A DNA stretch of 64,000 nt from Bolinopsis microptera (lineage: Eukaryota; Ctenophora; Tentaculata; Lobata; Bolinopsidae): positions 16,943,118 through 17,007,117 of the forward strand of contig NC_087078.1 of NCBI RefSeq assembly GCF_026151205.1, in the 5' to 3' direction. The notes under the pieces were generated by a model, which did no database searches, had not been told where the DNA came from, and saw only the letters and a list, made by a program, of their open reading frames with translations. Within the stretch, counting starts at the first letter, position 1. Every line of letters begins with the position of its first letter. The position numbers were made by a program, and so were the translations under genes. Positions 1 to 64,000 of the stretch are shown here, one piece after another.

Positions 1-3000
1 TTCATATTCGTTTCTGTGTTGCACCTCCTCAGAATGCACATTAGCAATAAAGTCTTCCGTTAGTCGCAGCTCTAAACCTTCGACATCGCTGATATCTTTT
101 GAGACCTCTGCATCTGTATTGATAGTTTGAATGATAAATTCAGGATCTAGTCTCTGCTCATGCTGGCCTTCCTGAAGATGCACCTCGGCAATAACGTCTT
201 GTGTTACTTCCGACTCTAAAACCCCACCCTTATTTGTACCTTTGTGAATCTCTGGATCTTTGTTGATGGTTTGAGAGATAAATTCGGGATCTTGTCTCTG
301 CTCATGCTGCCCTTCCTGAAGGTGCACCTCGGCAATATCGTCTTGTGTTACTTCCGACTCTAAAACCCCACCCTTATTTGTACCTTTGTGAATCTCTGGA
401 TCTTTGTTGATGGTTTGAGAGATAACTTCAGGATTTTGTCTTACAGATGGATCATGTACCTCAACTATCACGTCACCATCTGTTCTGTTCAACCAAGCAC
501 ATCCGTCCTCGCCTGTAACTATTGCTGAAGATGATTCTGCTCCTTTATCTCTAGCTTGGTTCTGGAGACAAGAAACTCGAATATCTAGATCTGCTGTTGT
601 TTTCGGTCCGTCAGCTTCTTTATGCTTTGTACCGAGGACACTACCAGTAGAGCATCCAGGTTCTCCTCTTCGAACTTCTATCTGCTCCATCTCGATAACT
701 TCAGGTTGAGCAGTACTGAAACGTGCGATGATAGTTTGGTGAATGGCTGAGTTGGCAATTCTGGCTGAGAGTGATCGAAAAGGTGCACTGAGTGATTCTG
801 TGACAAAATTGTCGTAAAGGAATGGGTTTATCACAGAATTTATTGGCAGGATGATCATTGAGAATATGCCGTACCATGGAGTTGCATCAAGAACTTCTAG
901 GGAGTGCAACACACAGATAACGATGAAAGGCACCCAACAACAGAAGTCAGTAGTGATGATGATCGTTATCCTTCTACTCATTTTTCGGTTTCGGTCACTA
1001 ATTTGTCGATTGTTCTGCGAATTAGTAAGACCTTTTGAGGACTCTCTGGAGACAATAGCTATCAGAATGTAGGATATTGAAATGAATAGGAAGCAGACAA
1101 AGTTTACGGCGAGTATTGCCCAAACGAAGTTCCTCTGGGGGTCGTTGTTGTCGGCAAAATACTTAAACAGGCACACACCGTCATTTCCGTAGAAATAAAG
1201 CTTTGTGACCGTATCGGTGTGGTCTGGATATCCTACATCATGAGAGAACATGCCACGGTACATCTTTAGGATCGTCTCCCAACTCATGTTTTTTCCTTTC
1301 ATCCGTCCATAGTAAGCTTCAAGGACTGCAAGGACTTCTTGTTTGTTTTGGGTTCCGATGAAAAGTTTAAGCTCATCAGCAAATTTGTATCCATTTACAA
1401 AAAAGTTTTCAAATGAACTAATTATTGGTGTGATAGCAATGGCTGCAGATGTCATGAAGATGCTTAGAACCCCTAGTCACTAGTGCAACCTTAAAAGATT
1501 TTACAATGTTGACTTCGCCTGGGACTCTGAGTGAACCCTGTATTCCATTTAGCCTAATGGTGCTCAATCCCGCCATAGCGAACAAAGATATCTGGGATCC
1601 TATGGTACTGACAACACCTATCGTGGAGCACTGAAAGCTAGTCATCCATTCGATTTGACTTTTACAGTAGTCTTTCTTGAAAATAACCGCGTCATATATT
1701 GCTATCACCAATAAATAGCAACCTACTAAGAAGTCTCCCAAAGATATCAAGATTATTAAGGATTTGTTAGCCAAGGCAACAGATGTTCTGCAGTGTTTTA
1801 GAGATCCTACGTTCTTTACCAATACGATCAGGTTTGCCACAACAGCTAGCCCCCCTATGATCAATGAGCTTACTTTCAGAGCTAAATTTTCCAGTATCTG
1901 TTTTGAGCACTCCAGATTACATTCGTCAGACATGTCGAAGCAATCGAATTTCCCATTACATGTTTTATCTTTTGTAATGATACGAGCAGAGTCGCATGTG
2001 AAACCATTGGTACATGCCAACTCATCCGATCGGTCGCCGCAATTATCAATCAAGTCACATACTTGAGAATAATTTATGCATGTGACATTGTTATCGCACA
2101 CGAAATATTCATTCGTGAATAAGTTTTCTCGTGATTTGGTGAAGAAAACCAGATATTTGTTGTTAGCAAGGGTTCCTATCCTATTAGGGTATTGATTGGG
2201 ACAGGCATCGTATTTTGGCAGGTTCTTCAGTGGGCAAGCTGAGTTTTTACATTTTTCTGTGCAGCTAGTAAAGACATATCGTTCCCCGAACATATGCTCA
2301 CAATTCTGTGTACTTTCAGGGAGATGCAACTCTGTTTTTGTGTCCACTCCAAAAAAGTGATGATCTGGAAATATGAAACGCTCTTGTGTGCAGTTATCCT
2401 TTTTGAGATTTTTGATACTCCTAAGACCTTTCATGCAAAATGATAGCTGCTTGACGAAACCATTTCCTTTGCTTGAGACTGAAGTGAAGATTGTCGAGGA
2501 ATGTTGAGATAATGAACACATTTGTTTCTCATTACCACATGTTTCAATTCCGTCACATAGATCGTTCAATTCGACGTAGCCAGGATCTCCTGAGGGGCAC
2601 AGGAGAACGTTATCGCACGTTTTATTGCTGGTTACTAATCTTCGGGACTTACCTTTTCCACATGTTGGCCAGATTTCCAGTTCATCAATACCATTTACAC
2701 AGTCCTCTATACCGTCGCGTATCCAGGTTAAAGGTAACGTCAATTCGCCTGCTTTAGCTTTTCCAACTTTTCTTTGGCAGGTGATTTCAGTTTGAATACG
2801 ACATATTGGGAGTGTTTCATCAGATCTGTCATTGCAATCCGGAAAGTTATCACACATCACGTGTTTGTGCATATTTTCACATGATTTTGAGATGTCCTGA
2901 CATTGACTTTCTAGGTGATCATCGCAAATTTGAACATTCTTGTCTTTGTAGCAAATCACATATTTAGAAATAGTTGACTTGTATCCATTTATAGTGCACG

Positions 3001-3795
3001 ATCCTCCCTCCCTAGCTTGGTCTGTACAATTTGTTTGATATTTCTTTAGATCTTCGTCTGTACAATACTTATTCTGATGTTGATTAATGCTTAGTACTCC
3101 GCACTTGGTGAAGTTGTGAACCGGTCTATTTAAAAGTTTACCACTCCATTGACCTTTACAATTATTCTTTTCTTCGTCAGTAGTAGTGCAGTTGAACTCA
3201 TCCTCTCCATCGTCACAAACATCATAACTACCACATATGAAACGAGGGGGTAAGTAATAGTTGAGATAAACAAGTTGTGTATAATCTGTGTATTTACAAT
3301 ACATTCCATAAGTCAGACCATTACAATATGCTTCATCCTCACATTTATTAGTTTCACATATATCATTACATATAAAATTAAGATCTACTTTTAGTCCACT
3401 GCGTAATGTTGTTTTATCTGCACAATTTTGTTCATCCATGTTATTTTCACAGTGTTGTTTACCATCACAAAGCCATCCTTCATATCTTAGATTTGTAAGT
3501 GAAATTATTCCAAATCTATCAAACGCTCTCCGACACAAATAATTCTCACATAATATATTATCACTACTACTTATCATGAAACCAGCCAACCTCGTGTCAC
3601 AAGCCTGATAGTAGTAGGGGTCCTCAGAGCATAACGATCGCTCAAAAATGGTATCACTATAAATACTAAATGGGGACACAATACTAGATGTATAGTAAAA
3701 CTCTTCCGTGTTGTGACACTTGAATTTCTCTTTGTGTTCTCCTGGACGAGGGCATTTGTACTTGAGGAACCCGCCATGTTCTTCAATGTAGCATA
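1..3795 (-). pseudogene. Receptor copy A, exon 4 (LDLa array + 7TM + tail), 3' end cut by window
   Basis: Large last exon of an SRCR-LDLa-7TM receptor, read from 3795 down through the window edge. It encodes LDLa-like modules (Cys-rich, DGxxxCxxxxDExxC type), the 7TM domain and tail repeats; only the last 20-odd codons of the tail are missing. Compared with copies B, C and F there is a 7-base insertion near 1474-1480 (CTAGTCACTAGTGC instead of CTAGTGC) in the loop before helix 4. It shifts the frame and ends the long frame at 1418. Below it the tail is still readable in another frame, with four tail repeats as in copy C. The exon's splice acceptor is separated from it by a 4.67 kb transposon. 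As read, copy A cannot make the full protein; the 7-base insertion is not a homopolymer change and is probably real. Confidence 0.8.
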
Positions 3796-3815
3796 CCTTA
3801 CTCGGGAATATTATA
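3796..3815 (+). repeat. Left terminal inverted repeat of the TA-target element
   Basis: Reads CCTTACTCGGGAATATTATA and is the exact reverse complement of 8444-8463. It is preceded by TA at 3794-3795, the left target-site duplicate. Confidence 0.9.
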
Positions 3816-5319
3816 ACCGGGATAAAGTGGTGGGTTTTGGAAGATTCCGCCATATTTTTCCCGGTCAAAAATTTTACCAGTCATAAAAAAACCCGCCGAC
3901 TCAGATTATGGGGTTCCAAGGGGGTGGTGATCATCATATTTTACCTGAAGTCTCATAGGCCGAACCTACAACCTAGGCGCGTTTAAAAGAATTTGCGCTT
4001 CATTTTAAAACGTTCACTTTGACAAACCATAACTCTCCACCAATCAAGTCAAATTTCAATTTTAAAATATCAAAAGAAAGTAGAGAATTTCGCCAACAAG
4101 AAAGGGGATTCCTGGATGGGTAGGTAAAAACGCGATCTTCGCCCTTAAAATCGACTTTTAAAACTTCATACATTTTCCGCCGAAATTAAGTCTTATATCG
4201 CAAAACATCCCCCTATACTACCTCCCTGCAACTCCCCCCCCCCCCCCCTTCCACTTCTCCCCCCCCCCCCCCTTCCTTCTGCTTTCTTTTGCAGCTGAAA
4301 TATGAATTCTCAGCTCTCTCGCCTACCCAGAAAACCTTACCGCCTGCTGGGCTTGCTAGAGGTGATAGATTTTCAACAGCACGTTTGGCGTCGCGCGTCA
4401 CATCGAGTTTACCTTTCACACGCTGCATTTTAGTCTATGTAATAAGCGCCATGAGTTGGCACAGAATTTTTTGTCTCTGATTTTGATAAATTTGGTACCA
4501 AAAGTTGCCTCTAAGTGTGAATAATGCAAATTCACCGTGTAGCAAAATAACGTCGAGCTATATGTGGGCCTCCTGTGCATTACAAGAATGTACAAAGGAC
4601 GAAAAATGGGTAATTTATTGCTTAAAATGCCTATAACTCCTAAAATATTGAATATTTTGAAATAATTATTACAGTATCGTAATGAGCTTAGTCAGACGCA
4701 ACTTTTGGTACCAAAATTATAATATTTGAAGCACCAAATTTTTTAAAAATTTGTTCAAAATTTCACCCTTGTGTTCAGATTGAAAAATTTTGAAAATAAT
4801 TTTCCTTTAAATCTTAAAATATTAGTACTAAAAGTTTCGTCTCGATGAGCTGATTACGATGCCATAATAATTATGTGATAATAACCGAAAATGTGAAAGT
4901 TATAGGCCAAAAACTAAAAATTTGCGCGAAAAAAGCACGCGCGGCGAACAAGCGCCGTGTAGCATTTTTTCCGAAAATTGCTACACGGTGGATTTATTTT
5001 ATTCACATTTTTAGACAAATTTTGGTACCAAATTTATCGAAATCGGAGAAAAAAAGTTTTGTGCTCGCGCTTGGCGCTTATTACACTGACTATTTAGTTT
5101 AGTAGTCATGACAACGACATGACTTTGCAAAGTTTAAAAGCTGCGATCTTTAATTTAGCCGAAAATCAAACTTTTCGGTTTAATTCAAAATCTAAGTTGT
5201 CCCCAATTGTGCTCCTGGGGAGCACCCTTTAAATTTACGAGACGGACATTTTGTTGAAAACCGGAAGGTTCTATCTATTTTACTTTTGGAGATATTCCCC
5301 GGCCGGTAGGGTTTGCTGG

Positions 5320-7600
5320 GTGGAATTAAACTGGAATTAAAACTGGAATTAAACTTAAATAGTCAGGGGGAACACTAACGAACCCGTCGTGACAATACAT
5401 CAATGAAATAAATAAGATAATTTTAAAGAAAATCATAAATAAGACCCAAAACACGTAAAAAAAATTAACTTCACTACAATCTGTACGAAAGAGAAATAAG
5501 ATCAAATATAATAATTTAACCGGATTAAAGTGGATAATGCACCGACAAGGTAATAAATTATGCAGGAATGGTTCATAAAATTCACAAAATTACTCCAAAA
5601 GTCAAAAATACACTATCAGGAAAGATTACACACAAACTCAAAGACGGGCGTAAATTATGCAACTGAAACTCCAAATGAAAACAGTTCGAACACTCGTTTA
5701 AGGGCCACTGGGGTAGTTAAAATGTCCTTAAGACAGTGACTCGGAATCGTTACCGGATGTGTTAGATCGAGTGGAAGACGATGTTGGTGTCTTTTTCGGA
5801 TTTCTGATGCGATGACAGCTGCTGAGAAACTTGCCCAGTTCTTCTATGTGGGCTGAATTCATCATGTCTTTGTAGTTCCTGAGAAGTAAAAGCCCTTTAA
5901 GGTCATCTGAGAGAGAAGATCGTACTGAGTGGTACATGGGGCACTCAGTAAGGCAGTGTTCCTCGTCTTCAATAATCGTGCCTTCAAAGAAGGGAAGGTA
6001 TTCGAAGCCGAGAACGTGATCCCTATCGCAGCAGAATCTGCATGCTCTTGGCCAGACTCCGGCCTCCTTCGTGTAACGCCCTCTTTCTATCATCAGGTCG
6101 TGGCTGCTGGAGCGGATTTTAGCTGTATTCGTTCGGAATTGCCTGCTCTTCAGATTGAGGTACTGCTCTTCTCCAAATTCCTCCTTGATTTGGTTGTAGA
6201 ACTGCATCTTGGTTTGCGATCCCAGGTCCACCCTCCAGTCATTGATAAAGACATCCCTCATGGTGCCATGAGCTGCTTCTGTTTCATAATGAGCCACAGA
6301 GCTAAGTTTCTCGTACCAGGAGAGGTTAAGATTTTTCTGTTCCTGAAACGCTTGAGATACTAAAAAATTGACACTGTTCGTCTCAGAAGAAGCTCCGGAA
6401 AGTCTTCTAAAGTATCTGAGGCATTGTGGCAGAACTGAGAGGGCCCAGGGCATCCTTCCTGTATCCCCGTAGCAGAAGTTGTTGTTAGTTTTCTTGTGCA
6501 CACCCAGTACCCATTTGAGCATTTTGAGGTGTGTTGTCTCAAGAGTGTCTTTTGCTGCAACTTTTGATAGGTTGTGTCTTTGGCTGGGTTCACGCGCCAT
6601 TTCTTTCATGAGGTGAGTCGAGGGTAGCCATATCTGACAGGCGTAAGTTGCTACCGGTTTCACCAGACAGTCAATTAGCTTTAGCATGGTTTTGGTGGTC
6701 AGAGCTCTGGTGTCTACCATGCGTTTTATCGAAAAGAATGCTCGAAGCGCCTTCTTCCTCAGTTCGTTCATGGCGCATTTAAAAGATCCATTGAGGCTGA
6801 GCTGGATACCTAGATAGCAGTAGGACCTTGTTGGAGAGATGTCGAGCTGTCCAAGCTTGAACCCGTACGAGCAGTTTAGCACCCGCGAGCTTGAGTTGAA
6901 GACCATTATTTTAGTCTTATCAATGTTGATAGATAGCTCCCATTTGTTTGCAAAATCATTTAGGCAGTCAAGCTCTTTCTGAAGGCTTTGGTGGTCAAGA
7001 GCTAAAAGGATGAGATCGTCGGCCCAGAGCAGGTGGTTGACTGGGAAGCCATTAAGTTCAGGGACAGAGAGATCTTCTAGGGCTGCTAGATGGATGGAGA
7101 GGTCGTAGATGTATATCTTAAACAATTCCGGAGACATTGGATGCCCCTGCTCTGTTCCAATGGTGACATCAATGGTCTCCGATAGTTTTTGGATCAGTTT
7201 GATGCGGGTCACCGAGTTGCTGTACATGTTCTTAAGGCAAGCGAAGAAGTTCCCTCCGATACCAAGGTGATTGAGCTTATACATGAGTGCTTCTCTGCAC
7301 ACCGTATCAAACGCTTTCCGGTAGTCAACAAAACAACCAAACACTCTCTTTTTGAGCTTTTTCGTGTATTTCTCAATGATTGTGGTAATTGTAAGGATGT
7401 GATCCGAGCACTGTGCACCAGCTCTGAAGCCAAGTTGGTGGGGGAAATCGGGGCAGATAACTTTGCGGAAGTCGATAAGTCTTTCAAGGAGAAGAGAAGC
7501 AAATAGCTTCCCTAGACAGCTTCCAACAGTTATCGCCCTGTAGTTGTCAGGGTTCTGGGTGTGCTAGAGAAGACTTTTGAAGCAGTGGATGGAGGGCTGT
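5320..7600 (-). mobile_element. 5'-truncated LINE nested in the TA-target element
   Basis: Minus-strand non-LTR retrotransposon remnant holding the reverse transcriptase core and C-terminal part of ORF2, a 3' UTR and a 3' tail of short A-rich repeats (TGGAATTAAAC type, about 5331-5355). The 5' part (ORF1, endonuclease, start of RT) is absent, as expected for 5'-truncated insertion. It belongs to the same family as the full-length LINE at 32233-37215: the RT proteins align closely and share the GTEQGHPMSPELFKI block. Confidence 0.8.
5728..7560 (-). pseudogene. LINE ORF2 fragment: reverse transcriptase core and C-terminal region
   Basis: Open frame 5728-7344 encodes 538 residues. The same frame reads further up to about 7560 (QNPDNYRAITVGSCLGKL, then LGFRAGAQ), where an in-frame TAG interrupts it. 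Visible RT motifs are FVDYRKAFDTV (palm), GTEQGHPMSPELF and LLWADDLILLA, the catalytic ADD being present. Near the C-terminus a CRFCCD ... EEHCLTEC pattern is the zinc-knuckle-like end seen in several LINE ORF2s. There is no endonuclease domain, so this is a dead fragment. Confidence 0.8.
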
Positions 7601-7783
7601 AACTTTATTGGCGGTTGCTACCATAATTTCGTTATAAAAATCACAATTTGGTTATAGAAATCGGATTTCAGGGTGGACCGTGATTCTCACTTGCCCATGA
7701 ATCAGTGAACCGTAGAGAAGAAAACAATTTATATGTTATAGAAGAAAACGAAAATAATAATAATATATAATATATATAATAAT

Positions 7784-8173
7784 AATGTCTCTAAAGATTG
7801 ATCGCTTCTCGTGTGCAGTGTGTAGACTAAAGAAAGAGGGAGTTTTTCCCGTTAAAGTAACTTGTGGCCACATCCCGCTAGAAGTGAGTAAACTGTGCCA
7901 CTATTTCATGGTATGGTCCACGGTGGATTGATTACTGGAGCAGTTGAAGATGCAAAGCCAAGACGTTCCCCAATACCAAGCGGTGGGCAGGAAATTAAGC
8001 TCCGGCTGACCTTCATAGCAGTAGCCCCATTAGCGGACAAAATGAAAGTCTTGTTAAGACAACAATAATACAACTTCGAATTTGACGGTCAGCAGCTCAG
8101 GGGGATATCAATAATGATAATGGCGGGGACATTATCGATAATGAGAATGAGAATACGCTTTAATGAAGATTTG
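7784..8173 (+). other. Small ORF remnant with Cys/His motif and ubiquitin-like-looking tail
   Basis: An ATG at 7784 opens 48 codons with FSCAVCRLKKEG and then VTCGH, a CxxC...CxH pattern resembling half a RING or other zinc finger. After the stop, another frame reads GGQEIKLRLTFIAVAPLADK and then, past a stop, FEFDGQQLRG, which loosely recalls a SUMO-like fold (IKLKV ... FLFEGQRI type). The parts are short and in different frames. This may be cellular exon debris captured by the element or chance. Confidence 0.2.
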
Positions 8174-8443
8174 ACTTATTATTGCTTAGATTTATTTTCC
8201 TTTGAATAGACGTGTCTTTTTTTTCTATTTCTGAGTAATATCAATAACTGTAAATTGAAATAACTTCTTTAACCTTTTAACAAGTAACAAATAGAAATTT
8301 CGGTTGAAAATTTGTTGACCTCTGAAAAAAAACTTGAAAGGTCGGCCACCGGTAAATACATGACCGGGATAATTTGGCGGGTTTTGGGAAAGTCCGCCAT
8401 ATTTTTCCCGGTCATTAATTTTCCCAGTCATAAATTAACCCGC

Positions 8444-8463
8444 TATAATATTCCCGAGTAAGG
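8444..8463 (-). repeat. Right terminal inverted repeat of the TA-target element
   Basis: Exact reverse complement of 3796-3815, followed by TA at 8464-8465 and then CTGG, which is the CCAG splice acceptor of receptor exon 4 on the minus strand. Confidence 0.9.
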
Positions 8464-8707
8464 TACTGGATCTGAATGTTATTATATAAGCTAGCTACAA
8501 TATTTCTCAACAATAAATTTTGAATCTGACACCTTTGAGAGGGTGTGATACTAATATAATGACCGATACTGTTACACGGACTTTATTTTAACGGACTTTA
8601 TTTGAACGGACATTAAAATTAACGCTATTGGGTCCCTATAGGGCTCCGTTCAAATAAAGTCCGATAATTATGCCATGATTATTTTCATGAATAATACTAC
8701 GATGTAC
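8464..8707 (-). other. Copy A intron 3 with CCAG acceptor
   Basis: Lies between exon 3 (donor GTACAT at 8707) and the exon 4 acceptor CCAG at 8466-8469. In intact copies the acceptor is followed directly by TATGCTACATTG of exon 4. In copy A it is followed by TA and the transposon end. A strong hairpin (8592-8663) lies inside. Confidence 0.75.
8592..8663. repeat. Inverted-repeat hairpin in copy A intron 3
   Basis: Perfect 19-bp arms CGGACTTTATTTGAACGGA (8592-8610) and its complement (8645-8663) enclose a 34-base loop. The same motif family recurs in introns 1 and 3 of the other copies, so it is probably a small MITE amplified with the array. Confidence 0.85.
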
Positions 8708-8853
8708 CTTTGCATTGCAGCCAGAAATCTTTTCTGTGATCACAGTAGAAGGGTATTCTGAAGCTAGCAATACATTCCGAGATGTTCTTATCACCTTCGT
8801 AACACTCCACAGAAGGCATTACAGTAGGTACATCGTTCAAATCTAACCAACTC
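8708..8853 (-). CDS. Receptor copy A, exon 3 (second half of SRCR-like domain)
   Basis: 146-bp exon between acceptor TTACAG and donor GTACAT. It starts in phase 2 and ends in phase 1. It encodes SWLDLNDVP..., then VECYEGDKNISECIA ... YCDHRKDFWLQCK, matching the C-terminal part of an SRCR domain (Cys-x-G-x-E ... Leu/Ile-x-x-Cys ... Cys-x-His ... Cys). Spliced to exon 4 the junction codon is Val followed by CYIEEHGG. The model rests on the same splice signals in copies C and F; there is no transcript evidence. Confidence 0.75.
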
Positions 8854-8953
8854 CTGTAACATTGATTAAATAAATCTATCAGACTTTCAATCGCAAATCG
8901 TTGAAGCTTTCCTCAAATTTCTGATAAACATAATAACTTAACTAAAAACTTAC

Positions 8954-9197
8954 TTGGAAACAAATTTGTAGCTCGGTCTACTCCCATAATCTCCCTCTTT
9001 AACAGTGTATCCAATGTTCTGACAGAATAGACGAACTGTCTGCGTGTTTAAATAATTACTGCCACATACTGTCCCTGTCCTTTCCTCCCCAGTTTGTTTG
9101 TTAACGATTGTAACATACAACAGTCCCTCATCTCCTGACGGAGTTACAGTTCCGTTATCATGTTGTCGAACTAGAGTCGCGTCCTTAAACTCCCAAT
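8954..9197 (-). CDS. Receptor copy A, exon 2 (first half of SRCR-like domain)
   Basis: 244-bp exon between acceptor TTTCAG and donor AAGTAAG. It enters in phase 1 and leaves in phase 2. It encodes WEFKDATLVRQHDNGTVTP, then GLLYVTIVNKQTGEERTGTV, CGSNYLNTQTVRLFCQNIGY. The G-x-V-C ... A/T-x-x-V-R-L-F-C-Q-x-I/L-G-Y pattern is the SRCR core (compare WGTVCDDGW ... VVCRQLGY). It is followed by KEGDYGSRPSYKFVSK. Exon 2 is the best conserved of the small exons across copies A, C, D and F. Confidence 0.78.
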
Positions 9198-9804
9198 CTG
9201 AAACAATTCATGATATTATGCGAAGTTTTCCTAATGTACGTCTAAAAAACTGAAAGGTTTTATGGTTGCAACGTATGCTTAGTTTTGAATAGCTTAGTTT
9301 TGGAAAAATTTGGAATATAAATGCTACACAATGAAGTGTTTGTTCTAAAAGAGATCGGAATAATGATGGAAGGTTGTCCATGCTTGTTTTTCATACCCGT
9401 ACAGTGATCGTACAGTGATCCCAGATATTGGTTGGCCAATACTGGAGTTTGATAATTGTCACGTGTCAAATAAGATATGGTTCCCCTCCATTGTGGCGAG
9501 AATCACATATGGCATTATAAAGATTTAATGGCTGACAAATTGAGCCATAATTCAAACATTTTTAAAAGCTGTAATCATAATCATAATCATAGCTACTATA
9601 TAAACCTTATCGGACCTTATTTAACCGGACATTATTTAACGGACATAATTTTTAACGGACATTAAAATGAGCGCTCGAAGGCATTCATGATCAGTATCTA
9701 ATTTAACTACCTTATCAGAATTTATTTGAACGGACATTCAAATGAACGCAAGGGCCTCCAGCGTCCAATTAATGTCCGTTCAAATAAAGTCCGATAAGAT
9801 ATAC
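9198..9804 (-). other. Copy A intron 1, carrying AACGGACATT-type repeats
   Basis: Phase-1 intron between exon 1 (donor GTATAT, first base at 9804) and exon 2. It contains several copies of the TTATTTGAACGGACATT motif (about 9605-9666) and a perfect hairpin at 9711-9798. No other gene is seen. Confidence 0.7.
9711..9798. repeat. Inverted-repeat hairpin beside the exon 1 donor of copy A
   Basis: Arms TTTATTTGAACGGACATT (9721-9738) and its complement (9771-9788) are perfect; outer CTTATC/GATAAG bases extend the pairing. It ends 5 bases from the exon 1 splice donor. An almost identical hairpin is in copy D (43929-43996). Confidence 0.85.
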
Positions 9805-10114
9805 CCTTTTCAGGAGAAGGAGTCAGACTATATTTGATGTAAGTCACTGGAGTAGAGGTCGATGACTGTTCTGTTCTGCGAGCAGATGTCACTGATTGAT
9901 CTGTTGGAGAGCTAGATGGCTGTTCTGTTCTGTGAGCAGTTGTCACTGATTGATCTGTTGGAGAGCTATATGACTGTTCTGTTCTGCGAGCAGATGTCAC
10001 TGATTGAACTGTTGGAGAGCTATATGACTGTTCTGTTCTGCGAGCAGATGTCACTGATTGATCTGTTGGAGAGCTAGAAACGAGTTGGAATAATATCAAT
10101 AGCAAAACGTACAT
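9805..10114 (-). CDS. Receptor copy A, exon 1 (signal peptide and 18-residue repeats)
   Basis: Starts at the ATG whose first base is 10114. It encodes a hydrophobic signal peptide MYVLLLILFQLVSS, then four copies of an 18-residue Ser/Thr-rich unit (PTDQSVTSARRTEQ core) and a short linker TPVTYIKYSLTPSPEK. The exon ends GAAAAGG|GTATAT in phase 1, so joining to exon 2 gives EKD-WEFK. The frame runs on into the intron hairpin, which is why an uncorrected ORF ends only at 9722. The repeats would form a mucin-like or stalk-like N-terminal segment outside the cell. Confidence 0.75.
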
Positions 10115-10260
10115 TTTAACAATTCACTACGCCTTGCGTAGCATGACAACTGTAAAGCTCGTGAAATAAAACCAAAATCCAGCTCTCACAAGTTCGTGGC
10201 GTCGATATGACTGAGCACAATGTCCATAGTTTGTCTAATCCTTAGTATAAGGAAAGTTAG

Positions 10261-10639
10261 CTGTACCAAAGCATCAAAAAAAGAAGAGAGTGCCCAATAA
10301 TCTGGCAACTCCTGGGTGATAGTACACTCTCAATTCATAGTAAACGGGAGTTGCTTAAATTATGGGTACAAGTACACTGTACCGCCTAGATTTAATCGGC
10401 AGAGCTGTCGCCTCAAAATTAAAGCTGGTGTGATAGGGAAAATACAGGGTGGCCCGAATTAACACAATTCAGTGATCACGAACCAAGCTGAAGCAAAGCA
10501 CTGTAGCATAGGATCTGCTCACATCAAAATTAATTTTCACCATCCTGAACTTAAGCCAGGTGTTGCTTAGCAGCTCAGCAAGTCAGCACAAAAAAACATA
10601 AATCGACTCAGAGTCGTGAAACAAATAAAATTGAGTTAG
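10261..10639. mobile_element. About 373-bp insertion upstream of copy A with AGTTAG duplication
   Basis: Other copies read continuously GGAGTTAGCAACGGG here. Copy A has AGTTAG at 10255-10260 and again at 10634-10639 with unrelated DNA between, including AGGGTGGCCC near 10446 and an A-rich right end. This looks like a short transposon or SINE-like insertion with a 6-bp target duplication. I see no clear Pol III boxes. Confidence 0.5.
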
Positions 10640-10673
10640 CAACGGGTTTGCTTGCCACAATGAAGCACATTCT

Positions 10674-10815
10674 GCTGACGATCAGACAAAACTACGTTTC
10701 TCCTGTACCTGGTGGCGTCAGTAACAGACATAGTGACCTGCCTCTGCTGTCTCCCCTCTGCTATCAGCAGGGTATACAGCAGGGACCCTGTCCTTCTCTC
10801 CAGCCCCCCGCTGTT
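10674..10815 (+). pseudogene. Partial duplicate of the first exon segment of the plus-strand GPCR
   Basis: About 140 bases almost identical to 11227-11368. They encode the helix-2 region (RRSDK-like start, TTFLLYLVASVTDIV). The splice acceptor has changed from CTACAG to CTGCTG, and the copy breaks off after the CCCCCGCT stretch into unrelated sequence. It is a dead exon fragment; its left edge is also where this spacer departs from the array consensus. Confidence 0.7.
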
Positions 10816-11232
10816 GACTTTTTGTGTTCACGTACCTTTTGTCTTCAAGTACGTTCATTCTGAATAGTTCGTCCCATTTTTACAAGACAATTTCCGGCGA
10901 ACTATTTTTATTTATATTTTTTGGATGTTAAAATTGTTGTGTTAAAATGAATAACCTTTATTTCTCAGTAGAAAAATGACATTTACAGACGAAATATTCG
11001 GGGCAATAGAAATTAGTTCCTGTCTTATAAGCTTATAGGTGAGACATAACCATTATTTTATCCCAAGAAACATATTACTGCAAATAAATTACTGGCAGTT
11101 GGTCAGCTAAAAATTATAAGTAATGAGTTGAAGTTTTTGCTATGAGACAAAACATTGAATAAAGATTAGATTTGAAACAGAAAATTTCCCAGGCCTGGCG
11201 CTGAATTCGTTGTGTCTCCCGTCATTCTACAG

Positions 11233-12214
11233 ACGATCAGACAAAGCTACGTTTCTCCTGTACCTGGTGGCGTCAGTAACAGACATAGTGACATGCCTCT
11301 GCTGTCTCCCCTCTGCTATCAGCATGGTATACAGCAGGGACCCTGTCCTTCTCTCCAGCCCCCCGCTTTGTATCCTCACCGGATTTCTCTTCAATGTGTC
11401 CTCTAGAATGTCTGTGTTTGGGGTAGCCACACTAAGTGTGGTCAGATGGATGACTATCTGTGATCTGGTACCTCGTCCCACGAACCGCAATATTCTTCTC
11501 TCCGTCTTCTTCTATCTCCTCTTCCAAGTAGCCCAGGCAGCCCTTCCCCTCTTCTTCAGCACCAAGTCTCCCCCCATCTACTTTGCTCCCCAGATAGGGG
11601 CCTGTTCCTGGGGCCTACCTGATCTTAACTTCCTGGATTACAACACAGCAGCATACAATGTAGTGTCCTACTCCCTGGTTATAATAACCTGGGTCCTACC
11701 TGCAGTCCCTGTCTTTATCTGCAGCGGATATATCCTGATGATCACTATCAAGCACCGGAGCCGGATGAGTAGGTACCAGAAACCTTCCATTTCCTGTAAC
11801 CCAGGCTCCCATCTTCAGCAGCTCTCTGCCTCTGTAAACCCAGGAAGCTGGACGGAGAGAGCTGCTGCTATGAGCAAGGCTTCCATAACCATCGTCCTCT
11901 ACACAGTCACATACGCTGTCTTCAATGTCCCTATCTGGCTCTGCATCTTGGTGGTTCTCCTGAGCATTGACGATCACATAACTTTCATTGGCAAAGTGGT
12001 GTACGTCAACATATTCCTCTCTCGGCTTAGTGTCGTTATGAACGCTGCTGTGAATCCTGTCATCTACATTTTGAGACTTTCTGAAGTGATGGAAGACTTA
12101 GCTGGGCTGGTCTCAAATATCACCCAGCAAGATGAAGGACCCAAAAATGGGGATTCCAGAGACAAAACCCTCGCCGATAAGAAAAGACCGAGGGCTACGA
12201 GAACTAAATTGTGA
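11233..12214 (+). CDS. Class A GPCR fragment, helices 2-7, single exon
   Basis: Frame 11210-12214 with a likely acceptor CTACAG just before 11233 (phase 2). It encodes helix 2 (ATFLLYLVASVTDIVTCLC), helix 3 ending LSVVRW where DRY is usual, helix 4 (LLSVFFYLLFQVAQAALPLFF), helix 5 (VVSYSLVIITWVLPAVPVF), helix 6 (SITIVLYTVTYAVFNVPIW), helix 7 with NPVIY (NPxxY), and a short basic C-terminal tail. Helix 1 is missing: no exon with a GNxxV pattern is seen between 10640 and 11233. It is GC-richer than the surrounding array and replaces the MFS exon found in the other spacers, so it probably arrived by transposition or recombination. A rhodopsin-family receptor fragment of unknown ligand. Confidence 0.65.
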
Positions 12215-14490
12215 TGAACAGCATTGGTAACGTCTTGAAATGAATCTGTGCTGTTAATGTATGTTTAACTGTGACACCAACTGTTATCATTACATTGTCA
12301 TTAGAGTATTAGGCCTGATCAGTGATCATTGTAGCTTTCTTGTTTGTGCTTTAAAAATCTAACATTTTTGAATGGTTATTTTCTAAAAAATACGTCATTG
12401 TTTTGAATATATCATTAGATCTGTATGTTGGTCTGGAAAACATTGAAAGTTGAAGAGTTTTTCGGGACTCAAAAAACTTATTGTTATTGATAGTGTGGAA
12501 AAATTGGTGAATTAAAACATCTGGTCAAGAATCTTGACCACCCTGCAAATTTCATTATCAATAATTAGTTGTTGTTCAATGAATCACCGTTCTTGTTATA
12601 CTTTTAACAGTTGATACTTGTTATTATTTAAATCATAAATGATCGAAGTTTTAATCTAGATTAAATTAGTATAATAGATTGTTCTGCAAAAAACATGAAC
12701 ATTTATGTCCCCTCATTGAAAAGGGGTAAAAACATTAACAAGTGAAAGGATCTAAAATTATGTACTCAAAATCACGATAAAAGCGACTAACGATGAGCTT
12801 TAATTACTGGTAATTGATAATCCTAATCTGCAAAGACTACCGAGTCCATGAATCCGATGCCTATGGGCATGGCGATCCCTCCTTCGCTGTTTGCAACTCA
12901 TGGGTTCATTTCACAGTGCTGTCATGTATTTACACACATTTCATAAAAATCTTAACATGATTATCGTTGATTCTTGTCATCTTTAACATTGAATTAGATA
13001 GTTTGGATAAATGTAAACCTGCTGAACGACTTTCCGTGAGTCTAAATAAAAAAGCAAAAAGTAAAGGGGGTGTAAGGACTGACAGTCGTGCTTGCAAGCA
13101 CTGTGACACAAACCTCCCCCTTAAATAATCTACTTGTTAATACGTGTAAACTAGTGTACTGCTGATAGTTTAATAAAAATAATAGGGATTCGAGTGCTTA
13201 TTATGTGAAAAGTTCTAGAATTAGAACGAGCGATCTGGAAGAATCATATTCGTTTTAGTATTATTACTTAGTGCCATGTGATTCCGCAGAATAGTCCACC
13301 ATTTTCAAAAAAGTTCCACTGAATTGTCCTCCGTCGTGTTATTCTCAGTTTCAAACTATCCCGGAGTTAAAAAGATAATCAGAATAATGTGGTGAAAAAG
13401 AGAAGAAACTAAAAAAACTTAGTTTTGTACAACACTGATCGTCTGATCCAGGACCCGAGTTAGGAAAATTTCGGAATTAAAACCAAATCAGGTAAGGAAA
13501 AAGCCAGTCATGTAACAAAATAAAACACTGAATTTTTCAAGAGTAGCGGAATAGGGAGGAATAAAATTAAGAAAATAATCAAATATAATTCATATCATAC
13601 ACAATATTATACATATGCATATCACGATAGTTACAGTTTCTATGATATTCAAACAAGCGTACTAATACTACTTGGAAATGAGCTTTAAACTTTTACGAGG
13701 ATTGAATAATCAGCTGACTTAAAATAAGAACTTGATTTTAATTATTGCTCATTAAAGCGATCCATCAATCAAGTCAAATAAAATCATTAACATCAGTTTA
13801 TCTTTAATGAAAAAATTGAATATCGAAATCTTCAATAGATTTATAAAATCGTCGTCTACACAATAAAATAATTAGATAACAAATAATAAATTATATAGAA
13901 TTCAAATTACTAATTTTTTAGCATATTTCTTAAACGGTATTCCATAAATTCCCATTGAGTTTTTCCGAATGTCTTGACATCAGAACTCATATCTATTTGT
14001 AATTGAATATCGCACGTATACTTGCAGTGAAGCACTTACATGTACAGTGAACCAAAAATATATCACAGTAAAAAATGTCTATACCGCGAACCTCTATACA
14101 ATTACACCGTGCTCATTTCTTTCCCCGATCTGAAGCCTGTGTTTGGAGAATTCGTGATTTGTGAGAGCTCACATCGCTATTATTGATGATGTGAGTGCAT
14201 ACTGCATATCGAATTGTATTCCATTGCAAAACTAGACTTGATATGTTATTTGAGAGGTTGACGATTAGGATCATGGAACTCTCTATTCCAAGTTTTTGCT
14301 GTACCGTGCATTTTTCGTTTCTCCCTATAAGCCCATATAAAGAGGTTTCACTGCATAAGTTCATACATTTTACTTTTCTTACAGTTTCAGTTAACATAAA
14401 CGAAAAACTCATCTCAAGCTATCAATATACACAAATATAATATCCACAAAAGTTCGAAACTATACCACGAGGTTAACTCTGATTAAGATC
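12215..14490. other. A/B spacer (3' side of copy B)
   Basis: About 2.3 kb without a convincing gene. From about 12570 it matches the spacers at 32047-32230 plus 37214-38931 and at 55670-57600, so it is part of the amplified unit. It holds a conserved hairpin (13063-13122) and a small conserved frame just below the copy B stop (14113-14412). Confidence 0.7.
13063..13122. repeat. Conserved spacer hairpin around GTGCTTGCAAGCAC
   Basis: A perfect 14-base palindrome GTGCTTGCAAGCAC (13088-13101) sits between AAGGGGG (13064-13070) and CCCCCTT (13116-13122). The whole block is repeated unchanged at 37501-37560 and nearly unchanged at 56153-56213. Role unknown; it could be a structured RNA or 3'-end element, or simply duplicated with the array. 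Confidence 0.6.
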
Positions 14491-17400
14491 TTAAATCTCA
14501 GATTCTTTGTCCATGATTTGAGGGCAAATTTCAGATTCGTTTCTGTGTTGCACCTCCTCAGAATGCACATTAGCAATAACGTCTTCCGTTAGTCGCAGCT
14601 CTAAACCTTCGACATCGCTGATATCTTTTGGGACCTCTGCATCTGTATTGATAGTTTGAATGATAAATTCGGGATCTTGTCTCTGCTCATGCTGCCCTTC
14701 CTGAAGGTGCACCTCGGCAATAACGTCTTGTGTTAGTTCCGACTCTAAAACCCCACCCTTATTTGTACCTTTGTGAATCTCTGGATCTTTGATGATGGTT
14801 TGAGAGATAACTTCAGGCTTTTGTCTCTGCTGCACAGATGGATCATGTACCTCAACTATCACGTCACCATCTGTTCTGTTCAACCAAGCACATCCGTCCT
14901 CGCCTGTAACTATTGCTGAAGATGATTCTGCTCCTTTATCTCTAGCTTGGTTCTGAAGACAGGTAACTCGAATATCTAGATCTGCTGTTGTTTTCGGTCC
15001 GTCAGCTTCTTTATGCTTTGTACCGAGGACACTACCAGTAGTGCATCCAGGTTCTCCTCTTCGAACTTCTATCTGCTCCATCTCGATAACTTCAGGTTGA
15101 GCAGTACTGAGACGTGCGATGATAGTTTGGTGAATGGCTGAGTTGACAATTCTGGCTGAGAGTGATTGAAATAGTGCTTTGAATAATTCGGTGACAAAAT
15201 CGTCATAAAGGAATGGGTTTATCACAGAATTTATTGGCAGGATGATCATTGAGAATATGCCGTACCATGGAGTTGCATCAAGAACTTCTAGGGAGTGCAA
15301 CACACAGATAACGATGAAAGGCACCCAACAACAGAAGTCAGTAGTGATGATGATTGTTATCCTTCTACTAATTTTTCGGTTTCGGTCACTAATTTGTCGA
15401 TTGTTCTGCGAATTAGTAAGACCTTTTGAGGACTCTCTGGAGACAATAGCTATCAGAATGTAGGATATTGAAATGAATAGGAAGCAGACAAAGTTTACGG
15501 CGAGTATCGCCCAAACGAAGTTTCTCTGGGGGTCGTTGTTGTCGACAAAATACTTAAACAGGCAGACGCCGTCATTTCCGAAGAAATCAAGCTTTGTGAC
15601 CGTATCGGTGTGGTCTGGATATCCTACATCATGAGAGAACATGCCACGGTACATCTTTAGGATCGTCTCCCAACTCAGGTTTTTTCCTTTCATCCGTCCA
15701 TAGTAAGCTTCAAGGACTGCGAGGACTTCTTGTTTGTTTTGGGTTCCGATGAAAAGTTTAAGCTCATCAGCAAATTTGTATCCATTTACAAAAAAGTTCT
15801 CAAATGAACTAATTATTGGTGTAATAGCAATGGCTGCAGATGTCATGAAGATGCTAAGAACCCCTAGTGCAACCTTAAGAGATTTTACAATGTTGACTTC
15901 GCCTGGGACTCTGAGTGAACCCTGTATTCCATTTAGCCTAATGGTGCTCAATCCCGCCATAGCAAACAAAGATATCTGGGATCCTATGGTACTGACAACA
16001 CCTATCGTGGAGCACTGAAAGCTAGTCATCCATTCGATTTGACTTTTACAGTAGTCTTTCTTGAAAATAACCGCGTCATATATTACTATCACCAATAAAT
16101 AGCAACCTACTAAGAAGTCTCCCAAAGATATCAAGATTATTAAGGATTTGTTAGCCAAGGCAACAGATGTTCTGCAGTGTTTTAGAGATCCTACGTTCTT
16201 TACCATTACGATCAGGTTTGCCACAACAGCTAGCCCCCCTATGATCAATGAGCTTACTTTCAGAGCTACATTTTCCAGTATCTGTTTTGAGCACTCCAGA
16301 TTACATTCGTCAGACATGTCGAAGCAATCGAATTTCCCATTACATGTTTTATCTTTTGTAATGATACGAGCAGAGTCGCATGTGAAACCATTGGTACATG
16401 CCAACTCATCCGATCGGTCGCCGCAATTATCAATCAAGTCACATACTTGAGAATAATTTATGCATGTGACATTGTTATCGCACACGAAATATTCATTCGT
16501 GAATAAGTTTTCTCGTGATTTGGTGAAGAAAACCAGATATTTGTTGTTAGCAAGGGTTCCTATCCTATTAGGGTATTGATTGGGACAGGCATCGTATTTT
16601 GGCAGGTTCTTCAGTGGGCAAGCTGAGTTTTTACATTTTTCTGTGCAGCTAGTAAAGACATATTGTTCCCCGAACATATGCTCACAATTCTGTGTACTTT
16701 CAGGGAGATGCAACTCTGTTTTTGTGTCCACTCCAAAAAAGTGATGATCTGGAAAGATGAAACGCTCTTGTGTGCAGTTATCCTTTTTGAGATTTTTGAT
16801 ACTCCTAAGACCTTTCATGCAAAATGATAGCTGCTTGACGAAACCATTTCCTTTGCTTGAGACTGAAGTGAAGATTGTCGAGGAATGTTGGGATAATGAA
16901 CACATTTGTTTCTCATTACCACATGTTTCAATTCCGTCACATAGATCGTTCAATTCGACGTAGCCAGGATCTCCTGAGGGGCACAGGAGAACGTTTTCGC
17001 ACGTTTTATTGCTGGTTACTAATCTTCGGGACTTACCTTTTCCACATGTTGGCCAGATTTCCAGTTCATCAATACCATTTACACAGTCCTCTATACCGTC
17101 GCGTATCCAGGTTAAAGGTAACGTCAATTCGCCTGCTGCTGCTTTCCCAACTTTTCTTTGGCAGGTGATTTCAGTTTGATTACGACATATTGGAGTGTTT
17201 CATCAGATCTGTCATTGCAATCCGGAAAGTTATCACACATCACGTGTTTGTGCATATTTACACATGATTTTGAGATGTCTGACATTGACTTTCTAGGTGA
17301 TCATCGCAAATTTGAACATTCTTGTCTTTGTAGCAAATCACATATTTAGAAATAGTTGACTTGTATCCATTTATAGTGCACGATCCTCCTTCCCTAGCTT

Positions 17401-18177
17401 GGTCTGTACAATTTGTTTGATATTTCTTTAGATCTTCGTCTGTACAATATTCATTCTGATTTTGATTAATGCTTAGTACTCCGCACTTGGTGAAGTTGTG
17501 AACCGGTCTATTTAAAAGTTTACCACTCCATTGACCTTTACAATTATTCTTTTCTTGGTCAGTAGTAGTGCAGTTGAACTCATCCTCTCCATCATCACAA
17601 TCATCATAACTATCACATATGAAACGAGGGGGTATGTAAGAGTTGATATTAACAAGTTGTGTATAACCTGTGTATTTACAATACATTCCATAAGTCAGAC
17701 CATTACAATATGCTTCATCCTCACATTTATTAGTTTCACATATATCATTACATATAAAATTAAGATCTACTTTTAGTCCACTGCGTAATGTTGTTTTATC
17801 TGCACAATTTTGTTCATCCATGTTATTTTCACAGTGTTGTGTACCATCACAAAGCCATCCGTATTTTCTTAGCTGTGTAAGTGAAATTATATTTAATATT
17901 TCACCCGCTCTCCAACACAAATAATTCTCACATAATATATTATCACTACTACTTATCATGAAACCAGCCAACCTCGTGTCACAAGCCTGATAGTAGTAGG
18001 GGTCCTCAGAGCATAACGATCGCTCAAAAATGGTATCACTATAAATACTAAATGGGGACAAAATACTAGTTGTATAGTAAAACTCTTCCGTGTTGTGACA
18101 CTTGAACTTTTCTTCGTCTGTTCCTGGACGAGGGCATTTGTACTTGAGTAACCCGCCATGTTCTTCAATGTAGCATA
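14491..18177 (-). pseudogene. Receptor copy B, exon 4, frameshifted
   Basis: Acceptor CCAG then TATGCTAC at 18177; stop TAA at 14491-14493. Residues are close to copy A in the N-terminal part (SILSPFSIYSDTIFERSLC, KNNCKGQWSGKLLNRP). Two single-base losses break the frame: GGG to GG at about 17192 and CC to C at about 17280, leaving open parts 14491-17127 and 17258-18177. The lower part encodes the later LDLa modules, all seven helices and a tail with three repeats. Both losses are homopolymer changes and could be sequencing errors. However, the copy also lacks exons 1 and 2, so it has no signal peptide and is probably a real pseudogene. Confidence 0.78.
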
Positions 18178-18303
18178 CTGGTTCTGAATGATATTATATA
18201 AGCTAGCTACAATATTTCTCAACAATACATTTTGAAGCTGACACATTTGAGAGGGTGTGATACTAATATAATGACCGATACTGTTACACGGACTTTATTT
18301 TAA

Positions 18304-18375
18304 CGGACTTTATTTGAACGGACATTAAAATTAACGCTATTGGGTCCCTATAGGGCTCCGTTCAAATAAAGTCCG
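18304..18375. repeat. Inverted-repeat hairpin in copy B intron 3
   Basis: Same 19-bp arms and loop as in copy A intron 3, CGGACTTTATTTGAACGGA at 18304-18322 and its complement at 18357-18375. Confidence 0.85.
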
Positions 18376-18419
18376 ATAATTATGCCATGATTATTTTCAT
18401 GAATAATACTACGATGTAC

Positions 18420-18571
18420 CTTTGCATTGCAGCCAGATATCATTTCTGTGATCAAAGTAGAAGGGTATTCTGAAGCTAGCAATACAGTCCGAGATGTTCT
18501 TATCACCTTCGTCACACTCCACAGAGTCAGAAGACATTACAGAAGGTACATCGTTCAAATCTAACCAACTC
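18420..18571 (-). pseudogene. Receptor copy B, exon 3 (second half of SRCR-like domain)
   Basis: 152-bp exon with the same acceptor, donor and phases as copies A and C; two extra codons (MSSDSVECDEG). A cysteine kept in the other copies is changed to Phe (YFDH instead of YCDH), which would break an SRCR disulfide. It has no exon 2 partner because the LINE starts about 95 bases upstream. Confidence 0.7.
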
Positions 18572-18694
18572 CTGTAACATTGATTAAATAAATCTATCAG
18601 ACTTTCAAAAGCAAATCGTTGAAGCTTTCCTCAAATTTCTGATAAATATAATAACTTACTTACTTGGGTTACTTGGGGTTGCTTCATAGATCCT

Positions 18695-21600
18695 CTATCG
18701 GGTCATCAGAACGGCTGACCACCCGTGCAGCGAAGTTGCTGTCTTTTCTGCGCTCCAGTTCAATAACGAATTCCCGTTCTGGCAACAATATCCAGTAACA
18801 GGAGGTTCGTCCGGAATAGATGTAACAAACTCCGTCAACAATGACTTGAAACGTAGGGGGTCCTCGATAAGGTGCAAGTTTGCGGGAATGATGTTCCACA
18901 ATCGAGGCCCCATCACTACAAATGAGCTGTCAAAGATCGATTGATTCCTTTGGCTACTGGACGTTGACAAGCTAGGGACTACTGCTTTCTGGCCATAACG
19001 GAGTGTATCTGTAAACTGAACGTTGACATCATTAGGACACTTCTTGTGTAGGATCTTCCACATATGAATGATAGTGTAACGTTCTCTCCTCCGTTGAAGT
19101 GACATCAATTTTAAGGCCTTCAGTCTCTGCCAATAGTTCAGATGTTGCACACCATGTATTTTGGACGTAAATGTACGTTGTACTCCCTCTAGCTCAGCGA
19201 TATCAGCTTGCTTAGTTGAATTCCAGAGGGGACAACAGTACTCGAGATGGCTTCTGACTAATGACTTGTAGAGGGTCAGCATAGTGATCTTGTTTCTCGA
19301 TCTAAAAGCGCTCAGAACCCAAGAGGCAACTTTACGGGCACGATCTGCTATCATAGTAACATGTGAGCTCCAAGACAAGTCCGCCGAGATCAAAACCCCC
19401 AGGTCTTTGACTGCATCCGTAGGGTACATTATGTTACCATGCGAAACTTGATAAGTTTGCGTCAGGATGGCAAACGGGAGGTCTTGCAAGCTGTTTCGGG
19501 GACAGTGTTTGTGCACGAGTATCTCAAATTTATCCTCATGCAATGACATGTTATTGCATCTTGCCCAGTCAATGACAGAGTTGAGATCATTTTGTAGTAT
19601 ACTTGCATCATCAAGTGTATAGATGTGCCTCAAAATCCGTGTATCGTCAGCAAAGAATCTAATGACACATCCTGTGATGCACAGCTTCATGTCATTAATG
19701 AACAAAATGAAAAGCAGCGGGCCCAAAACTGTACCCTGTGGCACTCCGCTTATGATTGCTGCAGCAAGTGATGACATCCCGTCCAACACAACACACTGTG
19801 TGCGGTCACTTAAGAAGGATTCAATCCACGACACCACCTTTTCGTGAATTCCCATTCTTCTAAGTTTCTTAATAAGCAGCCGGTGATCCACTTTATCAAA
19901 TGCTTTCGCAAAGTCAAGGTATATGGCGTCAGTATCAGCGTTTTTCACCAATCCTTGAACAATGTCATCAACGTGACTGAGCAGTTGGGTGAGACAGCTC
20001 CGCCCAGATCGAAAGCCATGTTGATTATCACAGAGTAATCCGTTCTTCTCTATGAAGCTAACCATCTTGCCACGCAGTATGCGTTCGTACACTTTTATAA
20101 CGTGAGATGTGAGCGCCACCGGCCGGTAGTTGACAGCTCTCGCCCGATCACCCTTTTTGTATAGAGGAGTGATGTAGGTATCTTTGTAGAACTTAGGTAC
20201 TTCACCACGCTCAAAGGATTCGCTCCAGATGAGCCGTATCGGCTCGCACATCTCTTTTGCACAGCTCTTTAAGAGGATAGCAGGTATTCCATCAGGTCCG
20301 CTAGCAGAGTTAGGAGGAATATTCCCAATTGCAGATATGATATCGTCATCCATGATGCAAAAATCTTCAAGAGTTTGCGGATGTTCGATCATAGGTAACG
20401 GGAAATCTGGGTCCTTGATATCAGGAGAGCTTGGATCACTGAACACGGAGCTGAACTGCTCCTGAAGTAAGTCCGCCATCTGCTTTGTGTCAGTAGTGAT
20501 CTCCTGGTTTGCATCAAATAGCATGTTAATACTGGATTTGATAGTTGAGAGGGATCGGGCATAACTATAGAAGAACTTCGGATTACTTTTAATCTTCTCG
20601 ATGGCTCTGTTCTCCTTCTCATCCAGTTTCTTGGTATGTGCAGTCATGATGTCGTACTGTAAGAGTGCAACTTTATTCCTGACTGCCTTGATCTGGTCTT
20701 CTGAAGCATTCTTGTCAATTAATGCTTGGAGTCGTGCTTTTTGCCGGTTGCATTTCCGTCTCAACGCGTTGCTGTGCTTAGGACGTCCAGAGGGCACCGA
20801 TTTCTGAGGAACACACGAACAGCAAATCTGGAACAGGGTCTCCGTAAAAAGAGCAGGAAACTCCTCAAAGGAGCATGAGTCACGAAGCTGAGACCAGTTA
20901 ACTTCCTGTAACTCCTCCTTTAGTGCATCAAAATCCGCCTTAAAAAAGTCAAGAGACCTGAAGCTACTTTCGTCAAACTTAGGGATGGTAGCCTCCTTTC
21001 GGGATAGCGGATTGGTAGCGAGCATAACATCCACCAGATGATGGTCAGACAGTGAGGTAGCTTGTGCCTGAACATTAGTAACAAGTCTGCTGTTATTCGT
21101 GATGAACAAGTCTAGAACATTGTTACCCCTGGTTGGACAAAGGACGTATTGACTCAGCAGATGCTTGGCCATGAAGTTGAGAAGGGAGTGAGCTGATAGC
21201 TGAGTCTCACTGGAACCTCCTGACGACACGGATACAGTCTGCCAGTCTATTGAGGGTAAGTTGTAGTCACCTGTGAGCATAATATCGTAGCTTTCATCAT
21301 TAACACGGTGAATACACGTGGAGATAAACTCCAAAAGTGAGTTGAAACTGCTGAGGGGGGCATTTGGGGGTCGATAAGCCACTACAACACATGTATTAAT
21401 CGTGCTGAATCTGCAAAATAAACCCTCGCAGGTACCATCATCAAACGTATCACACTCACTTACAGGTATGTTGATGTGGGAATAGAGCAAAACTCCGCCT
21501 CCGACCCGCCCACTTCGGTCACATCGGGAAACTGTATACCCTGGAACATGTAGTTGGGCATCAGCCATATAGGGTTTGAGCCAAGTCTCAGTGAGCGCTA

Positions 21601-21697
21601 CAAAAGGTAAGGAATGATTTCTCGCTCGTTCATCGTTAATGTAAGCGGAAATATCGGGCACCTTCCAACGGCTTGTACTTGAAGCGCTCGGATTCAT
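18695..21697 (-). CDS. CR1-like LINE ORF2: APE endonuclease and reverse transcriptase
   Basis: About 1000 residues in one uninterrupted frame; the first ATG is at 21697, and an in-frame GTG lies at 21706. The APE-type endonuclease comes first (LTETWLKP, GGGVLLYS, VVAYRPPN, LTGDYNLPSIDW, LSDHHLV, roughly residues 30-230). The RT follows with YITPLYKKGDR, NYRPVALTS, LDFAKAFDKVDH, SGVPQGTVLGPLLFILFIND and FFADDT (near 690), and then a thumb/C-terminal region. PQGTVLGPLLF is characteristic of CR1/Jockey-type clades. The complete frame suggests a recent insertion. Confidence 0.88.
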   Translation of the reverse strand: MNPSASSTSRWKVPDISAYINDERARNHSLPFVALTETWLKPYMADAQLHVPGYTVSRCDRSGRVGGGVLLYSHINIPVSECDTFDDGTCEGLFCRFSTINTCVVVAYRPPNAPLSSFNSLLEFISTCIHRVNDESYDIMLTGDYNLPSIDWQTVSVSSGGSSETQLSAHSLLNFMAKHLLSQYVLCPTRGNNVLDLFITNNSRLVTNVQAQATSLSDHHLVDVMLATNPLSRKEATIPKFDESSFRSLDFFKADFDALKEELQEVNWSQLRDSCSFEEFPALFTETLFQICCSCVPQKSVPSGRPKHSNALRRKCNRQKARLQALIDKNASEDQIKAVRNKVALLQYDIMTAHTKKLDEKENRAIEKIKSNPKFFYSYARSLSTIKSSINMLFDANQEITTDTKQMADLLQEQFSSVFSDPSSPDIKDPDFPLPMIEHPQTLEDFCIMDDDIISAIGNIPPNSASGPDGIPAILLKSCAKEMCEPIRLIWSESFERGEVPKFYKDTYITPLYKKGDRARAVNYRPVALTSHVIKVYERILRGKMVSFIEKNGLLCDNQHGFRSGRSCLTQLLSHVDDIVQGLVKNADTDAIYLDFAKAFDKVDHRLLIKKLRRMGIHEKVVSWIESFLSDRTQCVVLDGMSSLAAAIISGVPQGTVLGPLLFILFINDMKLCITGCVIRFFADDTRILRHIYTLDDASILQNDLNSVIDWARCNNMSLHEDKFEILVHKHCPRNSLQDLPFAILTQTYQVSHGNIMYPTDAVKDLGVLISADLSWSSHVTMIADRARKVASWVLSAFRSRNKITMLTLYKSLVRSHLEYCCPLWNSTKQADIAELEGVQRTFTSKIHGVQHLNYWQRLKALKLMSLQRRRERYTIIHMWKILHKKCPNDVNVQFTDTLRYGQKAVVPSLSTSSSQRNQSIFDSSFVVMGPRLWNIIPANLHLIEDPLRFKSLLTEFVTSIPDEPPVTGYCCQNGNSLLNWSAEKTATSLHGWSAVLMTR

Positions 21698-21708
21698 GGA
21701 CTGCACGT

Positions 21709-22626
21709 TTAAGACAAGGCATGAGGAATAGTGGGCACGTTCTGCATCATCTGGGCATGGGTAGGGAGCAGAGGTGTCGGGTAGGGGTACTGGTGCTGTG
21801 GGTACGCCAATCCTGACTGAAGGTGTGGTGGGGGAAACTGGTATTGAGGGTTGGGGCGGAGACTGGCACGGATTTCCGAGATTTCCCGAGTGAAGCAGGT
21901 TTGCATCCTGCCCATCAGTCTCGCTAACTCTAAAAAAGAAGCCCCATAATCAGCAACTGAGGTAGAATCCTGGGTAGTTGTAGGGGCGGGGGCAGCTTTA
22001 TCACCTTTCTTGGGCCGAGGAGCATCACCATTCTCCTTTCTCCGGGTCCCTTTCAGGTGGATAAATGTGCACTCTGAGCTAGTACACAGCTTGTTCTTGA
22101 CAGAGAACTTACAGAGCACGGGGTGAAAGAACTTGCAGCTGGAACCCTTATTGCACCCGAAGTTACGCTGAGTACCAAAGCGGCAGTACTTATCACAGTA
22201 TCTAGGGTGTTCGAACTCACAGACACGTCCTTCATGTTTTTTCTTCCCCCTTAAACCATGCGGACATTTTCCTCGCTTATACTTCTCACACACCCGTTCT
22301 CTGACAACTTTATCCAGTTTTGAGTTGAGATCATTAAGGTTTAACTTCTCCTGGTTCTGCTTGAAAGATTCCGATGTTTCGTTGTGAGGCGAGGAAACTT
22401 GCGAAGAGGATATAGTGTCAGCATTAAGTCTCGCAAGGATAGCGGGGTCCGTGATACTCACGCTATCATGGGGAGTTTTCCTCTTTCTAGACACAATAGG
22501 CAAACTAGACTCGTTGCAAGATTTGCACAGCCAAACGTAGCTAGAAGGTAGGTCTATCGAAGCCTGAGTTAAAACATCATGTAAACCAGATACAACAGCA
22601 CAATCGTGAGATCCCCGAAAACACAT
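21709..22626 (-). CDS. LINE ORF1 with three CCCH zinc fingers, 5' truncated
   Basis: 305 residues ending two bases before the ORF2 GTG codon. The N-terminus shows the end of a PHD-like finger (HDCAVV ... YVWLCKSCNES), so the true start is probably lost upstream. Residues about 112-195 hold three C-x7-11-C-x4-6-C-x3-H fingers: CEKYKRGKC ... CEFEH, CRFGTQRNFGCNKGSSCKFFH and CKFSVKNKLCTSSECTFIH. A Pro/Tyr/Gln-rich tail follows. Role inferred: RNA-binding ORF1 protein of the element. CCCH fingers are usual in cellular RNA-binding proteins rather than in LINE ORF1s. Confidence 0.75.
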   Translation of the reverse strand: MCFRGSHDCAVVSGLHDVLTQASIDLPSSYVWLCKSCNESSLPIVSRKRKTPHDSVSITDPAILARLNADTISSSQVSSPHNETSESFKQNQEKLNLNDLNSKLDKVVRERVCEKYKRGKCPHGLRGKKKHEGRVCEFEHPRYCDKYCRFGTQRNFGCNKGSSCKFFHPVLCKFSVKNKLCTSSECTFIHLKGTRRKENGDAPRPKKGDKAAPAPTTTQDSTSVADYGASFLELARLMGRMQTCFTREISEIRASLRPNPQYQFPPPHLQSGLAYPQHQYPYPTPLLPTHAQMMQNVPTIPHALS

Positions 22627-23292
22627 ATGGCAGTGCTGATAGTTTAATAAAAATAATATGGATTGGAGTGCTTATTATGTGAAAAGTTCTAGAATTAGAA
22701 CGAGCGATCTGGAAGAATCATATTCGTTTTAGTATTATATCTTAGTGCCATATGATTCCGAAGAATAGTCCACCATTTTCAAAAAGGTTCCACTGAATTG
22801 TCCTCCGTCGTGTTATTCTCAGTTTCAAATTATCCTGGAGTTAAAAAGATAATCAGAATAATGTGGTGAAAAAGAGAAGAAACTAAAAAAACTTAGTTTT
22901 GTACAGCACTGATCGTCTGATCCAGGACCCGAGTTAGGAAAATTTCGGAATTAAAACCAAATCAGGTAAGGAAAAAGCCAGTCATGTAATTGTAACAAAA
23001 TAAAACACTGAATTTTTCAAAAGTAGCGGAATAGGGAGGAATGAAATTAAGATATAAATCCAATATAATTCATATCATACACAATATTATACATCTGCAT
23101 ATCACGATAGTTACAGTTTCTATGATAAGCGTACTAATACTACTTGGAAATGAGCTTCAAACTTTTACGAGGATTGGAATAATCAGCTGACTTAAAATAA
23201 GAACTTGATTTTTATTGCTCATTAAAGCGATCCATCAATCAAGTCAAATAAAATCATTTACATCAGTTTATCTTTTATGATAAAACTGAATA

Positions 23293-23487
23293 CCTTACAA
23301 GACATATTTATGTGGATCAAAATGAGCGGGGATCGAAATTATGGAGGAACGAAAATATGGGGATTTTTTTCAGAAATACAGTAATTCAGTACGAAATTTC
23401 AGAAATTCAGTACGAAAATATGGGGATTTTTTCCCATTTTTTCCAAAAATCCCCAAATTTCGTACCATATAAATATGTCTCGTAAGG
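23293..23487. mobile_element. 195-bp MITE with CCTTAC ends and TA duplication
   Basis: The termini CCTTACAAGACATATTTAT and CCTTACGAGACATATTTAT (reverse strand) are imperfect inverted repeats. Flanking TA dinucleotides (23291-23292, 23488-23489) match a single TA at the same place in copies D and F. Internally there are repeats of ATGGGGATTTTTT and its complement. The CCTTAC termini and TA target are shared with the 4.67 kb element at 3796-8463. Confidence 0.85.
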
Positions 23488-23784
23488 TATTTAAATCTTC
23501 AATAGATTTATAAAATCGTCTACACAATAAAATAATTGAATAACAAATAATAAATTATATAGAATTCAAATTACTAATTTTATTAGCATATTTCTTAAAC
23601 GGTATTCCTTAAATTCTCATCGATTTTTTCCGAATGTCTTGACATCAGAACCCATATCTATTTGTAATTGAATATCTCACTTATACGTGCAGTGAAGCAC
23701 TTACATGTACAGTGAACCAAAAATATATCACAGTAAAAAATGTCTATACCGCGAACCTCTATACAATTATGAATTACACCGTGC

Positions 23785-24024
23785 TTATTTCTTTCCCCGA
23801 TCTGTAGCCTGTGTTTGAAGAATTCGTGATTCGTGAGAGCTCACATCGTTATTATTGACGATGTGAGTGCATACTGCATATCGAATTGTATTCCATTGCA
23901 AAACTAGACTTGATATGTTATTTGAGATGTTGAGGATTAGGATCATGGAACTCTCTATACCAAGTTTTTGCTGTACCGTGCATTTTTCGTTTCTCCCTAT
24001 AAGCCCAGTATAAAGAGGTTTCAC
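23785..24024 (-). other. Small conserved frame in the 3' flank of copy C
   Basis: 79-codon frame about 140 bases downstream of the receptor stop. The same frame exists at 38553-38792 (D), at 57216-57461 (F, with a 6-base in-frame insertion) and, with a shifted start, at 14113-14412 (B). It is probably 3' UTR; coding is possible but weakly supported because the copies are too similar to test. Confidence 0.2.
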
Positions 24025-24162
24025 TGCATAAGTTCATACATTTTAATTTTTTACAGTTTCAGGTAACATAAACGAAAAACTCATCTCAAACTATCAATAT
24101 TCACAAATATAATATCCACAAAAGTTCGAAACTATACCACGAGGTTAACTCTGATTAAGATC

Positions 24163-27100
24163 TTAAATCTCAGATTCTTTGACCATGATTTGAGGGCAAA
24201 TATCAGATTCGTTTCTGTGTTGCACCTCCTCAGAATGCACATTAGCAATAACATCTTCCGTTAGTCGCAGCTCTAAACCTTTGATATCGCTGATATCTTT
24301 TGGGACCTCTGCATCTGTATTGATAGTTTGAATGATAAATTCGGGATCTTGTCTCTGCTCATGCTGGCCTTCCTGAAGGTGCACCTCGGCAATAACGTCT
24401 TGTGTTACTTCCGACTCTAAAACCCCACCCTTATTTGTACCTTTGTGAATCTCTAGATCTTTGTGGATAGTTTGAGAGATAAATTCGGGATCTTGTCTCT
24501 GCTCATGCTGGCCTTCCTGAAGGTCCACCTCGGCAATAACGTCTTCTGTTACTTCCGACTCTAAAACCCCACCCTTATTTTTACCTTTGTGAATCTCTGG
24601 ATCTTTGTTGATGGTTTGAGAGATATCTTTAGGCTTTTGTCTCTGCTGCACAGATGGATCATGTACCTCAACTATCACGTCACAATCTGTTCTGTTCAAC
24701 CGAGCACATTCGTCCTCGCCTGTAACTATCGCTGAAGATAATTTTGCTCCTTTATCTCTAGCTTGGTTCTGAAGACAGGTTACTCGAATATCTAGATCTG
24801 CTGTTGTTTTCGGTCCGTCAGCTTCTTTATGCTTTGTACCGAGGACACTACCAGTAGTGCATCCAGGTTCTCCTCTTCGAGCTTCTATCTGCTCCATCTC
24901 GATAACTTCAGGTTGAGCAGTACTGAGACGTAGGATGATAGTTTGGCGAATGGCTGAGTTGGCAATTCTGGCTGAGAGTGATTGAAATAGTGCTTTGAAT
25001 AATTCGGTGACAAAATCGTCATAAAGGAATGGGTTTATCACAGAATTTATTGGCAGGATGATCATTGAGAATATGCCGTACCATGGAGTTGCATCAAGAA
25101 CTTCTAGGGAGTGCAACACACAGATAACGATGAAAGGCACCCAACAACAGAAGTCAGTAGTGATGATGATTGTTATCCTTCTACTCATTTTTCGGTTTCG
25201 GTCACTAATTTGTCGATTGTTCTGCGAATTAGTAAGACCTTTTGAGGACTCTCTAGAGACAATAGCTATCAGAATGTAGGATATTGAAATGAATAGGAAG
25301 CAGACAAAGTTTACTGCGAGTATCGTCCAAACGAAGTTTCTCTGGGGGTCGTTGTTGTCGACAAAATACTTAAACAGGCAGACGCCGTCATTTCCGTAGA
25401 AATCAAGCTTTGTGACCGTATTGGTGTGGTCTGGATATCCTACATCATGGGAGAACATGCCACGGTACATCTTTAGGATTGTTTGCCAACTCATGTTTTT
25501 TCCTTTCATCCGTCCATAGTAAGCTTCAAGGACTGCGAGGACTTCATGTTTGTTTTGGGTTCCGATGAAAAGTTTGAGCTCATCAGCAAATTTGTATCCA
25601 TTTACAAAAAAGTTTTCAAATAAACTAATTATTGGTGTGATAGCAATGGCTGCAGATGTCATGAAGATGCTAAGAACCCCTAGTGCAACCTTAAGAGATT
25701 TTACAATGTTGACTTCGCCTGGGACTCTGAGTGAACCCTGTATTCCATTTAACCTAATAGTGCTCAATCCCGCCATAGCAAACAAAGATATCTGGGATCC
25801 TATGGTACTGACAACACCTATCGTGGAGCACTGAAAGCTAGTCATCCATTCGATTTGACTTTTACAGTAGTCTTTCTTGAAAATAACTGCGTCATATATT
25901 ACTATCACCAATAAATAGCAACCTACTAAGAAGTCTCCCAAAGATATCAAGATTATTAGGGATTTGTTAGCCAAGGCTACAGATGTTTTGCATTGTTTTA
26001 GAGATCCTACGTTCTTTACCATTACGATCAGGTTTGCCACAACAGCTAGCCCCCCTATGATCAATGAGCTTACTTTCAGAGCTAAATTTTCCAGTATCTG
26101 TTTTGAGCACTCCAGATTACATTCGTCAGACATGTCGAAGCAATCGTATTTCCCATTACATGTTTTATCTTTTGTAATGATACGAGCAGAGTCGCACGTG
26201 AAACCATTGGTACATGCCAACTCATCCGATCGGTCGCCGCAATTATCAATCAAGTCACATACTTGAGAATAATTTATGCATGTGACATTATTATCGCACA
26301 CGAAATATTTATTCGTGAATAAGTTTTCACGTGATTTGGTGAAGAAAACCAAATATTTGTTGTCAGCAAGGGTTCCTATCCTATTAGGGTATTGATTGGG
26401 ACAGGCATCGTATTTTGGCAGGTTCTTCAGTGGGCAAGCTGAGTTTTTACATTTTTCTGTGCAGCTAGTAAAGACATATTGTTCCCCGAACATATGCTCA
26501 CAATTCTGTGTACTTTCAGGGAGATGCAACTCTGTTTTCGTGTCCACTCCAAAAAAGTGATGATCTGGAAAGATGAAAAGCTTTTGTGTGCAGTGATCCT
26601 TTTTGAGATCTTTGATACTCCTAAGACCTTTTATGCAAAATGACAGCTGCTTGACAAAGCCATTTCCTTTGCTTGAGACTGAAGTGAAGATTGTCGAGGA
26701 ATGTTGGGATAATGAACACATTTGTTTCTCATTACCACATGTTTCAAGTCCGTCACATAGATCGTTCAATTCGACATAGCCAGGATCTCCTGAGGGGCAA
26801 AGGAGAACGTTTTCGCACGTTTTATTGCTGGTTACTAATCTTCGGAACTTACCTTTTCCACATGTTGGCCAGATTTCAAGTTCATCAATACCATTTATAC
26901 AGTCCTCTATACCGTCGCGTATCCAGGTTAAAGGTAACGTCAATTCGCCTGCTGCTGCTTTCCCAACTTTTCTTTGGCACGTGTTTTCAGTTTGAATACG
27001 ACATATTGGGAGTGTTTCATCAGATCTGTCATTGCAATCCGGAAAGTTATCACACATCACGTGTTTGTGTATATTTACACATGATTTTGAGATGTCCTGA

Positions 27101-27980
27101 CATTGACTTTCTAGGTGATCATCGCAAATTTGAACATTCTTGTCTTTGTAGCAAATCATATATTTAGAAATAGTTGACTTGTATCCATTTATAGTGCACG
27201 ATCCTCCCTCCCTAGCTTGGTCTGTACAATTTGTTTGATATTTCTTTAGATCATTGTCTGCACAATACCTATTCTGATGTTGATTAATGCTTAGTACTCC
27301 GCACTTGGTGAAGTTGTGAACCGGTACATCATAACCATTTGATGTATAGATATCGCGTTGTCTACAGGTGCTCTTTGTTTGCTCAGTAGTTGTGCAGTTG
27401 AACTCATCCTCTCTATCATCATGACAATCTTTATGTTTGTCACATATATAACCAGGAGGTACGTAATAGTTGAGATTTAGTTTATTATATGACGTGTATT
27501 TACAATACATTCCATAAGTCAGACCATTACAATTCGCTTCGTCCTCACAGGAAATAGTTTCACATATATCATTACATATAAAACGAGGATCTACTTCTAG
27601 TCCACTGCGTAATGTTGTTTTATCTGCACAATTCTTTTCATCCATGTTATTCTCACAGTGTTGTTGACCATCACAAAGATATCCGTATTTTCTTAGCTTT
27701 GTAAGTGAAATTATTCCAAATCTATCACTCGCTCTGATCCGACACAAATAATTCTCACATAATATATTATCACTATTACTTATCATGAAACCAGCCATCC
27801 TCGTGTCACAAGCCTGATAGTAGTAGGGGTCCTCAGAGCATAACGATTGCTGAAAAACGGACATAATACTATATGTATAGTAAAACTCTTCCGTGTTGTG
27901 ACACTTGAACTTCTCTTTGTCTCCTCCTGGGCGAGGGCATTTGTACTTGAGGAACCCGCCATGTTCTTCAATGTAGCATA
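24163..27980 (-). CDS. Receptor copy C, exon 4: LDLa array, class A 7TM, repeat tail (intact)
   Basis: The only uninterrupted exon 4. It opens at the acceptor CCAG|TATGCTAC (27980, phase 1) and runs 1273 codons to the stop at 24163; the first internal ATG is at 27864. About 630 residues are extracellular with LDLa-like modules near residues 80-120, 150-190, 290-325, 345-370, 400-420, 560-585 and 590-625 (for example CGDRSDELAC and CNGKYDCFDMSDEC) and many NxS/T sites. The 7TM domain spans about 635-990: helix 1 GGLAVVANLIV, helix 2 LISLGDFLVG, helix 3 ending STIRL instead of DRY, helix 6 CCWVPFIVI, helix 7 LPINSVINPFLY. The LPINS-NPFLY end resembles LGR/relaxin-type and molluscan GRL101-type receptors, but no leucine-rich repeats are seen. 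A 280-residue cytoplasmic tail has four 48-residue repeats. Ligand and G protein unknown. Confidence 0.88.
24200..24680 (-). repeat. 144-bp tandem repeats coding the receptor tail (copy C)
   Basis: Four units of 48 residues, each opening DVIxEV and carrying QRQDPEFISQTI and GGVLESE blocks, Glu/Gln-rich and hydrophilic. Copy A also has four; B, D and F have three. In copy A the 144-bp spacing is exact between equivalent points at 181 and 325. Confidence 0.85.
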
Positions 27981-28257
27981 CTGGTTCTGAATGATATTAT
28001 ATAAGCTAGCTACAATATTTCTCAATAACACATTTTGAGGCTGACACCCTTGAGAGGGTGTAATACTAATGATACTGTTACACGGACTTTGACTTGGACG
28101 GACTTTGACTTGGACGGACTTCATTTGAACGGACATTAAAACGCAATATATAGGGTTCCTTTAGGGCTCCTTTCAAATATAAGTATAACGTCCGATAATT
28201 ATAAAGCAATGAAAGGCATTAGACATGATTATTTTCATGAATAATACTACGATGTAC
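27981..28257 (-). other. Copy C intron 3
   Basis: 277-bp phase-1 intron with acceptor CCAG and donor GTACAT. It contains a degenerate form of the GGACTT...AACGGACATT repeats at about 28083-28195. Confidence 0.7.
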
Positions 28258-28406
28258 CTTTGCATTGCAGCCAGATATCATTTCTGTGATCACAGTCGGA
28301 GGTTGTTCTGAGGCTAAATGCTCTACAGTCCGAGATGTTCTTATCACCTTCGTCACACTCCACAAAAAGTAATATAATAGGTACATCGTTCAAATCTAAC
28401 CAACTC
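28258..28406 (-). CDS. Receptor copy C, exon 3 (second half of SRCR-like domain)
   Basis: 149-bp exon, phase 2 in and phase 1 out. It encodes SWLDLNDVPIILLFVECDEG, then DKNISDCRAFSLRTTSDCDH and RNDIWLQCK. It keeps the SRCR cysteines but differs from copy A in the loop between NIS(D/E)C and CDH, with an in-frame length change. Confidence 0.75.
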
Positions 28407-28528
28407 CTGTAACATTGATGATTGATTAATGATTAAGTAAATCTATCAGACTTGATGCATTTCAAAATCAAATCGTTCAAGCTTTCCTCAAATATCTGAT
28501 AATCATAGTAACTTAACTAAAACCTTAC

Positions 28529-28772
28529 TTTGAAACAAATTTGTAGCTCGGTCTACTCCCATAATCCCCCTCTTTAACAGGGTATCCAATGTTTTGACAG
28601 AATAGACGAACTGTCTGCGTGTTTAAATAATAACCGCCACATACTGTCGCTGTCTTCTCCTCTCCAGTTTGTTTGCTAACGATTGTAACATACAACAGTC
28701 CCTCATCTCCGGACGGAGTTACTGTTCCGTTATCATGTTGTCGAACTAGAGTCGCGTCCTTAAACTCCCAAT
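28529..28772 (-). CDS. Receptor copy C, exon 2 (first half of SRCR-like domain)
   Basis: 244-bp exon with acceptor TTTCAG and donor AAGTAAG, phase 1 in and phase 2 out. It encodes GLLYVTIVSKQTGEEKTATV, CGGYYLNTQTVRLFCQNIGY and KEGDYGSRPSYKFVSK. Same SRCR core as copy A with scattered replacements. Confidence 0.78.
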
Positions 28773-29415
28773 CTGAAACAATTCATGATTATGCGAAGTT
28801 TTCCTAATGTACGTCTAAACAACTGAAAGGTTTTATGGTTGCAACGTATGCTTAGTTTTGGAATGCTTAGTTTTGGAAAAATTGGAATATAAATGCTACA
28901 TAATGAAGTGTTTGTCCAAAAAAAGATCGGAATATTGATGGAAGGTTGTCCAATGTCCATGCTTGTTTTTCATGCGCGTACAGTGATTGATTGGCCAATA
29001 TTGGAGTTTGATAATTGTCACGTGTCAAATAAGATATGGTTCTCCTCCATTGTGGCGAGAATCACATATTATGGCATTATAAAGATTTATTGGCTGACGA
29101 ATTGAGCCATAATTCAAACATTTTTAAAAGCTGTCATCATAATCATAATCATAGCTACCCTATCAGACATTATTTAACCGGACATTACGTGCGAACGGAC
29201 ATAATTTTTAACGGACATAAAAATGAACGCTCGAAGGCATTCATGATCAGTATTTAATTTAACTACCTTATCAGAATTTATTTGAACGGACATTCAAATA
29301 AAATCCGATAAGGTATATATAGTACTATAGTACTATAGTAGTATACCAATTTCAGGAGAAGTAGTACTAGTTTAATTGATATTCCTGTTTTAATATATTA
29401 CTATTTGAAGTCACT

Positions 29416-29721
29416 CAGGCACGTAGCCAGGATTTTTCTTTGGGGGTGCCTCTTTGAGAAATAGGGTGTTTTAGACGACATTTGGCATTAAAGAAATTTG
29501 TAGGACAGCAATAAACTGGGACTGAAAAGAATCAAGTACTTACGTAAATTTGGTAACTTCACAACAGCAATTTGCATTCTTCAATCAAAATTTACGACTT
29601 ACTCAGGCCTCATCGATCCTACGGTCTAGGAGACAATTGCCTGCGGCCGTTTAAACAGTACAGACTACAGTCATAAACACAGCCCAGTTACCAGGCGACC
29701 CCCCCCCTGGCTACGTGCCTG
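29416..29721. mobile_element. 306-bp MITE in copy C exon 1
   Basis: Ends are a perfect 16-bp inverted repeat, CAGGCACGTAGCCAGG at 29416-29431 and its complement at 29706-29721. It interrupts the segment that in copies A and D is the 3' part of exon 1. No clear target duplication is visible and about 25 bases of exon are missing, so insertion was accompanied by a small deletion or was modified later. Confidence 0.85.
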
Positions 29722-30349
29722 AAAATACTGTTCTGCGAGCAGATGTCACTGATTGATCTGTTGGAGAGCTAGATGACTGTTCTGTTCTGCGAGCAGTTGT
29801 CACTGATTGATCTGTTGGAGAGCTAGATGGCTGTTCTTTTCTGCGAGCAGATGTCACTGATTGATCTGTTGGAGGGATAGATGGCTGTTCTTTTCTGCGA
29901 GCAGATGTCACTGATTGATCTGTTGGAGGGATAGATGGCTGTTCTTTTCTGCGAGCAGATGTCACTGATTGATCTGTTGGAGGGATAGATGGCTGTTCTT
30001 TTCTGCGAGCAGATGTCACTGATTGATCTGTTGGAGGGATAAATAGCTGTTCTTTTCTGCGAGCAGATGTCACTGATTGATCTGTTGGAGGGATAGATGG
30101 CTGTTCTTTTCTGCGAGCAGATGTCACTGATTGATCTGTTGGAGGGATAAATGGCTGTTCTTTTCTGCGAGCAGATGTCACTGATTGATCTGTTGGAGGG
30201 ATAAATGGCTGTTCTTTTCTGCGAGCAGATGTCACTGATTGATCTGTTGGAGGGATAGATGGCTGTTCTTTTCTGCGAGCAGATGTCACTGATTGATCTG
30301 TTGGAGAGCTAGAAACGAGTTGGAATAATATCAATAGCAAAACGTACAT
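29722..30349 (-). pseudogene. Receptor copy C, exon 1 (signal peptide, 11 repeats), interrupted by MITE
   Basis: Starts at 30349 with MYVLLLILFQLVSS, then eleven 18-residue units (PPTDQSVTSARRKEQPSI type), the longest series in the window. The frame runs into the MITE and stops at 29711, before the normal donor. The old donor region survives on the far side of the MITE (CCTGAAATTGGTATAC near 29340-29355). As read the copy C mRNA would end here, unless a cryptic GTATTT near 29724 or MITE removal restores it. Exon 4 of this copy is otherwise perfect, so the MITE may be recent or heterozygous. Confidence 0.75.
29725..30310 (-). repeat. 54-bp minisatellite (VNTR) in receptor exon 1, copy C
   Basis: Eleven near-identical 54-base units, each encoding 18 residues. 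Copy A has 4 units (9850-10075), copy D 2 (44070-44180), copy E about 1 in corrupted sequence, and copy F none. Middle units are the most homogeneous and edge units the most divergent, typical of unequal exchange. Confidence 0.9.
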
Positions 30350-31386
30350 TTAAGAATTCACTACGCCTTTCGTAGCACAACTGTAAAGATTGTGAAATAA
30401 AACCAAAATCCAGCTCTCACAAGTTCGTGGCGTCGATATGACTGAGCACAATGTCCATAGTTTTCTAATCTCATAATGGCCTTTGTTTTAATCCTTGGTA
30501 TAAGGGGAGTTAGCAACGGGTTTGCTTGCCACAATGAAGCAGGAACCCTCTGCTTGCAATGCTCATGAATAAAGCTTTGTTTTGTCATTGGTCTGGGTAC
30601 CTGCTTTGACCCCTATCTTGATGTTACATTGAAAAGATCTCACATGAGGAGTCTTTAACATTCTCTGACAGATTACAAGCTTCTCTTAGGTACACAGAAC
30701 AGCACAGAGAATTAGAGAATTTGCTGGCAAAGCCCTTTAAAAATATATAAGCCCAAAAGTTTAGGTTTATTTTTCACAGAGGCTAAAAAAATGTCAAATT
30801 GAACCGTCACGGTGCAATTGGTTTCTGGAGAAGAATTCTTTCAAAAGTCAAAACTGTAAAACTTCGGTCCAGGAAGTATTAAATATTATATTTTCAATAC
30901 GACCAAATACAGAATTTAATGGCAGTTTCAAAGTCAGTGCACCTCTTCATCCTAACTTTTGATTCAAAGAAATAGCTCATTTTACTTGTTGTTAGTTGTT
31001 ACTCATACTTTAATTTATTAAACATGATTAACCTGGAATAAATATTTAATAAATTTAAAACACGTTACGTTTTTTTTGCTATCTAAAATATATTGCTTAC
31101 TAACTGAGTAATAACTGAGGGTCAGAAATAATTTCAATTACAAGTGTTTTCAAGTTTAATTGACTATCGTTCTGTAATAAAGATGAATCAAGTTAGAATG
31201 AATCACAAAATTGTGAATATCACGGTGTACTGAGTCCTGCTCATTTAGAAATGATTAAAATTAAAATAAATATGGTATGTAGATATTAATATTATTGTTA
31301 AATCCAAAGAGTTACTTTAAGGATAATTCTCACTAATATAATTGAGGGTCACAAATACATTCGGTATACATTTTCCATTTACTGTT
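30350..31386. other. 5' flank of copy C
   Basis: About 1 kb between the receptor ATG and the MFS exon. It is closely repeated at 44215-45268 and 63183-64000, so it should contain the receptor promoter. A TATA-like AT run lies near 30736-30748 in a block kept in every copy. No coding region is evident. Confidence 0.5.
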
Positions 31387-32012
31387 CTACCGTTCTGTGA
31401 TGAAGCAGAATGTAACCACTTGAATGCAGCTCAACACAAAAGTAACTATCACAGCTTGGTGACTGCTCAGGAACGAGGCTACAATAGCGCCGACTGCAGC
31501 GCCCACCATGGCGCATCCAGACATCACCCCCGCCCCCAGAACTAGCCGCTCCGTCCCAAAGTAGTGCTTATCAAACTCCATGAGCGTCAGTTCACACCTC
31601 GTTACACAGAAACACATGTTACATATCCCCATAGCAACCACTGTGACAATCAGGCTGTGGTCCAGGAAAATGAGACTCAGGTAGCAGGATGCTATGATAA
31701 CAGAAAGAAGAGGCTGCAGGATTCGGAAACTCACGTACTTTAAAAGGAAGATGCCGAGAATCCTGCCAATTAGTTTGGCTACTCCGTAAAGAAGGGCCAG
31801 AATAAGAAGTTCCTGATCCATGGTGAGCTTACTTTCTTTATTATTAAACACGTTGAGCAATGCTGGTATCAGCAATATACTTCCCCAACCCTGGAGTGTA
31901 TTTATAAAATTGGCCACACAACCTTTAATCAAACGACCCCAGAATCCCTTAACTTCAATGACTTCTTGTTCCAATGCGGACTGAAGCCCCTCTCTACCCC
32001 CTCCTGGTGTGT
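31387..32012 (-). CDS. Orphan last exon of an MFS transporter (helices 7-12)
   Basis: A minus-strand exon opening after acceptor TTCTAACAG (32012, phase 1) and ending at the stop at 31387; first ATG at 31974. It encodes six hydrophobic helices, for example LLILALLYGVAKLIGRILGI, LQPLLSVIIASCYLSLIFL, GAGVMSGCAMVGAAVGAIVA and AVIVTFVLSCIQVVTFCFI, with a KLIGRILG loop typical of the C-terminal half of major facilitator transporters (monocarboxylate-transporter-like at best). The N-terminal half and the 5' exons are absent: upstream lies only spacer and a LINE. It was probably carried along when the receptor unit was duplicated. Substrate cannot be inferred. Confidence 0.65.
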
Positions 32013-32373
32013 CTGTTAGAACAAAGTGCAGGATAAAAATAGGAACTATGAATCACCGTTCTTGTTATACTTTTTACAGTTGATACTTGTTATCATTTAA
32101 ATAATCGAAGTTTTAATCTAGATTAAATTAGTATAATATATTGTTCTGCAACAAACATAAACATTTATGTCCCCTCATATCATTGAAAAAAACATTAAAA
32201 AAGGGAAGGATCTAAAATTATGTACTCAAAATTACTAAACGGATTAAACGGATTAAACGGATTAAACGTTAATTGGTCAAGAGAAGCCCTAACACTCCTG
32301 GCTTGACAATACAAGAATGAAATCATAACCTAGAAATCAGATACGAAAACCGTGAAAAAACAAATATCATAAT

Positions 32374-35300
32374 TTAAGCTAAGTCTCTCGGGAAACGAAG
32401 TGAATCTATATTAACTAAAAATTTAGCAATCTCTTTTAAAAGCTTTGGTTGAGTGAATATGAGATCCATTCCCTCGAAGAGGTTGGTTTTAGCTTCAGGG
32501 CTAAGGCGGTCCCTGTTGTCTTGGTAGAGGGGGCAGGTTCTAAGCACATGAACCTCATCTTCAATTATGGGATCAAAGAAGGGTAACTCTGCCATGTACT
32601 CCAGAGTGTTCTTGTCCTTAGTGGAACATGTAGGACAGATACGATTTAGGATGTTGTTTCTTCTGTCTTGTCCATGGCGTCCCGTTTCAATATTTAGGCG
32701 GTGAGAGCTAGTCCTTATTTGGGCTAGTCTTTTTGACTGGTTATATGGAAGATAGAGAGAGAGGTATTTTTCACAACCAAAACTTGATTTAATCGAATTG
32801 TAAAATCCAAGCTTTCTGTTGAGCTGTCTCTCTTCATCCCATTGCGTTCTAAAGCAAGAACGGAGAACATCTCGTTTCTGAATGGGTGATAGTTGCCTTT
32901 CGTTCGTTTCTGCCAGAAATTGATTCATCGACGTAATGCCGGAGTACCATGATAGGCCCATTTTCTTTTGTTCTGTGAAAGCATGTCGAACAAGGGCGTC
33001 CGATCCGGAAGTTTCCATGCTTTCTAGTCTTCGAACATAGTTAAATACTTGGGGACTGGCCTCAATAGCAAGAGGGTATCGACCCGTATCGCCCCACACT
33101 CCTGCATTGGAGGTTCTTTTGCCGACGCTTATAGTCCACTTTAGGAAGGAGAGGTGAACTTTCTCGATCTGATCTTCGGCAATTTCCTTGAGTTGAGGGA
33201 ACTTGTTCCGGGAAGAGAATGCCGTCGTGAATTTGGTCTGGGGTAACCATATCTGACAACCGTAAGAGGCGATAGGGAGAACTAAGGCGTCGAAAAGCTT
33301 AAATATCACAGTTTTCTTAATTGACTGTAGGTCAATCATACTTTTGAGTGAGAAGTAGCTTCTGATAGCTTTCTGCTTCAATTTCACTTGTGCTAGCTTC
33401 AGACTTCCAGTAAGAGTAAATGTTATGCCGAGGTAGGTATATTCTCGGACAGAGGAGATGGATATTTGGCCGTAAGTGAAGTTTTTGCTTTCTTTTAGTA
33501 TCCTCCCAGCACGGTTGAAAACCATGATAGCTGTTTTAGATATGTTAACTGACAAGCCCCACTCAAGGCAGTAGGATTCGAGAGTGTTGAGCATTTTCTG
33601 GAGACTCATCGAATTTAGGGCAAGCAGTATTAGATCATCAGCCCAGAGTAAGTGAGTTACTCGTGTCGAATTGATGATAGGCACTTCAACTTCTTCCAGC
33701 TCGTTAAGGTCTTTAGAGAGCTGATGGATAAATATCTTAAAGAGTTCAGGAGACATTGGGTGACCCTGTTCTGTGCCACAAAGAACATCAATCCTTTCTG
33801 ACAGTTTGTTCAAGAGTTTAATTTTCGCTGATGAGTTAGTATACATGTGTTTCAAACAGCTGAAGAATCGGCCTTGTATTCCTAAGTGCCAAATCTTGTA
33901 TAAGAGAGCTTCTCTGCAAACTGTGTCGAAAGCTTTGGCATAGTCGACGAAGCACGCGTAGACTCGCTCTTTCTTCTTTGATATATACTTCTCTACACAT
34001 GTTGAAAGGGTTAGCATATGGTCAGCAGTTTGTGCTCCTTTGCAGAACCCTAGTTGATTCGAGGTGTCAGGACAAGCAAGATTTCTGAAACTGATCAGGC
34101 GCTGTAGAAGTATACCAGAAAATAGCTTCCCGATATTACTAGCAACAGCAATTGCTCTGTAGTTGTTTGGGTCGTATATACTACCTTTTTTGTGCAGCGG
34201 GGTTACGACTGAGGTGCTCCAGGGGTAGACACCAAAAGAGAGGCACTGATTGAACAAGTGTAAGATAGCGGTCTGCATGTTCATGTTCGAAGATTTAAGA
34301 AATTCGTTCAGGACACAATCCTCGGAAACCGCTTTGCCTCTTTTAAGGGAGTTGATGCATCTAAGGAGTTCTTCGTGTGTTATGTTTTGATCGAGAGATT
34401 CAGAGAGTTCCGACTGCAAATTACTCCTAGTCATCCCGTTCTGCAGTTGCTCGATTCTAGTTTCATCGATTGAAGGTTTGCCATATAGATCTTTAAAGAA
34501 TTTGCAGAAGTTTAGCATGTCAAAGACGTCAAGTTTGCTACCTTCTGTCTTCAGTTCTTTAAGTTTCTTGAATCTTGCCCAATTAATATTGTCACCTGAT
34601 TCAATATCACTACACAGTTCTTTAAAGAAGGATGACTTCTTAAGTTTGATGAGTTTTCTGTGAAGACGACGTTTCTCATAGTAGCTGTTTCTAAGGTATT
34701 GGCTTGCCGGGTTTTTTCCGTATGACTTGGCGAGACGATTCAGTTCTCGCTTGCTATTGATGCACGCAGCATCAAACCAGGGTGCTTTGGGTTTCATCCG
34801 AGCCTTTTTTCCTCGGTATTTTTGGCGCTTTTTCCTATTTTGTTTTGTTTTATTATTAGGAGTCATTTTGTCGGCAACATCATTTAGAATCTTAACAATA
34901 CCTTGACTTAGACGTATCACGTCTTCTTTGTTATAACATTCAGTTCCTATTATACTTTCAATTTGGTCTGCAAACTGAGGGGTATTTTGTACTGCAATAT
35001 AGCGATACCGGTTCGCTTCATTTTCAGCCCCGTTCCATTTATGTTTTTGGGGTGCATCTTCCAGGGTTTCTGTTAGCGCTTCCGCGTCGGAGATAACACT
35101 TTTACATTTTAGTTTGCAGAAACACGGTTTGTGGTCAGAGAACTTGGTGAGTTCTAGGATTTGGAATGAAGATACTCTCTCGCGGGTATTAGGAGTAGCA
35201 GCAAAATAATCGACTACACTGCTTCCGTTGTAGTTAACCGAGGTGAAATCTCCGAATATATCTCCAAGTGTACACCCATTTAGGATTTGTAGATTGTTGC

Positions 35301-35991
35301 ATGCTAAGAAGTCCAGAAAAAGCGCTCCCCTTGAGTTGTGTATTTGGTCCTTACTAATTCTCTCGACCGACTCAGGAAAACTTATAGGGTAATTTACTTC
35401 CGGTTCATGTTCATCACTGAGCTCTTCTGGTGTGGTGTTTTTACCGGCAGTTCTTGCATTCAGATCACCTACCAGGAGTGTTTCTCCTAAATTGGGGGTT
35501 TTGGCCCTAAATTCCAATAAGAGATCTAATGTACTCGGTTCTGACAATCCTTTTCGTCGTGCTTTGTAAGAGGATTGTTCAGGGGAGTCATACACATTTA
35601 TAATAGTGAATTTCCGACTATCATCTTGGGGGAATACAGTGATGGCCTGGAGATCCGGACATCCCGTTCTTAACAGCTTGACGTTCGAAGTGAGGGAACG
35701 GTGTACACCAATACATATGCCACCAGAGCGAGAGTCAGCTCTTAAGCTATTGAAACACTCGTAATTGGGAAGCGAGAAGTTTTGTTTGGTTTCTTGGAGA
35801 CAGAAAATCAAGCTTTGCTGCAGGATTTCCACAAAATCACTGTCATTTGTTTTAAGGCCCTCTTCGCTCATCACGGTGTCGTGGATGTTCCAAGATAAGA
35901 TCGGGAGTTCCGAGAGGATTTTGGTTTCCAGTCTAACATTGGGCTGCGATATGTTAAGAACGGAGGAGCAAGACTCGATTGTGCTAGTCAT
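32374..35991 (-). CDS. LINE ORF2: APE endonuclease, reverse transcriptase, C-terminal zinc knuckle
   Basis: 1205 residues in one frame. The N-terminal APE endonuclease shows LSWNIHD, CLQETKQ, GGICIGVHRS, LVGDLNARTAG and KFSDHKPCF (about residues 30-295). The RT spans about 560-850 with TPLHKKGSIYDPNNYRAIAV, FVDYAKAFDTV, GTEQGHPMSPELFKIF and LLWADDLILLA (ADD near 787). A C-terminal CPTCSTK ... EVHVLRTCPLY motif (about 1118-1160) is knuckle-like. It starts inside the ORF1 stop region with an 8-base overlap, ATGACTAG, suggesting termination-reinitiation. Confidence 0.9.
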   Translation of the reverse strand: MTSTIESCSSVLNISQPNVRLETKILSELPILSWNIHDTVMSEEGLKTNDSDFVEILQQSLIFCLQETKQNFSLPNYECFNSLRADSRSGGICIGVHRSLTSNVKLLRTGCPDLQAITVFPQDDSRKFTIINVYDSPEQSSYKARRKGLSEPSTLDLLLEFRAKTPNLGETLLVGDLNARTAGKNTTPEELSDEHEPEVNYPISFPESVERISKDQIHNSRGALFLDFLACNNLQILNGCTLGDIFGDFTSVNYNGSSVVDYFAATPNTRERVSSFQILELTKFSDHKPCFCKLKCKSVISDAEALTETLEDAPQKHKWNGAENEANRYRYIAVQNTPQFADQIESIIGTECYNKEDVIRLSQGIVKILNDVADKMTPNNKTKQNRKKRQKYRGKKARMKPKAPWFDAACINSKRELNRLAKSYGKNPASQYLRNSYYEKRRLHRKLIKLKKSSFFKELCSDIESGDNINWARFKKLKELKTEGSKLDVFDMLNFCKFFKDLYGKPSIDETRIEQLQNGMTRSNLQSELSESLDQNITHEELLRCINSLKRGKAVSEDCVLNEFLKSSNMNMQTAILHLFNQCLSFGVYPWSTSVVTPLHKKGSIYDPNNYRAIAVASNIGKLFSGILLQRLISFRNLACPDTSNQLGFCKGAQTADHMLTLSTCVEKYISKKKERVYACFVDYAKAFDTVCREALLYKIWHLGIQGRFFSCLKHMYTNSSAKIKLLNKLSERIDVLCGTEQGHPMSPELFKIFIHQLSKDLNELEEVEVPIINSTRVTHLLWADDLILLALNSMSLQKMLNTLESYCLEWGLSVNISKTAIMVFNRAGRILKESKNFTYGQISISSVREYTYLGITFTLTGSLKLAQVKLKQKAIRSYFSLKSMIDLQSIKKTVIFKLFDALVLPIASYGCQIWLPQTKFTTAFSSRNKFPQLKEIAEDQIEKVHLSFLKWTISVGKRTSNAGVWGDTGRYPLAIEASPQVFNYVRRLESMETSGSDALVRHAFTEQKKMGLSWYSGITSMNQFLAETNERQLSPIQKRDVLRSCFRTQWDEERQLNRKLGFYNSIKSSFGCEKYLSLYLPYNQSKRLAQIRTSSHRLNIETGRHGQDRRNNILNRICPTCSTKDKNTLEYMAELPFFDPIIEDEVHVLRTCPLYQDNRDRLSPEAKTNLFEGMDLIFTQPKLLKEIAKFLVNIDSLRFPRDLA

Positions 35992-37069
35992 TGTCTCTGT
36001 CCTTATTTGTGTATCTTGAGATATTGAGTTTTCTTACTCTATCTCTATTAAGTCCAAGGGTTCTTTGCAAGGAATCCTTAACTAGCAGCCAGATTTTCCT
36101 TTTACCCTCAGGCGATAGGGTTAGTTCAATTCCATGACTTCCAACAGCCCTTGTGATAAGGTTAGCTAAATTGTCATTGCAGGAAGTGAAGATACGTTTT
36201 TTGTACTCATAAGTAAGCCTGATCGAGCTTATCAGGGAGGACATCATTTCATTGACTTGTTGTATCCTTTCGTTCAGGTACGGATATCCCTTGATGGGGA
36301 TGATTTGAGAAACACAGATTCTGGTATTAGTTGTTTCTAGGAGTTTATAAATAAGCTGTTTGTACTTATCGTGTAGATCTTCAGGGGTTGTCTTAAGCCA
36401 GTGTAGATCTTGGAGTCCCACATGGAGAAAGACTGTGTCGTATGAGACATTCTTTATTTTTGCTACCAGGCCGCCTCTTGACAGGATATCATTTACAGAA
36501 AACACCTTGTATGTGTTGATATCAAACTGTTTACTGAATTTATCACTTTCGAATTCGTTCAGCTGGTCGTCAAAAACAAGAAGGCATCGTGGCTTTTTAT
36601 TAGTGTCATTTGTGCTACGTGGTGGTGTCGTCTCTTTATTTTTCTCCTGGTGACTACTAATAGAACCATCACGGTGGCTGTAGTTTTTATCATACTGGTT
36701 ATCTTTTTTGGAGCCGTCTTGCTTGGCAGTCTTTTTTCCAGCATGTTGGTCGTGAGCTTTCTTAGCGACGAATGGTGTAGGTAAAAGAACTTTGTTCGCT
36801 TGTGATGGAGTACTGATTTGGGGTTTTTCTTCAGTTTGGTCAGCTCCGCTGGGAGGAGTTTCTTTGTTTTCCGGCTGTCGTTCAATCTTGTTAGCTGTAG
36901 CTAATACAACTTTGTTCGCTTGTGATGGAGTACTAGTTTGGGTTTTTTCTTCAGTTTGGTCAGCTCCGCTGGGAGGAATTTCTTTATTTTCCGGCTGTTG
37001 TTCAATATTGTTAGCTGTAGCCCTACAAGTGGTAGATCTCTGGTTTGGCGAGGGCGCTTCTCTGATCAT
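35984..37069 (-). CDS. LINE ORF1 with SGNH/esterase-like domain
   Basis: 361 residues. The first 90 contain a tandem duplication of about 40 residues (PENKE(I/T)PPSGADQTEEK ... STPSQANKV; DNA about 36781-37020). A Lys/Asp/His-rich linker follows. Residues about 160-320 look like an SGNH hydrolase fold as found in ORF1 of some CR1/L2/RTE-type elements: RCLLVFDDQLNE at the start, YDTVFLHVGLQDLHW in place of the usual G-x-N-D block, then ICVSQIIPI and NERIQQVNEMM. The catalytic Gly-Asn pair is not obvious, so the domain may be inactive. The stop overlaps the ORF2 start. Confidence 0.7.
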   Translation of the reverse strand: MIREAPSPNQRSTTCRATANNIEQQPENKEIPPSGADQTEEKTQTSTPSQANKVVLATANKIERQPENKETPPSGADQTEEKPQISTPSQANKVLLPTPFVAKKAHDQHAGKKTAKQDGSKKDNQYDKNYSHRDGSISSHQEKNKETTPPRSTNDTNKKPRCLLVFDDQLNEFESDKFSKQFDINTYKVFSVNDILSRGGLVAKIKNVSYDTVFLHVGLQDLHWLKTTPEDLHDKYKQLIYKLLETTNTRICVSQIIPIKGYPYLNERIQQVNEMMSSLISSIRLTYEYKKRIFTSCNDNLANLITRAVGSHGIELTLSPEGKRKIWLLVKDSLQRTLGLNRDRVRKLNISRYTNKDRDND

Positions 37070-37215
37070 AAGGATGGTCTGGGTTTCTTTGCTTTCAATC
37101 AGAGATGGTGATGTATTATAAGCTGGTTGATCTGTTTGACATGATGTTTCGGTATGAGTCCCTCTGTCATTTATTTTGTGATCATGGGGGTTTGTAGTTT
37201 GGGTTTTTCTGTACT

Positions 37216-38931
37216 ATAAAAGCGATTAACGATGAGATTTAATTACTGGTAATTGATAATCCTAATCTGCAAAGACTACCGAGTCCATGACTCCGATGCC
37301 TATGAGCATGGCGATCCCTCCTTCGTTGTTTGCAGCTGGCTTCGTTTCACAGTGCTGTCATGTATTTACATGCATTTCATAAGAATCTTATTATGATTAT
37401 CGTTGATTTCTGTCATCTTTAAAATTGAATTAGGATAGTTTGGATTAAATGTAAACCTGCTGAACGACTTTCCGTGAGTCTAAATAAAAAAACAAAAAGT
37501 AAAGGGGGTGTAAGGACTGACAGTCGTGCTTGCAAGCACTGTGACACAAACCTCCCCCTTAAATAATCTACTTGTTAATACGTGTAAACTAGTGTACTGC
37601 TGATAGTTTAATAAAAATAATAGGGATTCGAGTGCTTATTATGTGAAAAGTTCTAGAATTAGAATTAGCGATCTGGAAGAATCATATTCGTTTTAGTATT
37701 ATATCTTAGTGCCATGTGATTCCGCAGAAATAGTCCACCATTTTCAAAAAGGTTGCACCGAATTGTCTTCCGTCGTGTTATTCTCAGTTTCAAACTATCC
37801 CGGAGTTAAAAAGATAATCAGAATAATGTGGTGAAAAAGAGAAGAAACTAAAAATACTTAGTTTTGTACAGCACTGATCGTCTGATCCAGGACCCGAGTT
37901 AGGAAAGTTTCGGAATTAAAACCAAATCAAGTAAGGAAAAAGCCAGTCATGTAACAATATAAAACACTGAATTTTTCAAAAGTAGCGGAATATAGGGAGG
38001 AATAAAATTAAGAAATAAATCAAATATAATTCATATCATACACAATATTATACATCTGCATATCATAGTTACAGTTTCTATGATATCCAAACAAGCGTTC
38101 TAATACTACTTGGAAATGAGCTTTAAACTTTTACGAGGATTGGAATAATCAGCTGACTTAAAAAAGAACTTGATTTTTATTGCTCATTAAAGCGATCCAT
38201 CAATCAAGTCAAATAAAATCATTTACATCAGTTTATCTTTTATGATAAAACTGAATATCTAAATCTTCAATAGATTTATAAAATCGTCTACACAATAAAA
38301 TAATTGAATTACAAATAATCAATTATATGGAATTCAAATTACTAATTTTTTAAGCATATTTCTTAAACGGTATACCATAAATTCCCATCAAGTTTTTTCC
38401 GAATGTCTTGACATCAGAACTCATATCTATTTGTAATTGAATATCGCACGTATACTTGCAGTGAAGCACTTACATGTACAGTGAACCAAAACTATATCAC
38501 AGTAAAAATGTCTATACCAGATACCTTGAACCTCTATACAATTACACCGTGCTCATTCCTTTCCCCGATCTGAAGCCTGTGTTTGGAGAATTCGTGATTC
38601 GTGAGAGCTCACATCGCTATTATTGATGATGTGAGTGCATACTGCATATCGAATTGTATTCCATTGCAAAACTAGACTTGATATGTTATTTGAGAGGTTG
38701 AGGATTAGGATCATGAAACTCTCTATACCAAGTTTTTGCTGTACCGTGCATTTTTCGTTTCTCCCTATAAGCCCAGTATAAAGAGGTTTCACTGTATAAG
38801 TTCATACATTTTACTTTTCTTACAGTTTCAGTTAATATGAACGAAAAACTCATGTCAAGCTATCAATATACACAAATATAATATCCACAAAAGTTCAAAA
38901 CTATACCACGAGGTTAACTCTGATTAAGATC
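37216..38931. other. C/D spacer right part (3' side of copy D)
   Basis: Continuation of the spacer after the LINE; equals 12765-14490. It includes the conserved hairpin block (37501-37560) and the small conserved frame (38553-38792). No gene is seen. Confidence 0.7.
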
Positions 38932-41900
38932 TTAAATCTCAGATTCTTTGTCCATGATTTGAGGGCAAATTTCAGATTCGTTTCTGTGTTGCACCTCCTC
39001 AGAATGCACATTAGCAATAACGTCTTCCGTTAGTCGCAGCTCTAAACCTTCGACATCGCTGATATCTTTAGGGACCTCTGCATCTGTATTGATAGTTTGA
39101 ATGATAAATTCGGGATCTTGTCTCTGCTCATGCTGCCCTTCCTGAAGATGCACCTCGGCAATAACGTCTTGTGTTAGTTCCGACTCTAAAACCCCACCCT
39201 TATTTGTACCTTTGTGAATCTCTGGATCTTTGATGATGGTTTGAGAGATAACATCAGGATTTTGTCTCTGCTGCACAGGTGGATCATGTACCTCAACTAT
39301 CACGTCACCATCTGTTCTGTTCAACCAAGCACATCCGTCCTCGCCTGTAACTATTGCTGAAGATGATTCTGCTCCTTTATCTCTAGCTTGGTTCTGAAGA
39401 CCAGTAACTCGAATATCTAGATCTGCTGTTGTTTTCGGTCCGTCAGCTTCTTTATGCTTTGTACCGAGGACACTACCAGTAGTGCATCCAGGTTCTCCTC
39501 TTCGAACTTCTATCTGCTCCATCTCGATAACTTCAGGTTGAGCAGTACTGAGACGTGCGATGATAGTTTGGTAAATGGCTGAGTTGACAATTCTGGCTGA
39601 GAGTGATTGAAATAGTGCTTTGAATAATTCGGTGACAAAATCGTCATAAAGGAATGGGTTTATCACAGAATTTATTGGCAGGATGATCATTGAGAATATG
39701 CCGTACCACGGAGTTGCCAAAATTGCTTCTAGGGAGGCAACACAAGATAACGATTGAAAGGGCCACCCACAACACGAAGGTCAGTAGTGATGATGATTGT
39801 TATCTTCGACTAAATTTTTCGGTTTCGGTCACTAATTTGTCCGATTGTTCTGCGAATTAGTAAGACCTTTGAGGACTCACTGGGAGACATAGCTATCAGA
39901 ATGTAGGAGATTGAAATGAATAGGAAGCAGACAAGTTTACGGCGAGTATCGCCCAAAACGAGTATCTTCTGGGGGTCGTTGTTGTCGGCAACTACTTAAA
40001 ACAGGACACACCGTTCATTTCCGTAGAAATCAAGCTTTGTGACCGTATCGGTGTGGTCTGGATATCTTACTCATGAGAGATACATGCCACGGTACATCTT
40101 TAGGATCGTCTCCCAATTCAGTTTTTTCCTTTCATCGTCCATAGTAGCTTCAAGGGACTGCAAGGACTTCTGTTTGTTTTGGGTTCCGAGAAAAGTTAAG
40201 CTCATCAGCAAATTTGTATCCATTTACTCAAAAAAGTTTTCAAAATGAACTAATTATTGGTGTGTAATAGCAATGACTGCAGATGTCATGAAGATGCTTA
40301 GAACCCCTAGTGCAACCTTAGAGATTTTACAATGTATGACTTCGCCTGGGACTCTGATGAAACCCGGTATTCCATTAAGGCTATGGTGCGCAATCCCGCC
40401 ATAGCAACAAAGATATCTGGGCTCCTATGGTACTGACAACACCTATCGTGGAGCATGCACCAGCTAGTCTTCCATTCGATTTGACTTTTGCAGATTCTTC
40501 TTGAAGAAATAACGCGTCATATATTACTATCACCATACATAGCAACCTACTAATAAGTCTCCCAAAGATATCAAGTTTATTTGGGATTTGTTAGCAAGGC
40601 AACAGCTGTTCTGCAGTGTTTTAGAGAATCCTACGTTCTTTACCATTACGAGCAGGTTTGCCACAACAGCTAGCCCCCCGCTATGATCAATGAGCCCCCT
40701 TACTTTCAGAGCTACATTTTCCAGTATCGTTTTGAAGCATTCAGATTTGCATTTGCGTCAGACATGTCGAAGCAATCGAATTTCCCACTACCATGTTTTA
40801 TCTTTAGTAATGATGACGAGCAGAGCGCATGTTGAAACCATTGGTACATGCCAACTCATCCGATCGGTCGCCGCAATTATAATCAGTACATACGTTGAGA
40901 ATAAGTTAAGCATGTGACATGTTATCGCACACGAAAAATATTCATCGTGAATAAGTTTTCTCGTGATTTGGTGAAGAAAACCAGAATATTTGTTGTTAGC
41001 AAGGGTTCCTATTCTATTAGGTATTGATTGGGACAGGCATCGTATTTATGCAGGTATTCTTCAGTGGGCAAGCTGAGTTTTTACATTTTTCTGTGCAGCT
41101 AGTTAAAGACATATTGTTCCCCGAACCATATGCTCACCATATTCTGTGTACTTTCAGGAGAGCTACCAACTCTGTTTTTGTGTCCTCAAAAAAGTGATGA
41201 TCTGGAAAAGATGAAACGCTCTTGTGTTTGCAGTTAATCCTTTTTGAGGAATTTTTGATACTCTAAGACCTTTCATGCAAAATGATAGCTGCTTGACGAA
41301 TTCGAACCAATTCCTTTGCTTGAGGACTGAAGTGAAGATTGTCGCGGAATGTTGGGATATTGAACACATTTGTTTTCTCTACCACCTGTTTCAATTCCGT
41401 CACATAGAGCGTTCAATTCGACGTAGCCAGGATCTCTGAGGGGAACAGGAGAACGTTTTCGACGTTTTATTGTGGTTTACTACCTTCGGGACTTACTTTT
41501 CCACATGTTGGGCCAGATTTCAGTTCATCAATACCATTAACACAGTCCTCTATACGTCGCCTTGGCAGGTTAAAGGTAACGTCAATTCGCCTCTTTAGCC
41601 TTTTCCAACTTTTCTTTGGAAGTGGATTTCAGTTTGATTACGACATATCTGGATGTGTTTCATCAGATCTGTCATTGCAATCCGAGAAAAGTTATCACAC
41701 ATCACGTGTTTGTGCATATTTACACAAGATTTGAGATAGTCCTGGACATTGCTTTTAGGTGATCATCGCAAATTTTGTGCATTCTGGTGTTCGGTGAAAT
41801 CACATATTTAGAATTAGTGACTTGTATCACATTATAGTGCACAGATCCACCTTCCCTAGTCTGGGCTGTACAATTTGTTTGATATTTTTTTAGATCTGCG

Positions 41901-42638
41901 TCGCACAATAATGATTCACTCTTTCGGCTATATTGATAATCTTCTCTGCTTAGTACTCCGCACTTGGTGAAGTTGTGAACCGGTCTATCACGACCATTTA
42001 TTATATTGCTATAGCGTGGTCTACAGGTGCTCTTTGTTTGCTCAGTAGTTGTGCAGTTGAATTCATCCTCTCCATCAATACACTCTTTTCTACTATTACA
42101 TATAGAATTAGGAGGTACGTAATAGTTGAGATTGAGTTTATAAAAACCTGCTTTTTTACAATACATTCCATAAGTCAGACTATTACAATTCGCTTCGTCC
42201 TCACAGTATTCTGCTTCACATATATCATTACATATAAAACGAGGATCTACTGCTAGTCCACTGCGTAATGTGGTATATGCACAATTTGATCATTCCATGT
42301 TATTCTCAAGTGTTGTTTACCATCTCAAGGATATCCGTTTTTTCTAGATTTGTGAGTGACATTTTTTCATATCTTTACCCGTCTCCGACACAAATAATTC
42401 TCACATAATATATTATCACTACTACTTATCATGAAAACCAGCCAACCTCGTGCACAAGCCTGATAGTAGTGGGTGTCCTCAGAGCATAACGATTGCTGAA
42501 CACGGATCGGATGAAAGTATGGGAATTCTAAGATGTAAGTAAAACTCCTTCCGTGTTGTGGCACTTGAACTTCTGTTCTTTTCTCTTGGACGAGTGGCAT
42601 TTGTTTGGGGAACCCGCCATGTTCATCAGTGTAGCATA
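38932..42638 (-). pseudogene. Receptor copy D, exon 4; only tail and helix 7 read cleanly
   Basis: From 38932 to about 39714 the sequence is clean and encodes helix 7 (LPINSVINPFLY) and a tail with three repeats. From about 39715 upward, single-base insertions and deletions appear every 20-60 bases through helices 1-6 and all LDLa modules to the exon start at about 42638. The order of domains and most words are still recognisable against copies B and C. The N-terminal part belongs to the C/F type (STCRPR, LNLNYYVPP). The damage is probably sequence error; if real, this is a pseudogene. Confidence 0.75.
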
Positions 42639-42904
42639 CTGGCCTGAATGATATTATATAACGCTAGCTACATATTTCTCAACAATACATTTGAAATCTG
42701 ACACCTTTTGAGAGGGTGTGATACTAATATAATGACCGATACTGTTAACACGGACTTTATTTGAACGGACTTTATTGAATGGACTGTATTTGAACAGACA
42801 TTAAAATCAAACAAAAACGCTGTAGGGTTCCTATGAAGGCTCCGTTCAAAAAAAGTCCGCTATTATGCCATGCATTATTTCCATGAATAATACTACGGTG
42901 TGTA

Positions 42905-43053
42905 CTTTGCATCGCAGCCAGATATCCATCTGTGATCACAGTCGAGGAAATCGCTGAAGTAGCAACTACAGTTTCTGGGATGTTCTTATCACCTTCGTCA
43001 CTCACTCACAAAATTCATTACCAAAAAGGTACTCGTTCAAATCTAACCAACTC
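42905..43053 (-). pseudogene. Receptor copy D, exon 3 (corrupted)
   Basis: The acceptor CTGTAA/CTCCTG context and WLDLNE(D)-type start are recognisable, as is GCATCGCAGCCAGATAT near the donor end, but indels break the frame. Boundaries are approximate, set by alignment to copies A and C. Confidence 0.55.
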
Positions 43054-43164
43054 CTGTAACAGTATTAAGGTTAAATCTATCAGACTTGACGCATTTTTAA
43101 AATCAAATTGTTCAAGCTTTTCTCAAAATTTTGATAATCATAGTAACTTAACTAGAAAACTTAC

Positions 43165-43410
43165 CTAGAAACAACATTTGTAGCTCTTACTTTTACCCAA
43201 ACTCTCCCTTTTTAACAGGGTATCCAATGTTCTGACAGAATAGACGAACTGTCTGCGTGTTTAAATGATAACCGCCACATACTGTCCCTGTCCTCTCCTC
43301 TCCAGTTTGTTTGCTAACGATTGTAACATACAACAGCCCCTTATCTCCAGATGGAGCAACAGTTCCGTTATCATGTTGTCGAACTAGAGTCGCGTCCTTA
43401 AACTCCCAAT
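43165..43410 (-). pseudogene. Receptor copy D, exon 2 (3' end corrupted)
   Basis: From 43220 up to the acceptor at 43410 it is clean and encodes the SRCR core with TVCGGYHLNTQTVRLFC. The last 50 bases (43165-43215) carry several differences from all other copies and alter the length by a non-multiple of three. The quality change falls inside the exon. Confidence 0.6.
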
Positions 43411-43928
43411 CTGAAACAATTCATGATTATGCGAAGTCTTCCTAATGTACGTCTAAAAACTTAAAGGTTTTATGGTTGCAACGTATGCTTAGTTTTGGAA
43501 TGCTTAGTTTTGGAAAAATTTGGAATATAAATGCTACACAATGAAGTGTTTGTTCTAAAAGAGGTCGGAATAATGAAGGAAGGTTGTCCATGCTTGTTTT
43601 TCATGCACGTACAGTGATCCCAGATATTGGTTGGCCAATACTGGAGTTTGATCATTGTCACGTCGCGTGTCAAATAAGATATGGTTCTCCTCCATTGTGG
43701 CGAGAATCACATATTATGGCATTATAAAGATTTATTGGCTGACGAATTGAGCCATAATTCAAACATTTTTAAAAGCTGTAATCATAATCATAATCATAGT
43801 TAATATATAAACCTTATCGGACGTTACTCAACCGGACATTACGTGAACGGAAATCATTTTTAACGGACATTAAAATGAACGCTCAAAGGCATTCATGATC
43901 AGTATCTAATTTAAGTACCTTATCAGAA

Positions 43929-43996
43929 TTTATTTGAACGGACATTCAAATGAACGCAAGGGCCTCCAGCGTCCAATTAATGTCCGTTCAAATAAA
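43929..43996. repeat. Inverted-repeat hairpin beside the exon 1 donor of copy D
   Basis: TTTATTTGAACGGACATT at 43929-43946 and its complement at 43979-43996; same place and sequence as in copy A. Confidence 0.85.
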
Positions 43997-44012
43997 GTCC
44001 GATAAGATATAC

Positions 44013-44214
44013 CCTTTTCAGGAGAAGGAGTCAGACTATATTTGATGTAAGTCACTGAAGTAAAGGTCGATGGCTGTTCTGTTCTGCGAGCAGATGTCAC
44101 TGATTGATCTGTTGGAGAGCTAGATGGCTGTTCTGTTCTGCGAGCAGATGTCACTGATTGATCTGTTGAAGAGCTAGAAACGAGTTGGAATGATATTAAC
44201 AGCAAAACGTACAT
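44013..44214 (-). CDS. Receptor copy D, exon 1 (signal peptide, two repeats)
   Basis: Clean 202-bp exon from ATG at 44214 to donor GTATAT (exon end 44013, phase 1). It encodes MYVLLLISFQLVSS, two 18-residue units and the linker TSVTYIKYSLTPSPEK. Same structure as copy A exon 1 with half the repeats. Confidence 0.75.
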
Positions 44215-45268
44215 TTCAAGAATTCACTACGCCATGTGTAGCACAACTGTAAAGATTGTGAAATAAAACCAAAATCCAGCTCTCACAAGTTCGTGGCGTC
44301 GATATGACTGAGCACAATGTCCATAGTTTTTCTAATCTCATAATGGCCTTTGTTTTAATCCTTGGTATATGGGGAGTTAACAACGGGTTTGCTTGCCACA
44401 ATGAAGCAGGAACCCTCTGCTTGCAATGCTCATGAATAAAGCTTTGTTTTGTCATTGGTCTGGGTACCTGCTTTGACCCCTATCTTGATGTTACATTGAA
44501 AAGATCTCACAGGAGGAGTCTTTAACATTCTCTGACAGATTACAAGCTTCTCTTAGGTACACAGAACGGCACAGAGAATTAGAGAATTTGCTGGTAAAGC
44601 CCTTTGAAAAATATAGAGGCCCAACAGATTAGGTTTATTTCTCACAGAGGCTACAAAAATGTCAAATTGAACCTTCACGGTGCAATTGGTTTCTGGAGAA
44701 GAATTCTTTCAAAAGTCAAAACTGTAAAACTTCGGTCCAGGAAGTATCAAATATTATATTTTCAATACGACCAAATACAGAATTTAATGGCAGTTTCAAA
44801 GTCAGTGCACCTCTTCAATCTTCATCCTAACTTTTGATTCAAAGAAATAGCTCATTTTACTTGTTGTTAGTTGTTACTCATACTTTAATTTATTAAACAT
44901 GATTAACCTGGAATAAATATTTAATAAAATTTAAAACACGTTACGTTTTTTTTGCTATCTAAAATATATTGCTTACTAACTGAGTAATAACTGAGGGTCA
45001 GAAATAATTTCAATTACAAGTGTTTTCAAGTTTAATTATTTATCGTTCATTCGGTCTGTAATAAAGCAGAATCAAGTTAGAATGAATCACAAAATTGTGA
45101 ATATCACGGTGTACTGAGTCCTGCTCATTTAGAAATGATTAAAATTAAAATAAATATGGTATGTAGGTATTAATACTATTGTTAAATCCAAAGAGTTACT
45201 TTATGGATAAAACTCACTAGTACAAATATAATTGAGGGTCACAAATACATTCGGTATACATTTTCCAT
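44215..45268. other. 5' flank of copy D
   Basis: Clean repeat of the copy C 5' flank (30350-31386), a few percent different. No gene is seen. Confidence 0.55.
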
Positions 45269-45975
45269 TTACTGTTCTACCGTTCTGTGATGAAGCAGAA
45301 TGTAACCACTTGAATGCAGCTCAACACAAAAGTAACTATCACAGCTTGGTGACTGCTCAGGAACGAGGGCTACAATAGCGCCGACTGCAGCGCCCAAACC
45401 AAAGGCGCATCCAACTTCCCCCCCCGCCCCCAAAACTAGTTTGCTCCCGCCCAAAGTATTGCTTAAAAACCCCCAAGAGGGGCCATTTTTCCCCTCGTTA
45501 CACAAAAAAACATTTTACAATCCCCAAAAAACCCCCCCTTTAAATCAGGCTGGGGTCCGGGAAAATAAAAACCAGTACAGGTTTGAAATTGGTAACAAAA
45601 AAAAAAGAGCCCCGGGTTTTCCCGGAAACTCACTCCTTTAAAAGGGAAATCCCGGGAAAATCCCCCAATTGGGTTTGGCAACTCGAAAAAAAGGGGCCCC
45701 GAAAAAGAAGTTCCTAAATCCAGGGGAGCTTACTTTTTTTTAAATTTTTAAAACCACGTTGAGAAAATTGCAAGGAAACACAATAAATTTCCCCCAACCA
45801 AAGTTTCTTAAAAATTTGGGGCCACCCCAACCCTTTTAAATCAAACCCCCCAAATCCCTTCTTTTTTTCTCTTTTTCCAATCCCGGTTAAAACCCCCCCC
45901 CACCCCCCCGGGTGTTTCTTTTAAACAAACGGGAAAAAAAAAAGGGAACTATAAAATCACCTTTCTTTTAAAAAT
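45269..45975 (-). pseudogene. MFS transporter exon, corrupted copy
   Basis: The first 110 bases (45269-45380) match the MFS exon at 31387 and encode its last helix. Beyond that the sequence becomes scrambled with inflated homopolymers but can still be followed to the exon start region near 45975. Confidence 0.6.
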
Positions 45976-48900
45976 TTTTTACAGTTGATACTTGTTACTT
46001 TAAAAATAATCGAAGTTTTAAAACCAAATTAAAATTTAGAATAAAATTGTTCTGCAACAAACATAAACTTTAGTCCCCTCATATCTTTAAAAAATGGGAA
46101 AAAACCCATTAACAAAGAAATGTTTCAAAAATTATGAACTCAAAATCCCAGACGCGTTTAAACGTTTAAAATTTTAAATTTTACTGGAAATTTGATATAA
46201 ATCTTAATCTGAAAAACTACCCCGAGCCAGGACCCCAAACCCCCAATGGGAATCCCCCCGTTTTTGGCAACGGGTTTTCGTTTCACTTGCTTTGTTGTTT
46301 TAACACATTTTTCAAAAAACCCCCTTAAACATGTTTTACTTGATTTTTTGGCCCATTTTAAAACATTGAATTAGAATAATTTGGATAAAGGTAAACCTGC
46401 TAAACGATTTTCCGGGAGTCAAAAAAAAAAAAGGCAAAAAAAAAAGGGGGTGAAGGACGACTTTCGGCTTACCCCCTGGACACAAACCCCCCCCTTTAAA
46501 TAATCTTTTGTAAATACTTTTAAACCCTAGTATACGGTTTGAAAATTTTTTAATAAAAAAAAAAGGGGATTCGAGGCTTTTTTAGAAATTTTAAAATTAG
46601 AAACGAGCCGAAAATAAATTTCTTTTATTATTACTAGCGGGAACCCCCCAAACCTTTAAAAACGGTGTAAAGGGTTTTTGGGGGCCCGGGAAATTTTCCT
46701 CCCCAAAGTCTCCCAGGAAAATTTTTTAAAAACCCTTTTTTTAATTCGCGTTTTTGACCCCATTTTGGGGTTTCCTTTTTTTTGGGAACAAAATTTTCTT
46801 TTTTCCTTTTGGCCAAATTTTCGTTTTTTTAAAGCAAAATTGGGGCCATTAAAGCATTTGAAAAAGTTAAAAAAGTTTCAGTTTTTAATCTTTACGGTTT
46901 TTGGGGAAACCCTTTTTAAAAGTTGACCCGGGTTTGGCAAAAAAGGGTGGGGAAAAATTAAATAAAATATATAGAAATATAATTCCTCGCTTTAAAATTT
47001 TGTAAGTTTTATTTAGTGCCATTGTTTTTCCCGCAGAAAACCACCATTTTAAAAAAAATTCCACTGAATTTCCTCCGCCCGTGTTTTTTTCCCATTTTTA
47101 AAAACTACCCGATTTAAAAAAGTAATCAGAATAAGGGTGGGGAAAAAGAAAAAAAACAAAAAAAAACTTATTTTGACAGCACGGGATGGGGCGGCCCCAA
47201 ATTCCCCGGGGGACCCATTTGGGAAAAAATTTGGGAAATTAAAACCAAATCAGGAAAGGGAAAAAGGGCCATCATTAACAAAAAAAAAACCGGATTTTTT
47301 CAAGAGTGGGGAAAAAGGATTGAAAAAATAAAAAAATAAACTAATTTAATTCATACAAACAAAATATTATACAAAAGCTTTCACGATATTTAAACTTTTT
47401 TCTATGAATTCAAACAACGTACAAAATACTACTTGGAAATAAACCCTTTAAACAATTACGAGGTTTGAAAAACATTGACTTAAAATAAAAAACAAAAATT
47501 TTAATTTTTGGGCCCCTTTAAAGCGTTCCTAAAATAAATTTCAAAAAAAATTTCTTTAACATCATTTTATCTTTAATAAAAAATTTTGAAATCAAAAATC
47601 TCAATAGTTAAATAAAATCGTCTACAAAATAAAATAAAGAAAACAAATAAAAAAATTATTAGAATTAAAATTAAATAATTTTGTTACAAATTTTTAAACG
47701 GTTTTCCCATAAATTCCCATTGAGTTTTTCCCGAAGGGTTTTTGACATCAGAACCAATCTATTGGGAATTTGAAAAACGCATTTAAACTTCATGAAGTAC
47801 CCCATGAAACAGTGAACAGAAAATAAAAATCACCGTAAAAAGTCAAATTCCGCAAACCCCTATAACTTTAAATACAATTACACCTTGCTCAACCCTTTTT
47901 CCCCGATTTTAAGTTTGTTTTTGGGAAAATTCGGATTTTTGGAAAACCCCCCGGGGCAAATTAAAAGGGAGTGATTTGCATACGCATATCTTTTTGGGTA
48001 CCCCTTCAAAAATAGATTTGATATTTATTTGAGAGTTGCCCAATGGGACTTTGGAACTCTCAAATTCCCAATTTTTTGCTGAACCGTCTTTTTTCTTTTT
48101 CCCCCCTTTTAAGCCCAAAAAAGGGGTTTCACTGCTTAATTTCCATACATTATTATTTTTAAACATTTATTAAATTAATATAAAAACAAAAATGTAAAGC
48201 TATAAAAAAAACCCCAAATAAAATATCCAAAAAAGGGTTCGAAACTATACCACGAGGAAAACTCTGTTTAAGTTTCTTAAACCCAAAATTTCTTTGTCCA
48301 TAAATTTGGGGGGCAAAAATTCAGATTTTTTTCCCGGTTTTTCCCCCTCAAATTTCCCTTTGGGGCAAAACGTTTTTCCGTTATCCCAGCTCAAAACCCC
48401 ATCGACAAGCTGATATCTTTTGGTCCTCTGCATCGTTTTTGATAGTTTAAAATGAAAAAATTCGGATTTTTGCTCGCTCATGCCCCCCCTTCCTAAAGGT
48501 GCCCCCTCGGCAATAACGCTTGTTTTAATTTTCCGGGCTCAAAAAATCCCCCCCCTTATTTTTTCCTTTTGGTGAATCTCTGGACCTTTGTGAGGGGTTT
48601 GGGAAAAATAATTTCGGGATTTGTCTCTGCTGCACGGGTATCATGTCCCCTCAACAACACTCCCCCTCTTTCTTTTTCAACCCAGCACACCCCGTCCTCG
48701 CCTGTAAAAATTGCGAAGATGTTCCCTGCTTTTTTAACCAAATTTTTTTCCCAGAAGACAGGTAACTCGAATACTAATCGCGTTGTTTTTGGGGGTCCGT
48801 CAGCCCTTTAGGTTTGGAAAAACCCGGGAACAAACCGGGTGGCAGGGCCGGTTTCTCCCTTCGTTCCCTTCAACGGCTCCTCCGAAACCCCTTTTAGCAA

Positions 48901-51900
48901 CGGGAAAACGGCTTGATGGGGTTTGGTAAATGGCGGATTTGGGACAATTCTGGTGAGATTTTTAAAAAATAGTGCGGGAAATTGGGAAAAAATTTCGCAA
49001 AAGGGAAGGGGGTTAATAACAAATTTTTTGGGCGGGATACTTTGGGAAAAATCCGGGCCCAAAGGATTTTGAAATCAAAAACCTTCAAGGATTTGAAACA
49101 CCCGATAAGGGTTAAAAGGGCACCCAAAAAACAAATCATTTAAAAGTTTAATTGTTAGCCTTTCAACCTTTTGGGTTTTGGGCCCTTTTTGGGGCGAGGG
49201 TTTCCCAATTAGAATTTTTTGGGATTTACTCGGTAGACAAGCAAATTCAGAATGGGGGAATTGAAAAAAAATGGGTAATTTTTCAAATTTTACGGGGGAA
49301 AATCCCCCAAAACGAATTTTTTTCGGGGGGCCCTTTTTGTCGACAAAATAACGTAAACACAGACCCCGCCCATTTCCTTTAAAATCAACCCTTTTGGACC
49401 TTTATCGGGGCATTTCCAACTTCATGGAAACATCCCAAACGGTACTTTTTTGGGATCGCCCCCAACTCGGGGTTTTTTTCCTTTAAATTCCTTTCCATAG
49501 AATTTTAAAAGGGGCCGGGCCGGGGGACTTCTTGTTTGTTTTGGGGTTCCCCGGATGAAAATTTTAAAGGGCCAAAATCACCCAATTTTTTGTATCCTTT
49601 CCAAAACTTTAAAAAAGAACTAATTATGGTTAAAGAAAAGGCGGCGGGGTCCTGAAGATGCAAAGAACCCTATTGAAACCCTTTAAAGATTTTTTTAAAC
49701 CAAGGGGGACTTAAACCCGGGCGGGGGGGGAACCCTTTCCTTTTTAGCCTAAGGGTTTTCCCCAATCCCCCAAATAGCAAACCCAAATTTATCTTGGGGT
49801 TCCTAGTATTTTGGAAAAAACACCCTTCGTTGACATTTGAAAGCCAGTCATTTTTTCCCGTTTTTGATTTTTACATAGTTTTTTCTTAAAAAAACCCGGG
49901 CCCATATTTTAAAAAACCCCAAAAAAAATTAGCAACCTACTAAGAAGTCCCCCCCAAAAACAAGAAAATTAAGGATTTTTTTACCCCAGGCAACGATTTT
50001 CGCAGTTTTTTTAAAAGTTTCCTAAAATTTTTTAAACCAAAAGACAGGTTTGCCCAACAGCTACCCCCCAATGATCAATGAGCATTTTTCAGACAAAATT
50101 TTTCCCATACTTTTTTGAGCACTCCAGATTACATTGGGTCAACTTGTCAACAATAAAAATTTCCCATTTTTTTTTTATCTTTTGTAATGATACGAAACCC
50201 GATCCATGTAAAACCTTTTGGGACATGCCAACTCACCGAAACGGGCGCCGCAATTACAACAAGTCCCCAACTTTAGAAAAAAATTTGCATGTACATTATT
50301 ATCGCACCAAAAATTAAGCGTTAAATTTTTACTTTTTTTGGGGGAAAAAAAAACCGATATTTTTTTGGTTTTCAATTTTTCCCCCACCTATTTGGGGGAT
50401 TTATTGGGGCACCGTTTTTGGGAGGTTTTTTCAGTGGGGAAAGGATTTTCCCTTTTTCTTGCAGCTAGTAAAGACATATTTTTCCCCCCCCATATGCTCC
50501 AATTTTGTGGGACTTTTTAGGGGGATGCAACTCGTTTTCCGGGGTTTCCCCCTCCAAAAAAATTTTACTGGAAAGATGGAAAAACTTTGGGGGGGCAATG
50601 GGTCCTTTTTGAGAAATTTTTTTACTCCCCAAGACCTTTTTTAAAGCAAAATGACAGCGCTTGAAAAAAAGCCAATTTTCCCTTGGGTTGAGACTTGGGG
50701 TGAAATTTTTCCCAGAATGTTTTTGGGAAAAAAACACATTTTTTCTCATTTCCACATGTTTTAATCCGTCGCAAAGATCGTTCAAATTTGACGTAGCCAG
50801 AACCCTGATGGGCCCAGGAGAAACAATTTTGCACGTTGTATTGCATTTTTCTAACTTGGGGACTTACCCTTTTTCCCGGGTTTGGGCCTTTTTTCCCGTT
50901 CATCAATACCCCTTTTCAATTCCCCTATACCGTTTGCGAAACCAGGGTTTAAAATTTCTCAATTTTTGCCTCCTGCTTTTTTCCCAAATTTTCTTTGGGG
51001 AGGTGAAAATTTTAGTTTTAAACGACATATTTAAGGGTTTTTAAACAGAAACGTCATTGCAAAACCCGGAAAAATTTAACACACAAACAAAGTGTTTTGC
51101 CCTATTTAAAACATGATTTTGAGAAATTTCCCACCCTTGACTTTCTAGGGGATCATTTGCAAATTTGAACATTCTTGGCTTCGGCAAACAAAATTTTTAA
51201 AAAATTTTTAAAGGAAACCATTTATAGTGCACGAAACCTCCTCCCCGCTTTTTTCTGAAAAATTTTTTTTTTTGAATTTCTTCCCGATCCTCGCTACACA
51301 AACTTTTTCTTTATGTTGTTTAAACTTGGGGACTCCACCTTGGGGGAAGTTTTTGAAAAAGGGCTAAACAAGAACAATTTTAAAGTAAAGGTGGGCTTCA
51401 TTTCCTTTGTTTCTCAGTATTTTGGGATTGAACTCAACCTCCCCTTTAAAACAATCATTATCACTAACACATATTTTAAAGAGGGCTATGTAATAGATTT
51501 AGGGCTAGTTTATAACTTTGGGGTTTACAAACAAGCCATAAATCCCATTACAATAAACCCTTTGTCCCAAAAATAAATAGTTTTCACATATATCATACAT
51601 ATAAAACAGGGGCTACGCAGCCCCCTGCGTTAAAAGTTGTTTTATCCCACAATTTTGTTCATCCATGTTATTCCACAGTTTTGGGAAAACCTTTTTTAAA
51701 AAACCGTATTTTTTTTAGCTTTGTAAGTGAAATTAAAAACAAATTTTCACCCAGCTCCGCCAAATAATTCTCACATAAAATTTAAAAACACTAATTCTTA
51801 TCAGGGAAAACCCGCCCCCTCGTGTCACAAGCCCGATAGTATAAAGGGGCCCCCAGGCCCAAACAATCGTTTAAAAAGGCCCTAAAAAATTTATGGAAAA

Positions 51901-54235
51901 AAAACTCTTTCCCTGTTGTGACCTTTAACCTCTTTTTCGTCTTTCCCGGGGAGGGTTTTTTAAATTAAGAACCCCCATGGGTTCCCTTTTAAATTTTTAT
52001 ACCGGGGTTTTGGGGAAAGAAATTTTATAACTACTGCAAAAAATTTTTCGACATCCCTTTTGAAAACTGACACCCTTTAAGGGGGGTTTTAATAAAAAAG
52101 GGCCCGGGTACAAGGGTTTCACGGGCTTGGGCTTGGACGGAAATTTTTTAACGGACTTTATTTGAACGGACTATTTTGGGAAACCATTTGGGTTTTTTAA
52201 GGGTCCGTTTAAATAAACCCCCGAGATTATGACATGATTTTTTTTCATGATAAAACTTTCGATTACCTTTGCATTGGGAAGGCCCAAAACATCCCGTGGT
52301 CACAATTAAAGAAGAGCTTTGTGAATCCAGCCCAACAACCAGATGTTCCCTTTTCACCTTTTCACACTCCACCCCCCAAAAATTCAATTGTTAAAATTTG
52401 TTCCAAAACAAAAAAACTCCGAACATTGGGTTAAAAAATCAAACAACTTGGGGTCAATTCAAAATCAAAACGTTCAACTTTCCCCCAAATTTCGGTAATC
52501 ATAAATTTAAAAAACAAAACCTTAACCTTTGGGAAAAAAATTTGTAGCTTCCCCAAAACCCAAAATTTTCCCCCTTTAAAAATATCCCCGGGGTTCAGAA
52601 AGAAAAAACGTCTGCGTGGTTTTAAAAGATTTTCCGCCGGGCCCATCGTCCCCCCGTCCTCTCCTCTCCATTTTGTTGTTAAAAGATTGAAAAATACAAC
52701 ATTCCCCCATCCCCCGGGCGGGGTTTTCATGAGTTCCCTTAACTTTTTTGTCGAAATAGAGTCCTCCTTTAAAACCCCCTTAAACCTTCATGATTATCGA
52801 AATTTTCCAATTAAAGTCTAAACAAAATGAAAGGTTTTATGGGGTTTCAACGAGGGTAGGGGTTTTTAATTTCTTTAATTTTGGGGAAAATTTTTAAAAA
52901 AAAACAAAACCCCCAAAGAAAAAGGGTTTTTTCCCAAAAAAATCGGAAAAAAGATGGAAGGTTTTCCATGATTTTTTCATGACACCTTAACCCCCGGGTT
53001 TCGGGGGTTTGGTTGGGCCCAAAACGGAATTTTATCATTGGGCAATTCCCAAAAAAGAATGGTTTTTCCTTTCCCTTGTGGGAACAATCACTATGGGAAT
53101 TTTAAAATTAAAAACGACAAAATTGGGGCCAAATTCAAACATTCTTAAAAAAACTGCAATCATAAAACATAAAACATTCCCACTAAAATAAACCTTTTCG
53201 GGGCTTAAATTTTAAACCGGGCATTAAAGGGAAAAACATAATTTTTTTAAAGGCATTAAAAAAACGCTCGAAAGGGATTTTAGGTCATGTTTTTGTTTTT
53301 AACCCCAATTTTAGAATTTAAAAAAAAAGGGGCATTAAAAAAAACACAAAATTTTGGGCCTTCATGTCCCCTTTTAATTTCCCCCAAAAAAGGCCAAAAA
53401 GGTTACCAATTTTCATGAAAAAAGGGGGTATTTTTAATAGGCCCATGGGGTTGGTTTCCAATGCTGGGTTTGGGGCATTGGGGGGACGGTCAAAAAATTT
53501 AATTGGGTTTTCCTCCTTTTTGGTGAGAACACATAAGGGAATAAAAGATTTATTTGGGTTACAAACTGAGGCCTTTTTTTTTAAAAATTTTAAAAACGGG
53601 AAACCAAAAATCATAAACAAACCCTTTTCCCGGGCGTTTTTAAACTGCTTACCCGGAAAAGGGCATAATTTTTTTTTAAAGGAAAATTAAAAAAAACCTC
53701 GAAGGGATTCGTATCAGTATTTTTTTTTTTACCCACCTTTCCAAAAATTTTTTGAAAGGACATTTAAAATGAAAAGCCTCCAGCGTCCAATAATTCCGCT
53801 CAAAAAAATCCGGAAAGGGAAACCAAAAAGGAAAATATACTATATGGGATTTTATAGAAGTCACGGGGTAGAGGGCGATGGCTTTCTGTTCGCAAGCAAA
53901 ATGCACTGATTGAAATTTTTTTGAGACTAAAACGAATTTTGGGAAAAATATCAAAGCAAAACGTACTTTCCCGAATTCAAACGCCTTTTCAAACCCAACC
54001 TTAAAGATTGTGAAAATAACCAAAGCCCGCCCCACAATTTTTGGGGGTCCCATAAAACGACACAAGCCCAAATTTTCCCCAATGGTTTAAAAAGGGCCTT
54101 TTTTTTAAAACGGGTTGGGATAAGGTATTACAACGGGTTTTGCTGCCCCCAAAGAATCCGGAAACCCCCTCTTTCAAAGCTTTTTAATAAGCTTTTTTTT
54201 TTATTTGGGCCCGGGTACCGCTTTTAAATTCCTAT
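45380..54235. other. 8.9-kb stretch of corrupted sequence covering most of unit E
   Basis: The array unit is recognisable in order (MFS exon, spacer, receptor exons 4-1, 5' flank) but is riddled with inflated homopolymer runs (CCCC, GGGG, TTTTT, AAAAA) and small losses. Coding, intronic and spacer DNA are equally affected, and both borders are abrupt. This pattern fits an unpolished or mis-built consensus better than mutation. Open frames in this stretch should not be taken as genes. Confidence 0.8.
48270..53975 (-). pseudogene. Receptor copy E, exons 4 to 1 (unreadable frame)
   Basis: By alignment to copies C and F: exon 4 about 48270-52005, exon 3 about 52265-52400, exon 2 about 52530-52790, exon 1 about 53850-53975 with at most one VNTR unit. 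Words such as CTTTCTAGGGGATCATTTGC and GCAGCTAGTAAAGACATATT confirm identity. No frame can be followed for more than a few dozen codons. Whether the underlying gene is intact cannot be told. Confidence 0.6.
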
Positions 54236-54390
54236 CTTTGGTTACATTGGAGGAGACACAAAGATCTCACATGAGGAGTCTTTAACATTGTCAGACAGAT
54301 TACAAGCTTCTCTTAGGTACACAGAACAGCACAGAGAATTGGAGAATTTGCTGGCAAAGCCCTTTGAAAAGTATAAAGGGGTGGGCGACA
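54236..54390. other. 5' flank remnant of copy E, clean
   Basis: Matches 30630-30745 of the copy C flank and then stops abruptly at the repeat array. The next 590 bases of the flank consensus are missing. Confidence 0.7.
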
Positions 54391-54430
54391 ATTGACCCCC
54401 CGACAATTGACCCCCGACAATTGACCCCCC
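54391..54430. repeat. Three GACAATTGACCCCC units leading into the hexamer array
   Basis: Three near-perfect 14-15 base repeats immediately before the CCCTGA array; they share its GACCC core and may be its origin. Confidence 0.75.
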
Positions 54431-54957
54431 GACCCTGACCCTGACCCTGAACCCTGACCCTGACCCTGACCTGACCCTGACCCTGACCCTGACCCTGACC
54501 CTGACCCTGACCCTGACCCTGACCCTGACCCTGACCCTGACCCTGACCATGACCCAGACCCTGACCCTGACCCTGACCCTGACCCTGACCCTGACCCTGA
54601 CCCTGACCCTGATCCTGACCCTGACCTGACCCTGACCCTGGACCTGACCCTGACCCTGACCCTGACCCTGACCCTGACCCTGACCCTGACCCCTGACCCT
54701 GACCCTGACCCTGACCCTGACCCTGACCCTGACCCTGACCCTGACCCTGACCCTGACCCTGACCCTGACCCTGACCCTGACCCTGACCCTGACCCTGACC
54801 CTGACCCTGACCCTGACCCTGACCCTGACCCTGACCCTGACCCTGACCCTGACCCTGACCCTGACCCTGACCCTGACCCTGACCCTGACCCTGACCCTGA
54901 CCCTGACCCTGACCCTGACCCTGACCCTGACCCTGACCCTGACCCTGACCCTGACCC
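54431..54957. repeat. (CCCTGA)n / (TCAGGG)n hexamer array
   Basis: About 85 units of CCCTGA on the plus strand. The left half has scattered variants (missing C, ATGACCCAG, GGACCTG); the right 270 bases are perfect. It replaces about 590 bases of the copy E 5' flank and ends in CCCTAATATAATTGAGG, rejoining the unit consensus. TCAGGG differs by one base from the animal telomere repeat TTAGGG. The long RV-repeat frame here is an artefact of the repeat. Confidence 0.9.
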
Positions 54958-55010
54958 TAATATAATTGAGGGTCACAAATACATTCGGTATACATTTTCC
55001 ATTTACTGTT

Positions 55011-55627
55011 CTACCGTTCTGTGATGAAACAGAATGTAACCACTTGAATGCAGCTCAACACAAAAGTAACCATCACAGCTTGGTGACTGCTCAGGAACGA
55101 GGCTACAATAGCGCCGACTGCAGCGCCCACCATGGCGCATCCAGACATCACCCCCGCCCCCAGAACAAGCCGCTCCGTCCCAAAGTAGTGCTTATCAAAC
55201 TCCATGAGCGTCAGTTCACACCTCGTTACACAAAAACACATGTTACATATCCCCATAGCAACCACTGTGACAATCAGGCTGTGGTCCAGGAAAATGAGAC
55301 TCAGGTAGCAGGATGCAATGATAACAGAAAGAAGAGGCTGCAGGATTCGGAAACTCACGTACTTTAAAAGGAAGATGCCGAGAATCCTGCCAATTAGTTT
55401 GGCTACTCCGTAAAGAAGGGCCAGAATAAGAAGTTCCTGATCCATAGTGAGCTTACTTTCTTTATTATTAAACACGTTGAGCAATGCTGGTATCAGCAAT
55501 ATACTTTCCCAACCCTGGAGTGTATTTATAAAATTTGCCACACAACCTTTAATCAAGCGACCCCAGAATCCCTTAACTTCAATGACTTCTTGTTCCAATG
55601 CGGACTGAAGCCCCTCTCTACCCCCTC
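55011..55627 (-). CDS. Orphan MFS transporter last exon, second clean copy
   Basis: Almost identical to 31387-32012 with a few replacements (GWESILLIP, AVMVTFVL). The acceptor of the first copy is mutated here (CTAACAG to CTAAAAT). A nearby CCTCAG acceptor at 55628 would keep the same phase, starting the exon at 55627. As in the other copy, no upstream exons are present. Confidence 0.6.
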
Positions 55628-55649
55628 CTGAGGTGTATTTTAGAACCAA

Positions 55650-57600
55650 GTGCAGGATAAAAATAGGAACTATGAATCGCCGTTCTTGTTATACTTTTTA
55701 CAGTTGATCCTTGTTATCATTTAAATAATCGAAGTTTTAATCTAGATTAAATTAGTATAATATATTGTTCTGCAACAAACATAAACATTTATGTCCCCTC
55801 AATTCATTGAAAATGGGTAAAAACATTAACAAGTGAAATGATCTAAAATTATGTACTCAAAATCCCTATGACAGCGATTAACGATTAGATTTAATTACTG
55901 GTAATTGATATAAATCTTAATCTGCAAAGACTACCCGCGAGTCCATGACTCCAATGCCTATGGCGATCCCTCCCTCGTTGTTTGCAACTGGCTTCGTTTC
56001 ACATTGCTGTTGTGTATTAAGCACACATTTCATAAAAATCTTAACATGATTATCGTTGATTCTTGTCATCTTTAACATTGAATTAGGATAGTTTGGATAA
56101 ATGTAAACCTGCTGAACGACTTTCCGTGAGTCTAAATAAAAAAGCAAAAAGTAAAGGGGGTGTAAGGACTGACAGTCGTGCTTGCAAGCACTGTGACACA
56201 AACCTCCCCCTTTAATAATCTACTTGTTAATACGTGTAAACTAGTGTACTGCTGATAGTTTAATAAAAATAATAGAGATTCGAGTGCTTATTATGTGAAA
56301 AGTTCTACAATTAGAAAGAGCGATCTGGAAGAATCGTATTCGTTTTAGTATTATATCTTAGTGCCATGTGATTCCGCAGAATAGTCCACCTTTTTCAAAA
56401 AGGTTCCACTGAATTTTCCTCCGTCGTGTTATTTTCAGTTTCAAACTATCCCGGAGTTAAAAAGATAATCAGAATAATGTGGTGAAAAAGAGAAGAAACT
56501 AAAAAAACTTAGTTTTGTACAGCACTGATCGTCTGATCCAGGACCCGAGTTAGGAAAATTTCGGAATTAAAACCAAATCAGGTAAGGAAAAAGCCAGTCA
56601 TGTAACAAAATGAAACACTGAATTTTTCAAAAGTAGCGGAATAGGGAGGAATAAAATTAAGAAAATGATCAAATATAATTCATATCATACACAATATTAT
56701 ACATCTGCATATCACGATAGTTACAGTTTCTATAATATCCAAACAAGCGCACTAATACTACTTGGAAATGAGCTTTAAACTTTTTCGAGGATTGGAATAA
56801 TCAGCTGACTTAAAATAAGAACTTGATTTTAATTATTGCTCATTAAAGCGATCCATCAATCAAGTCAAATAAAATCATTTACATCAGTTTATCTTTAATG
56901 ATAAAACTGAATATCGAAATCTTCAATAGATTTATAAAATCGTCTCGGTCTACACAATAAAATAATTGAATAACAAATTATCAATTATATGGAATTCGAA
57001 TTACTAATTTTTTAGCATATTTCTTAAACGGTATTCCATATATTCCCATTGAGTTTTTCCGAAGGTCTTGACATCAGAACTCATATCTATTTGTAATCGA
57101 ATATCGCACTTATACTTGCAGTGAAGCACTTTATACATGTACAGTGAACCAAAAATTAAAATATATCACAGTAAAAAATGTCTATACCGCGAACCTCTAT
57201 GCAATTACACCGAGCTTATTTCTTTCCCCGATCTGAAGCCTGTGTTTGGAGAATTCGTGATTCGTGAGAGCTCACATCGCTATTATTGATGATGTGAGTG
57301 CATACTGCATATCGAATTGTATTCCATTGCAAAACTAAACTTGATATGTTATTTGAGAGGTTGAGGATTAGGATCATGAAACTCTCTATACCAAGTTTTT
57401 GCTGTACCGTGCATTGTTCGTTTCTCCCTATAACTGTAAGCCCAGTATAAATAGGTTTCACTGTATAAGTTCATACATTTTACTTTTCTTACAGTTTCAG
57501 TTAACATAAACGAAAAACTCATCTCAAGCTATCAATATACACAAATATAATATCCACACAAGTTCGAAACTATACCACGAGGTTAACTCTGATTAAGATC
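55650..57600. other. E/F spacer (3' side of copy F)
   Basis: Clean spacer of the unit without LINE or MITE, about 1.95 kb, the best reference for the unit. It holds the conserved hairpin at 56153-56213 and the small frame 57216-57461. No gene is seen. Confidence 0.7.
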
Positions 57601-60600
57601 TTAAATCTCAGATTCTTTGTCATGATTTGAGGGCAAATTTCAGATTCGTTTCTGTGTTGCACCTCCTCAGAATGCACATTAGCAATAACGTCTTCCGTTA
57701 GTCGCAGCTCTAAACCTTCGACATCGCTGATATCTTTTGGGACCTCTGCATCTGTATTGATAGTTTGAATGATAAATTCGGGATCTTGTCTCTGCTCATG
57801 CTGCCCTTCCTGAAGGTGCACCTCGGCAATAACGTCTTGTGTTAGTTTCGACTCTAAAACCCCACCCTTATTTGTACCTTTGTGAATCTCTGGATCTTTG
57901 ATGATGGTTTGAGAGATAACTTCAGGATTTTGTCTCTGCTGCACAGGTGGATCATGTACCTCAACTATCACGTCACCATCTGTTCTGTTCAACCAAGCAC
58001 ATCCGTCCTCGCCTGTAACGATTGCTGAAGAAGATTCTGCTCCTTTATCTTTAGCTTGGTTCTGAAGACCGGTAACTCGAATATCTAGATCTGCTGTTGT
58101 TTTTGGTCCGTCAGCTTCTGTATGCTTTGTACAGAGGACACTACCAGTAGTGCATCCGGGTTCTCCTCTTCGAGCTTCTATCTGCTCTATCTCGATAACT
58201 TCAGATTGAGCAGTACTGAGACGTGCGATGATAGTTTGGTGAATGGCTGAGTTGACAATTCTGGCTGAGAGTGATTGAAATAGTGCTTTGAATAATTCGT
58301 TGACAAAATCGTCATAAAGGAATGGGTTTATCACAGAATTTATTGGCAGGATGATCATTGAGAATATGCCGTACCATGGAGTTGCATCAAGAACTTCTAG
58401 GAGTGCAACACACAGATAACGATGAAAGGCACCCAACAACAGAAGTCAGTAGTGATGATGATTGTTATCCTTCTACTCATTTTTCGGTTTCGGTCACTAA
58501 TTTGTCGATTGTTCTGCGAATTAGTAAGACCTTTTGAGGACTCTCTGGAGACAATAGCTATCAGAATGTAGGATATTGAAATGAATAGGAAGCAAACAAA
58601 GTTTACGGCGAGTATCGCCCAAACGAAGTTTCTCTGGGGGTCGTTGTTGTCGACAAAATACTTAAACAGGCAGACGCCGTCATTTCCGTAGAAATCAAGC
58701 TTTGTGACCGTATCGGTGTGGTCTGGATATCCTACATCATGGGAGAACATGCCGCGGTACATCTTTAGGATCGTCTCCCAACTCAGGTTTTTTCCTTTCA
58801 TCCGTCCATAGTAAGCTTCAAGGACTGCGAGGACTTCTTGTTTGTTTTGGGTTCCGATGAAAAGTTTAAGCTCATCAGCAAATTTGTATCCATTTACAAA
58901 AAAGTTCTCAAATGAACTAATTATTGGTGTAATAGCAATGGCTGCAGATGTCATGAAGATGCTAAGAACCCCAAGTGCAACCTTAAAAGATTTTACAATG
59001 TTGACTTCACCTGGGACTCTGAGTGAACCCTGTATTCCGTTTAGCCTAATGGTGCTCAATCCCGCCATAGCAAACAAAGATATCTGGGATCCTATGGTAC
59101 TGACAACACCTATCGTGGAGCACTGAAAGCTAGTCATCCATTCGATTTGACTTTTACAGTAGTCTTTCTTGAAAATAACCGCGTCATATATTACTATTAC
59201 CAATAAATAGCAACCTACTAAGAAATCTCCCAAAGATATCAAGATTATTAAGGATTTGTTAGCCAAGGCAACAGATGTTCTGCAGTGTTTTAGAGATCCT
59301 ACGTTCTTTACCAATACGATCAGGTTTGCCACAACAGCTAGCCCCCCTATAATCAATGAGCTTACTTTCAGAGCTAAATTTTCCAGTATCTGTTTTGAGC
59401 ACTCCAGATTACATTCGTCAGACATGTCGAAGCAATCGAATTTCCCATTACAAGTTTTATCTTTTGTAATGATACGAGCAGAGTCGCACGTGAAACCATT
59501 GGTACATGCAAACTCATCCGATCGGTCGCCGCAATTATCAATCAAGTCACATACTTGAGAATAATTTATGCATGTGACATTATTATCGCACACGAAATAT
59601 TTATTCGTGAATAAGTTTTCACGTGATTTGGTGAAGAAAACCAGATATTTGTTGTTAGCAAGGGTTCCTATCCTATTAGGGTATTGATTGGGACAGGCAT
59701 CGTATTTTGGCAGGTTCTTCAGTGGGCAAGCTGAGTTTTTACATTTTTCTGTGCAGCTAGTAAAGACATATTGTTCCCCGAACATATGCTCACAATTCTG
59801 TGTACTTTCAGGGAGATGCAACTCTGTTTTCGTGTCCACTCCAAAAAAATGATCATCTGGAAAGATGAAAAGCTTTTGTGTGCAGTGATCCTTTTTGAGA
59901 TTTTTGATACTCCTAAGACCTTTTATGCAAAATGACAGCTGCTTGACAAAGCCATTTCCTTTGCTTGAGACTGAAGTGAAGATTGTCGAGGAATGTTGGG
60001 ATAATGAACACATTTGTTTCTCATTACCACATGTTTCAAGTCCGTCACATAGATCGTTCAATTCGACGTAGCCAGGATCTCCTGAGGGGCACAGGAGAAC
60101 ATTTTCGCACGTTTTATTGCTGGTTACTAATCTTCGGGACTTACCTTTTCCACATGTTGGCCAGATTTCCAGTTCATCAATACCATTTACACAGTCCTCT
60201 ATACCGTCGCGTATCCAGGTTAAAGGTAACGTCAATTCGCCTGCTGCTGCTTTTCCAACTTTTCTTTGGCAGGTGATTTCAGTTTGAATACGACATATTG
60301 GGTGTGTTTCATCAGATCTGTCATTGCAATCCGGAAAGTTATCACACATCACGTGTTTGTGCATATTTACACATGATTTTGAGATGTCCTGACATTGACT
60401 TTCTAGGTGATCATCGCAAATTTGAACATTCTTGTCTTTGTAGCAAATCACATATTTAGAAATAGTTGACTTGTATCCATTTATAGTGCACGATCCTCCC
60501 TCCCTAGCTTGGTCTGTACAATTTGTTTGATATTTCTTTAGATCCTCGTCTGCACAATACCTATTCTGATCTTGATCAATGCTTAGTACTCCGCACTTGG

Positions 60601-61278
60601 TGAAGTTGTGGATCGGTCTATCATGAACATTTAATATATTCCAATATAAGCGTGGTCTACAGGTGCTCTTTGTTTGCTCAGTAGTTGTGCAGTTGAACTC
60701 ATCCTCTCTATCATCACAATCATTACGACTATTACATATGTAATCAGGAGGTCGGTAATAGTTGAGATTTAGTTTATAAAATGTATTTTTACAATAAATT
60801 CCATAAGTCAGACCATTACAATTCGCTTCGTCCTCACAGGTACTAGTTTCACATATATCATTACATATAAAACGAGGATCTACTGCTAGTCCACTGCGTA
60901 ATGTTGTTTTATCTGCACAATTTTGTTCATCCATATTATCCTCACAGTGTTTTGTACCATCACAAAGATATCCGTATTCTCTTAGCTTTGTAAGTGAAAT
61001 TATTCCAAATGTATAATCACTCACGCTCCGACACAAATAATTCTCACATAATATATTATCATTACTACTTATCATGAAACCAGCCATCCTCGTGTCGCAA
61101 GCCTGATAGTAGTAGGGGTCCTCAGAGCATAACGATTGCTGAAAAACGGTATCACTATAAATACTATATGTATTATAGTAAAACTCTTCCGTGTTGTGAC
61201 ACTTGAACTTCTCTTTGTCTTCTCCTGGGCGTGGGCATTTGTACTTGAGGAATCCGCCATGTTCTTCAATGTAGCATA
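57601..61278 (-). pseudogene. Receptor copy F, exon 4, two single-base losses
   Basis: Acceptor CCAG then TATGCTAC at 61278; consensus stop TAA at 57601-57603. Open from 61278 down to about 58400, where GGG is GG (TCTAGGAGTG) and the frame shifts between helices 6 and 7. A second loss (CC to C near 57620) changes the last residues. Otherwise every LDLa module and helix is intact, with a three-repeat tail. Its outer region is of the C type with unique residues (STCRPRLYWNILNVHDRP). Both defects are homopolymer shortenings, so the gene may be intact in the animal. Confidence 0.82.
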
Positions 61279-61520
61279 CTGGTTCTGAATGATATTATAT
61301 AAGCTAGCTACAATATTTCTCAACAACACATTTTGAGGCTGACACCCTTGAGAGGGCGTAATACTAATGATACTGTTACACGGACTTTGACTTGGACGGA
61401 CTTCATTTGAACGGACATTAAAACGCAATATATAGGGTTCCTATAGGGCTCCTTTCAAATATAAGTATAACGTCCGATAATTATGCCATGATTATTTTCA
61501 TGAATAATACTACGATGTAC

Positions 61521-61669
61521 CTTTGCATTGCAGCCAAATATCATTTCTGTGATCACAGTCGGAGGGTGTTCTGAGTCTAAATGCTCTACAGTCCGAGATG
61601 TTCTTATCACCTTCGTCACACTCCATAAAAAGCATTATAATAGGTACATCGTTCAAATCTAACCAACTC
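61521..61669 (-). CDS. Receptor copy F, exon 3 (second half of SRCR-like domain)
   Basis: 149-bp exon, same splice sites and phases as copy C. It encodes SWLDLNDVPIIMLFMECDEG, DKNISDCRAFRLRTPSDCDH and RNDIWLQC, with the SRCR cysteines kept. Confidence 0.75.
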
Positions 61670-61791
61670 CTGTAACATTGATGATTGATTAATGATTAAG
61701 TAAATCTATCAGACTTGATGCATTTCAAAATCAAATCGTTCAAGCTTTCCTCAAATATCTGATAATCATAGTAACTTAACTAAAACCTTAC

Positions 61792-62050
61792 TTTGAAACA
61801 AATTTGTAGCTCGGTCTACTCCCATAATCTCCCTCTTTAACAGGGTATCCAATGTTCTGACAGAATAGACGAACTGTCTGTGCGTTTAAATACATTTCAA
61901 AATAACAGCCATGTACTGTCCCTGTCTTCTCCTCTCCAGTTTGTTTGCCAACGAGTGTAACATACAACAGTCCCACTCCCTCATCTCCGGACGGAGTTAC
62001 AGTTCCGTTATCATGTTGTCGAACTAGAGTCGCGTCCTTAAACTCCCAAT
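61792..62050 (-). CDS. Receptor copy F, exon 2 (first half of SRCR-like domain)
   Basis: 259-bp exon, 15 bases longer than in A and C, still phase 1 in and phase 2 out. It encodes GLLYVTLVGKQTGEEKTGTV, HGCYFEMYLNAQTVRLFCQN and IGYPVKEGDYGSRPSYK. The cysteine after GTV is replaced by His, with a new Cys two residues on and four extra residues, an in-frame change in the SRCR core. Confidence 0.75.
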
Positions 62051-62457
62051 CTGAAACAATTCATGATTATGCGAAGTTTTCCTAATGTACGTCTAAAAAA
62101 CTAAAAGGTTTTATGGTTTTAACGTATGCTTAGTTTTGGAATGCTTAGTTTTGGAAAAATTTGGAATATTAATGCTACACAATGAAGTGTTTGTTCTAAA
62201 AGAGATCGGAATAATGATGGAAGGTTGTCCATGCTTGTTTTTCATGCACGTACAGTGATCCCAGGTATTGCTTGACCAATGCTGGAGTTTGATCATCGTC
62301 ACATGTCAAATAAGATATGGTTCTCCTCCATTGTGGCGAGAATCACATATTATGGCATTATAAAGATTTATTGGCTGACGAATTGAGCCATAATTCAAAC
62401 ATTTTCAAAAGCTGTAATCATAATCATAATCATAGTTACTATATAAACCTTATCGGA

Positions 62458-63017
62458 CGTTACTCGGCAGTATCGAGATAGCCCGACCACTGTCCGCGGA
62501 CAACTGTCCACGGTCAACTGTCCACGGACAACTGTCCGCGGACACCTGTCTACCAGATCATATAACTGTATAATAACAGTATCCCCTGAATCAAGCAACA
62601 GGTGTTTGTGAATAGTTGATTGGTTACCAGATCATATGAATGGTATGTATAATTAATATTATAATTAATTGTAGCGTAGTAAATTACTGGATCAAACTAT
62701 TGATTACGATTCAAATGTGGTCTCTCGGATATAATTAGAAGTACAAGAATATTAGAACAGACAGCATCCTCTCTGGACAGAAGCTCGCTCTCAAGACCTT
62801 CATACAACTGCTGTTCTGTTTGAGTATAAAAGGACTAGCTGGCATTGCGGTATCACAGATGACTGCAAACCCTTGTCCTCTTGGTGAACCCTGCTTGATT
62901 CAGGGGATACTGTTATTATGCAGTAATATGATCTGGTAGACAGCTGTTCGTGGACAGTTGTCCGCGGACAGTTGTCCGCGGACAGTGGTCGGGCTATCTC
63001 GATACTGCCCGTTACTC
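62458..63017. mobile_element. Fold-back element with 8-bp target duplication in copy F intron 1
   Basis: Element 62466-63009, flanked by perfect CGTTACTC duplicates (62458-62465, 63010-63017); copy D has one CGTTACTC at this point. Long inverted ends start GGCAGTATCGAGATAGCCCG and extend about 140 bases, with several direct copies of the palindromic GTCCGCGGACA word and a second paired block around ATAACAGTATCCCCTGAATC. No coding region. The 8-bp target duplication fits hAT-like or P-like transposases acting in trans. Confidence 0.88.
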
Positions 63018-63116
63018 AACCGGACATTGCGTGAACGGACATGATTTTTAACGGACATTAAAATGAACGCTCGAAGGCATTCATGATCAGTATTTAATTT
63101 AACAACTTATCAGAAT

Positions 63117-63182
63117 TTATTTAAACAGACCTGTTGGCGAGCTAGAAACGAGTTGGAATGATATTAACAGCAAAACGTACAT
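63117..63182 (-). pseudogene. Receptor copy F, exon 1 remnant (signal peptide only)
   Basis: ATG at 63182 gives MYVLLLISFQLVSSSPTGLFK and a stop. The repeat units, linker and donor are missing: a deletion joins the first unit to the distal part of the intron hairpin (AATTTATTTAAACAGACCTG). Without exon 1 this copy has no route to the rest of its protein unless another start exon exists. Confidence 0.7.
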
Positions 63183-64000
63183 TTCAAGAATTCACTACGC
63201 CTTGTGTAGCACAACTGTAAAGATTGCGAAATAAAACCAAAATCCAGCTCTCACAAGTTCGTGGCGTCGATATGACTGAGCACAATGACCATAGTTTTCT
63301 TAATCTCATAATGGCCTTTGTTTTAATCCTTGGTAAATGGTATAAGGGGAGTTAGCAACGGGTTTGTTTGCCACAATGAAGCAGGAACCCTCTGCTTGCA
63401 ATGCTTATGAATAAAGCTTTGTTTTGTCATTGGTCTGGGTACCTGATTTTACCTCTATCTTAATGTTACATTGAAAAGATCTCACATGAGGAGTCTTTAA
63501 CATTCTCTGACAGATTACAAGCTTCTCTTAGGTACACAGAACAGCACAGAGAATTGGAAAATTTGCTGGCAAAGCCCTTTGAAAAATATAAAGACCCAAA
63601 AGATTAGGTTTATTTCTCACAGAGGCTAAAAAAATGTCAAATTGAACCGTCACGACTCACGGTGCAATTGGTTTCTGGAGAAGAATTCTTTCAAAAGTCA
63701 AAACTGTAAAACTTCGATCCAGAAAGTGATAAATATTATATTCTAAATACGACCAAATACAGAATTTAATGGCAGTTTCAAAGTCAGTGCACCTCTTCAT
63801 TTTAACTTTTGATTCAAAGAAATAGCTCATTTTACTTGTTGTTAGTTGTTACTCATACTTTAAACATGATTAACCTGGAATAAATATTTAATTAAAACAC
63901 GTTACGTTTTTTTTGCTATTCAAAATATATTGCCTACTAACTGAATAGTAACTGAGGGTCAGAAATAATTTCAATTACAAGTGTTTTCAAGTTTAATTGT
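63183..64000. other. 5' flank of copy F, to window edge
   Basis: Repeat of the receptor 5' flank (compare 30350-31180 and 44215-45045). No gene is seen; the array probably continues beyond the window. Confidence 0.55.

Follow-up and report, generated by a model that had tools for sequence, protein, structure and literature searches.

The window, the whole 64,000-nt stretch of DNA analysed here, holds six copies (A-F) of a receptor gene lying head-to-tail on the minus strand (Table 1). They belong to a tandem receptor-gene array that continues past both ends of the window and comprises at least 12 copies across about 185 kb; copies K and L were entered as one in this count because their exon-4 pieces are complementary. 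Retrotransposons are present inside the array, copy J is truncated and copy Z carries insertions. A genome-wide search located the family at no fewer than 35-36 places and, among the matches listed, 17 of 22 diverged places gave a match free of internal stops. No relatives of the receptors were found in viral contigs or in phages.

The sequence-only reading of this DNA had stated that the six copies encode the receptor. The six minus-strand copies stand, but "encode" is too strong because A, B, C and F carry lesions, D is noisy and E is very noisy; as read, none of copies A-F within the window is intact, each having a lesion or unreadable sequence. In copy A, exon 4 carries a 7-bp insertion at 1484 and has lost its splice acceptor. 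Exons 1 and 2 of copy B were not found, and a LINE sits upstream in their place. No phase-1 donor was seen in copy C exon 1, whose donor-bearing 3' end has been swapped for other sequence. When aligned with copy C, copy D (exons 2-4) shows 31 gap openings per kb and copy E shows 60. Single-base differences in the copies may represent sequencing errors.

Table 1 Exons of receptor copies A-F within the window
Feature	Position	Strand	Remarks
Copy A exon 4 (LDLa + 7TM + tail)	1..3796	-	extends about 40 bases past the window's first base
Copy A exon 3 (SRCR second half)	8708..8853	-	
Copy A exon 2 (SRCR first half)	8954..9197	-	
Copy A exon 1	9805..10114	-	signal peptide, four 18-aa Ser/Thr-rich repeats; donor GG/GTATAT split
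Copy B exon 4	14491..18183	-	1-bp deletions at 17279, 17194
Copy B exon 3	18420..18571	-	
Copy C exon 4	24163..27986	-	fully open frame of 1277 aa between stops; encodes LDLa modules, a 7TM (residues 642-991, approximately) and tail repeats
Copy C exon 3 (SRCR second half)	28258..28406	-	
Copy C exon 2 (SRCR first half)	28529..28772	-	
Copy C exon 1	29711..30349	-	signal peptide, 11 repeats
Copy D exon 4	38932..42645	-	approximate; many indels
Copy D exon 2 (SRCR first half)	43165..43410	-	noisy
Copy D exon 1	44013..44214	-	with donor
Copy E exon 4 remains	48310..51979	-	low-quality, very noisy sequence
Copy F exon 4	57601..61284	-	1-bp deletions at 58401, 57621
Copy F exon 3 (SRCR second half)	61521..61669	-	
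Copy F exon 2 (SRCR first half)	61792..62050	-	whole domain under Pfam cut-off
Copy F exon 1	63131..63182	-	signal peptide only, without repeats; donor ACAG then GTCTG, phase 1

Four exons predict a single receptor

Copy G, just outside the window, splices to an open frame of 1,445 aa in which Pfam detected SRCR, LDLa and 7tm_1 together (1,252 of the 1,445 aa scanned), with the SRCR at 21.9 bits, under its cut-off. This copy has NQxxY in place of NPxxY and has lost one LDLa cysteine. Copy H is open as far as a stop in the tail, and in copy I exon 1 is fused in frame to exon 2. Splice sites and phases at the exon 2-3 and exon 3-4 joints are identical across six copies (C, F, G, H, I and Z); in these six and in B, a gap of 215-271 bases separates exons 3 and 4. 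Two of the junctions proposed earlier, EKD-WEFK and K-SWLDL (R-SWLDL in G), are GT-AG and phase-compatible in copy G. The third, CK-VCYIEE, is possible but uses one of two acceptors six bases apart; the alternative, CK-DPVCYIEE, was used in the G model. A signal peptide (by eye), the 18-aa Ser/Thr repeats and the tail repeats are directly visible, as had been described, while inspection by eye reveals no separate signal peptide in exon 4. These features suggest that exons 1-2-3-4 are joined in RNA.

Exons 2 and 3 form an SRCR module

An SRCR domain had been proposed in exons 2-3, with a profile search as the check. The Pfam profile (PF00530; cut-off 26.1 bits) matched the two joined exons of copy C (E 2.8e-6, 28.0 bits) and indeed all seven copies tested (A, C, F, G, H, I and Z), five of them above the cut-off and two, F and H, below it; the outcome named in advance as fatal to the proposal, no match, did not occur. 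Group A SRCR domains have six cysteines and are divided over two exons. Here the domain consists of exons 2 and 3, and the six cysteines are found in A, C, G, I and Z, whereas one is displaced in F and H lacks two. Furthermore, a profile built from six copies detected two SRCRs (6.6e-12 and 2.5e-13) in a C4 protein for which Pfam's own SRCR call stands at 3.2e-25. SRCR-like sequences are plentiful in the genome (100 matches). A single-sequence PDB search for SRCR returned three weak matches only, all unrelated.

The SRCR is a phase 1-1 add-on module, placed after the exon for the signal peptide and before the one for LDLa and 7TM, and the frame therefore holds with or without it. Diverged family members display both states. 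At three of the five loci read, SRCR is absent and a phase-1 signal-peptide exon joins exon 4. By profile, a 36%-identical member instead carries, upstream of its own LDLa-7TM exon, a full SRCR plus no less than the first half of a second. The SRCR of a member on C5 scored 24.1 bits, under the Pfam cut-off. For the 49%-identical member C9:13822314 a clear SRCR is not supported: Pfam assigned no family to either of two versions joined by hand or to the ORF of the first half, the first SRCR profile did not match this member, and a widened profile matched the first half only (E 0.0018).

Exon 4 encodes LDLa modules and a class A 7TM

In copy C exon 4, Pfam identified LDLa (PF00057, 6.8e-12) in four stretches and 7tm_1 (4e-13), both passing their cut-offs, which upholds the class A assignment made from sequence alone. 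Nine ectodomain pieces gave five Ldl_recept_a matches, two above the cut-off; Pfam thus supports four or five LDLa modules instead of the "about seven" first counted. Two further cysteine stretches look LDLa-like by eye and gave no Ldl_recept_a match.

A 7TM profile built from five members matched 18 PDB sequences at E<=1e-8, of which 17 are named LGR-family receptors; RXFP1 ranked first (2.4e-20), followed by FSHR, LHCGR, TSHR and LGR4, and the eighteenth (8w1z) bears a generic GPCR name only. By sequence similarity, the 7TM thus appears to group with the LGR/RXFP branch of class A. No leucine-rich repeat (LRR) family was detected in copy C exon 4 (to E 0.1), the nine ectodomain pieces (to E 1) or copy G (to E 0.1), and the Adhesion GPCR features GPS and 7tm_2 were not found in Pfam scans of copy C exon 4 and copy G. 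At the DRY site the arginine is kept and the preceding acidic residue is absent. Copy C exon 4 also passes the cut-off for Srv, a nematode chemoreceptor family (22.5 bits vs 21).

The 7TM and the distal ectodomain differ in selection

Across six copies, a set that includes A, B and F despite their frameshifts and whose members are not independent, dN/dS was 0.19 for the 7TM (bootstrap 0.11-0.28) and 0.93 for the distal ectodomain (0.65-1.34). The 7TM is under purifying selection, and the distal ectodomain is not. Of 54 ectodomain cysteine columns, 52 are conserved across all six copies; one cysteine is lost in G, and the other exception is an alignment gap with a cysteine present nearby. The same analysis gave 5.4 for residues 85-100, a stretch chosen after viewing the alignment. 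In the distal ectodomain dS is also raised, and a dN/dS near 1 could reflect relaxed constraint.

These results bear on whether the genes are mostly dead duplicates in a decaying array, their distal variation reflecting relaxed constraint. The lesions in A, B, C and F, the insertions in Z, the truncation of J and the retrotransposons in the array all fit such decay. However, the low 7TM dN/dS, the retention of cysteines while loops vary, the fully open copy G, copy H open until its tail stop, and the stop-free matches at most diverged places listed make it unlikely, and it would be compatible with a working family elsewhere.

Discussion

We lean towards the view that this SRCR-LDLa-LGR-type-7TM tandem array belongs to a modular family of recognition receptors wired to G proteins. 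In the intact design, a signal peptide is followed by a short stalk of Ser/Thr repeats, a single group-A-like SRCR from two exons, a cysteine-rich ectodomain with four or five LDLa modules, an LGR/RXFP-branch 7TM without detectable LRRs and a cytoplasmic tail made of repeats. Variable surface molecules, whether foreign or self, may be bound by the SRCR together with the loops of the membrane-distal LDLa modules; the long second extracellular loop and the conserved LDLa modules near the membrane would relay binding, and the 7TM would signal via a G protein. Both the recognition role and the G-protein coupling are thus predictions. The selection pattern and, by analogy, the snail SudRes2 precedent discussed below make a surface-recognition role more likely.

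Chemosensory receptors for environmental cues would likewise form a large, partly tandem GPCR family, and the Srv match of copy C and a GRL101-like transcript higher in starfish sensory tentacles than in tube feet (PMC6267866, in excerpt) point that way. Such a role nevertheless seems improbable, as a long disulfide-rich ectodomain with SRCR and LDLa fits large ligands and, according to an excerpt of PMC2396169, EST matches of the Ciona LDLRR-GPCRs come mostly from blood and haemocytes. Less probable still are hormone-type receptors for insulin/relaxin superfamily peptides, as RXFP1/2 are and GRL101 is proposed to be, with the array a by-product of duplication: the 7TM is nearest to RXFP1 and glycoprotein-hormone receptors, and an IGF-receptor role has been put forward for GRL101 (PMC8286064, in excerpt), yet no LRRs were found in the copy C and copy G scans, and the number of family places and unconstrained distal ectodomain are unlike a hormone receptor. 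It is very improbable that the SRCR exons form a gene of their own or lie next to the LDLa-7TM gene by chance, for although SRCR-like sequences abound in the genome and the exon joins come from genomic sequence, order, orientation and splice phases are identical in six copies, exon 3-4 spacing stays within 215-271 bases in seven, exon 4 lacks a visible signal peptide, and the 36%-identical member also has SRCR exons ahead of its LDLa-7TM exon.

The recognition family may, more tentatively, amount to a G-protein-coupled innate-recognition repertoire. Dozens of LRR-less LGR-type receptors would exchange N-terminal modules as phase-1 exons (no module, a single SRCR, two or more SRCRs or possibly kringle) while their distal loops diversify under selection, so that GPCRs would directly read foreign or self/non-self surfaces. 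To our knowledge, direct G-protein signalling by pattern-recognition receptors is little known. A family with one constant signalling unit, outer domains added by exon phase and variation concentrated in the outer loops would let GPCR-based recognition be tested directly in an invertebrate, beside the snail SudRes2 cluster.

Comparison with known systems

SRCR joined to LDLa and a rhodopsin-type 7TM had been thought undescribed as a family, and the portions of the open-access literature searched contained no such combination. RXFP1 and RXFP2 resemble the array in having LDLa in the ectodomain, and among solved structures RXFP1 has the most similar 7TM sequence; unlike the array, these hormone receptors have one LDLa and LRRs. 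Lymnaea GRL101 and type C2 LGRs share multiple LDLa modules and an LGR-type 7TM, but GRL101 has six LRRs, and SRCR is not mentioned in the excerpted description (PMC8286064). Of the features of type C LGRs (RXFP/GRL101), the array receptors thus have the LGR-branch 7TM and LDLa and lack LRRs. SRCR does occur on GPCRs of amphioxus (PMC2246102) and Amphimedon (PMC4302439), but these are of the Adhesion class, whereas the array 7TM is of the rhodopsin class.

The earlier statement that LDLa-7TM receptors carry LRRs is correct for GRL101 and relaxin receptors but incomplete: as excerpted, PMC2396169 describes 14 LDLRR-GPCRs of Ciona intestinalis with one LDL-A module or a tandem run of 2-10, an RXFP-like 7TM and no LRR, which rules out LRRs as a constant companion. 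The array receptors have all of these features and share the lineage-specific expansion, a likeness of architecture; SRCR is not mentioned in that description. In excerpt, the GRL101-like SudRes2 cluster of Biomphalaria sudanica (PMC12297450) is similar in combining clustered LGR-type GPCRs with LDLa and an added recognition domain, and its variable region is linked to parasite resistance; unlike in the array, a C-type lectin serves as the added domain and the receptors have LRRs. New here are the genome-wide family, the phase 1-1 SRCR module, the SRCR-less members, the single SRCR-richer member, the LGR/RXFP-type 7TM with no LRR found, and the selection contrast between ectodomain and 7TM.

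A receptor array that extends beyond the window

The window holds six receptor copies (A-F), all on the minus strand, which bears out the count made in the sequence-only reading, though none of the six is intact as read. Fetched flanking DNA (80 kb on the low side, 120 kb on the high side) revealed copy Z on the low side and, on the high side, copies G, H, I and J plus one more copy in two pieces, K and L, which we assign to one copy because their exon-4 parts are complementary. In total, the array comprises at least 12 copies across ~185 kb. A piece with a weak match to MFS transporters (below the Pfam cut-off) recurs between receptor copies, indicating that the duplicated unit exceeds the receptor in size. 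This piece is also found in a 439-aa open frame in the flank. A 96% identical copy of the intronless class A GPCR of the window adjoins copy J in the flank. One LINE-type retrotransposon occupies the expected place of copy B exons 1-2 and one lies inside the last intron of copy A; open frames resembling Polinton/Maverick-type elements, recognized by eye only, lie within copy Z exon 4.

Features of the window, its flanks (window-scale, i.e., window numbering extended) and one diverged member
Feature	Position	Strand	Remark
Window	C7:16943118-17007117		genome 264.65 Mb
Weak MFS transporter match	31387-32052, 45280-45942, 55011-55688		between receptor copies
Open frame with MFS-match piece	window-scale 82825-84141		flank
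Intronless class A GPCR open frame	11159-12214	+	between copies A and B, opposite strand to them
LINE-type retrotransposons	5728-7563, 18695-22671, 32374-37213	-	long open reverse transcriptases
Polinton/Maverick-type-like open frames	window-scale about -15000 to -5600		fetched stretches L012/L013
Low-quality sequence	~45.4 to 54 kb (45400-54300)		
Long six-base repeat	about 54.3-55.0 kb		
Copy I exon 1-2 fusion	window-scale about 109640-109283		fetched stretch L018
Kringle half-domain, C9:13.82 Mb member	L032 1207-1605		fetched stretch L032

Copy C is open across 1,277 aa of exon 4 (LDLa, 7TM and tail), and the end of its exon 1 (signal peptide and Ser/Thr repeats) is gone, donor included. 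Copy A has lost its exon-4 acceptor and carries a 7-bp insertion within the 7TM; copy B has two 1-bp deletions, and its exons 1-2 were not found; copy F retains all exons, with two 1-bp deletions and exon 1 cut down to the signal peptide. Gap openings per kb relative to copy C over exons 2-4 were 31 in D and 60 in E, versus 0 to 12 in other copies (alignments >150 bases; a 122-base piece of F gave 16). Copy E is unreadable because it lies within low-quality sequence, which has inflated homopolymers, resembles uncorrected reads and ends at a long six-base repeat. In the flank, all four exons of copy G are open and GT-AG joins yield a predicted product of 1,445 aa, with NQxxY instead of NPxxY and one LDLa cysteine replaced by serine. 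Copy H is open until a stop within the tail.

SRCR exons are predicted to belong to the receptor gene

Several features of the DNA favor the prediction that exons 2 and 3, which encode the SRCR halves, are the receptor's own. The splice sites and phases of the 2-3 (phase 2) and 3-4 (phase 1) joints are constant in copies C, F, G, H, I and Z, and only 215-271 bases separate exons 3 and 4 in seven copies. No signal peptide was seen by eye in exon 4, and in copy I exon 1 is fused in frame to exon 2 with no intron, apparently via a CAG repeat. Furthermore, a family member at C5:7.57 Mb that is only 36% identical also has SRCR exons preceding its own LDLa-7TM exon. There, profile searches detected one whole SRCR (24.1 bits in Pfam, under the cut-off there) together with the first half of another, whose remaining half was read by eye, as were the splice phases. 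Copies A, D, F, G and H share a phase-1 end of exon 1.

Domain content

The SRCR call made from sequence alone held up against Pfam: joined exons 2-3 matched in 7 of 7 copies (above cut-off in 5), with the match extending across the joint. Elsewhere in the genome, a 434-aa protein with a hydrophobic C-terminus, called SRCR by Pfam (3.2e-25), gave two SRCR hits (6.6e-12 and 2.5e-13) to a profile built from six copies (A, C, G, H, I, Z). The estimate of about seven LDLa modules was not recovered, as Pfam placed 4 stretches on whole exon 4; five of nine ectodomain pieces matched LDLa, two above cut-off. No LRR family matched in Pfam scans of exon 4, the ectodomain pieces and copy G. The 7TM is class A by Pfam, with the nematode chemoreceptor model Srv also narrowly passing its cut-off. 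A five-member 7TM profile retrieved 18 PDB sequences at E<=1e-8, namely RXFP1, FSHR, LHCGR, TSHR and LGR4, along with a single chain that bears only a generic GPCR label. Arginine occupies the DRY place, as assigned by us, in 8 of 8 aligned members, and the preceding acidic residue is absent.

dN/dS differs between the distal ectodomain and the 7TM

Nei-Gojobori dN/dS over all pairs of six copies (A, B, C, F, G, H; codon bootstrap; exon-4 residue numbering) was 0.93 (0.65-1.34) for residues 17-300, the distal ectodomain, 0.31 (0.13-0.68) for 301-470, 0.30 (0.11-0.67) for 471-635, 0.19 (0.11-0.28) for the 7TM (636-1005) and 0.85 (0.50-1.37) for the tail. Because dS is also raised in the distal part, older divergence or reduced gene conversion contributes to the distal pattern. 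Changes fall mostly in inter-cysteine loops, together with in-frame indels. The SRCR varies strongly in loops by its first and fifth cysteines, which we take to be disulfide partners in SRCR folds; copy H has lost both of these (of six). We infer that the variable SRCR and distal LDLa loops would bind ligand, that the conserved near-membrane region and long second extracellular loop would then transmit, and that the 7TM would then signal.

The wider family in the genome

An exon-4 search returned at least 44 matches at at least 36 places (two on contig C2 are possibly one gene), a lower bound since 36 of 732 candidates were scored; the list omits copies D, E, I, J and K/L and the C5 member. 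Among places listed, identity to copy C is 82-100% for 14 and 49-62% for 22, and in 17 of the latter no stop interrupts the match. With the SRCR exons as query, all 132 candidates were scored and 100 matches were obtained. Seventeen of these span at least 63 exon-2 residues at >=71% identity: 10 in the array, 4 on contig C2 and one each at C7:14.67, C9:14.71 and C10:15.61. No scored exon 4 follows the match at C2:9247689, nor is one near a 41-residue SRCR piece (80% identity) at C4:12.53.

Within 100 kb of the 22 diverged places this list shows no SRCR match, although the query can miss diverged SRCRs, a possible case being the 49%-identical C9:13.82 Mb member. This member has an upstream kringle half-domain (Pfam 2.1e-07; 31.6 bits, cut-off 34.3) and a weak SRCR-like half by profile (E 0.0018). 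Upstream DNA (3 to 3.4 kb) was read at 5 of the 22, the C9:13.82 Mb member included. In the C12, C13 and C3 members, introns of 622, 152 and 177 bases, respectively, separate a phase-1 signal-peptide exon from exon 4; no clear first exon was seen upstream of the C6 member. On this evidence, SRCR is best viewed as a phase 1-1 module carried by some subfamilies. Two-exon SRCRs in other genes (L043, L044) adjoin another type of domain that looks extracellular, and the 3 kb read there showed no receptor exon.

Comparison with known receptors

Cnidarian receptors bearing several LDLa are known (PMC4079206), and SRCR-bearing Adhesion GPCRs occur in amphioxus (PMC2246102) and sponge (PMC4302439). In the snail SudRes2 cluster, which lies in a region associated with resistance to schistosomes, an LGR-type 7TM is combined with C-type lectin, LDLa and LRR (PMC12297450). 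The sequence-only reading held that LDLa-7TM receptors carry LRRs; however, the Ciona LDLRR-GPCRs are an earlier case of LDL-A modules on an RXFP-like 7TM that has no LRRs, and their EST matches come chiefly from blood and haemocytes (PMC2396169). The sequence-only reading knew of no family uniting SRCR, LDLa and a rhodopsin-class 7TM, and none turned up in mainly open-access literature that included few subscription papers or preprints. The window family resembles an LRR-less LGR-type receptor in its 7TM, lacks the LRRs by which LGRs are defined, and differs from LRR-less LGR-type receptors by its added SRCR.
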